From a virus, in IMG/VR virus record IMGVR_UViG_3300033143_001624, positions 1-33,570 of that record: a DNA stretch of 33,570 nucleotides. One strand, given 5' to 3'. Positions within the stretch are counted from its first letter, which is position 1; each line of letters starts with the position of its first letter. Positions 1-33,570 of this stretch are shown one piece after another. A model generated the notes under the pieces. It did no database searches. It was not told the origin of the DNA and was given only the letters and a program-made list of their open reading frames with translations. The position numbers were made by a program, and so were the translations under genes.

Positions 1-339
1 CTTCCAAACTATAACGACTTAAAAGGTAAAGAGTCTAAGCAACTTTTATTTGATTTGGCTGTTGACTATAGAAGGTTGAGACATGGTTTTGATGATGTAC
101 ACAAAAAGATCGACTCTATGATTGAAAAGCAATCCGAAATAGAAGTTAAGGTTACTAAATTAGACTTCGACAAAGAGGGACGGGAAAAGATAAAGGACAG
201 ACTTTACGGTCTAATCATAGGCGTTGTTGTTATTGTTGTTGGGGCTTATTTTGTTAATTCAATGGTTAAAGAGGGCAGATCCTACTATAAAAGAGAAGAT
301 TTAGAGTACAATGTTAAATCAAACGGAAGAAACCAATGA
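1..339 (+). CDS. Partial membrane protein, XhlA-like lysis accessory
   Basis: The reading frame is open from base 1, so the true start lies upstream of the window. The visible part is a charged, heptad-like coiled-coil stretch (HKKIDSMIEKQSEIEVKVTK) followed by one strong membrane segment (about bases 202-270, LYGLIIGVVVIVVGAYFV) and a short basic tail. This layout, helix then a single membrane anchor, is that of XhlA-type proteins that sit beside phage endolysins. It overlaps the endolysin by 4 nt (ATGA), so translation is probably coupled. The lysis role is inferred from context and layout only; it could instead be another holin-class or anchoring protein. Confidence 0.5.
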   Translation, partial: LPNYNDLKGKESKQLLFDLAVDYRRLRHGFDDVHKKIDSMIEKQSEIEVKVTKLDFDKEGREKIKDRLYGLIIGVVVIVVGAYFVNSMVKEGRSYYKREDLEYNVKSNGRNQ

Positions 340-839
340 AAAACTTAACTCATAGTGAAATAATATCTAAGATAAAAGCAAGCGGCTACTTTAATATTAA
401 AGAGCTTGTAAGTGAAGAAGTTTATAAAAGAGACGGAGAGAGAGCTTGGCGATATTTTGATACAAGGCTACTTATTACAATTTACTTTATTCGCAAAAAA
501 CTAGACAAGGGGTTTAATGTTAATAACTGGGCAACCGCAAAAGCTGGAGATATTATCTATGATGAACGTGGGCTTCGTGAAAACATATCAGATATAGTTT
601 CTGACAAAACCAAAAAACGAAAACTTTACCTTTCTGGGCATACAATGGGCTGTGCAATAGACTTTAAAGTGTCTGGGCTTAATTCAAGCGAGGTTCGCAA
701 GTGGTTATTAGAAATACAAAATGAGTTACCGTTTAAAATAAGGCTTGAAAACACGCTAAACGGAAAACAAATAAGTTGGGTACACTTAGACGTTTACGAT
801 GAAGATAAAAACCCGAAAGTTTATTTAATGAATTTATAA
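336..839 (+). CDS. Phage endolysin, peptidase M15 family
   Basis: A 167-residue protein with the zinc signature of M15 peptidases (VanY and L-alanyl-D-glutamate endolysin group): SGHTMGCAIDF gives ligands His102 and Asp109, and the late SWVHLDV motif gives His150. Such enzymes cut peptide bonds in peptidoglycan. The length fits a single catalytic domain with no separate wall-binding domain. There is no signal peptide, so it should depend on a holin for export. It overlaps the upstream membrane gene by 4 nt and is followed 3 nt later by a holin-like gene, which supports the endolysin role over a host-wall housekeeping enzyme. Exact bond specificity cannot be read from the sequence. Confidence 0.85.
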   Translation: MKNLTHSEIISKIKASGYFNIKELVSEEVYKRDGERAWRYFDTRLLITIYFIRKKLDKGFNVNNWATAKAGDIIYDERGLRENISDIVSDKTKKRKLYLSGHTMGCAIDFKVSGLNSSEVRKWLLEIQNELPFKIRLENTLNGKQISWVHLDVYDEDKNPKVYLMNL

Positions 840-842
840 GTT

Positions 843-1034
843 ATGATTAAAGAGAAGTGGGACAACTACAAAGCAGATACCCCTAGTTTTTGGAGAAAAT
901 TAGGAGACGGTTTATTAATAATTTCTACTACTGGTGGAGTTCCTGCAATACTAACAAAGCATGAATATATTGGAATAGGGTTGTTTTTAATCGGAATAGT
1001 TGGGAAGTTTTTAACTACATTTTTTAAGAAATGA
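843..1034 (+). CDS. Holin-like small membrane protein
   Basis: A 63-residue protein with a charged N-terminus (MIKEKWDNYKADTPSFWRKL), two hydrophobic stretches (about residues 22-36 and 42-60) and a basic C-terminus ending KK. Size, two membrane passes and its place between the endolysin and a spanin-like gene fit a class II holin. It is 3 nt after the endolysin and overlaps the next gene by 4 nt, as in a tightly coupled lysis operon. No family-specific motif is visible, so the function rests on topology and context. Confidence 0.55.
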   Translation: MIKEKWDNYKADTPSFWRKLGDGLLIISTTGGVPAILTKHEYIGIGLFLIGIVGKFLTTFFKK

Positions 1035-1522
1035 GAATAATCGCCATACTAAGCATTTTACTAATAACATCGTGCGCTACTATAAAAAAAAACAGATATG
1101 ATCGTAAGTGTGCTAAATTTGACTGTATTAAGAAAACCTACGTTTTAGATTCTACATTTGTAACGGAAATAAAAGACACAACCTATATTACCAAAGAAGG
1201 AACTACTGTTTATTTAGAAAACCCATGTGCAGAGCTTTGTGATGAATTTGGACAACTTAAACCGTTTGAGAAAGTAACTGTAAAAGATGGCATTAAAAAC
1301 ACGATTAAAAGCGTTGGTAATGTTATAGTGTCTGAGTGCGACTTGGATTCTATGAAGCAAGTAAATACTACATTAAGAGAAGAAATATTTAGACTGGAAA
1401 GCCAGACAATCGAAGTACCACGAAAAAAGACATGGTTTGAAAAGCTTCAATCAATCTGGTTCTACATTTCCATTACAGCTGTAATTGTATACTTAGCACT
1501 AAAGATTAAAAGGGTATTTTAA
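1031..1522 (+). CDS. Candidate unimolecular spanin (lipoprotein with C-terminal TM)
   Basis: A 163-residue protein starting with a lipoprotein signal (MRIIAILSILLITSC; lipobox I-T-S-C, lipidated Cys15) and ending with a membrane segment (about residues 141-158, SIWFYISITAVIVYLALK) and a basic tail KRVF. A protein lipid-anchored in the outer membrane and also spanning the inner membrane is the defining plan of a u-spanin such as phage T1 gp11, which fuses the two membranes in the last step of lysis. The ectodomain has four further cysteines in its first half and a charged helical part near residues 100-135. It is the last rightward gene of the lysis cassette. No sequence homologue is recognised; the call is from topology and position. 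Confidence 0.6.
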   Translation: MRIIAILSILLITSCATIKKNRYDRKCAKFDCIKKTYVLDSTFVTEIKDTTYITKEGTTVYLENPCAELCDEFGQLKPFEKVTVKDGIKNTIKSVGNVIVSECDLDSMKQVNTTLREEIFRLESQTIEVPRKKTWFEKLQSIWFYISITAVIVYLALKIKRVF

Positions 1523-1697
1523 ACTCGGTTAACCTTTTTGCTTCTCGTTCAATTTTCTTATAGTCTTTATTTATAGCATCTCTAAACAATACCCTTAAAT
1601 AAGTATTAGGGTTTATTCCTATCTTCTTTAACTTTTCTCTGTATATCATCTCTTTTTCAGAAAAGCTAACTGTTTGAGGTATAAGTTTTTGTCTCAT
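1506..1697 (-). CDS. Small ribbon-helix-helix-like protein, unknown role
   Basis: A 63-residue basic protein, last gene of the leftward operon. The N-terminal strand-like stretch (LIPQTVSFSEKE) followed by two predicted helices (REKLKKIGIN and TYLRVLFRDAI) resembles a short ribbon-helix-helix DNA-binding fold, but this is only a weak similarity. Its 3' end overlaps the convergent spanin gene by 17 nt. The start follows the spacer at 1698-1739, which holds a 31-bp sequence found again at 14059-14089. Confidence 0.5.
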   Translation of the reverse strand: MRQKLIPQTVSFSEKEMIYREKLKKIGINPNTYLRVLFRDAINKDYKKIEREAKRLTEFKIPF

Positions 1698-1700
1698 ATT

Positions 1701-1731
1701 AAACGTTTAAAGTATTGTTTAGCGATATATT
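1701..1731 (-). repeat. 31-bp spacer repeat, copy A (inverted copy at 14059-14089)
   Basis: On the minus strand this reads AATATATCGCTAAACAATAC followed by TTTAAACGTTT. The same 31 bases occur exactly on the plus strand at 14059-14089. Both copies lie in spacers between small accessory genes, directly after the stop codon region of the preceding gene. The flanking genes differ between the two places. Confidence 0.9.
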
Positions 1732-1739
1732 GTAAAACA

Positions 1740-1994
1740 CTAGCTGCATTTTAAGTGTATATTCATTCTTTGTGTTTTTTTACAACACTTGCAAGTCCTA
1801 TCTATTGGTGTGTAATAGTTTCCATACCTAACTTTCCAAAAGTGTATATTGTTTGAACATAAAAAGCGTTTTACAATATTATGTAAAAAAACATATTTAG
1901 GCTTTTTCTCTTTCTTAACCCACCCTTTCGGTTTAGGTATTTTTATCGTTACTGTTGTTTCTTTTTTCATAATACGTTTTTTACATTCAAACAT
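1740..1994 (-). CDS. Small basic zinc-finger-like protein (DUF1660-like)
   Basis: An 84-residue lysine-rich protein. The C-terminal half has the pattern FLCSNNIHFWKVRYGN ... RTCKCCKKTQRMN, which resembles small prophage proteins of the DUF1660 type, where Cys/His residues in a C..H and CxxC-like arrangement probably bind zinc. The ATG at 1994 is used here; an internal ATG at 1970 (MKKETTVTIKIPKPKGW) is an equally plausible start. It lies 12 nt after the zinc-ribbon gene, so both are probably co-transcribed leftward. Function unknown. Confidence 0.55.
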   Translation of the reverse strand: MFECKKRIMKKETTVTIKIPKPKGWVKKEKKPKYVFLHNIVKRFLCSNNIHFWKVRYGNYYTPIDRTCKCCKKTQRMNIHLKCS

Positions 1995-2006
1995 TATAAA
2001 ATATTA

Positions 2007-2144
2007 CTACTCTACATCCTCTATATCATCGCTGCCACAATTAGGGCATTTATTACAAGGGTCGTCTATGTCGCTTGTTTCGCTTACTAATTCGCTTGGG
2101 TCGCCTTGCCAAAAACAGTTATTGCATTGTATTTCTTCTTCCAT
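2007..2144 (-). CDS. 45-residue zinc-ribbon mini-protein
   Basis: A short acidic protein (MEEEIQCNNCFWQG start) with two zinc-binding pairs: CNNC near residue 7 and CNKCPNCG near residue 30. Two CxxC knuckles about 20 residues apart make a classical zinc ribbon. The C-terminus is acidic (SDDIEDVE). It sits in the leftward operon directly downstream of a palindromic spacer that also occurs at 13208-13272. Function unknown; small zinc ribbons in phages often bind host proteins or nucleic acids, but nothing here decides between these. Confidence 0.65.
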   Translation of the reverse strand: MEEEIQCNNCFWQGDPSELVSETSDIDDPCNKCPNCGSDDIEDVE

Positions 2145-2172
2145 TTTTATAGTTTTTATTTATTAATAAACG

Positions 2173-2236
2173 ATTTTATAATATTGCTGTAAAACGCAAC
2201 CACAAACTACACTCAAGGCGTTTACAGTTGGTCATT
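2173..2236 (-). repeat. Imperfect-palindrome spacer, copy A (inverted copy at 13208-13272)
   Basis: On the minus strand the left arm is AATGACCAACTGTAAACGCC and the 30-bp right arm starts TGGTTGCGTTTTACAGCAAT. The arms pair with each other (CTGTAAA with TTTTACAG, CGC with GCG) leaving unpaired bases. Both arms recur exactly at 13208-13227 and 13243-13272, but the central 14-15 bases between the arms differ. It begins just after the stop of the preceding small gene. Confidence 0.9.
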
Positions 2237-2244
2237 GGGCGTAA

Positions 2245-2532
2245 TTAAGCTAGCTCACCAGTTACTACAAATTTATTAAGTATTGGTAGTAATTCTGCTA
2301 CTTGCTCCCTTGTTAAGTGCATCCTACTGTCTACGCTAAAAGTTTTAGGCATTTCTGTTTCAATATACCTTCCTCTATTTTCATCTTCAAAAATAACTAG
2401 TTTAGGGTTGTCTATTCCTAACCATATTGCATCCTCTGTTGCCAAACTGCTTTTTTGTATTGAGCAATTATTATCGTAACGGTCTTTAAATTCTGCAATT
2501 CTAAAACCTCTTTCTGTTTTTTTTGTTTTCAT
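2245..2532 (-). CDS. Conserved-looking phage protein of unknown function
   Basis: A 95-residue soluble protein. The N-terminal half (ERGFRIAEFKDRYDNNCSIQ ... WLGID) looks like a beta-sheet domain, followed by SRMHLTREQVAELLPILNKF, a helical motif I have seen repeatedly in small phage proteins without a known role. It belongs to the leftward small-gene operon and is flanked by palindromic spacers on both sides. No catalytic residues stand out. Confidence 0.6.
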   Translation of the reverse strand: MKTKKTERGFRIAEFKDRYDNNCSIQKSSLATEDAIWLGIDNPKLVIFEDENRGRYIETEMPKTFSVDSRMHLTREQVAELLPILNKFVVTGELA

Positions 2533-2563
2533 CTTTCTTTAAGTTAAAAACTACTGCCAATAC

Positions 2564-2633
2564 GGTGTATAGCAAATAGCCTGTTAATATTAGTTCTTTT
2601 ATTTATCTGTTGTGCTGGCTAAATGCCATACAC
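2564..2633 (-). repeat. Palindromic spacer hairpin between small genes
   Basis: Two 17-nt arms, 2565-2581 and 2617-2633, can form a long hairpin on either strand (GTGTATGGCATTTAGCC against GTGTATAGCAAATAGCC as reverse complement; one wobble and a two-base mismatch). The minus-strand left arm also folds by itself as TGTG..TGGC-loop-GCCA.CACA, similar to the short hairpin at 13503-13523. It directly follows the stop codon of the gene at 2640-2966. Confidence 0.7.
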
Positions 2634-2639
2634 AGGTCA

Positions 2640-2966
2640 TTAACGGTAAGTATCTAGCACATTTTCACGTATGTCTGTTATAATGTCGCAAAATTCGGCA
2701 TGCGTTCCATGGTCTCTTAACCATTCAAGTTTTATGGCTATCTGTTCTTGTATTGCTCTGTCAAATTTGAACAGTACTTTTTTAGCAGTTTCTAAGGGCA
2801 CTATACCGTTAATATCAGCTAAATCAACATTAACTGGTCTGGTGCTTTCTAGTTCACTTTTTAGCACTTTTTCTATTTCACTTTCTAGTGTTATTTGGTT
2901 GCAATTATCAACATGTCTATCTATAATCGCCATTATCGCATCTAATATTTTATCTGTATCAGCCAT
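2640..2966 (-). CDS. Small accessory protein, paralogue of the 13812-14060 product
   Basis: A 108-residue protein whose first 50 residues match the product of 13812-14060: both have KILDAIM/KVLDEVM, then LE..IE..LK, then RPVNVDLADI versus KPVNVALADV. The second half differs completely; here it is helical and charged (KKVLFKFDRAIQEQIAIKLE). The two genes also share their upstream 22 bases (2975-2996 and 13777-13798). No known domain is recognised. It is in the leftward small-gene operon. Confidence 0.6.
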   Translation of the reverse strand: MADTDKILDAIMAIIDRHVDNCNQITLESEIEKVLKSELESTRPVNVDLADINGIVPLETAKKVLFKFDRAIQEQIAIKLEWLRDHGTHAEFCDIITDIRENVLDTYR

Positions 2967-2974
2967 ATTATCAG

Positions 2975-2996
2975 TTATTTGTTAAAGTTGTTTAGC
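2975..2996 (-). repeat. 22-bp leader repeat, copy A (inverted copy at 13777-13798)
   Basis: On the minus strand this is GCTAAACAACTTTAACAAAT plus AA, identical to 13777-13798 on the plus strand. In both places it lies 8-13 nt before the start codon of one member of the paralogous gene pair (2640-2966 and 13812-14060), so it is a leader that travelled with the gene or a shared spacer end. Confidence 0.85.
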
Positions 2997-3004
2997 CTTG
3001 TTCA

Positions 3005-3157
3005 TTAATCCATAGAATTAGCTCTATTTATTTCATCTAAGCAATGGTCTACAATCTTTTGCTGTTCTTCTACATCTTCTGAAAACCGCCAACCATCATT
3101 GTGAAGTGTTAGCCCGTTTATTGCTCTTTTCTTTATTTCTTCTTTGGTTTCTTCCAT
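3005..3157 (-). CDS. 50-residue acidic protein, unknown function
   Basis: The frame reads METKEE-like from ATG at 3157 (MEETKEEIKKRAINGLTLHN) to TAA at 3005, with a conserved-looking NDGWRFSEDVEEQQK segment and a C-terminal helix. It starts 1 nt after the stop of the ribbon-helix-helix gene, so it is the second gene of the leftward operon and probably translationally coupled. No family recognised. Confidence 0.5.
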   Translation of the reverse strand: MEETKEEIKKRAINGLTLHNDGWRFSEDVEEQQKIVDHCLDEINRANSMD

Positions 3158-3158
3158 G

Positions 3159-3305
3159 TTATTGGTTTAAATGTTTGTCTAAAATTGATTCAACATAAGA
3201 CTGTTTACTAATTGTTAACCCTTTTTTCTTTAGCCTGTTATACTCTTTATCTAGTTGAGCTAATATAACTGGATCAATTTGCCATGTTACTGATTTTTTT
3301 GCCAT
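3159..3305 (-). CDS. Small ribbon-helix-helix-type regulator candidate
   Basis: A 48-residue protein, first gene of the leftward operon. It begins with a beta-strand-like stretch (MAKKSVTWQIDPVILAQLDK), then helix, a turn (KKGLTISKQ) and a second helix (SYVESILDKHL), which is the ribbon-helix-helix plan of small phage and plasmid repressors. Position at the head of the operon, facing a divergent promoter region with direct repeats (3332-3343 and 3361-3372), suggests control of its own or the rightward promoter. That role is inference. Confidence 0.6.
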   Translation of the reverse strand: MAKKSVTWQIDPVILAQLDKEYNRLKKKGLTISKQSYVESILDKHLNQ

Positions 3306-3331
3306 AATTTTTTAAGTTTTAGTTATTTATT

Positions 3332-3372
3332 AATACAAATATAGCAAATAAATAAATATAAATACAAATATA
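3332..3372 (-). promoter_or_regulatory. Leftward promoter with 12-bp direct repeats
   Basis: AATACAAATATA occurs twice (3332-3343 and 3361-3372). Read leftward, each copy contains TATATTTG, the Bacteroidota -7 box TAnnTTTG. For the proximal box (3336-3343) the TTTG of the distal copy (3365-3368) is 21 nt upstream, an acceptable -33 element. The promoter would drive the operon starting at 3305. The paired copies may also be operator sites. Confidence 0.55.
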
Positions 3373-3444
3373 ATTCAAAGAAAATAAAAATAAAATTTCT
3401 TTGTACTGTTTGTAATGGTTGTGGGATTATTTTAAAAATAAACC

Positions 3445-3474
3445 TTGCTATTTAAAATATATTTATTACCTTTG
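3445..3474 (+). promoter_or_regulatory. Rightward early promoter
   Basis: TTG at 3445-3447, a 19-nt spacer, and TACCTTTG at 3467-3474 match the Bacteroidota housekeeping promoter exactly (TTG - about 19 nt - TAnnTTTG). It lies 25 nt before the first rightward gene at 3500 and is the likely start of the early operon. With the leftward promoter at 3336-3372 it makes a divergent control region. Confidence 0.75.
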
Positions 3475-3499
3475 AAATATAAACCAAAAATATAAAACT

Positions 3500-3745
3500 A
3501 TGTATACACAAGACAGACAAATCACACCAACAGAAGAACAAAGCTCTATTAAAGATGCTAGTACTGAAAAAAGATATGTAGCTACTATGACTATGTATGT
3601 TTATGCGGATAATGCAGAAGAGGCTAAAAAAGAAGCTGAAGACTTTGCTTTAGGAATAGATAAAAAACTAGACAATCAATGTACAATCGAAGAAATTGGA
3701 GAGATGCCGTTCGGTAGTGTTGGAGGTTATACTAAAATAGATTAA
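3500..3745 (+). CDS. First early-operon protein, unknown function
   Basis: An 81-residue acidic protein. After a polar N-terminus comes KRYVATMTMYVYADNAEEAK KE-type sequence: two strands followed by an alanine- and glutamate-rich helix, the small beta-alpha fold seen in many short phage proteins (the product of 10282-10494 has a similar plan). It is the first gene after the strong promoter at 3445-3474, so it should be made early and in quantity. No family identified. Confidence 0.6.
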   Translation: MYTQDRQITPTEEQSSIKDASTEKRYVATMTMYVYADNAEEAKKEAEDFALGIDKKLDNQCTIEEIGEMPFGSVGGYTKID

Positions 3746-3747
3746 TT

Positions 3748-3891
3748 ATGCTAGAAGCTATAAAAAAAGAATACTTAGAAAGGAGTATTTACTTCTTTAG
3801 GAACAATTTAAAAGCAGACCATTTAAGAGGCTCGTTTAATGTTAAACTTTATAATAAGATAAAAGATGCAAAAAGAGATAGAGGGTTGTAA
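3748..3891 (+). CDS. 47-residue basic protein, unknown function
   Basis: Starts 2 nt after the preceding stop at ATG 3748 and overlaps the AP2-domain gene by 26 nt. The sequence (MLEAIKKEYLERSIYFFRNN ... FNVKLYNKIKDAKRDRGL) is helical, aromatic and basic. The tight spacing favours a real gene. No function can be assigned. Confidence 0.45.
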   Translation: MLEAIKKEYLERSIYFFRNNLKADHLRGSFNVKLYNKIKDAKRDRGL

Positions 3892-4234
3892 AAACGGATT
3901 GGAAGAAAAAGTTCCAACCTCTAAGCATAGAGGCATAACATATGACAAAACAAATAAAAAATACCAATTGCACGTTATGATAAACAAAAAACAAGTCCAA
4001 CTAGGCAGGTTTAAGACTGAACTAGAGGCTTATAATTATAAAATAGAGTTTTTGTACGGATTCTCAAGAAAGTCACAAGAGGTGGGAGAGTTTCATGTTT
4101 CAGATGTTAGAGTTGTAGATAACCATAAAAAAGAATTAATAAGACTGTTGGAGTCTGGGGAGGTGTCTCCTAATAAAAAGAGTAAGATTCTTTTCACTCT
4201 TTCCCAAATACACAATTATTCAAAACAATTATAA
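3866..4234 (+). CDS. AP2-type DNA-binding domain protein
   Basis: A 122-residue protein. Residues about 21-64 (HRGITYDKTNKKYQLHVMIN ... LGRFKTELEAYNYK) follow the AP2 pattern: G-I/V, three strands with W/Y..V/I, LG.F.T..EA, then an amphipathic helix. AP2 domains bind DNA and in phages usually occur in homing endonucleases or free-standing regulators. No nuclease motif is present here, so a DNA-binding accessory or regulator is more likely. The C-terminal 55 residues are helical and unassigned. Confidence 0.65.
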   Translation: MQKEIEGCKNGLEEKVPTSKHRGITYDKTNKKYQLHVMINKKQVQLGRFKTELEAYNYKIEFLYGFSRKSQEVGEFHVSDVRVVDNHKKELIRLLESGEVSPNKKSKILFTLSQIHNYSKQL

Positions 4235-4252
4235 ACAATAAAAACAAAAATC

Positions 4253-4603
4253 ATGGAAGTAACAGGAAAAGTAAAATTAGTAAAAGAAACAGAAGTAATT
4301 TCTGAAAAGTTTCAAAAGCGAGAATTAATCTTAACGGATAACTCAAACGAGAAATACCCACAGCATTTATGTATTCAATTTACACAAAAGAATGTTGATA
4401 TTTTAGACGGGTTAAAGACAAATGAAGAAATTAAAGTACACATAAATTTACGTGGTAGAGAATGGACCAGCCCAGATGGAGTAGTTAAATACTTTAATAC
4501 TATTGAAGGCTGGAGAATTGAAAATATAAATACAGGCAGTAATGATGCACCAGCAAGTATAGTAGACAACGAAGATGATGATTTACCATTTAATATAAAC
4601 TAA
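4253..4603 (+). CDS. DUF3127 protein with SSB-like acidic tail
   Basis: A 116-residue protein. MEVTGKVKLV ... FQKRELILTD ... YPQHLCIQFTQ ... INLRGREWTSPDGVVKYFNT matches what I remember of DUF3127, a Bacteroidota family with an OB-like beta fold. The C-terminus DNEDDDLPFNIN ends in an acidic run plus LPF, like the DDDIPF tip by which single-stranded DNA-binding proteins recruit partners. I infer an SSB-type role in phage replication and recombination, supported by the annealase-like, HNH and RusA-like genes that follow. The tip carries NIN after LPF, so it is not an exact SSB end. Confidence 0.75.
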   Translation: MEVTGKVKLVKETEVISEKFQKRELILTDNSNEKYPQHLCIQFTQKNVDILDGLKTNEEIKVHINLRGREWTSPDGVVKYFNTIEGWRIENINTGSNDAPASIVDNEDDDLPFNIN

Positions 4604-4614
4604 AAAACTAAACT

Positions 4615-5040
4615 ATGGAAAGAGAAAAAATAGAAGCGCTTTATAGAAAGTATGAATTAGCAAAAAGTGACGTGTTTAAGCATAAGCATTATTTAATTAT
4701 AACAAGACAGGGCATTGATAAAATACAAGCCAAAGAAAAGATATTTATTAAATACGATGCCGTAAAAGTAGACCCTGAGTTTTGCGTTGTTAAAGCTTCC
4801 GCTGAAAAAGAAGGAGCTAAGATAGAAACCTTTGGAAGTGCTAAGTATGGTTCTAAAACTTGGGTAGATGGTAAAGATGGAGCCAAAGGAAAATGGAACG
4901 AAACGGGTAATACATCCACCTGGTATGTAATGGAAATGGCAGAAAAAAGGGCTATGTCTAGGGCTGTACTTAAACTAACAGGGTTTTATGAGTTGGGAGT
5001 ATTTGGAGAAGATGAAAGCGAAGATTTTAAAAAGAGTTAA
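4615..5040 (+). CDS. Possible single-strand annealing protein
   Basis: A 141-residue protein. The N-terminus (KYELAKSDVFKHKHYLIITR .. GIDKIQ) and the C-terminal motif MEMAEKRAMSRAVLKLTGFY followed by ELGVFGEDE recall the 'KRA.SRA...TG.Y..G..GE' end of Erf- and Sak-like annealases. Those are usually longer, so this could be a short relative or a different recombination accessory protein. Directly after the SSB-like gene (11 nt gap) and before HNH and RusA-like genes, which fits a recombination module. Similarity is judged by eye only. Confidence 0.45.
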   Translation: MEREKIEALYRKYELAKSDVFKHKHYLIITRQGIDKIQAKEKIFIKYDAVKVDPEFCVVKASAEKEGAKIETFGSAKYGSKTWVDGKDGAKGKWNETGNTSTWYVMEMAEKRAMSRAVLKLTGFYELGVFGEDESEDFKKS

Positions 5041-5249
5041 TGGAAATTTGCACTATAATCATATCAAAAGAATTGCTGCAAACACTTGTAGATTCAGAAG
5101 CTATAACAACAGATGATTTTACTGTCAAATTAGTTAATGAAGATTCTTTTGATTATAGTAGCAATGAAGCATGGGAAGCTCAAAAAAAGATAAGTACAAA
5201 AGCTTATAAGAAACTAAAAGAAATAGAATTTAATATTAGAAACAAATGA
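5040..5249 (+). CDS. 69-residue protein, unknown function
   Basis: Starts by TAATG overlap with the preceding gene and overlaps the next by 4 nt, so it is embedded in the early operon. The sequence has a hydrophobic start (MEICTIIISKELLQTLVDSE) and an acidic middle, with a basic helical C-terminus. No motif recognised. Confidence 0.55.
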   Translation: MEICTIIISKELLQTLVDSEAITTDDFTVKLVNEDSFDYSSNEAWEAQKKISTKAYKKLKEIEFNIRNK

Positions 5250-5608
5250 GTATAGTAATACAATCAACAATCGAAAGTGTTCAAACTCGTAAAGATAAGA
5301 CACTAAAAATAACTATTGGCAGTCAAGAACTAAACGCTGAACAGATGGCAGAGCTAATGAGTTTAAACCAGTCTTTAGCTTTTACTTATATTTCGCCTAA
5401 AAGTATCACAGAAGCTGAAAAAGAAGCTATTGATGCAGTAGAAGTAGAAACGCCAAAACAAAGTAAAAGTCAGAGCGCAAGATTAAGAAATACTTTGTAT
5501 AAAGTTTGGGAAACTACACGGACTGGCATAGACTCATTTGATGATTTTTATAATATAGAGACTGAACGTATTATCGAACACTATAAATCTAAAATAGAAA
5601 CGCTATGA
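5246..5608 (+). CDS. Early protein, unknown function, conserved-looking C-terminus
   Basis: A 120-residue protein. The N-terminal part reads like a short beta-helix domain (VIQSTIESVQTRKDKTLKIT, ELNAEQMAELMSLNQ). The C-terminal part (ARLRNTLYKVWETTRTGIDS, DDFYNIETERIIEHYKSKI) resembles a C-terminal module I associate with Bacteroidota phage early proteins, without known function. Overlaps both neighbours by 4 nt. Confidence 0.6.
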   Translation: MSIVIQSTIESVQTRKDKTLKITIGSQELNAEQMAELMSLNQSLAFTYISPKSITEAEKEAIDAVEVETPKQSKSQSARLRNTLYKVWETTRTGIDSFDDFYNIETERIIEHYKSKIETL

Positions 5609-5697
5609 ACTTAAAAGACGAATTAAACGAAGGTGGAAGCTTTACAAAAGGGCTTGTAATATTGGTAACACTAATAATAATGATATGCCTAATTTAA
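5605..5697 (+). CDS. 30-residue single-pass membrane peptide
   Basis: ATG at 5605 overlaps the preceding stop (ATGA) and the frame runs to TAA at 5697, overlapping the HNH gene by 13 nt. A polar start (MNLKDELNEGGSFTKG) is followed by a clean membrane segment (LVILVTLIIMICLI) up to the last residue. Coupled overlaps and the hydrophobic end favour a real small gene; function unknown. Confidence 0.4.
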   Translation: MNLKDELNEGGSFTKGLVILVTLIIMICLI

Positions 5698-5957
5698 ACA
5701 AACACACAAAAATATATTTTGAATACTTCGGTTTTGATATGGGCGACTTTGTGGGGTGCGAGTGTTGTGGAAAAAAAGCTATTGATATTCACCACATCGA
5801 AGCTAGAGGGATGGGAGGCAATCCAAACGGGGATAAAGATGTTATAGAAAACCTTCAAGCTGTATGTAGAGAATGCCATTTGCGTTACGGCGACAAGAAA
5901 GAGTATAAGGAAATGTTAAAAAAAGTTCACTTAAAATACATGGAAATTTATGGCTAA
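5685..5957 (+). CDS. HNH endonuclease
   Basis: A 90-residue protein with a complete HNH module: CECC (Cys25/Cys28) and CREC (Cys61/Cys64) zinc pairs, the catalytic IDIHHIEARG motif (His36-His37), Asn56 in ENLQAVC, and His65. It covers almost the entire protein, so this is a free-standing nuclease. In phages such enzymes serve in packaging, recombination or homing; here it lies between recombination genes and just before the RusA-like resolvase, so a recombination or replication role is more likely than packaging. Confidence 0.85.
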   Translation: MPNLNKHTKIYFEYFGFDMGDFVGCECCGKKAIDIHHIEARGMGGNPNGDKDVIENLQAVCRECHLRYGDKKEYKEMLKKVHLKYMEIYG

Positions 5958-6285
5958 AATTAATATAACACCATTATCTGTTAATAAAGCTTGGCAGGGT
6001 AGACGGTTTAAAACTCAAGACTACAAGAAATACGAAGCAACAGTTTTAATGATGCTGCCAAAAATAAAGATACCAGAACCGTATTTTAAAATTAATATTG
6101 AATTAGGGTTTAGCAGTAAATTATCAGACATTGACAATCCTGTAAAAATGATATTAGATATATTGCAAAAGAAATACAAGTTTAACGATAGAGATATACA
6201 TGAATTAAACTTATCAAAAAGAATAGTAAAAAAAGGAAAAGAATATTTTAAATTTAACATTGAGCATACAGAATTATTATTTTAA
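5950..6285 (+). CDS. RusA-like Holliday junction resolvase
   Basis: A 111-residue protein with the RusA signature: LSDIDNPVKMILDIL supplies Asp60, Asp62 and Lys66, and the following KFNDRDIHEL supplies Asp80 and Asp82, the acidic set that holds the metal in RusA. Basic residues around (KRIVKKGKE) fit DNA contact. RusA cuts four-way DNA junctions made by recombination. It overlaps the HNH gene by 8 nt. Length is close to the usual 120 residues. Confidence 0.85.
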   Translation: MAKINITPLSVNKAWQGRRFKTQDYKKYEATVLMMLPKIKIPEPYFKINIELGFSSKLSDIDNPVKMILDILQKKYKFNDRDIHELNLSKRIVKKGKEYFKFNIEHTELLF

Positions 6286-6303
6286 CCAAAAAACAAAACA
6301 ACT

Positions 6304-6549
6304 ATGAAACAACAAAAACAATTAAACAGCACTTACTTAGTAGCTAAGTATTTAAAAGGAAGAAAACAGAGCTATATCCACAAAATGAAGTTAGAAACGA
6401 AAAGTAATAACGTTGGAGAGAGGGTAAGGCAATTACGAAATAAGTACCAGTGGAAAATTGAGACAGTAAGCGAAGGGGTTAAAAACGGAGTGAAAGTCTA
6501 TCACTACTTACTTGTTGAAAGTGGAGAGATGCCTAAAAAGTTTAGATAA
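6304..6549 (+). CDS. Small winged-helix-like DNA-binding protein
   Basis: An 81-residue basic protein. The run NSTYLVAKYLKGRKQSYIHK, then VGERVRQLRNKYQWKIET and VKVYHYLLVE resembles the phage HTH_39-type winged helix (helix, helix with 'R..LR..G..I', then a beta wing). It follows the resolvase after 18 nt with an A-rich leader. A regulatory or replication-accessory role is possible; no direct evidence. Confidence 0.5.
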   Translation: MKQQKQLNSTYLVAKYLKGRKQSYIHKMKLETKSNNVGERVRQLRNKYQWKIETVSEGVKNGVKVYHYLLVESGEMPKKFR

Positions 6550-6551
6550 TT

Positions 6552-6800
6552 ATGAAGGAAGAAATAGAAGATTTAATGTTTCCTGATAAGGATAAATTAA
6601 AAGATAATAACGGATTCTTAACGGCTCAAATAGTAGATGCAGAATTAGACCCTATCAACTGTTCTTTTAAAAATGATGGTTGTGTAGAGCTGGACACAAG
6701 GAGTCTACAGTTTGTCGTTCTAACACATGAGAATTTAGAAATATTAAAAGATTTAATAATAGATGCAGAGATGCATTATAATAATAAAAAAGATGAATAA
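6552..6800 (+). CDS. 82-residue acidic protein, unknown function
   Basis: Begins 2 nt after the preceding stop. It contains a beta-rich middle (GFLTAQIVDAELDPINCSFK, CVELDTRSLQFVVLT) and a C-terminal helix (ENLEILKDLIIDAE). Overlaps the next gene by 8 nt if that gene starts at 6793. No family recognised. Confidence 0.5.
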   Translation: MKEEIEDLMFPDKDKLKDNNGFLTAQIVDAELDPINCSFKNDGCVELDTRSLQFVVLTHENLEILKDLIIDAEMHYNNKKDE

Positions 6801-7095
6801 ATTAACAGCATTAGCAGAGATAAGAAATAAAACATTATTGGAATTTTCAAAAGAAACGCAACTTGAGTTTAAATGTTACACCGATAACGCATTAGTTTAT
6901 GGCGTGACAATAGATTCTATTTACCATGAAATTAATATAATATGCGATTCAGATTTATTCGCTAAAATGACAGTAGCAGACTTATTAAATGCTAGGAGAA
7001 TAACACTAATTAGCTATTCAATATTTGATAGATTAAATAGAAAATGTGAACCTGTAGCGTTATATTCATCAAATAATGAAGATAATTTAAATTAA
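6793..7095 (+). CDS. Early protein, unknown function
   Basis: I choose the ATG at 6793 (MNKLTALAEIRNKT), which gives 100 residues and an 8-nt overlap; a longer version from 6763 would add a poor hydrophobic leader inside the preceding gene. The protein is mixed alpha/beta with two cysteines (FKCYTDNALV, NIICDSDLF). It is the last gene before the structured RNA element at 7140-7219 and so probably ends the first early transcription unit. Confidence 0.5.
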   Translation: MNKLTALAEIRNKTLLEFSKETQLEFKCYTDNALVYGVTIDSIYHEINIICDSDLFAKMTVADLLNARRITLISYSIFDRLNRKCEPVALYSSNNEDNLN

Positions 7096-7139
7096 ATGTA
7101 ATTTGTATTAAAATAATACTTATATTAGCAGAAGTTATT

Positions 7140-7219
7140 GACATGCGGGTGTCGTAAAAATAACAAAAATATTAACCTTTGCCTGATGAGCCCGCACTCT
7201 GATGGTAAAGGTTTTTTTT
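7140..7219 (+). ncRNA. Structured RNA: hairpin plus terminator with complementary loops
   Basis: Hairpin 1 is GACA (7140-7143), loop TGCGGG (7144-7149), TGTC (7150-7153). Hairpin 2 is ACCTTTGCC (7175-7183) pairing with GGTAAAGGT (7204-7212), followed by eight T (7212-7219), a good intrinsic terminator. The 20-nt loop of hairpin 2 contains CCCGCA (7191-7196), the exact complement of the hairpin 1 loop. The two could form a six-base-pair kissing-loop contact. It lies between two early genes, so it may be a regulated terminator, a small RNA 3' end, or a 5' leader of the gene at 7232. A weak -7-like TATATTAG is at 7121-7128. Confidence 0.6.
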
Positions 7220-7231
7220 ATACCAAAAATT

Positions 7232-7669
7232 ATGAAATATAAATTAAAAACAGTAAAAGGTCAAAAAGTATATCGGGTAGACGTAGGAATAAGAGACAGC
7301 CCGAATATTTACGATAGAACTACATATCACCGACATGGGATATTTGTAAAAGAATTAAAAATAGTTCATCAGACAGAATTTAAAATAGCCCTATCTGACG
7401 AGTGGATAACACTACTTGACAGGCAAAAGGGAGGTGAAAAAAAGGATAAATATAAGAGTTTTATTGGCGATTACAATGTTAGTATAGTTACAAATGAAAC
7501 ATATCTTCCTAACGGCGTATTTTGCACTTGTTATACATTAGAATCCCCTGACAAGTCTATAAATAAAATAAAAAAAGCTATTATGAATAAAATAAACAAG
7601 GATTACGGATTTTTAAGAGACGCAAACCTTGGTAGCGTATTAGATAGATTTGAAATTAACACCTTATAA
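7232..7669 (+). CDS. Unknown phage protein after the structured RNA
   Basis: Starts at ATG 7232 (MKYKLKTVKGQKVYRVDVGI), because the earlier in-frame ATG at 7202 lies inside the terminator hairpin. The product has 145 residues, is basic and beta-rich in its first two thirds, and ends in helices (INKIKKAIMNKINKDYG). I recognise no family. The next gene follows after 2 nt, so it shares an operon with the replication proteins. Confidence 0.6.
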   Translation: MKYKLKTVKGQKVYRVDVGIRDSPNIYDRTTYHRHGIFVKELKIVHQTEFKIALSDEWITLLDRQKGGEKKDKYKSFIGDYNVSIVTNETYLPNGVFCTCYTLESPDKSINKIKKAIMNKINKDYGFLRDANLGSVLDRFEINTL

Positions 7670-7671
7670 TT

Positions 7672-8460
7672 ATGGCAGAAAATAAAAAATCAGTTTTATT
7701 GTATTGTGATATAATTCACACAGTAGAAGGTTTAGAAGATGACGAAGCTGGAAGACTGTTTAAACATTATTTAAAGTATATTAACGACTTAAATCCGGTT
7801 GCAGAAGACAGGTTAACAACGCTATTATTTGAGCCAATTAAGCAGAATTTAAAAAGGGATTTAAAGAAGTGGGAGTCGAAAAGTGAGAAGAACTCAATGA
7901 TAGCAAAGGAGGCATGGGCTAAACGAAAAGATGCGAACGCATACAAACGCACTACTTCGCATGCGAAAAATACCGATAAAGATAAAGTAACAGATAAAGT
8001 AACAGTAACAGGTAAAGATAAAGTTAATGTTAAAGATATTAAAAAGAGTTTACCGAAAAACAAGTTTTCGGAGTTCAAAGAATTTAAGCAAATATTTTTA
8101 GATTTTTACAAATTGAAAACAGGAGAGGATTATTATTGGACTGCCAAAGATGCTGGAAAGGTAAAGTCTCTAGTTTCTAAATTAAAATTTAAAATAAAAG
8201 AAAAAAGTTCCGCAGAAAAAGAAGCTACAGATACGGAGGCAACCAAAGGGTTTACTCATTTACTCAACATGATAGCTGATAACTGGATATTATCAAACCT
8301 TTCAATGTCAATAATAGACTCAAAATTTAACGAAATAATCTCAAACAATGGAAAACAAACTACAAAAGCAAACAACGGAAATAGGGCAGAGTTGGAAGAA
8401 CTCAGTCGCAGACTTAAAGCAAGGAATAGCACGACCGAAAACAGCAGAACTGGCACTTAA
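7672..8460 (+). CDS. Replication-initiation-type protein with DUF6291-like N-terminus
   Basis: A 262-residue protein. Residues 1-90 (KKSVLLYCDIIHTVEGLEDD, AGRLFKHYLKYIND, FEPIKQNLKRDLKKWE) match the DUF6291 pattern found at the N-terminus of Bacteroidota phage replication proteins. A linker follows with a repetitive charged segment (DKDKVTDKVTVTGKDKVN VKD-like), then a C-terminal domain (FKQIFLDFYKLKTGEDYYWT). The layout, N-terminal DNA-binding-like domain, linker and C-terminal domain, is that of replisome organisers. The 3' end overlaps the next gene by 113 nt in another frame. Confidence 0.6.
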   Translation: MAENKKSVLLYCDIIHTVEGLEDDEAGRLFKHYLKYINDLNPVAEDRLTTLLFEPIKQNLKRDLKKWESKSEKNSMIAKEAWAKRKDANAYKRTTSHAKNTDKDKVTDKVTVTGKDKVNVKDIKKSLPKNKFSEFKEFKQIFLDFYKLKTGEDYYWTAKDAGKVKSLVSKLKFKIKEKSSAEKEATDTEATKGFTHLLNMIADNWILSNLSMSIIDSKFNEIISNNGKQTTKANNGNRAELEELSRRLKARNSTTENSRTGT

Positions 8461-9067
8461 TAATAATTCGCCTAGCTTAGTGCTGATTAAGAAAGAGTTC
8501 GGGGAAGAGGAGCTTTTAATATACGTTTCCGAACTACTAACCGACTGCGTTTTATCGTTTAATATTGGTAAAACAATGAACGCAGAACAAATAAAATTAA
8601 CAGCAGAATACATAGCGGAAGATTATTATTTCTTAAAACCAGAAGAGTTAAAATACTGCTTCGCTCAAGCGCAAAAAGGGGTTTACGGTAAGATATACGA
8701 CCGAATAGACACCTCAATTATTTTTGAATGGTTTGACAAATATATCGAGGAGCGCATGGGTTCGGTAGAAAAAAACAACCAAAACAAAACAAATGAGTTT
8801 AAATCACAAGATTATAAAAACGCATCCTCGCAAACTATTTTACCAGCACTCAAGGAAGTAGTCGAAAATAAAAAGAAAGTTCATCAGAACGAAGAAAAAA
8901 CACCTAAAAAGGCAGAATTAGACTTATCTAACAAGATAATGAAAGAGTTTGATGAGTTATTTGACGAACAAAACGAGTTTGATAAGGGTGGTTTTAGAAT
9001 GGTAAAATATAAAGGAAAAGAATATTCTGGGAGCGAGTATTTAGATATTAGACTAGGAGAAATTTAA
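8348..9067 (+). CDS. Replication accessory protein (helicase-loader-like context)
   Basis: A 239-residue protein starting inside the preceding gene. The core (LVLIKKEFGEEELLIYVSEL, MNAEQIKLTAEYIAEDYYFL, PEELKYCFAQAQKGVYGKIY, RIDTSIIFEWFDKYIEER) is helical and resembles proteins that follow the DUF6291-type gene in Bacteroidota phages, where a helicase-loading role is often presumed. The C-terminal third is charged and disordered. The 113-nt overlap is unusually long; conserved-looking sequence begins near residue 36 (after the overlap), so a later start would still leave the core intact. Confidence 0.55.
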   Translation: MENKLQKQTTEIGQSWKNSVADLKQGIARPKTAELALNNNSPSLVLIKKEFGEEELLIYVSELLTDCVLSFNIGKTMNAEQIKLTAEYIAEDYYFLKPEELKYCFAQAQKGVYGKIYDRIDTSIIFEWFDKYIEERMGSVEKNNQNKTNEFKSQDYKNASSQTILPALKEVVENKKKVHQNEEKTPKKAELDLSNKIMKEFDELFDEQNEFDKGGFRMVKYKGKEYSGSEYLDIRLGEI

Positions 9068-9080
9068 AACAAAATATAAA

Positions 9081-9308
9081 ATGAGAGAAACAGTTTATAA
9101 TATAATTTACGTAGCAATAGGATGGGCTGTATGGTTATTTTTTATAGTCCTAGTAAGTAGCTGTGGAGTACTAGCAATGACTTCTGATGTATCTAATGAA
9201 GAAACGATAGGAAGTTATACGCCAATATACAAACAATTAGAGGGTTATGAACATTGTTATAATATTGAATTTCAAGGAAAAGATTATATTTATATGAAAA
9301 AACGTTAA
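9081..9308 (+). CDS. Small membrane protein or lipoprotein
   Basis: A 75-residue protein with an N-terminal hydrophobic segment (IIYVAIGWAVWLFFIVLVSS) ending in VSSCG, which fits a lipobox (V-S-S-C), followed by a polar 45-residue domain with QLEGYEHCYNIEFQGKDYIY. It may be an exported or membrane-bound accessory protein, for example acting at the envelope. No family recognised. Confidence 0.5.
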   Translation: MRETVYNIIYVAIGWAVWLFFIVLVSSCGVLAMTSDVSNEETIGSYTPIYKQLEGYEHCYNIEFQGKDYIYMKKR

Positions 9309-9326
9309 ACTAAAAAACTAAAAACT

Positions 9327-9518
9327 ATGAAAGTAACAATTAAAAGACAAAGAGTAAAAGATGTATTTGAAGTACATTATGGACAAAGAGACAACCATAC
9401 ACATTTTATATCTTTAGAGTGTGAAACGGAAAATTCAATGATAATAACAAATAAGATACCAATAGCTCCAAACGAGTTAAGAAGTAGCTTTAATAGGCTT
9501 ATGGATGGGGTTGTATAG
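9327..9518 (+). CDS. 63-residue beta-rich protein, unknown function
   Basis: Preceded by an A-rich leader (AAACTAAAAACTATG). The protein is basic at its start (MKVTIKRQRVKDVFEVHYGQ) and looks like a small beta-sheet (HFISLECETENSMIITNKIP). No motif recognised. It is the first of several short genes separated by non-coding palindromic spacers. Confidence 0.5.
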   Translation: MKVTIKRQRVKDVFEVHYGQRDNHTHFISLECETENSMIITNKIPIAPNELRSSFNRLMDGVV

Positions 9519-9614
9519 AACAAAACAAAACCCTTATCCCGTTGATGGGGAGGGGTGGTCAATTAGGAATTAACGAGGTAGTGTAAAATTTCGTTTTAAT
9601 GAATTTTAAACATT

Positions 9615-9799
9615 GTTGTGGGTATGTAAGCCTACGACTTAAACAAATAAATTATGAAAATAGGAAAATACAAAGGGCAAGAAGTAAAAGTTTATGATAG
9701 CGGAAATGAATTTATAGTAGAGTTTCCAAATGGAGCAACAATAACTATGACTGATGTTTCAGAAATAGATTTCAGTTAAGTAGGCTTATTACCTACAAC
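9615..9799 (+). repeat. Inverted repeat bracketing a small gene
   Basis: The left arm GTTGTGGGTATGTAAGCCTA + C (9615-9635) and the right arm GTAGGCTTATTACCTACAAC (9780-9799) are nearly perfect reverse complements (about 17 of 20 positions with one indel). The 41-residue gene at 9654-9779 lies between them, with the right arm starting at the base after its stop codon. The rest of the spacer 9519-9614 holds no gene that I can support. Confidence 0.75.
9654..9779 (+). CDS. 41-residue protein between inverted repeats
   Basis: ATG at 9654 with leader AAACAAATAAATT, TAA at 9777. The sequence MKIGKYKGQEVKVYDSGNEF IVEFPNGATI-type is a compact beta barrel-like pattern (K.G..V.VY..G..F.V.F.NG), followed by an acidic C-terminus (SEIDFS). 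The strand pattern is that of a small SH3-like or Kow-like domain, but it is too short to name. Bracketed by the 9615-9635/9780-9799 inverted repeat. Confidence 0.5.
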   Translation: MKIGKYKGQEVKVYDSGNEFIVEFPNGATITMTDVSEIDFS

Positions 9800-9848
9800 G
9801 CATTGTGTATGGTGCGTATGCCGATAGGCTATGCAATATACACGTTGT
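9795..9848 (+). repeat. Long imperfect palindrome between small genes
   Basis: The outer arms ACAACG..GTGTAT (from 9795) and ATACACGTTGT (to 9848) pair with four extra bases on the left side; the inner part GCGTATGCC / GGCTATGC (about 9814-9832) pairs again. CACGTTGTT at the right end also occurs in the spacer at 12688-12696. It lies between the stop at 9779 and the next start at 9887. Confidence 0.7.
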
Positions 9849-9886
9849 TGTATGGTGAAGCGAACTGTAAAAAATTAATATTTGAA

Positions 9887-10021
9887 ATGAGCAAGAAATT
9901 AACGAAAGAAGAACTTGAAAAGAAAAAGAAGTTTCATAGCAAAAAGGTTGATTACTACCAAAAGAAAATTGACAAAATAGAAGCTGACAAAAACAGGATA
10001 GGTTTTAAGTGGTATGATTAA
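9887..10021 (+). CDS. 44-residue basic coiled-coil protein
   Basis: The start is set at ATG 9887 (MSKKLTKEELEKKKKFHSKK), because an upstream in-frame start at 9803 lies within the palindromic spacer. The protein is almost all helix and very rich in lysine (VDYYQKKIDKIEADKN), ending RIGFKWYD. This resembles short proteins seen in Bacteroidota small-gene clusters, without a function known to me. Confidence 0.55.
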   Translation: MSKKLTKEELEKKKKFHSKKVDYYQKKIDKIEADKNRIGFKWYD

Positions 10022-10044
10022 TTTTTTATTGCATACAATACTGA

Positions 10045-10074
10045 GCTATTTCGCGTTTTAATGCGAATAATAGC
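10045..10074 (+). repeat. Hairpin spacer
   Basis: GCTATTTCGC (10045-10054) pairs with GCGAATAATAGC (10063-10074) with two unpaired bases, loop GTTTTAAT. It is followed by A- and T-rich sequence and the start of the frameshifted gene at 10120. No long T-run follows, so it is not a clear terminator. Confidence 0.6.
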
Positions 10075-10119
10075 AAGCGTTATCAAAACGTTTTAATGGT
10101 TGACTTAAAAAAATAAAAC

Positions 10120-10280
10120 ATGGATGATAAAGTAATAAGACAAATAATAATAGGAATGTTTGCAGAGGCAGCGTTTAAAGAGGAAGAACAATTTACATTA
10201 GAAAACTCCAAAAAAACTCCAAAAAAGCTGTTAAGTTTGCAGATGAAGTAATGGAATTATTAAAACATAAAAACAAATAA
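10120..10280 (+). pseudogene. Small gene frameshifted by an 11-bp tandem duplication
   Basis: From ATG 10120 the frame reads MDDKVIRQIIIGMFAEAAFK..EEEQFTLENSKK and then TPKKLLSLQMK to TAA at 10251. An 11-bp unit, AACTCCAAAAA, is present twice in tandem (about 10204-10225). Without the second copy the frame continues as AVKFADEVMELLKHKNK to the TAA at 10280, which looks like the original C-terminus. The duplication contains A AAA AAG (10221-10227), a canonical -1 slippery heptamer in the right register, so some full-length 53-residue product could still be made. Function unknown. Confidence 0.6.
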
Positions 10281-10281
10281 C

Positions 10282-10494
10282 ATGGAAGGAAAAGAAATAA
10301 TACAACACATTAGCTACAAACCTACAGGAGATGAATACGCTACTAAAGTAGAAATCCCAGCAGAAACAAAAGAAGAAGCTATACTTATAATCAAAGAAAG
10401 GTTATACGAAAAAGGGTTTAAAGACTTAGAAGATAAAATCGAAAGAGGCTATAAATTTGATGTAATTGATACGTATCATAAAGAAAAAAATTAG
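10282..10494 (+). CDS. 70-residue acidic protein, unknown function
   Basis: Starts one base after the stop of the restored frame of the preceding gene. The sequence (MEGKEIIQHISYKPTGDEYA, TKVEIPAETKEEAILIIKER, LYEKGFKDLEDKIERGYKFD) has two beta strands, then a helix with E-E-A pattern, similar in plan to the first early-operon protein at 3500-3745. It ends immediately before a -7 promoter box. No family recognised. Confidence 0.55.
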   Translation: MEGKEIIQHISYKPTGDEYATKVEIPAETKEEAILIIKERLYEKGFKDLEDKIERGYKFDVIDTYHKEKN

Positions 10495-10502
10495 TATATT
10501 TG
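10495..10502 (+). promoter_or_regulatory. Possible promoter -7 box before the terminase genes
   Basis: TATATTTG fits TAnnTTTG exactly. The nearest upstream TTG (10466-10468) is 26 nt away, longer than the usual spacing, so the promoter may be weak. It sits 22 nt before a terminator-like hairpin. Confidence 0.4.
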
Positions 10503-10524
10503 TATTAATCATAGTTTAATTTTT

Positions 10525-10560
10525 CCTCCCTAGGCTGTGGAAGCGGCTAAGGGAGGTTTT
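10525..10560 (+). terminator. Intrinsic terminator or attenuator before terminase
   Basis: CCTCCC (10525-10530) pairs with GGGAGG (10551-10556), extended by TAG/CTA with one bulged A, followed by TTTT. It lies between the accessory genes and the terminase small subunit. Because a -7 box lies only 22 nt upstream, it could end the previous unit or attenuate a short new transcript. Confidence 0.7.
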
Positions 10561-10583
10561 ATTGAAAACAATAATAATCAACA

Positions 10584-10847
10584 ATGCCATTTAAGAAAGG
10601 ACAAAGTGGAAATGTAAAAGGTCGAGAAGTAGGGAGTAAGAATAAAGTTACTTTACTAGCCCTTGATGTTAAAGATGTTGTTTTTAATGCGTTCCAAGAC
10701 TTACAGGCAGACCCAAAGAATAATCTTATTGCATGGGCTAAAGAGAATCCAACAGAGTTTTACAAGATAGCAGCAAAGTTAATTCCAACAAATATAGAGG
10801 CTAAGGTTTCCAATACTATTAACGTAATACCTCCAAAAAGTGATTAG
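10584..10847 (+). CDS. Terminase small-subunit candidate
   Basis: An 87-residue protein starting MPFKKGQSGNVKGREVGSKN, the N-terminal signature of DUF5681-like phage proteins that often lie in front of terL. The helical part (FQDLQADPKNNLIAWAKENP, EFYKIAAKLIPTNIEA) is typical of small terminase or terminase-associated proteins in Bacteroidota phages. It directly abuts the large subunit (stop at 10847, ATG at 10848). DNA recognition for packaging is inferred from this position. Confidence 0.65.
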   Translation: MPFKKGQSGNVKGREVGSKNKVTLLALDVKDVVFNAFQDLQADPKNNLIAWAKENPTEFYKIAAKLIPTNIEAKVSNTINVIPPKSD

Positions 10848-12290
10848 ATGGCAGACATCGATATTAACTGGTGTAAGTGGTCGGAGATAATCAATGAGAG
10901 GTTTGAGCCTTTAGTAGAAAATACAGATAGATACATAATAGCATACGGTGGTAGAGGTTCGAGCAAATCGGATTGGGCTGCAAAGAAATTAATATACAGG
11001 TGTTTAAGTGAAAAGTATTTTAGATACGTTTTAGTTCGTAACACATACGCTACAATAAAAGATTCCAGCTACCAAACAATAAAAGATATAATACACGACT
11101 TAGGTCTTGAGTCTTTATTTAGGTTTAAGATACAACCGCTAGAAATAGAATGCATGAACGGTAACAAGTTCTTAGCAAGGGGTTGTGATGATGCTACTAA
11201 GTTAAAGTCTATAAAAGACCCAACAGGTGTATGGTGGGAAGAGGACGTGCCAGACGAAAGCGATTTTATCACTATTACTACATCGGTAAGAACGAGTAAA
11301 GCAGATTACTTACAGGAGATATTTACTATTAATCCAGAAGTTGAAGGTAACTATCAGGAAAACTGGTTTTGGAAAAGATTCTTTAAGGGACATATTGAAA
11401 AGAGTTTTAGCGATGTTACTGTAATTCAAGTGGAAGAGTTAAAGATTGAACTAACATACACAGTACATCATAGTTGGCATAAAGATAATCGCTGGTTGCC
11501 TAATGCTTTTGTTGCTCAGTTAATGCAGTTAAAGGTAGAAAACCCGTACTATTATACTATCTATTGTAATGGCGAATGGGGTAATAAGCAAACGGGAGGT
11601 TTGTTTTATAAGCATTTTGATAGAGCTAAAAGTGTAGACCCTACAATTGTTTACAATCCAGACCAAGCAATACACCTATCTTTTGACTTTAATGTAAACC
11701 CATACATGAGTGCTACGATATGGCAAATAGACGGTAAGACGGCTAAGTGTATTGATGAGATAGCATCTGTTAATCCCGACAATACAACAGTAGGAGTGTG
11801 TAGAGAGTTTGAGCGTAGATATTTTAATCACAAAGGAGGTTTGTTTATTTACGGAGACCCATCAGGAAGGCAGCAAGACACCAGAACAGATAAAGGCTAT
11901 AATGACTATACTATTATATTTAATGAACTAGAAAAATACCACCCGATTGAAAGGGTAGCCAATAAGCACCCTCCTGTAGTTACTAGAGGTAACTTTATTA
12001 ATACTGTATTCTTGAAAGGGTTTAACGACTTGAATATACTCTTTAGCGATAAGTGTAAGTACATGCTTAACGATATGCTATTTGGTAAAGAGGCTAGTGA
12101 TGGTACTAAGCTAAAAGAGAAAACAAAAGTTGACGGGGTTACTTTTGAAAAGTATTTTCACCATGCAGATACCATGGATTACTTTCTTTGTGAAGCCTTT
12201 ATAAACGAGTTTGAAGAGTACCAGCACGGCAGCACCCCAGTAATAAGAAGTTACGGCGCAAATCCAACCAACAAAAGAAAAACGTATTAA
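10848..12290 (+). CDS. terL: Terminase large subunit
   Basis: A 480-residue two-domain packaging motor. The ATPase half has Walker A GGRGSSKS (residues 34-41) and Walker B VWWEED (128-133). The nuclease half has HLSFDFNVNPY (Asp280), IYGDPSG (Asp337) and HHADTMDYF (Asp441/Asp444), the acidic metal-binding set of the RNase H-like domain of Terminase_3-type proteins. It cuts concatemeric DNA and pumps it into the prohead. Length is normal and all key motifs are intact. Confidence 0.95.
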   Translation: MADIDINWCKWSEIINERFEPLVENTDRYIIAYGGRGSSKSDWAAKKLIYRCLSEKYFRYVLVRNTYATIKDSSYQTIKDIIHDLGLESLFRFKIQPLEIECMNGNKFLARGCDDATKLKSIKDPTGVWWEEDVPDESDFITITTSVRTSKADYLQEIFTINPEVEGNYQENWFWKRFFKGHIEKSFSDVTVIQVEELKIELTYTVHHSWHKDNRWLPNAFVAQLMQLKVENPYYYTIYCNGEWGNKQTGGLFYKHFDRAKSVDPTIVYNPDQAIHLSFDFNVNPYMSATIWQIDGKTAKCIDEIASVNPDNTTVGVCREFERRYFNHKGGLFIYGDPSGRQQDTRTDKGYNDYTIIFNELEKYHPIERVANKHPPVVTRGNFINTVFLKGFNDLNILFSDKCKYMLNDMLFGKEASDGTKLKEKTKVDGVTFEKYFHHADTMDYFLCEAFINEFEEYQHGSTPVIRSYGANPTNKRKTY

Positions 12291-12293
12291 TGT

Positions 12294-12323
12294 TTGTTTT
12301 GTAACAAGATGTTGTTATATTTG
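12294..12323 (+). promoter_or_regulatory. Strong promoter for the small-gene block after terminase
   Basis: TTG at 12294-12296, 19 nt, TATATTTG at 12316-12323: an exact Bacteroidota promoter. It begins 4 nt after the terminase stop codon and drives the accessory block starting at 12359, so this block can be expressed independently of the packaging genes, as expected for moron genes. Confidence 0.75.
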
Positions 12324-12358
12324 TACAAATTAATAACATTAATTAATAAAATAAAACT

Positions 12359-12628
12359 ATGAATTTAACACTTAAAAATCAAAAAGGACTAAGCGATTAT
12401 TCGCATGCCGTATTGGAAATTGTACGTAAACTAATAGACAGGTTCAAAATAAACCTTTTTAAATATTTATTTACAGAAAATGAAAAATGCTTATTAAACC
12501 AAGCGTTGAATTTGCAAAAACAAGAAACATATAAAGATGCAAGATGCGGACTTTCTTGTGATTATAAACAAGACCTTGAAGATGTAGATAATCTTTTAGA
12601 AATGTGTGAAAATAAATTATGGAATTGA
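12359..12628 (+). CDS. Small accessory protein, unknown function
   Basis: An 89-residue helical protein with four cysteines (ENEKCLLNQALN, DARCGLSCDYKQD, LLEMCENKLW). First gene after the promoter at 12294-12323. The distribution of cysteines is not a clear zinc motif. No family recognised. It is followed by a 92-nt palindromic spacer. Confidence 0.55.
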   Translation: MNLTLKNQKGLSDYSHAVLEIVRKLIDRFKINLFKYLFTENEKCLLNQALNLQKQETYKDARCGLSCDYKQDLEDVDNLLEMCENKLWN

Positions 12629-12646
12629 GTGTTGTAGATAATGATA

Positions 12647-12698
12647 GTGTATGCTCTGTATGGAGTGCAACGGAATATGGAGTATGACACGTTGTTAT
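12647..12698 (+). repeat. Palindromic spacer between small genes
   Basis: GTGTATGCTC (12647-12656) pairs with GAGTATGACAC (12680-12690) with one bulged G. The right arm continues CACGTTGTTAT, sharing CACGTTGTT with the palindrome at 9795-9848. The preceding bases include ATAATGATA, similar to the TAATGA found at the start of other spacers in this block. Confidence 0.65.
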
Positions 12699-12720
12699 AC
12701 TCTTTTAAACAAAACAAATT

Positions 12721-12912
12721 ATGAAAGACTTATTTAAAGCATCAGTAAAAAGTAACGCAAAGATTGAATTATTAGAACCTAATTATGAAGGTATAGCTAA
12801 AGTATTATCTGAGTTTGAAAAACTATACAAGGTTTGCGATAACAAAGAATTATTAGATAAATGTTTAGAGAACTTTTGTGTACCTAAACACTTAATTACA
12901 GAAAATAATTGA
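12721..12912 (+). CDS. 63-residue accessory protein, unknown function
   Basis: ATG at 12721 after leader AAACAAAACAAATT. The protein is amphipathic helical (EGIAKVLSEFEKLYKVCDNK, LLDKCLENFCVPKHLI) with three cysteines. No family recognised. It ends at 12912 and is followed by a 47-nt spacer with TATAATGAGGACAAG, again with TAATGA near the gene end. Confidence 0.5.
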   Translation: MKDLFKASVKSNAKIELLEPNYEGIAKVLSEFEKLYKVCDNKELLDKCLENFCVPKHLITENN

Positions 12913-12959
12913 GTATAATGAGGACAAGTAAAGATATTTGCGGATAAATAACGATTAAG

Positions 12960-13196
12960 ATGAAATTAGAAGATATTGTAAAACAACTTGCAAACAGGAT
13001 TAACCAACCACACTACATTGAGCACTGGTTGAAAAAAGTAAGAGATACCGCCTATAAAAAAGGGCTTGAAGACGGAAAAGCAGAGCAATTAGCTTTACTT
13101 GATGTTAGTAAAGAGTGCGAACACCCCTTTGCTATGGTAATGAGTAAATGTAACGGAGAAATAAATAAGTGCTACAAGTGCGGTAAAGATTTGTGA
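12960..13196 (+). CDS. Small protein with C-terminal zinc knuckle
   Basis: A 78-residue protein. The N-terminal 50 residues are helical (MKLEDIVKQLANRINQPHYI, TAYKKGLEDGKAEQL). The C-terminus has CEHPF ... SKCNGEINKCYKCGKDL: one Cys/His pair and CYKCGK, which should bind zinc. The upstream part KKG.EDGK is similar to EKGWKEA in the product of 13812-14060. Function unknown. Its stop is 11 nt before the palindromic spacer at 13208-13272. Confidence 0.55.
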   Translation: MKLEDIVKQLANRINQPHYIEHWLKKVRDTAYKKGLEDGKAEQLALLDVSKECEHPFAMVMSKCNGEINKCYKCGKDL

Positions 13197-13207
13197 GCAT
13201 TTTTACT

Positions 13208-13272
13208 AATGACCAACTGTAAACGCCATTGAGCTTATTGCATGGTTGCGTTTTACAGCAATATTATAAAAT
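13208..13272 (+). repeat. Imperfect-palindrome spacer, copy B (inverted copy at 2173-2236)
   Basis: The left arm AATGACCAACTGTAAACGCC (13208-13227) and the 30-nt right arm (13243-13272, starts TGGTTGCGTTTTACAGCAAT) are identical to the minus-strand copy at 2173-2236. The 15-nt centre is different. Arms pair as CTGTAAA/TTTTACAG and CGC/GCG with unpaired bases. Confidence 0.9.
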
Positions 13273-13300
13273 GTATTTTAACAATTAAAAACTAAACAAA

Positions 13301-13495
13301 ATGAACTGGATAAAAAAAATAATTAAAGATTTAATTGCTTGGAATGAGAAAATAAAAAGCGAAAGGAGAGCAGAAATAACAAGAGCGCAATATGCTTTGT
13401 GGGATGCACAAGCAAGATTAAAAAAGGTAGAAGATGAAATTGAAGAAATAAGGCTAAGAAAAGCTGAAAGATTGCGTAAGGCTAATATTTTATAA
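13301..13495 (+). CDS. 64-residue coiled-coil protein
   Basis: ATG at 13301 after leader AAAACTAAACAAA. The start is amphipathic (MNWIKKIIKDLIAWNEKIKS) and the rest is a continuous charged helix with heptad spacing (ARLKKVEDEIEEIRLRKAER). The N-terminal part might associate with a membrane. No family recognised. The stop is followed within 8 nt by the hairpin at 13503-13523. Confidence 0.55.
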   Translation: MNWIKKIIKDLIAWNEKIKSERRAEITRAQYALWDAQARLKKVEDEIEEIRLRKAERLRKANIL

Positions 13496-13502
13496 TGGAC
13501 GA

Positions 13503-13523
13503 GTGTATGGCAAGTGCCAACAC
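13503..13523 (+). repeat. Short hairpin spacer
   Basis: GTGT-A-TGGC, loop AAGT, GCCA-ACAC: an eight-base-pair hairpin with one bulged A. GTGTATGGC also occurs in the minus-strand spacer at 2564-2633, which has the same short fold. It follows the stop of the coiled-coil gene (TAATGGACGA before it). Confidence 0.65.
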
Positions 13524-13555
13524 AGAACTTAATTGAAAACACTAAATATTGAAAC

Positions 13556-13756
13556 ATGGAAGAACCTAAAAATGAAAACAAACAGGCATTTGCTATACGC
13601 AATGTTAGCAACTGCCCCGACTTAACTGACCTGTGGTTTATAACCAATGGTAAAAAGCAACGAGGTACAATAACTGAAGAAGAGGCAAAAGAAATTTACA
13701 ATGCTCTGAACACTTTAGAAAAGCACGAACTATGCCAATTGAAATTTGGAATTTAG
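13556..13756 (+). CDS. 66-residue accessory protein, unknown function
   Basis: A soluble protein with an apparent beta strand region (AFAIRNVSNCPDLTDLWFIT, NGKKQRGTITEEEAKEIYNA) and a C-terminal helix-turn (LEKHELCQLKFGI). The order 'strand, NGKKQRG, T-EEEA' suggests a small alpha/beta fold. No family recognised. Followed by a spacer that contains the 22-bp repeat at 13777-13798. Confidence 0.5.
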   Translation: MEEPKNENKQAFAIRNVSNCPDLTDLWFITNGKKQRGTITEEEAKEIYNALNTLEKHELCQLKFGI

Positions 13757-13776
13757 GGTTTGTTGCTAATGATAAT

Positions 13777-13798
13777 GCTAAACAACTTTAACAAATAA
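13777..13798 (+). repeat. 22-bp leader repeat, copy B (inverted copy at 2975-2996)
   Basis: GCTAAACAACTTTAACAAAT plus AA is identical to the minus-strand sequence at 2975-2996. The preceding bases GTTTGTTGCTAATGATAATG allow a weak palindrome with GCTAAACAAC here. It lies 13 nt before the start of the paralogue gene. Confidence 0.85.
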
Positions 13799-13811
13799 AC
13801 TACAAAAGATT

Positions 13812-14060
13812 ATGGATATAGAAAAAGTATTAGATGAAGTAATGCACGTTATTAGAAAGAATGTTGATTACTTTAATGAAGCTAGTTTAGAGCTTAAAAT
13901 AGAGGAAGCACTAAAGGAATTAGAAACCGCCAAACCAGTTAATGTTGCTTTAGCTGATGTTAGCGGTTCGTTTGAAGAAGGGTACGAAAAAGGATGGAAA
14001 GAAGCAACCTCAGAAGCGTGTAAAGAGATAGCAAAGAACTACCAACCTAATGAACGCTAA
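13812..14060 (+). CDS. Small accessory protein, paralogue of the 2640-2966 product
   Basis: An 82-residue protein. The first half matches the minus-strand gene at 2640-2966 (KVLDEVM, SLELKIEEALKELE, KPVNVALADVSG). The second half is unrelated to that gene and carries EEGYEKGWKEATSEACKEIA, similar in style to the zinc-knuckle protein at 12960-13196. A shared N-terminal domain with a swapped C-terminus suggests modular exchange. Function unknown. Confidence 0.6.
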   Translation: MDIEKVLDEVMHVIRKNVDYFNEASLELKIEEALKELETAKPVNVALADVSGSFEEGYEKGWKEATSEACKEIAKNYQPNER

Positions 14061-14089
14061 TATATCGCTAAACAATACTTTAAACGTTT
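14059..14089 (+). repeat. 31-bp spacer repeat, copy B (inverted copy at 1701-1731)
   Basis: AATATATCGCTAAACAATAC followed by TTTAAACGTTT, identical to the minus strand at 1701-1731. It starts inside the stop codon of the 13812-14060 gene. The downstream 46 nt to the next start hold no other visible element. Confidence 0.9.
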
Positions 14090-14135
14090 TAAAACAACTA
14101 ATAATCACAGAATCAAGTATTTAAGATTGAAAAAT

Positions 14136-14300
14136 ATGTACACAATAAACAATAAAGAATACGCTGGAACAATCAAAAAGATTGCAGAGTCATACGGCGC
14201 TCCATACAGGAGGCTTTTAACAGACTTAAAAAAGTATGGCAATTCACACTTTAGGGTGGGTGGTAAGTTGTATTTTGTAAAAAAAATTAATAAATTATAA
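14136..14300 (+). CDS. 54-residue basic protein with HTH-like pattern
   Basis: ATG at 14136, TAA at 14298. The sequence NNKEYAGTIKKIAESYGAPY followed by RRLLTDLKKYGNSHFRVGGK reads like a helix-turn-helix (IKKIAESYGAPYRRLLTDL) with a short beta hairpin after it (HFRVGGKLYFVKK), as in small DNA-binding excisionase or Cro-like proteins. It is 2 nt before the coiled-coil gene. A DNA-binding role is a guess from this pattern. Confidence 0.5.
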   Translation: MYTINNKEYAGTIKKIAESYGAPYRRLLTDLKKYGNSHFRVGGKLYFVKKINKL

Positions 14301-14302
14301 CT

Positions 14303-14536
14303 ATGGGAGTAAAAGGATTAAAAGAAGAAGTCGAAAGGTTAAACGACCTAGTAGATAATTACAGAGATGAAATAAAGAAGTACGAGGGTGACATGGCTTT
14401 AATGAAAAAGCTAAAGGGCAATCTTAAGGAGGCTTACAATGACTCTTTAGAAGAGAACTTGTTAAAAGAGAACTTGCTAATGGAAAAAAACATAACTATA
14501 AAAGCTTTGTCTAAGGCTTTAATTAAACTGGTGTAA
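14303..14536 (+). CDS. 77-residue coiled-coil protein
   Basis: Almost entirely helical with heptads (GLKEEVERLNDLVDNYRDEI, GDMALMKKLKGNLKEAYNDS). It includes a short internal repeat, EENLLKENLLMEKN, from a DNA duplication of TTGTTAAAAGAGAAC-type sequence. Followed 2 nt later by a membrane peptide gene, so the two may act together, for instance as a membrane-tethered coil. Function unknown. Confidence 0.5.
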   Translation: MGVKGLKEEVERLNDLVDNYRDEIKKYEGDMALMKKLKGNLKEAYNDSLEENLLKENLLMEKNITIKALSKALIKLV

Positions 14537-14538
14537 AT

Positions 14539-14631
14539 ATGGACATTATGCTATTATTAATAATCATTCTACTCTGCTGGTTTATTGGCTGGATAGTTTG
14601 GTTATACATAGACGACCAAAAAAAGTTGTAA
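14539..14631 (+). CDS. 30-residue single-pass membrane peptide
   Basis: ATG at 14539, 2 nt after the preceding stop, TAA at 14629. The peptide is one membrane segment (MLLLIIILLCWFIGWIVWLY) with a charged end IDDQKKL. The tight coupling to the coiled-coil gene supports a real gene. It might be a holin-class or superinfection-related peptide, but nothing decides. Confidence 0.45.
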   Translation: MDIMLLLIIILLCWFIGWIVWLYIDDQKKL

Positions 14632-14672
14632 CAATACATAATAATTAAATAATATTGTTATAAGTTTGTTGT

Positions 14673-15515
14673 ATGCGTTTTTTAAGAGACAAAGATTATC
14701 TAAAACAAATTCAAGACGACAACTTTCTACAAGTAATTGAAAGTGACCAGTCTATACGTTTAGATATGGAGCTTGCGGCTCAAGCAGAGATCACAAGCTA
14801 CCTAGCGCAACGATATGACATAGCTAGTATATTCACCAATACGCAATCATTTGAAATTGGCGATACTTACTACGGTAAGAACTTAGTAGAGTACTCAGCA
14901 GATGATTACGATGCAGCAGCTACTTACTCGGCAGATGATAGGGTTGTTTATAACGGTGATATTTATAAGTCAATCGCAGGAAACACGGCAGAGGCGTTCG
15001 ATCCTGCTAAGTGGACGTTTATAGCTGTAGATAAATCATTATTTTATGCTAAAACGCCTGAGCCTGAGTATGTTCATTCAGCTACTTACACCATTGGCGA
15101 CACAGTTTGGTACAAGGATGCAACATATACGGCGACGGCTGAAACAACTGGTAATTTACCGACAGACTCAAACTTTTGGGATTTTGTTGCTAATTACTCA
15201 TTTTCAGGAGACTATCCAGATGATACATCAAAATGGACGCAGGGAGATAACAGGAACCAGCAAATAGTATTAATATTTGTGGACATTGTTCTTTTCCATG
15301 TTCATAGTAGGATAAACCCGAGAAACATACCTGATTTAAGAAAGCAAAGATATAACGGAGATGACCCAACTGATAGAGGTGGAGCATTAGGATGGTTAAA
15401 GAAGGTAGGAGCAGGAGATTTAACAGCAGATTTGCCTAGCATTATACCAGAACAAGGTATTTCTATATCTTATGGTAGTACAGAAGCTAGAACTAACATG
15501 CCCGATAACTGGTAA
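14673..15515 (+). CDS. Head-tail connector-like protein with two carbohydrate-binding-like inserts
   Basis: A 280-residue protein. The N-terminus (MRFLRDKDYLKQIQDDNFLQ, ELAAQAEITSYLAQRYDI) and C-terminus (LFHVHSRINPRNIPDLRKQR, GALGWLKKVGAGDLTADLP) resemble DUF1320-type connector proteins (Mu gp36-like), which are normally about 140 residues. In between are two modules of the CBM5/12 style: YSADDRVVYNGDIYKS..W and YTIGDTVWYKDATYTATAET TGNLPTDSNFW-type. Such modules bind glycans or decorate virions. It abuts the portal gene (3 nt). Confidence 0.65.
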   Translation: MRFLRDKDYLKQIQDDNFLQVIESDQSIRLDMELAAQAEITSYLAQRYDIASIFTNTQSFEIGDTYYGKNLVEYSADDYDAAATYSADDRVVYNGDIYKSIAGNTAEAFDPAKWTFIAVDKSLFYAKTPEPEYVHSATYTIGDTVWYKDATYTATAETTGNLPTDSNFWDFVANYSFSGDYPDDTSKWTQGDNRNQQIVLIFVDIVLFHVHSRINPRNIPDLRKQRYNGDDPTDRGGALGWLKKVGAGDLTADLPSIIPEQGISISYGSTEARTNMPDNW

Positions 15516-15518
15516 AAC

Positions 15519-16766
15519 ATGGCGATAAAAGATATATTCAGCGGAAAAGAAACTTTTAAGAGTATTTTCAATGTAGACAAAAAGCTTCCAGAAGAGGCGG
15601 ATGTTACAAAGAAGATAAAAGCGCCTAGAGCGTTATACAGAACACGTCAAGATATAGCAACATGGCGTTCAGCTACACTGGCTGCAGAGTCTATTACGCA
15701 TCCAAATAGAACTCAATTATACAGGTTATACAAAGATGTTGATTTAGATGCACACTTAACAGCTGTGATTGAAACTCGCAAGAATTCAATCATGGGTGCT
15801 GATTTTGTTGTTGTTGATAAGGATGGAGTAGAAGATGAAGAAAAGACAGCTTTAATTAATAAGAAATGGTTCAGATCTTTTACAAGTCATGCCTTAGACT
15901 CAATATACTGGGGTTACTCTTTAATACAGTTTGGGGATTTGGAAAAAGATGAATTCCAAGATGTTGAATTAGTTCCAAGACAATACGTAAAACAAGAGTT
16001 AGAATTAATCGTAGATAACTTAGCGGAAAATACAGGAACGCCATACACCGAAGAGCCTTATACTGACTGGGTGATAGGAGTAGGAGAAAAGAGGGATTTA
16101 GGACTATTCTTAAAAGCTGCACCGCATGTTCTTTGGAAAAAAGGGGCAATGGGATCGAGTGCTGACTACTTAGAATTATACGGCACTCCAATACGTGTTT
16201 TAAAAACAAACGTGAGAGACAATACCACCCGAACGAATGGGGAGAGTATGATGAAAGAGATGGGTAGCAATGCATGGGCTGTTATAGATAAGAATGACGA
16301 AATAGAGTTATTGAATGGTCAGGCTAGTGGAGGAAATGAAGAGATGTTTGACACGCCAATTAAAAGAGCTAATTCTGAGCTATCTAAGTTAATACTAGGA
16401 CAAACAGGTACAACAGATGAAAAAAGCTTTAGTGGTTCTGCAAATGTACATGAGAGAGTATTAGAACAAGTGATTGAATCAGATACTTCATTTATAGAAG
16501 ATGTTTATTCAGATAAATTAGTACCTTTACTGAATGTTCACGGATTGGGATTTGAAGATAAAAAGATTATCATTAGAAATGATGATAAGATTGAGATAGA
16601 GGATAAAGCAGAGATTGATTTGAAGTTGATGGAGCATTATGATATTGATCCAGAATACATTGAAAAAGAGTATGGTACGCCGGTAGAAGAAAAACAACCA
16701 GAAACTGGAAGTGCGGCAGATATACAAAACAGAATAGATAAATTATATGGAGACTCTAAGTCATAG
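15519..16766 (+). CDS. Portal protein (DUF935, Mu gp29-like)
   Basis: A 415-residue protein. TRQDIATWRSATLAAESITH, VDLDAHLTAVIETRKNSIMG, GYSLIQFGDLE and LSKLILGQTGTTDEKSFSGS are typical of the Mu gp29/DUF935 portal family, in which the 'LS..ILGQT' motif is very characteristic. The portal forms the dodecameric DNA channel at one vertex of the head. Length is somewhat short against Mu gp29 (about 510), mostly at the C-terminus. It overlaps the next gene by 20 nt. Confidence 0.9.
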   Translation: MAIKDIFSGKETFKSIFNVDKKLPEEADVTKKIKAPRALYRTRQDIATWRSATLAAESITHPNRTQLYRLYKDVDLDAHLTAVIETRKNSIMGADFVVVDKDGVEDEEKTALINKKWFRSFTSHALDSIYWGYSLIQFGDLEKDEFQDVELVPRQYVKQELELIVDNLAENTGTPYTEEPYTDWVIGVGEKRDLGLFLKAAPHVLWKKGAMGSSADYLELYGTPIRVLKTNVRDNTTRTNGESMMKEMGSNAWAVIDKNDEIELLNGQASGGNEEMFDTPIKRANSELSKLILGQTGTTDEKSFSGSANVHERVLEQVIESDTSFIEDVYSDKLVPLLNVHGLGFEDKKIIIRNDDKIEIEDKAEIDLKLMEHYDIDPEYIEKEYGTPVEEKQPETGSAADIQNRIDKLYGDSKS

Positions 16767-17565
16767 TTGTAATTTTTGTGTTACGAATGTTGATGAGCAG
16801 TTAGATATATTTGATGAGAATGAAATAGAAACGTTATTAAGAAAAACATACACAGGCGAGGTTAATAGTTTTGCATTAGATTTTGCATATTACATTAAAG
16901 TAGCAAAGAAGTTAACGGATGGTATGTATAACGGTTTTGGGAGTGATTTAGTAAAGGCTGATTTTTTAACGCCTGATTACAATATGTTGAAAGCGCTTAG
17001 GGAAAATGTTTATACATTCTCTGCAGCTAAAAACTTTCAACAAACAAAGTTAATGAGTTCTTTAATTATTGAAGGTGATAATGTACTAACATATCCAGAC
17101 TTTAAAAAGAAAGCTGAGAAAGTGTTTACTACATTTAATAGGCAGCATTTAACAGCTGAGTATAATTCTGCAATATCACAAGGTAGGATGGCTAGTAGGT
17201 GGATAGACATAAAAGACGAAGAGCCAATACTAGGAAAGCTTGAGTATGATACTGTAGGAGATGCAAGAGTTAGACCTGAACACGCCTTGTTAGATGGGAT
17301 AGTTAGACCTGTAGGAGATACTTTTTGGAGTACGTTTTATCCGCCCAATGGTTGGAATTGTCGATGTGATGTTATTCAGTTAGATGATAAGCCAATAACA
17401 AGCTTAAAAACTAGACAGCGACCAGACGAAAAGGATGTACCGAAAGAGTTTAGGTTTAATGTAGGTAAAACTAAAAGAGTTTATAGTGCGGAACACCCAT
17501 ATTATAAGGTGCAAGCGAATGAGGCTGAATTTAAGAAAACTAACTTTGGATTACCACTACCATGA
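16747..17565 (+). CDS. Mu F-like minor head protein
   Basis: A 272-residue protein. The C-terminal part (RVRPEHALLDGIVRPVGDTF, STFYPPNGWNCRCDVIQLDD) is the hallmark of the phage Mu F/SPP1 gp7 family ('R..H..LDG...P.....W...PP.GW.CRC'), a minor head protein that acts with the portal in ejection and head assembly. The N-terminus (LLRKTYTGEVNSFALDFAYY) is helical. Overlaps the portal gene by 20 nt, as often in this family. Confidence 0.85.
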   Translation: METLSHSCNFCVTNVDEQLDIFDENEIETLLRKTYTGEVNSFALDFAYYIKVAKKLTDGMYNGFGSDLVKADFLTPDYNMLKALRENVYTFSAAKNFQQTKLMSSLIIEGDNVLTYPDFKKKAEKVFTTFNRQHLTAEYNSAISQGRMASRWIDIKDEEPILGKLEYDTVGDARVRPEHALLDGIVRPVGDTFWSTFYPPNGWNCRCDVIQLDDKPITSLKTRQRPDEKDVPKEFRFNVGKTKRVYSAEHPYYKVQANEAEFKKTNFGLPLP

Positions 17566-17735
17566 ATGATGCAATGAAAATAGCGTTAATGGACATGGAA
17601 AGCGAAGGTTTTGATGTAGATTTATTTGATTATGGCGAACGAAGCAAGAAAAATACTAAAACAACAAAAAAAGCTACAAAGGGAGTTAAAGAAGTTTATA
17701 ACCGTAATGGGAAACGACGCGGTAAGGCATTTTAA
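17562..17735 (+). CDS. Possible 57-residue overlapping small protein
   Basis: ATG at 17562 overlaps the preceding stop codon (ATGA). The first 26 residues (MNDAMKIALMDMESEGFDVD..LFDYGE) look protein-like, but from base 17632 the frame overlaps the next gene by 104 nt and becomes lysine-rich (KKNTKTTKKATKGVKE), as shadow frames here often are. It is either a real coupled gene with a long overlap or chance. Listed with low confidence. Confidence 0.3.
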   Translation: MNDAMKIALMDMESEGFDVDLFDYGERSKKNTKTTKKATKGVKEVYNRNGKRRGKAF

Positions 17736-18204
17736 AAAGAGTTTTAGAAATGGAGGCTTTACAGATGCGACGCTTGTAAGGTGGAAGAAAAGGGAGAAAA
17801 AAGAAAAAGGCAAACACAGGGCTGTACTGGTAAAAACTGGAGCTTTAAGAAGGTCTATAAGAGTAGTAAAAAAGAGTTTTAATAGTGTAACGATAGGAAG
17901 TAGAACGGCGGGGGATTACGGAGAAGTGCATAATGAAGGGTATAGGGGAGTTCAGTATGTAAAGCCTCACAAAAGGCAAAGAGTTGTAAGAAGTAGAGTT
18001 AGAGGATCTGGGGGGTTTGCTGGAGGGGTTTTTACTAAAGGGAAAGCAACAACAGTAGAGTTGTTGGGAAGTAGAGGGAATGTTAAAGGGTTTACTAGAA
18101 GGGTTAATATACCTAAAAGGCAGTTTATAGGTCATAGTTTTATATTAAAGCAGAAATTAAGAAGAAAATTAAACACAAGAATAGTAGTAGCGTTCAATGT
18201 CTAA
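17632..18204 (+). CDS. Mu gpG-like virion morphogenesis / tail completion protein
   Basis: A 190-residue very basic protein; I use ATG 17632 (MANEARKILKQQKKLQREL) rather than the TTG at 17626. VMGNDAVRHFKKSFRNGGFTD, WKKREKKEKGKHRAVLVKTG and LRRSIRVVKKSFNSVTIGS, YGEVHNEG, RQFIGHS match the phage virion morphogenesis (Mu gpG / P2 S-like) family, with the 'L..TG.L..SI' and 'Y...H..G' motifs. It acts at the head-tail junction. It follows the Mu F-like gene, as in Mu. Confidence 0.8.
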   Translation: MANEARKILKQQKKLQRELKKFITVMGNDAVRHFKKSFRNGGFTDATLVRWKKREKKEKGKHRAVLVKTGALRRSIRVVKKSFNSVTIGSRTAGDYGEVHNEGYRGVQYVKPHKRQRVVRSRVRGSGGFAGGVFTKGKATTVELLGSRGNVKGFTRRVNIPKRQFIGHSFILKQKLRRKLNTRIVVAFNV

Positions 18205-18670
18205 AAAAGAATTATACACAGATATAAAAACAACACTTGAAGAGTTAAAAACTACAAGTGTGTTAAAGCATGTGGCGTTGTGGAATAATCAACCAGAGCG
18301 CGAGAATGTAGAGAATGCATTTTTGTACCCTGCGGTTTTTATTGAGTTCGTCCCGTCCGATTATAGCGATTTATCGAATGGTGTTCAGCAAGTATTTTTA
18401 ACTGTTCGTTTACATGTTTGTTTTGAGAGTTATAAGGATGAAGATATTGATGTGTTAGATTTAGCAGATAAGGTATTTCAAAAAATGCACACTAAACAAT
18501 TTGGGTATTATGGTAAACTGTTAAGAAGAAATGAGGAGCAGAATTTCGATCATAGTAATGTTCAAGATTACATGATTGACTTTGCAACAATGGGTAATGA
18601 TTACGGAGGTGATAGTAGACCTTCACTAGAACATACAGCAACACAAGATTTAACTGTAACGATAGCATGA
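18197..18670 (+). CDS. Tail terminator-like protein
   Basis: A 157-residue protein overlapping the previous gene by 8 nt. NQPERENVENAFLYPAVFIE followed by QQVFLTVRLHVCFESYKDED and VLDLADKVFQKMH has the beta-alpha pattern of tail terminator (gpU/gp37-like) proteins: a conserved 'YP AVF IE' strand, then 'V.LHV' and a helix with 'D..D.V...'. Position after the gpG-like gene supports a tail-completion role. Family match is by eye. Confidence 0.55.
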   Translation: MSKKELYTDIKTTLEELKTTSVLKHVALWNNQPERENVENAFLYPAVFIEFVPSDYSDLSNGVQQVFLTVRLHVCFESYKDEDIDVLDLADKVFQKMHTKQFGYYGKLLRRNEEQNFDHSNVQDYMIDFATMGNDYGGDSRPSLEHTATQDLTVTIA

Positions 18671-19608
18671 GCGTAACAATAACAAATTTTGACAACTCTG
18701 TAGAGTTTAAGATTGATGAGAAAGTAAGGCTTGTCGATAAAACTAATATGTATATCCATTGGGGAGATGAGAGTGACTATATTTCAGTTCACAACACTAT
18801 CGACCCAGTCCACAGTATAAATATAATAGATATTGATTATAAAGAAGTTGTTCCAGCTATTGCAAGTGCGCAAGATTTATACGATTTATTAGAAGGGTAT
18901 AAAAATGAACCAGTATCAATTACCGTAGACACTTCGGGATTAGCAACAGAGGCTACACTAGAAGCTATAAGGGTTTTAACCGTTTCTTTGGATGGTAAAG
19001 ATTATTCAACAGAAACAACACTAGCGGCATTAAAGCTGGTAGCTGACAGTATAAAAACAAATACGGACGCATTAGACGTTGACTTGAGTACTAGGGCAAG
19101 CGAAACAACACTAGCCGCGACAAACGTATTATTAACCGCATTAAACGCTAAGGATTTTTCAACAGAAACTACATTGTTAGCCGTTGAGGGTGTACTTAAC
19201 TTGTTAGAAGCTAAAGACTTTGCTACGGAAACAACATTAGCAGCAATAAAAGCACAAACAGACTTATTAAGCTTTACAGGTGCTAAACTAAGAACAACAG
19301 GGGAGGATGCAGCAGGAGGAGGAGCTTCAACATTTGGAGATACTGGAGGTTATTTAGCTCTTACTCCAGACGGGACAAACCAGCAGGTATTAGCGGCGGA
19401 CACAGACTTTAAAGAGGTTATATTATACCATGAGAATAAAAAAACAGCATGGATAAAACTTGGTGGAGGATCTGCAGTTGTAGGGGAAGGGTTCCCGATA
19501 AAGAAAAAACAGCCTTGGATATTAGATAAATGCAGGGATGAGATAAGAATAATATTTGAGAGTGGATTTGATAGTAATGATTTACAAATTAGCACAGTGA
19601 CATTATGA
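18667..19608 (+). CDS. Repeat-containing virion fibre-like protein
   Basis: A 313-residue protein overlapping its neighbours by 4 nt. After an 80-residue N-terminal domain come five repeats of the form (S/A)TETTLAA(I/L/V)..LL.AL..KD (about residues 95-200; e.g. STETTLAALKLVADSI, SETTLAATNVLLTALNAKD, ATETTLAAIKAQTDLL). The C-terminal domain is beta-rich (GGYLALTPDGTNQQVLAADT, AWIKLGGG, ISTVTL). This is typical of trimeric virion fibres or decoration proteins. Location on head or tail is undecided. Confidence 0.55.
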   Translation: MSVTITNFDNSVEFKIDEKVRLVDKTNMYIHWGDESDYISVHNTIDPVHSINIIDIDYKEVVPAIASAQDLYDLLEGYKNEPVSITVDTSGLATEATLEAIRVLTVSLDGKDYSTETTLAALKLVADSIKTNTDALDVDLSTRASETTLAATNVLLTALNAKDFSTETTLLAVEGVLNLLEAKDFATETTLAAIKAQTDLLSFTGAKLRTTGEDAAGGGASTFGDTGGYLALTPDGTNQQVLAADTDFKEVILYHENKKTAWIKLGGGSAVVGEGFPIKKKQPWILDKCRDEIRIIFESGFDSNDLQISTVTL

Positions 19609-19829
19609 GTTATACTTTTATAGATGATTCTTTTAATCACTTGTTCGAGATAGGACTTGGAGGAGGTTTGTCTTTACAGCCTAGATCAGCATTTGATGAA
19701 ATACCTCAAGATGGGATGTTTACGGTAGATGAGTTAGGGGATTTATCGCCAGTAGTAGACCCGTCAATAATAGATGATCCATACTTTGATAATGATGGAG
19801 GAGATATAATAATTAAAACACTAATATAA
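19605..19829 (+). CDS. 74-residue acidic protein in the fibre cluster
   Basis: Overlaps the preceding gene by 4 nt and abuts the next (stop 19829, ATG 19830). The protein is strongly acidic (FDEIPQDGMFTVDELGDLSP, IIDDPYFDNDGGDIII) with a glycine-rich start (EIGLGGGLSLQ). It may be a linker, cap or chaperone for the neighbouring fibre-like proteins. No family recognised. Confidence 0.5.
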   Translation: MSYTFIDDSFNHLFEIGLGGGLSLQPRSAFDEIPQDGMFTVDELGDLSPVVDPSIIDDPYFDNDGGDIIIKTLI

Positions 19830-20339
19830 ATGGCAACACCAAATATAAAGCCAAACGGAGACAATGAAGGGCAAATAGGAATACTTGGGAGACTTTGGCA
19901 ATGGATAAGGGCAACTAATATTTACGTAACGGGAGACATAACCGACGGAACCAACACAATAACTGTGGCGGAAATGACTAGCTCCTCGGGCGGTGGGTTT
20001 ACCAATGTGATAACACCTCCAACACTAACAAGCACAGTAGACAATTACAACCCTACAGGATTTGATACTTCTGATATGGTTCGGCAAGATATTAACGCGA
20101 ATAACAGGCAAATTTCAGGACTAAAAGCACCAAGTCCAGCAGAATACATTATAAAAAGAATAAACAATCTTCATCCGAGTAATGATTTAAGGTTTTTACA
20201 CGAAGACGGAGGAAGCGACCCAGAAAACAGAATTTTATTAAGAGACGGCGCAAACAAAGCAATTAAACCAAACGAAACGGCCGAATTTTATTATGATGTA
20301 GTACAAAGTCGATGGAAACCTTTAAACAGAATAGGATAA
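19830..20339 (+). CDS. Fibre-like structural protein
   Basis: A 169-residue protein. The N-terminus (PNGDNEGQIGILGRLWQWIR, NIYVTGDITDGTNTITV) is strand-rich, and the C-terminal part (ISGLKAPSPAEYIIKRINNL, LRFLHEDGGSDPENRILLRD, NETAEFYYDVVQSRWKPLN) resembles the beta-rich tips of phage fibres, especially the closing 'FYYD..QSRWK' pattern. Lies within the fibre-like gene cluster. Role in host contact is inferred. Confidence 0.5.
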   Translation: MATPNIKPNGDNEGQIGILGRLWQWIRATNIYVTGDITDGTNTITVAEMTSSSGGGFTNVITPPTLTSTVDNYNPTGFDTSDMVRQDINANNRQISGLKAPSPAEYIIKRINNLHPSNDLRFLHEDGGSDPENRILLRDGANKAIKPNETAEFYYDVVQSRWKPLNRIG

Positions 20340-20938
20340 TGAGCAAACTTTGGATAGAAAATAACGGAACAGCAGCATACTATCAAGAAATAGCGCCTGC
20401 GGTGTCTTATACAGATAAAAGCAACGATGTAGAAGCTTGGAATTTGTTTGGCGAGTCCACCGTTGGATATAAATTAACAAGGGATAAGATAAAAGCTCTT
20501 GTTATAATAGCGACAAACCCAAATTATCCAACTTTAGATTTTTCGGGTTGGGCAGCATATTCTTATAAAAGTATTGCTGCGAAGTGGGTTGTAGCTCCAT
20601 ACGCTTTAAGGGTTACAGTTCATACTGACAATATAGATTCTGATATTTGGGATGTATTAGTTGAGAAAACAAAAAGTGGAAGGGCAGGCGTTGTTGAGTT
20701 AATGAGAAAGAGGGTTTCTGACGAACTAAGAAAAGAAACCTTAACCAAATATGATACCGATGATTTTTGGGATGCAACCCATATTATATTTAATGAATAT
20801 ATTGATGCAAATGGCGCCAAGTTTAAAGATTGGCTTTCAAATACAGAAGGTTCTGATTACGAAAACAATGGATTTGCTCAAAAAGAATATTTCACAGAAG
20901 AGTTAAGAGATGATTTGTTAAACATTTATAAAGGGTAA
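20339..20938 (+). CDS. Structural-cluster protein of unknown function
   Basis: Start set at ATG 20339 (MSKLWIENNGTAAYYQEIAP), overlapping the preceding stop by one base; an upstream in-frame start at 20312 would lie inside the previous gene. The 199-residue product has an N-terminal part with aromatic strands (FSGWAAYSYKSIAAKWVVAP, YALRVTVHT) and a helical C-terminal part (LVEKTKSGRAGVVELMRKRV, FWDATHIIFNEYIDANG). No family recognised; position suggests a virion or baseplate-associated role. Confidence 0.5.
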   Translation: MSKLWIENNGTAAYYQEIAPAVSYTDKSNDVEAWNLFGESTVGYKLTRDKIKALVIIATNPNYPTLDFSGWAAYSYKSIAAKWVVAPYALRVTVHTDNIDSDIWDVLVEKTKSGRAGVVELMRKRVSDELRKETLTKYDTDDFWDATHIIFNEYIDANGAKFKDWLSNTEGSDYENNGFAQKEYFTEELRDDLLNIYKG

Positions 20939-20942
20939 CAAC

Positions 20943-21329
20943 ATGGGAATATTATTAGTAATATTAGCAAGGGTTTTACAATGGTTGTTTGCGCCTTTAT
21001 TTGTAATTTATGCAATAGTTAAATTAAGAAACTTTAAAAAGGTGAGTGATTATTTTCACAATATAGCTTTCGGAAGAGATCAATTAGGTAATACAATGGG
21101 TGGTCCTTTAATGAATAACCTATTATTAAAAAATAAGTCTAAAGCTCCTAAATTGTACGGAAATGTTGATGAAACAATATCTCATATAACAGGGGTTAAT
21201 TTTTTAGCAGGAAATACAACATGGCTAGGGAACTTTGTAGCTAAAGTTTTAAATAAAGTAGATAAAAATCACGTACAAAACGCAGCAGCAACAGAACAAG
21301 ATAACACTCAAGAAATAAAAAATGGCTAG
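20943..21329 (+). CDS. Membrane-anchored phage protein of the 'DETIS' type
   Basis: A 128-residue protein with an N-terminal membrane segment (MGILLVILARVLQWLFAPLF VIYAIV) and a soluble part with DQLGNTMGGPLMNNLLLKNK and YGNVDETISHITGVN. The 'D..GN...GG......DETIS...G.N' pattern occurs in small phage proteins of unknown function from many myoviruses. The fold of this part is unknown to me. It overlaps the baseplate gene by 8 nt. Confidence 0.5.
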   Translation: MGILLVILARVLQWLFAPLFVIYAIVKLRNFKKVSDYFHNIAFGRDQLGNTMGGPLMNNLLLKNKSKAPKLYGNVDETISHITGVNFLAGNTTWLGNFVAKVLNKVDKNHVQNAAATEQDNTQEIKNG

Positions 21330-22167
21330 GACAATAGAAGAAATACAAGCAGAGATGGACGCCGAACAAGCGTTGCAACCTCAATTAAGTGGACTAAACA
21401 GTATATCTCAAGCGGCTATTTATACGTTGTGGAAATACGTATTCTCAACAGCTTTATGGTTTGAGGAAACGTTATGGGATACATTTAAAACAGAGATAGA
21501 AACCGTAATAACAAACGCGGTTGTGGGTACAGATGAATGGGTTAAATTTGAAGTGTTAAAATTTCAATACGACACCGTAACACCTCAGATTGTTCAGTTG
21601 GTAGATTTTGTACCTTCTTATAACCCTATAGATGAGTCTCTTCAAATAATTACTAGGGCGTCTGTTAATACGCTAACAAACAAGGTAGTGTCTGTTAAGG
21701 TCGCTAAAGAAGATCCGCCTATTGCGCTAGACGCATTAGAGTTAAGTTCTTTACAGGGCTACTTAGATGATATATCTTTTGCAGGTGTAGAATATAACGT
21801 TCAGAGTTTAACGAGCGATAAGATATTCTTAGAGGCTGAGGTGTTTTATGATGGTCAATATACAAGTACTATAAGTGCAAATGTAATAGACGCTATAAAC
21901 TTATACCTTTCTAATTTACCTTTTAATGGCTATGTTAGAATATCGGATGTAGAAGATGCGATTCAGAGTGTTGCAGGTGTAGTTGATATTGTAATATCTA
22001 ACTTAGCATTAAGAGCTGATACAACACCGTTTGCATCTAAAGTGTTTTTAGTTGAAAATAAGACAACTATATTTAATAAGCTTCTTACTACAGCAGGTTA
22101 TGCAATAGAAGAAACAGAATCAGGAGAGAGTTTTACAGATAAGTTAACATTTACAGCTGAAAGTTAA
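21322..22167 (+). CDS. Baseplate J-like protein
   Basis: A 281-residue protein. The N-terminus (MARTIEEIQAEMDAEQALQP, SISQAAIYTLWKYVFSTALW) and C-terminal half (GYLDDISFAGVEYNVQSLTS, LEAEVFYDGQY, VIDAINLYLSNLPFNGYVRI, VEDAIQSVAGVVDIVISNLA) follow the baseplate J/gp47 plan: 'D...V...V.Y.......V..AI..YL..L.F.G.V..S....I....GV.D'. It would join baseplate wedges around the hub. The family match is by eye. Confidence 0.65.
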   Translation: MARTIEEIQAEMDAEQALQPQLSGLNSISQAAIYTLWKYVFSTALWFEETLWDTFKTEIETVITNAVVGTDEWVKFEVLKFQYDTVTPQIVQLVDFVPSYNPIDESLQIITRASVNTLTNKVVSVKVAKEDPPIALDALELSSLQGYLDDISFAGVEYNVQSLTSDKIFLEAEVFYDGQYTSTISANVIDAINLYLSNLPFNGYVRISDVEDAIQSVAGVVDIVISNLALRADTTPFASKVFLVENKTTIFNKLLTTAGYAIEETESGESFTDKLTFTAES

Positions 22168-22820
22168 TGAGTATTTATACAGTTACATACGGTTTTTTTT
22201 GGGAGACGGTTTACCCTCCAGTATTAAGAAAGGCAGTTCATTTAGCTTGGGGAAAAGTGATAATGAAGCCTTTGCAGTGGCTACATAATGCAATATTTAT
22301 AAGCTACGCCAATGGAGCAACAGATGCTGATTATAGCAATGTAACCGCATACGTAAAAGGAGATAGGGTTGTTTATACCGATAGAGGTCAGTATGAGGCT
22401 AGGCAGGCTACAACTGGGAACTTACCATCAGATAGTACTTATTGGTATAAGGTAAACGACAATTATATCGGAGCAAGAGAAAGGTCAAAATACAGCTCTA
22501 GGAAAATATTATTTGAATATGCTTTAAATAAGTGGTTTCAAACAACAGGAATATTTATTGATAACACTAGTATAGGGGCACAAACTTTTTTAATGGGAGG
22601 TTCTGGAGATACTTCAAGTGCAATGTATAATGTTAGTTCTAATTCTCAACAATTTTTAACTAATAGTTTTACCTCAAATTTAAGCGCATTTACTATCTTT
22701 GTACCATTGGCAAAGTTTAATAGTTTAGCAGGAAACGATATTGATAGAGAGAATATAATTAGAAATATAGCTGATATTTACGTATTAGCAGGAATGAGTT
22801 ATACAGTAACACCATATTAA
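22167..22820 (+). CDS. Baseplate I-like tail protein with carbohydrate-binding-like module
   Basis: A 217-residue protein overlapping the J-like gene by one base. It starts MSIYTVTYGFFWETVYPPVL RKAVHLAW and carries an inserted module AYVKGDRVVYTDRGQYEARQ ATTGNLPSDSTYW, close to the module in the connector-like protein at 14673-15515. The C-terminal domain is strand-rich (FLMGGSGDTSSAMYNVSSNS, SAFTIFVPLA). In Mu-like phages the gene after J encodes the I-type baseplate protein that carries the fibre; the order fits, the sequence alone does not prove it. Confidence 0.45.
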   Translation: MSIYTVTYGFFWETVYPPVLRKAVHLAWGKVIMKPLQWLHNAIFISYANGATDADYSNVTAYVKGDRVVYTDRGQYEARQATTGNLPSDSTYWYKVNDNYIGARERSKYSSRKILFEYALNKWFQTTGIFIDNTSIGAQTFLMGGSGDTSSAMYNVSSNSQQFLTNSFTSNLSAFTIFVPLAKFNSLAGNDIDRENIIRNIADIYVLAGMSYTVTPY

Positions 22821-22823
22821 GAC

Positions 22824-23630
22824 ATGAAAAGAATAGACACAAGTAGTATTTTAGACCCGTCAATTGCACAACCATTTACAGGGCTTTCTTTAGATTTTGT
22901 ACAAGACGCAACAAAAGAAGCTTTGGCGGCTGTAATTCAATCCTCATTAGGAGACACCCCAAGCACAACAATTCCGTATGTATTATACGGTTGCGTAAAA
23001 ACAGACTTGGGAGGAGGAGACTTTTCTTATACCGCAGGATATATTTATTTTAATGGAGAGGTTTATACGTTTCCAGAAATAGCTTCTATAGCAATTGCGA
23101 CGGCAGATATTTGCACAATAACAATAACAAACGACGGTACAGCCGATCCTTTAGAGTTTACAGATTCTATACTAAGAAACGTACACAACCATAGAGATTT
23201 AGTTTTAAGTGATGGGATATTAGGGAGTGCTGATTTTGATTTTCAAGATTTAGTAAGAAAAAGTTGGGTGCTAAATTCCACTGTAGTTGTAACCCCAAAT
23301 GGAGGAACAGCAACAGTCTCTTCTCCCCCTGCATCTTACAAGGTTGAAAACGGAACTTTGGACATAATATTCAATGTTCAAGGAACAATAACTTCTGCTG
23401 GAGTTACGGGATTCAGTATGATTATACCAGACGGTTTTGTTTCTGCAATAGGGTTTCAATATGATGGTCAGTACATGGCTTATGATGGACTAGGATCACC
23501 AGCATTAAGCGGAGCTAGATTTCAGATTTCAGATTCATCATCAACTATAACTCTCGAAGCTATTAACGGGACATGGACAAATGGGGCAGACTTTAGACTT
23601 CAAGGTCATATAAGAATGCCTGTAGCATAA
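22824..23630 (+). CDS. Tail fibre-type protein
   Basis: A 268-residue protein. The N-terminus (KRIDTSSILDPSIAQPFTGL, LDFVQDATKEALAAVIQS) matches a Bacteroidota phage fibre start in style, followed by strand-rich domains (FSYTAGYIYFNGEVYTFPEI, TITITNDGTADPLEF, VHNHRDLVLSDG) and a beta C-terminus ending HIRMPVA. Glycine, serine and threonine are abundant. It is the last gene of its operon and is followed by a terminator, as host-contact fibres often are. Confidence 0.6.
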   Translation: MKRIDTSSILDPSIAQPFTGLSLDFVQDATKEALAAVIQSSLGDTPSTTIPYVLYGCVKTDLGGGDFSYTAGYIYFNGEVYTFPEIASIAIATADICTITITNDGTADPLEFTDSILRNVHNHRDLVLSDGILGSADFDFQDLVRKSWVLNSTVVVTPNGGTATVSSPPASYKVENGTLDIIFNVQGTITSAGVTGFSMIIPDGFVSAIGFQYDGQYMAYDGLGSPALSGARFQISDSSSTITLEAINGTWTNGADFRLQGHIRMPVA

Positions 23631-23652
23631 TAAAACTGGTGGCTAGTTTTTT

Positions 23653-23684
23653 ACCGTCCTCATTGATTTGTTGGGCGGTTTTTT
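23653..23684 (+). terminator. Intrinsic terminator after the fibre gene
   Basis: ACCGTCC (23653-23659) pairs with GGGCGGT (23673-23679) with one G-U pair, then a run of six T. It ends the rightward head/baseplate operon. A weaker AAACT/AGTTT hairpin at 23633-23649 can serve the opposite direction and end the leftward gene at 23660-23917. Confidence 0.8.
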
Positions 23685-23917
23685 CGTATTAGGACGTCTC
23701 TTATTTCTTTAAAATCTGTACTTCTTTGGATGTTGTTTAACTCTAGATTGTCGTAATGCAACGATATTATTTGTCTTATTAATTCCGCCTCAGTCCAATC
23801 ACGCTTAATCATATCAAGCATAAAGGCGTTTTTTTTAGAACCCTGCAATCGGGTCGTAAGTTTGACTTTATAAGATAGAATCTTGCTCTTTTTGTCGTCT
23901 TCGTTAAGCCAGCCCAA
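23660..23917 (-). CDS. Leftward regulator-like gene between structural operons
   Basis: Start set at TTG 23917 (MGWLNEDDKKSKILSYKVKL), just downstream of a leftward -7 box; an ATG at 24001 would lie upstream of that promoter and add a hydrophobic stretch. The 85-residue product has a strand (SYKVKLTTRLQ) followed by two helices (KKNAFMLDMIKRDW and EAELIRQIISLHY), a ribbon-helix-helix-like plan. It is oriented against both flanking operons and overlaps the plus-strand terminator. A moron or a regulator is likely. Confidence 0.5.
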   Translation of the reverse strand: MGWLNEDDKKSKILSYKVKLTTRLQGSKKNAFMLDMIKRDWTEAELIRQIISLHYDNLELNNIQRSTDFKEIRDVLIRKNRPTNQ

Positions 23918-23946
23918 ATTAATGTTGTTACAAGTTACTATTAAGA

Positions 23947-23969
23947 ACAAATATAATAATAATATTTGT
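23947..23969. promoter_or_regulatory. Palindromic promoter/operator
   Basis: ACAAATAT (23947-23954), 7 nt AATAATA, ATATTTGT (23962-23969): a perfect inverted repeat. Read leftward, TATATTTG (complement of 23948-23955) is an exact -7 box for the gene at 23660-23917. Read rightward, AATATTTG (23961-23968) is one base off the -7 consensus and only 4 nt before the protease start. The symmetry fits an operator for the adjacent ribbon-helix-helix-like protein. Confidence 0.5.
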
Positions 23970-23972
23970 ATA

Positions 23973-25106
23973 ATGAATAATTTTAAGTACATAAAAAACA
24001 TTTCTAGTCAAGAGGCTGATATATTGCTTTATAATCAGATAGGTTTTGATGTAGACGCAAATGGTAATCCTGTTTGGGGAATAGATGGTGAGGCTTTTGC
24101 TCACGAAATGAAGTATTTAGAAGAAAGGACGGAAAAGATAAATGTTCGCATTAACTCAATTGGCGGTTCAGTCATTGATGGTTATTCAATTATAAGTTCA
24201 ATTTTAAATAGCAAGGTAATAGTAGATACTCACATTGACGGTCTAGCGGCTTCTATAGCTGGAGTGATTGCAATGATGGGGCAAACTATTTACATGAAGT
24301 CTTACGGAACTTTAATGTTGCACAATCCAAGCGGAGGAGATAACAAAGAGGTTTTAGACTTAGTTAAGAAAACTCTAGTAACAATATTTAAAGAGCGTAG
24401 AGCATTTAAAGAGGAGGATATTAACGAGATGATGGATAGCGAAACTTGGATAGACTCAGATACGGCAAAGCAAAAAGGTTTTGTTGACTTCGTAGTTTCT
24501 AGTGAGGAAAAAATCAATGTAAGTAAAGGTGAGAGTTCTTTATATAATATGGCATTGATATACAACAAAGTAATAAACAAAGAAAGTAATATAACTAAAC
24601 AACAAATGGAAAAAGTAACAAACAAATTAAATTTGTCTAAAGATGCGAGCGAGGAAGCAATCGTAAGCGGAATTGAGGCAATCGAAAACAAAAGCGAATC
24701 TTTGACAGATGAGTTGGTTGCTGAAAAAGCAAAAGTAACTGAACTGAGCAATAAGGTTGAAGCTTTTGAAAACGAAAAAGAAGAGGCTAAAAACCTTGAG
24801 ATTAAAAACGTACTTGACGGTTACGAAAAAGACGGTAAACTAGAAAAAGAAAACAGAGAAAGTGTTGAAAAGCTTGCTTTAGTTGACTTGGAAAGCGTAA
24901 AGAATATGCTTGATAAAGTTACTGTTAAAAAAGTAGCGAACAAAGTTTTTGATGTAACTAAGGTTAAAAACAAGAAAGGTACAGAAGATCGTTCTGAATG
25001 GTCTATTAAAGATTGGCAAAAAAACGATCATAAAGGATTAGCTGAAATGAAAAATAGCGCTCCTGAGACTTACACAGAACTATACAATAAAACATATAAA
25101 AAATAA
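23973..25106 (+). CDS. Prohead protease (ClpP-like) with scaffold-like C-terminus
   Basis: Start at ATG 23973 (MNNFKYIKNISSQEADILLY), 377 residues. The protease half has NVRINSIGGSVIDGYSII (oxyanion loop, residues 62-66), the nucleophile Ser94 in DGLAASIAGVIAMMG and His117 in LMLHNPSGG: a ClpP/S14-type fold. The C-terminal half (KLNLSKDASEEAIVSGIEAI, DELVAEKAKVTELSNKVEAF) is a charged coiled coil typical of scaffolds. An ATG at 24606 (MEKVTNKLNLSK), with leader ACTAAACAACAA, could start a separate scaffold, as in lambda gpC/Nu3. Confidence 0.85.
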   Translation: MNNFKYIKNISSQEADILLYNQIGFDVDANGNPVWGIDGEAFAHEMKYLEERTEKINVRINSIGGSVIDGYSIISSILNSKVIVDTHIDGLAASIAGVIAMMGQTIYMKSYGTLMLHNPSGGDNKEVLDLVKKTLVTIFKERRAFKEEDINEMMDSETWIDSDTAKQKGFVDFVVSSEEKINVSKGESSLYNMALIYNKVINKESNITKQQMEKVTNKLNLSKDASEEAIVSGIEAIENKSESLTDELVAEKAKVTELSNKVEAFENEKEEAKNLEIKNVLDGYEKDGKLEKENRESVEKLALVDLESVKNMLDKVTVKKVANKVFDVTKVKNKKGTEDRSEWSIKDWQKNDHKGLAEMKNSAPETYTELYNKTYKK

Positions 25107-25125
25107 CAATTAAAACAATAAGACA

Positions 25126-26049
25126 ATGGCAATAGAAAAAGAAATTTGGATTGATGATATACAAGAAAACTTGTTTGCATCAAATTCGTTCGTAGCGAGA
25201 GGTGTAGATCACTCACAATGGATAGATAATAAAACGGTTCACATTCCACAAGCTGGAGCGAATCCAACAGTAGAAAAAGATAGAGCGTCTGTACCTGCTA
25301 CTATCGGTCAAAGAACTGATACTGATTTACAATACAATATGGCTGAGTTTACGACTGATCCTATATTGATTAGAAATCTTGAAGAGTTACAAGTAAATTA
25401 CAACAAGCGTAGTTCAGTATTAAGCCAGCACGTATCAACATTAGGAGATACAATTGGTAACCATACTGCTTATACTTGGGCTGCAAGTGGCGCATCTCGT
25501 ATCGTAAGAACTACTGGTTCTGCTGTAGGAACTGCATTAGCACCATCTGCAACAGGTACTCGTAAAGCGATTACTTTGGCTGATATTGCAACTGCTAGAG
25601 GTGTTTTAGATAAAGATAACGTTCCAATGGAAGGTAGAGTTTTATTAATGGATGCTGATGTTTACAATTCTCAATTGTTAGCTATCCCTGATGCATACCA
25701 AGCACAATCTTATGGACAAAGCGCATTGCCAAGCGGCGTAATTGCTAGAATGTTTGGTTTTGACATTATGATTCGTTCAACAGTGGTTGTATTTGATGAC
25801 GCTGGTACTCCAGTAATTAAAGCTATCAACAGTGCAGGTGTACCATCTGCACCAGCTGCAACAGATAACATTGGTTGTTTAGCGTTTCACCCTAACTTCG
25901 TATCGCAAGCGGTAGGAGATACTAAAGTATTCTTTAACGAAGATGATGCTGCTTACTATGGCTCATACTTCTCAGGATTACAAATGTTTGGAGCTGCTAA
26001 ATTAAGAAGCGACCAAAAAGGAATCGTAAGTATAGTACAAGAAGCTTAA
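25126..26049 (+). CDS. Major capsid protein
   Basis: A 307-residue protein following the protease/scaffold gene after 20 nt. It starts AIEKEIWIDDIQENLFASNS and has VHIPQAGANPTVEKDRASVP, TTDPILIRNLEELQVNYNKR, and RVLLMDADVYNSQLLAIPDA, a pattern of Bacteroidota phage capsid proteins of the HK97 fold (long helix, E-loop, domains P and A). The C-terminal part (LAFHPNFVSQAVGDTKVFFN) fits. Codon choice is visibly different from neighbours (more CGT, GGT), as expected for a highly expressed protein. A strong terminator follows. Confidence 0.85.
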   Translation: MAIEKEIWIDDIQENLFASNSFVARGVDHSQWIDNKTVHIPQAGANPTVEKDRASVPATIGQRTDTDLQYNMAEFTTDPILIRNLEELQVNYNKRSSVLSQHVSTLGDTIGNHTAYTWAASGASRIVRTTGSAVGTALAPSATGTRKAITLADIATARGVLDKDNVPMEGRVLLMDADVYNSQLLAIPDAYQAQSYGQSALPSGVIARMFGFDIMIRSTVVVFDDAGTPVIKAINSAGVPSAPAATDNIGCLAFHPNFVSQAVGDTKVFFNEDDAAYYGSYFSGLQMFGAAKLRSDQKGIVSIVQEA

Positions 26050-26059
26050 TAATAATTAG

Positions 26060-26085
26060 CACCTAGCCTTCGGGCTGGGTGTTTT
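26060..26085 (+). terminator. Strong intrinsic terminator after major capsid gene
   Basis: CACCTAGCC, tetraloop TTCG, GGCTGGGTG (one G-U pair) followed by TTTT. A nine-base-pair stem with a UUCG loop is very stable. It would set the capsid transcript apart from the downstream tail genes or let through a part of the polymerases, since no clear promoter is seen before 26099. Confidence 0.9.
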
Positions 26086-26098
26086 AATACTCAATAAA

Positions 26099-26338
26099 AT
26101 GAAAGCAGAAGACGCAAAAAAACAAGCACACCCATTTATGGATAAAGCACCAAACGGGAAACCTACTGAGACTTTATGTGTGATTGAAGATATGGGAGTA
26201 TTTGTAAACAACGACATTACAGAAATGAAAAAAATAGCTGTAGGTCAAAATAAAGAAATCTTTGTTTTTAAAGGAGAAAAGTCAGCACCTAAGAAGGTAG
26301 TTGAGGATTCATTTAAGAAGAAGAAAAAGAAAAAATAA
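26099..26338 (+). CDS. 79-residue protein with poly-lysine tail
   Basis: A small protein between capsid and sheath genes. The middle (TLCVIEDMGVFVNNDITEMK, AVGQNKEIFVFKGEK) is beta-like and the C-terminus is seven lysines in a row after EDSFKK. It may contact DNA or the capsid interior, or be a short head-associated protein. The position right after the capsid fits a head decoration or completion protein. No family recognised. Confidence 0.45.
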   Translation: MKAEDAKKQAHPFMDKAPNGKPTETLCVIEDMGVFVNNDITEMKKIAVGQNKEIFVFKGEKSAPKKVVEDSFKKKKKKK

Positions 26339-26356
26339 CATTTTAAATAAAACAAA

Positions 26357-27883
26357 ATGCCAAACGAAATAACCATAATAAAAGGAGCAGGCGGCTTAGG
26401 TCGTCCGTTGGATGGAGCTGATTTTGTTAGCTCTTATTTACATTACACGTCTGTATTACCTAGTGGTTTTAGTTCAAGCGACCGTATAAAAACGGTATTT
26501 AGTGTTGCTGAGGCGGAAGCTTTAGGAATAACTGATGAAAGTTTGGGAGAAACACCATCAACAGCTACATATCAACTAACTAATAAGGGAGCTGCAGGAG
26601 ATGTTATACTTTGCACTGTTGCAGATATAAATTCTACAATACCGGACAATTCAGTAACAACTTTAGCATCTTACACAACTGTTACGGCGGATGTAGCTAC
26701 ATTAATAACAGCGGCTGCTAAATTAGCATCTGAAATTAATGACGGAACAACTACACACGGTTATACAGCTGTAAGTGATGGTGTTGATACCGTAACAATT
26801 ACAGCTGCGGCAGGTCAAGGTATATTTTTAAATACTGGAACGCCCTATGCGGTAACAGTGACTGCTGGATCAACAGCAGGTACTTTAGTGCAAAATGTAG
26901 TGGCAGGTGTAGCATCTGAGATTAATATAATGCATTACCACGTAAGTGAATACTTTAGAGCACAGCCAAAAGGTAAGCTTTCTATAGGTATTTACGAAAC
27001 GTCTACAGATTTTGCAGAAGTAAACACTATTCAAGATTATAGAGAAGGTGAAATAAGACAAATGGGTGTTTATACTCAGGCGGCTTTTGCAACAGCAGAT
27101 GTTGATAAATTACAAACTCAAGCTGCATTAGCAGAAACTAATTACAAGCCTTTAAGTATACTTATTCAATCTGATTTCAGTGCGGTAACTGACTTAACGC
27201 TATTAAGTGACTTACATACACTAAGCGATCCAAAAGTATCAGTTACGATTGGTCAAGATGGAGAAGCTTTAGGATATAAATTATTTTTAGCTACAGGCAA
27301 ATCGATAGGAACTGTAGGTATCACACTAGGAGCATTATCTTTTGGTAAGGTTAGCGATTCAATTGCACACCCTGCTAAATTTCAAATGGCATCGGGAGAA
27401 CTAGATTCATTAGCTTTTGCAAATGGCTCACAATTCTCAGGCTTATCAAATGGTCAGATTGATTCTGTAGATGACAAAGGATATGTATTTTTAAAGAAGC
27501 ACTTCGGATTGTCGGGTAGTTATTTCGATAACGACTATACAGCTGTTGCAGTTTCAAGTGATTATGCTAGAGTAAAAGAAAATAGAGTAATAGACAAAGC
27601 CTCAAGAAATGTAAGATCGTTCTTACTTCCATCTTTAGCTAGTCCTTTAAAGTTAAATGACGACGGTACAATGAGAGAAGATACCGTTGCATACTTTAAA
27701 TCACTATGCAATAGAGCTTTAGAGCAAATGGAAAGAGATGACGAATTGTCTGCATTTGGAGTAACAATAGACCCTTTGCAAAATGTATTATCTACTTCAA
27801 AGTTGGAGATTACAATTAGTATTGTTCCTATAGCTTCAGCAGATAATATAGAGGTAAATATTGGCTTTACAACATCATTATAA
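26357..27883 (+). CDS. Tail sheath protein (DUF2586-like)
   Basis: A 508-residue protein with an N-terminal sheath domain (EITIIKGAGGLGRPLDGADF), an inserted Ala/Thr-rich beta domain (about residues 80-190, e.g. TLASYTTVTADVATLITAAA, VDTVTITAAAGQGIFL), and a C-terminal domain with GYVFLKKHFGLSGSYFDNDY, YARVKENRVIDKASRNVRSF and LNDDGTMRED. This C-terminal pattern, with 'N.RV.DKA.R', is that of contractile tail sheaths. The length (about 500) fits. It makes this a myovirus-type phage. Confidence 0.85.
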   Translation: MPNEITIIKGAGGLGRPLDGADFVSSYLHYTSVLPSGFSSSDRIKTVFSVAEAEALGITDESLGETPSTATYQLTNKGAAGDVILCTVADINSTIPDNSVTTLASYTTVTADVATLITAAAKLASEINDGTTTHGYTAVSDGVDTVTITAAAGQGIFLNTGTPYAVTVTAGSTAGTLVQNVVAGVASEINIMHYHVSEYFRAQPKGKLSIGIYETSTDFAEVNTIQDYREGEIRQMGVYTQAAFATADVDKLQTQAALAETNYKPLSILIQSDFSAVTDLTLLSDLHTLSDPKVSVTIGQDGEALGYKLFLATGKSIGTVGITLGALSFGKVSDSIAHPAKFQMASGELDSLAFANGSQFSGLSNGQIDSVDDKGYVFLKKHFGLSGSYFDNDYTAVAVSSDYARVKENRVIDKASRNVRSFLLPSLASPLKLNDDGTMREDTVAYFKSLCNRALEQMERDDELSAFGVTIDPLQNVLSTSKLEITISIVPIASADNIEVNIGFTTSL

Positions 27884-27902
27884 ATATTAAATATATAAAA
27901 CA

Positions 27903-28334
27903 ATGGCAGTACCAATTACACCCCTTATAAACGGCAAATCTTACGAGTATGCTGATATAACGTTAATGGTTTTGGGAGTTCCAATTATAGGGATAACCGC
28001 AATCGACTACGGAGATGAACAAGAAATGGAAAACAACTATGGAGCTGGATCAAATGTAGTTTCAAGAGGTTATGGAAAAGTTGTCCCAACCGCTAAAATT
28101 ACATTAATGATGGAAGAGGTTGAGAATATTATGGCAGCAGTTCCAAACGGTCGCCTTCAATCAATTCCTGAGTTTGACATCCCAGTTGTTTATTTGGATG
28201 AGTCTTTAGTTACTCGAAGCCATACAATAAAAAATGTAAGGTTTAAGAATAATAAGAGGGTATCAAATCAAGGTGAGCAATCTATTTCTGTTGAATTAGA
28301 TTTATTGCCATCACATATTGACTGGAATGCATAA
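27903..28334 (+). CDS. Tail tube protein
   Basis: A 143-residue protein directly after the sheath gene. The sequence (TPLINGKSYEYADITLMVLG, GITAIDYGDEQEMENNYGAG, GYGKVVPTAKITLMMEEVEN) is a strand-rich, glycine-containing fold, typical of Hcp-like tubes in contractile tails. Size and position between sheath and tail assembly chaperone agree. In the assembled virion it stacks in hexamer rings inside the sheath. Confidence 0.8.
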   Translation: MAVPITPLINGKSYEYADITLMVLGVPIIGITAIDYGDEQEMENNYGAGSNVVSRGYGKVVPTAKITLMMEEVENIMAAVPNGRLQSIPEFDIPVVYLDESLVTRSHTIKNVRFKNNKRVSNQGEQSISVELDLLPSHIDWNA

Positions 28335-28349
28335 TTTTTAGTATATTTG
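28318..28349 (+). promoter_or_regulatory. Promoter before the tail assembly chaperone
   Basis: TTG (28318-28320), 21 nt and TATATTTG (28342-28349) agree with the Bacteroidota consensus. It lies 23 nt before ATG 28373 and overlaps the end of the tube gene. It may give separate late expression to the chaperone, tape measure and baseplate genes. Confidence 0.6.
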
Positions 28350-28372
28350 TTGAGAAACAAAATATATAAAAT

Positions 28373-28696
28373 ATGAGCAAAAAGGATGAAAAACTAGCAG
28401 AATTAGAAGCATTGCACGGTAAATGTTACCCAGTAGCTGTTTACTTAGATGTTGATGATAGTTCAAAAGTTGCAAACGTTTACTTGAAGAAGTTAGACAG
28501 AAGAACTTACACAATTGTTAACAAGCTATTAAAAGGTGATGATGCTCTAAAAGCTGTTGAGGCTTGTTTTAAGGCTCTTTATGTTGGCGGTGATGATTTA
28601 AGTTTAATAACTGAAAGCTTTGATGCTCTAATGAGTGCAGAGTCAGCGGTTGTTGATTTAATAAATAGAAAACCAGCAGAGTTAAAAAAAAACTAG
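28373..28696 (+). CDS. Tail assembly chaperone, short form (gpG-like)
   Basis: A 107-residue protein ending at TAG 28694-28696 when read without slippage. It is helical (EKLAELEALHGKCYPVAVYL, RRTYTIVNKLLKGDDALKAV, FDALMSAESAVVDLINRK) and lies between the tube and tape-measure genes, the classical place of the lambda gpG/gpGT pair. The frame ends in a run of nine A followed by C and a stop, an evident slippage site (28687-28693). It would act as a chaperone for the tape measure during tail assembly. Confidence 0.8.
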   Translation: MSKKDEKLAELEALHGKCYPVAVYLDVDDSSKVANVYLKKLDRRTYTIVNKLLKGDDALKAVEACFKALYVGGDDLSLITESFDALMSAESAVVDLINRKPAELKKN

Positions 28697-28878
28697 AACA
28701 AGCAAGGTTTAAATTAGAAGCGGAGCATCCAGTATCTACTAATACTGCAATGCTCCGTTTTTATTATCCGCAAGTTGATATTGAAGGTCTAAGTGATGAT
28801 GATTGGTGTAGAATGGTATCAGAAATGGATTACGTTCTAAAGCATAACGGAACACTATTTAATAAAGAAAATGGCTGA
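28373..28878 (+). CDS. Tail assembly chaperone, -1 frameshift product (gpGT-like)
   Basis: A -1 shift at 28687-28693 continues the frame as KKLEQARFKLEAEHPVSTNT, AMLRFYYPQVDIEGLSDDDW and MVSEMDYVLKHNGTLFNKEN to TGA 28876-28878, giving about 168 residues. The second part has no good start of its own and ends overlapping the tape-measure start by 8 nt, which is the gpGT pattern: it links the chaperone to the tube protein. The genetic layout is as in lambda and many myoviruses; slippage frequency cannot be predicted. Confidence 0.8.
28687..28693 (+). other. Programmed -1 ribosomal frameshift site
   Basis: A AAA AAC in the zero frame of the upstream chaperone, directly before the TAG stop (28694-28696). 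It fits the X XXY YYZ rule, and the preceding two A extend the slippery tract. After re-pairing, reading continues in the -1 frame to 28878. Confidence 0.8.
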
Positions 28879-30388
28879 TTTAAAGTATAGGTTAACGTTA
28901 AACGACATGATGTCCCGAAGGCTAACGGGGGCAATATCTAAGACTAAAAAATTAGACAACACAATAGGTCGAGTTCAAAATAGAATTATAGGATTTGGTG
29001 CGGCATTCTTAGGAGGTCAAGCACTCGTTGGATTTGGTAAAAGCACTTTAGAAGCATTAAAGAACTACGAGTTTTTCTCAGCATCATTAAGAACCTTAAT
29101 GGGTGGAGATGAAAAAGCCGCAGGAGTATTACAAAAGAGATTAATAGAGTTTGCAAAAGTAACACCGTTTAGCTTATTAGAAGTTCAGCAAGGTACTAAG
29201 CAATTACTTGCAATGGGAGCAAGTTTCGATCAGGTGTTGCCAGAAATGAAAATGCTTGGAGATATATCTGCAGGTTTAGCCGTTCCTATGGAGCGATTAA
29301 TCTTAAACTTTGGTCAAGTAAGAGTACAAGGTAAGTTAACAGGAAGAGAGTTAAGAGACTTTAGCGTTGCTGGTGTTCCTTTATTAGAAACCTTATCCGA
29401 CACGATGGGTAAAACTAAAAAAGAGTTGATCGGAATGGTTTCGGCTGGGGAGATTGGGTTTCCGGAGGTGAAAAAAGCTTTTTCTGCAATGACCGAAGAG
29501 GGTGGTAGATTTTTCAAGTTAATGGAACAACAGTCGCTAACTGTTGGTGGTCGTTTATCCAATATGGGAGATAGTTGGGAGCAACTACAAGTACAAATAG
29601 GGAAATCGCAAACAGGAATTATTAATGGTACCGTTGATTGGGTTGCTAGGGGGGTTTCAGCACTAGAGGAGTATATGTCGGCTATCAATGACCTAGAGAA
29701 AACATTTGCCGACTTTCACGCTCCGCAAGTTGGAGATGATTTTAGCTTCATACAAAAAGTAAACTCGTATTTAGCAGGAAGATCAGAGGGTGTTTTGGAC
29801 GATGTTTTGTCTGGAGGATTAATCTCAAAAAGGAATGAGTTATTGTTTAGGCAAGATTTTCTATCAAGGCAGGTGACAAAAGCTGGAAGCGATGTTCCCG
29901 AACTGAACCAACTAAAAAATATCAGGGAATTAGAGCTTAAATCTCTAAACATTAGGAGAGGAAAAACAATAAAAGAGGATAAAAGGATTGAGGGGTTACT
30001 GGGTTTTCATAAATCTAATGCTGAAAGGTTAAGGAAAAAAGAAGGGAGAGAAGGTATAAGTAGCTCCGACTTCATGAAAGAAAGAGGGTTGTTGAAAAAA
30101 TCAATTAATGATATTGAAGGAGCTATCACATTAGCAATGGCAGAGGGGAAAGTGACACCTCAAGAGGGAGGGGAAGATGTAGAAGGAAGAGTAGGATCTG
30201 CAGGTTTTGGAACTGGAGTTGAAATATCGGGACGTAGACCACAAGAAATAAATATAACAATAGATAGTTTAGTAGAACAGTTAAATATTGAGGCGGCAAC
30301 AATAGAAGAAAGCAACGAAGAGCTAAAAGAAAAGGTGTCTCAAATATTAATTGAAGTAGTTAATGATGCAAACACAACAGCAAGATAA
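28871..30388 (+). CDS. Tape measure protein
   Basis: A 505-residue protein, mostly helical. NYEFFSASLRTLMGGDEKAA, LIEFAKVTPFSLLEVQQGTK, QLLAMGASFDQVLPEMKMLG, GQVRVQGKLTGRELRDFSVA and LSNMGDSWEQLQVQIGKS are the classical tape-measure N-terminal signature ('F......G......A..L..fA..tPf....v....k.L.a.G'). The C-terminal third is charged coiled coil. At about 1.5 angstrom per residue the length corresponds to a tail of roughly 75 nm. Overlaps the chaperone's shifted frame by 8 nt and abuts the next gene by one base. Confidence 0.9.
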   Translation: MADLKYRLTLNDMMSRRLTGAISKTKKLDNTIGRVQNRIIGFGAAFLGGQALVGFGKSTLEALKNYEFFSASLRTLMGGDEKAAGVLQKRLIEFAKVTPFSLLEVQQGTKQLLAMGASFDQVLPEMKMLGDISAGLAVPMERLILNFGQVRVQGKLTGRELRDFSVAGVPLLETLSDTMGKTKKELIGMVSAGEIGFPEVKKAFSAMTEEGGRFFKLMEQQSLTVGGRLSNMGDSWEQLQVQIGKSQTGIINGTVDWVARGVSALEEYMSAINDLEKTFADFHAPQVGDDFSFIQKVNSYLAGRSEGVLDDVLSGGLISKRNELLFRQDFLSRQVTKAGSDVPELNQLKNIRELELKSLNIRRGKTIKEDKRIEGLLGFHKSNAERLRKKEGREGISSSDFMKERGLLKKSINDIEGAITLAMAEGKVTPQEGGEDVEGRVGSAGFGTGVEISGRRPQEINITIDSLVEQLNIEAATIEESNEELKEKVSQILIEVVNDANTTAR

Positions 30389-31056
30389 TGGCAGATTTTC
30401 AATTAAACGATCCGTTAAAACCGCAAGAAAAAGATTTTGATATTGACTTAAAAGGTCAGGCAAAATTATTAGTTTCTGCATACGGATTAGGTGCATTAAA
30501 GACTAAGCTTTATGGGGTTGATTTACCCGAATATAATAGAGCTGAAAACGAGAGAAGCGAACAAAGTGATGGAGTTGGAAGGTTCGGGCAACCAGTATTT
30601 GACACACTAACATTCTCAGGAGACAACCCAGAGGTTAATGGTTTGTCATATACGCCATTAGACGGATCACCTGAAACGATAGCTCCTCAAACGTTTCTTA
30701 CTGTTCTTATAACGGTAACACAAGTTAAGAATATTGTTAAGACACCAATACAAGGAAGAAACGGAACTGTGAAAGAGTACATCTCTGATGGAGACTATTC
30801 TATTAATATAAAAGCATTACTAACAAGTGATAGAATTGATGTAGAACCAACAGAGGATAAGGAGCAGTTAATAAAATATTGCAAGGCTCCCGTAGCGATT
30901 GCGTGTTCTTCAAGGTATTTGCAGTCTTTTGGTATAAACAGCTTAGTTATAGATAAGTATAAATTCAGTCAAATACCGGGCAAAAGAAATCAAGTGCCTG
31001 TAGAGTTGAGTTGCTCTAGTGAAACACCGTTTGAAATAGCATTAAATAATGGATAG
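30388..31056 (+). CDS. DUF6046-like tail protein
   Basis: A 222-residue protein starting on the last base of the tape-measure gene. The pattern QPVFDTLTFSGDNPEVNGLS, FLTVLITVTQVKNIVKTPIQ, GTVKEYISDGDYSINIKALL and YLQSFGINSLVIDKYKFSQI agrees with the Bacteroidota phage family DUF6046, located between tape measure and hub. The 'G..GTVKEYI..GDY.I.I.G.L'-type motif is a marker of baseplate/LysM-associated tail proteins. Its probable role is a connector of tape measure and baseplate hub. Confidence 0.7.
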   Translation: MADFQLNDPLKPQEKDFDIDLKGQAKLLVSAYGLGALKTKLYGVDLPEYNRAENERSEQSDGVGRFGQPVFDTLTFSGDNPEVNGLSYTPLDGSPETIAPQTFLTVLITVTQVKNIVKTPIQGRNGTVKEYISDGDYSINIKALLTSDRIDVEPTEDKEQLIKYCKAPVAIACSSRYLQSFGINSLVIDKYKFSQIPGKRNQVPVELSCSSETPFEIALNNG

Positions 31057-32125
31057 GCTACAATCTAAAATAACATTTACAAGATATAACGACGCAGGTG
31101 TGGTTATATCCAACATTGTTATGGATTTTGTTAATGACATAATGATTGATACTAGCTTTGAAACATTAACAGATAAGGCTAGAATAACAATACCTAGAAA
31201 CTTGACTTTTAATGGTAAAGCTATTGCAACGGAAACTGACAGCGTTTTCAATAGAGGTGATAGCGTTAAGATAGAGGCTGGGTACTTTCCAAATATAAGG
31301 AGGGTATTTACAGGCTATATCACAAAACCTCACTCTCAAACGCCTATAGTATTAGACTGTGAAGATGAGATGTTTCAACTAAAACAAAAGACATTTACTT
31401 TTCCATTAGAATACACAACAATAACAAAGGATAAGAATGGAGGGTTGTTAAAAACGCCTAAAAAGAGTTATAGGGAGATTGATTTGGATGAGTTGATTGA
31501 CGCTATCAAGACAGCTGTAGATGTAGATTTAACAGTAAAAAATATAGCTAAAGTTGAGAGCTTAGGACATATAAGATTTTCAGATGTTACTCCAGCTCAA
31601 GCATTGGAATACTTACAAGATAATTATGGTATCTATTCTTATTTTGTTTATGATGAGGATAATGATGAGCAGATATTAAACATAGGGTTAGCTAGTGATG
31701 CTAGTGATACAAATAATGTACCTTTTGTATTTGAGGAGAGAATCATAAAAGAGAATATGGAATATGTTAAGTCAGAAGAAATGAATTTAAAAATAGTTTG
31801 CATTTCTTTTAACTCACAAACAAATGAAAAGAGTAGAAAACAGGCAGGAGCTAGTGATGGAGAAACAAGAACTTTCCACTACTTAAATTTAACTGCAGAT
31901 GAATGTCAGGCACACGCAGATAATATGTTGACAGAGTGGAGGTATGACGGATATAGAGGGGATTTTGAAACGTTTGGGGAGCCTTATATCAGGCATGGAG
32001 ATGTAGCCGAATTAACTAGCTTGCAGTATCCAGAGAAAGACGGCAACTACCAAGTTGTAAGCGTAGAAAGGAAGTTTGGAATGGGAGGGTATAGGCAAAT
32101 TATTGAACTAGGGAGGAAAATATGA
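31049..32125 (+). CDS. Baseplate hub protein (gpD/gp27-like)
   Basis: A 358-residue protein. FVNDIMIDTSFETLTDKARI, VFNRGDSVKIEAGYFPNIRR, VFTGYITKPHSQTPIVLDCE and AQALEYLQDNYGIYSYFVYD correspond to the hub-type plan (gp27/gpD): a first beta-barrel, 'F.G.I' strand and a second barrel. The C-terminal half ends with GDVAELTSLQYPEKDGNYQV, typical of the last hub domain. It follows DUF6046 and precedes the spike gene, as in other contractile phages. Confidence 0.75.
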   Translation: MDRLQSKITFTRYNDAGVVISNIVMDFVNDIMIDTSFETLTDKARITIPRNLTFNGKAIATETDSVFNRGDSVKIEAGYFPNIRRVFTGYITKPHSQTPIVLDCEDEMFQLKQKTFTFPLEYTTITKDKNGGLLKTPKKSYREIDLDELIDAIKTAVDVDLTVKNIAKVESLGHIRFSDVTPAQALEYLQDNYGIYSYFVYDEDNDEQILNIGLASDASDTNNVPFVFEERIIKENMEYVKSEEMNLKIVCISFNSQTNEKSRKQAGASDGETRTFHYLNLTADECQAHADNMLTEWRYDGYRGDFETFGEPYIRHGDVAELTSLQYPEKDGNYQVVSVERKFGMGGYRQIIELGRKI

Positions 32126-32595
32126 GCGCAAAAAGAGAATTAAGAGAAGGATTGAAAAACCTAAATAAGCATTTTATACCATACTCTGTATTGTGTAAGG
32201 TTGTAAATGTTGATTTAGATAACATGGTTATTGACTGTGAGTCATTGGATGAAGGAGCCAACATACTAGATGTTAAATTAATGGCGGCAAACGAGAAAGG
32301 GTTTTTAATAATTCCAAAAGAAGATAGCACTGTAGTAATATCTTTTATGTCAGAAATGACGGGTGTTGTTTCTATGTTTTCAGAGGTTGATGAAATACAG
32401 TTAAACGGAGATTCTTTCGGAGGTCTAACAAAAATAGAAGACGTAGTAACAAAGTTTAATAATTTAGAAAGTATGGTTAATACAATAATTGCGTGGGGCG
32501 CAACGGTTACGCCTGCATTGGTGGCGACACCGCTAATACCAACTGTAAAGGCAGATTTAGAAAACACAACGGTGTTGCATGGGAACGGAATTTAA
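32122..32595 (+). CDS. Baseplate spike-like protein (gpV/gp5-like)
   Basis: A 157-residue protein overlapping the hub gene by 4 nt. The central region (VLCKVVNVDLDNMVIDCESL, FLIIPKEDSTVVISFMSEMT, EVDEIQLNGDSFGG) is strand-rich and has the OB-like 'V..G...V.....D' plan of short spike proteins. The C-terminal part (LVATPLIPTVKADLENTTVL) may be the tip. A central spike punctures the host outer membrane. The assignment is by position and fold impression. Confidence 0.6.
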   Translation: MSAKRELREGLKNLNKHFIPYSVLCKVVNVDLDNMVIDCESLDEGANILDVKLMAANEKGFLIIPKEDSTVVISFMSEMTGVVSMFSEVDEIQLNGDSFGGLTKIEDVVTKFNNLESMVNTIIAWGATVTPALVATPLIPTVKADLENTTVLHGNGI

Positions 32596-32604
32596 ATATA
32601 AATT

Positions 32605-32910
32605 ATGGCACAACAAGACTTTAAATTAGAAAATGATTTTGACTTAGCAATTGAAAACGGCGACTTTGCTATTGTAGAAAGCGACCAAGATCACATAGCA
32701 ATAATAGTAAAATCGTACTTGGGAGCCTTTAAGCAGTTTCCTTTGGTTGGCTTAGGTATTGATTATTATTTAGCTTCAAGCACAAGCGAACAAGTGTTAA
32801 AAAGAAATATGACGGTTCAATTAAATAATGATGGTTATAGGGTAGACGGCATAACAGTTCTACCAGAGCATCAATATTTTATAGATGCAATAAGAATTAA
32901 AAACGAATAA
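32605..32910 (+). CDS. Baseplate gp25-like protein
   Basis: A 101-residue protein (AQQDFKLENDFDLAIENGDF, VESDQDHIAIIVKSYLGAFK, QFPLVGLGIDYYLASSTSEQ). The start 'D......G.D......G.....' and the 'I..I...YLG......P..G.GI..YL' run match the gp25/GPW-like wedge proteins in Bacteroidota phages. Such proteins initiate the sheath at the baseplate. Located between the spike and the LysM-like gene. Confidence 0.7.
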   Translation: MAQQDFKLENDFDLAIENGDFAIVESDQDHIAIIVKSYLGAFKQFPLVGLGIDYYLASSTSEQVLKRNMTVQLNNDGYRVDGITVLPEHQYFIDAIRIKNE

Positions 32911-32911
32911 G

Positions 32912-33232
32912 ATGGCAAAAAAAGTTGTAACAATGCGCAATAGTCAAACATCTTTTGACTTAGCTTTGCAATTATACGGGAGTATAGATAAGGTTTTCAC
33001 AATACTAAATGATAACGATAATCTTGATAATATACACTCTAAAGCGGTTGGTCAAAAGATTGAGTATGAGGAACAAACGTTAAGCATAACTCAACACTTT
33101 GCAACTAACAGTATAACGTTGGTGACAGGATTCCCAACATTAGGAGAAGAAGACCCTAGCAATTGGATATTAGCAACAGGGTTTTGGAATGACGAAGGGG
33201 TTTGGGTAGATAACGATTTTTGGATAGACTAA
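32912..33232 (+). CDS. LysM-like tail protein (tail protein X type)
   Basis: A 106-residue protein starting 1 nt after the preceding stop. TSFDLALQLYGSIDKVFTIL NDNDNL-type sequence is the LysM/tail protein X motif ('D.A...YG......I...N..L'), here truncated, followed by VGQKIEYEEQTLSI and an aromatic C-terminus (GFWNDEGVWVDNDFWID). It probably binds peptidoglycan or assists the baseplate. The terminal repeat of Trp and Asp (NDEGVWVDNDFW) is unusual. Confidence 0.65.
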   Translation: MAKKVVTMRNSQTSFDLALQLYGSIDKVFTILNDNDNLDNIHSKAVGQKIEYEEQTLSITQHFATNSITLVTGFPTLGEEDPSNWILATGFWNDEGVWVDNDFWID

Positions 33233-33242
33233 AAAATAAGAC

Positions 33243-33570
33243 ATGGCATTACCACAAGTACAAGACAATGACTCGGGATCAGTTGCAAGGGGAAAAATAA
33301 ACACTGCAATAGGTCAGGTAGACGCAAACGCTACAAGTATAGTATCTAAGGCAGATACGACCTATGTAGATACTCAAAACCTATTAGATGAAAAAGTAGA
33401 TAAAAAAAGCACAGACGTTGACACAGATAAAACCAGCGATACTAAATACCCTAGCGTTAAATCTGTTTACGATTGGGCTATAGGTTTATTTCAAGATATT
33501 TTAATTAGCGGAACCAATATAAAAACGGTAAACGGGACTACGCTTCTTGGGGCTGGAGATTTATCGGTTG
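33243..33570 (+). CDS. Tail fibre, N-terminal part (cut by window end)
   Basis: ATG at 33243 and open to the last base. ALPQVQDNDSGSVARGKINT, AIGQVDANATSIVSKADTTY, VDKKSTDVDTDKTSDTKYPS and VKSVYDWAIGLF, then KTVNGTTLLGAGDLSV, is the classical pattern of Bacteroidota phage fibres: a baseplate-binding start, a 'K.S.DV..D..SD.KYPSVKAV..W' segment and the 'I.TVNG.SLLG.GDL.V' motif. The receptor-binding part lies outside the window. Confidence 0.8.
   Translation, partial: MALPQVQDNDSGSVARGKINTAIGQVDANATSIVSKADTTYVDTQNLLDEKVDKKSTDVDTDKTSDTKYPSVKSVYDWAIGLFQDILISGTNIKTVNGTTLLGAGDLSV

Follow-up and report, generated by a model that had tools for sequence, protein, structure and literature searches.

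Our analysis suggests, with a probability of roughly two in three, that the small genes of this phage are integron-type cassettes and that the spacers between them are attC-like sites like those of Flavobacteriaceae chromosomal arrays and of phage P12002L, gathered in clusters without an integrase. The window, i.e., the whole stretch of 33,570 nucleotides that was analysed (IMG/VR virus record IMGVR_UViG_3300033143_001624), belongs to a phage whose host is probably flavobacterial. Judged from its sequence, it carries rows of tiny and apparently exchangeable genes with palindromes between them that are related to integron capture sites. In these clusters of attC-like cassettes, the gene polarity is inverted and many sites have an altered core, with ATT for GTT. 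The features concerned are as follows.

1506..3305, minus strand: left block of small leftward genes, from the open reading frames.
1701..1731, minus strand: 31-bp element without a hairpin, before a 63-aa gene; exact inverted copy of 14059-14089.
1993..2002, minus strand: 5′ box ATTTTATAAT of the spacer after a 45-aa gene; 10/10 complement of the S8 3′ box across the intervening gene.
2173..2241, minus strand: S8, attC-like spacer, core AAT/ATT, palindrome copy 1; 97 bp, 85.6% to 13208-13303.
2554..2647, minus strand: S7, attC-like spacer, core AAT/ATT, inner stem GTGTATGGCA; from the alignment with P12002L spacer P4.
2640..2966, minus strand: 108-aa cassette gene of the PVNV family; paralog of 13812-14060.
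2975..2999, minus strand: leader GCTAAACAACTTTAACAAATAA of the PVNV gene; 96% copy at 13774-13798.
9570-10084, plus strand: third block, with the three palindromes S1-S3; missed in the original prediction.
9570..9619, plus strand: S1, attC-like spacer, core AAC/GTT, loop CGTTTTAATG; from the alignment with P12002L P1 and P0.
9654..9779, plus strand: 41-aa cassette gene in the S1-S2 interval, from the list of open reading frames.
9792..9855, plus strand: S2, attC-like spacer, core AAC/GTT, two nested helices; from the alignment with P12002L P2.
10031..10084, plus strand: S3, attC-like spacer, core AAT/GTT; its 5′ box CATACAA, read from the sequence, is the complement of the S2 3′ box TTGTATG.
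12634..12702, plus strand: S4, attC-like spacer, core AAT/GTT; its 5′ box serves as left junction in the L004 exchange.
12645..14054, plus strand: right small-gene block, exchanged relative to L004, which has five other genes there.
13202..13272, plus strand: S5, attC-like spacer and second palindrome copy, core AAT/ATT; matches L049 1990-2087 at 88% over 100 bp, with another gene following there.
13487..13535, plus strand: S6, box ATTTTATAAT and hairpin GTGTATGGC; complementary at 10/10 positions to the S5 3′ box on the other side of the gene 13301-13495.
13774..13798, plus strand: leader of the 82-aa PVNV gene; copy of 2975-2999.
13812..14060, plus strand: 82-aa cassette gene of the PVNV family; paralog of 2640-2966.
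14055..14089, plus strand: box CGCTAAT with the 31-bp element, where the exchange with L004 has its right junction.

The relationship of the spacers to attC sites was established through the Polaribacter phage P12002L, one attC site of which, P12002L_attC2, was recombined with attI1 by IntI1 (PMC9892861); this site may differ from the spacers P0-P4 aligned here. The P12002L spacers carry the loop CGTTTTAATG and cores of the form TAACG ... TTGTTA. Alignments of S1, S2, S4 and S7 to these spacers scored above all 100 shuffles, with 18.5 and 19.5 for S1 against P1 and P0 (null maxima 11.8 and 13.7), 22.5 for S2 against P2 (12.5) and 22.2 for S7 against P4 (15.1). The third block contains the cleanest attC-like sites of the window. 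Set beside the attC consensus RYYYAAC ... GTTRRRY, the window cores are AAC/GTT in S1 and S2, AAT/GTT in S3 and S4, and AAT/ATT in S5, S7 and S8, and the late blocks and the contigs L049 and L083 have mostly TAATG ... ATATTA. Among 24 sites read by eye, AAC-GTT occurred 7 times, AAT-GTT 4 times, AAT-ATT 13 times and AAC-ATT 0 times (p 0.001, over sites that are non-independent), and the core change appears to be a compensatory path via a G-T wobble.

Outer (R) and inner (L) helices of an imperfect palindrome were found in S2, S4, S7 and L049e, most clearly in L049e (z −6.4); several spacers have no hairpin, and the single-strand DNA folding energies were unremarkable at most single sites. The window was no richer than shuffles in a canonical core scan (AAC ... 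GTT with a 7-bp exact arm), which missed S1 and S2 because of bulges and S5, S7 and S8 because they have no GTT, and a looser mechanical attC scan did not separate the blocks from the background. In a MAFFT alignment of the spacers, the boxes aligned and the inner stems did not; therefore, no covariance model of the spacers was made. The AAT/ATT pattern showed no clear enrichment over its reversed-pattern control in 397 Flavobacteriaceae genomes, and its matches in viral contigs look like chance. The pattern TGTAAACGCC-N-GCGTTTTACAG was discarded, as its matches in the genome collection were a coding gene in five Flavobacteriaceae and one unrelated alphaproteobacterium, which served only as taxonomic centres. 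A reading of the spacers as terminators was rejected on inspection, with no T-run behind the stems looked at. The window contains three attC-like clusters with at least two sites less than 4 kb apart and no integrase nearby, which is the arrangement of a CALIN.

Concerning the bacterial chromosomes, a match to the TIGR02249 tyrosine recombinase, with E <1e-30 but below the curated cut-off, was found in 166 of the 397 Flavobacteriaceae genomes. Directly downstream of many of these integrases lies a conserved palindrome ending (C)AATTGTTG or (C)GTACGTTG; the gene behind it changes from one genome to the next, in the manner of attI. Matches to the palindrome pattern AACG-stem-CGTTTTAATG-stem-TTGTT were present in 75 of 388 Flavobacteriaceae genomes, some of them plainly chance (no stem), and the reversed-pattern control gave fewer. 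By hand comparison, nine palindrome matches in six genomes lie at most 20 kb from an IntI-like integrase, all of them oriented opposite to it. The integrase of the genome G077 scored 220.7 bits with NF040815, and its alignment to IntI4 (2a3v) has a gap where IntI4 has about 43 extra residues, which we take to be the place of the IntI-specific patch.

The orientation of the sites separates chromosomes from phages. The palindrome runs against its adjacent genes at all 33 chromosomal intergenic sites (28 with both neighbours opposite and 5 with one; in these 5 the non-opposite neighbour is often distant or absent), whereas it runs with them at all 8 phage sites (7 with both neighbours, 1 with one), which lack the normal polarity, in which a gene carries its site at the 3′ end. 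The phage cassettes thus seem to work like integron cassettes of a variant polarity. Such a reversal would make the 5′ box at the stop codon the box that is cut and would let the spacer body move with the downstream gene, a prediction that agrees with both L004 junctions and with the PVNV leader, which always accompanies its gene.

In an integron cassette, the start box and the end box derive from one site and hence are complementary. We compared the 3′ part of each spacer with the 5′ region of the next one in eight phage arrays, with permutation within arrays. The exact complements across a gene were longer than expected, with a mean of 7.49 against 6.43 (sd 0.21; 0 of 5000 permutations), so that the boxes flanking a gene tend to be mutually complementary, as in a cassette. 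Examples are TAACGCTAAT in L049, TTTGCTAAT and CCTACAAT in L004, and GAGTATAA and ATTTTATAAT in the window, where the S4 3′ box TTATACTC and the box GAGTATAA at 12911-12918 are perfectly complementary. The same complementarity is visible in the flavobacterial chromosomal array of G077, e.g., TGTACCTAAC with GTTAGGTACA. For P12002L and the window's early block, some of the longest complements lie away from the boxes.

The exchange of a whole block was observed in one case. The 9.3-kb contig L004 comes from a near-identical phage, with 100% identity at window 12531-12644 and 99.88% at 14049-21307, and between these flanks it is wholly different, with a distant PVNV paralog and four unrelated genes. 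The common sequence ends after GTAGATAATGA on the left and resumes exactly at CGCTAATATATCG on the right, and both junctions sit in a TAAT(G) box at a stop codon. On the left, the S4 hairpin was lost and its upstream gene kept; on the right, the 31-mer spacer was kept and its upstream gene changed. Because this exchange between close relatives rests on one near-identical phage pair, a double crossover in the flanking genes is possible for the event. The replacement of a block with its junctions at the boxes supports the original prediction of a gene-cassette system.

Based on these observations, a unit would comprise the spacer body (stem, loop and 3′ box), the leader, the gene and a 5′ box overlapping the stop codon. 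The two boxes around one gene would form one site, whole in a circular unit, and their complementarity would follow from this common origin. With the sites inverted relative to chromosomal cassettes, exchange would take place in the 5′ box, and the spacer body would travel with the downstream gene; the exchange point would be AA|TG or AA|CG, which on the opposite strand reads C(A/G)|TT. We infer that an enzyme uses these sites by a single-strand mechanism and that the system may be active today. The original prediction had noted no visible recombinase, and likewise no PF00589 or other tyrosine recombinase match was found in six phage contigs, window included, which may be incomplete, nor was a complete integron with adjacent intI and attI. 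Any integrase would thus act in trans, coming from the host or from another element resident with the phage. As G|TT is what integrases normally require and many of the sites have A|TT, some sites may be inactive, or a variant enzyme may read them. With odds somewhat against it, a more specific proposal is that flavobacterial phages keep their own lineage of integron-type cassettes, in which the site comes ahead of the gene, exchange takes place at the stop codon upstream and the hairpin belongs to the 5′ leader, and that the compensatory change of G|TT to A|TT in many sites implies a dedicated or altered recombinase in trans.

Mosaicism that arises at short homologies is familiar from phages, and this phage might instead exchange genes through relaxed homologous or annealing recombination of its own, acting at short boundary sequences that the units share, with the palindromes as mere homology and no integrase. 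The phage encodes a RusA-like resolvase as well as a single-strand binding protein (DUF3127), the phage contigs have no tyrosine recombinase, and the boxes and the 31-mer supply 8-31 bp of identity, all of which suit this explanation. We nevertheless regard it as unlikely, since it leaves unexplained that the boxes around one gene are exact complements rather than direct repeats, that G-C and A-T covary in the core, and that the sites are related both to those of chromosomal integrons and to spacers in a phage whose attC has been tested. Within the cassette system favoured here, such annealing recombination may also reshuffle units at shared boxes.

The spacers are not confined to one phage, and the 31-mer and the palindrome each stand before different genes. 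L010 is a distant relative, with about 40-60% protein identity in structural genes. In L003 and L010, the 31-mer precedes the same gene as in the window (85% DNA identity over 712 bp) with other sequence upstream; in L010, the match stops at the 31-mer, and the contig's last 47 bases beyond it match nothing there. In L049, an unrelated phage, a dozen small genes occur together with palindromic spacers. One such spacer matches window 13206-13305 at 88% identity but has a different gene behind it; a further match starts just past a TAATG box and spans half of an 84-aa gene. L083 (full contig L086) represents a third phage type and has the same spacers together with the PVNV leader and gene. Of about 40 block proteins compared, none was shared apart from the PVNV family and a single further gene. 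An alignment search for the PVNV family in viral contigs and a terminase search each returned the near-identical contig only, PVNV genes were found in 0 of 397 Flavobacteriaceae genomes, and in the phage collection neither megablast nor distant searches matched any spacer. A match to phi19:3 was obtained there for one gene.

Within the window, all repeats that the original prediction had described between the left and right blocks were present where it had placed them. The exact inverted 31-bp pair has a chance expectation of about 1e-9, and the palindromic spacers match at 2142-2236 and 13208-13303 (E 2e-22) with an exact 20-bp arm, a 30-bp arm TGGTTGCGTTTTACAGCAATATTATAAAAT identical in both copies and a different centre. 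The fourth pair, GTGTATGGC (2633 on the minus strand and 13503 on the plus strand), exists, but its 9-mer match alone is at chance level. The box predicted at stop codons was borne out, with TAATG at the gene end of 11 of the 12 block junctions, compared with 2 of the 19 junctions elsewhere (Fisher p 1e-5). The ends of the units are marked more by these conserved boxes than by stems, and the spacer body goes with its downstream gene. The attC relation, the box complementarity that defines the units and the inverted polarity had also been missed.

The third pair, 25 nt at 96%, lies beyond chance but is not independent of its gene, being the start of a 73% match that runs through the paralogous gene (2805-3007 and 13767-13967), and at each of the four places where the repeat was seen (twice in the window, L004 and L083) the gene behind it is of the same family. 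A leader that stays with one gene family, as well as the position of all spacers between stop and start codons in the gene direction, would suit regulatory modules, a 3′ hairpin plus a promoter or leader, kept for expression with no role in exchange; repeated start-associated inverted repeats before unrelated phage genes are known as SAS/ESAS (PMC3203893). This explanation is very improbable, as the complementarity joins the boxes of neighbouring spacers across a gene, which a local hairpin does not need, and the spacer family is common to chromosomal integron arrays. An old inverted duplication of a larger block, with genes later replaced or diverged, scarcely merits belief: one paralogous gene pair and a partly conserved spacer order that had been thought different (the 97-bp palindrome, one gene and a TATTTTATAATG box, with the 31-mer last, in both blocks) speak for it, whereas the gene contents differ, the PVNV unit is placed differently, and unrelated phages with the same spacers and other genes already contradict it.

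How phages gain and swap tiny accessory genes is poorly understood, and a site-specific cassette system common to phages and host integrons would give a concrete route for genes between chromosome and phage. The complementarity of flanking boxes would allow units to be recognised computationally, and both the inverted polarity and the change of G to A in the core depart from known attC rules in ways that can be tested. Searches for attC that demand a GTT core would probably overlook most of these sites.

Among known systems, the SAS/ESAS of cluster K mycobacteriophages (PMC3203893) are likewise start-associated, recur ahead of unrelated small genes and contain inverted repeats, but they have no box at the upstream stop codon, are tied to the same gene families, and complementarity across genes is not reported for them. 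The CALIN of P12002L (Qi et al. 2023, PMC9892861) belongs to a virulent flavobacterial phage and also has palindromes between genes; its spacers align with S1, S2, S4 and S7, and the loop CGTTTTAATG and the polarity relative to the genes are identical. Its sites differ in retaining AAC/GTT and its cassettes include methyltransferases, whereas the late-block sites of the window are mostly AAT/ATT and the genes of unknown function. The Flavobacteriaceae chromosomal arrays have an integrase and a site that faces the opposite way relative to the genes, but share the palindrome type (G041), the complementarity rule (G077) and unidirectional genes with the window. Vibrio-type superintegrons (VCR) differ in having an integrase and attI and longer sites with a GTT core, and resemble the window in their homogeneous palindromic sites between unrelated small genes.

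An extra stem immediately preceding a box, the short conserved element at a gene's stop codon, was common to two blocks: the 25-nt sequence GTTAAGTAGGCTTATT(A/G)CCTACAA (96% identity) occurs in the window's early block, at 9774-9798, and at 8505-8529 of L004, in the block of this 9.3-kb contig where other genes replace those of the window. The near-identical contig L011 and the window apparently differ at 10213-10224 by a short indel, located within a tandem repeat of the 43-aa gene. The 89-aa gene was matched at the DNA level (74.6%, at 12432-12624) by positions 58256-58448 of Cellulophaga phage phi19:3 (NC_021789), in which the counterpart is flanked by small genes without palindromic spacers.

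A gene for a 265-aa tyrosine recombinase was located on the viral contig L073 (1890-2687), and a palindrome resembling the others, TTAACGGTTAGTGTAAACGCC..GGCGTTTTACACATTGTTG, lies about 0.8 kb from it (3464-3493). The two are possibly a phage-borne integrase with a site.

Concerning Flavobacteriaceae genomes, the tyrosine recombinase profile TIGR02249 gave matches in 166 of the 397 genomes, all under the profile's cut-off. The IntI-like integrase in L088-L107 and L108-L122 is about 380-400 aa long, apparently lacks the IntI-specific insertion, and is directly followed on its 3' side by an attI-like palindrome; some of the genomes also have, after this palindrome, arrays of cassettes whose attC sites are canonical.
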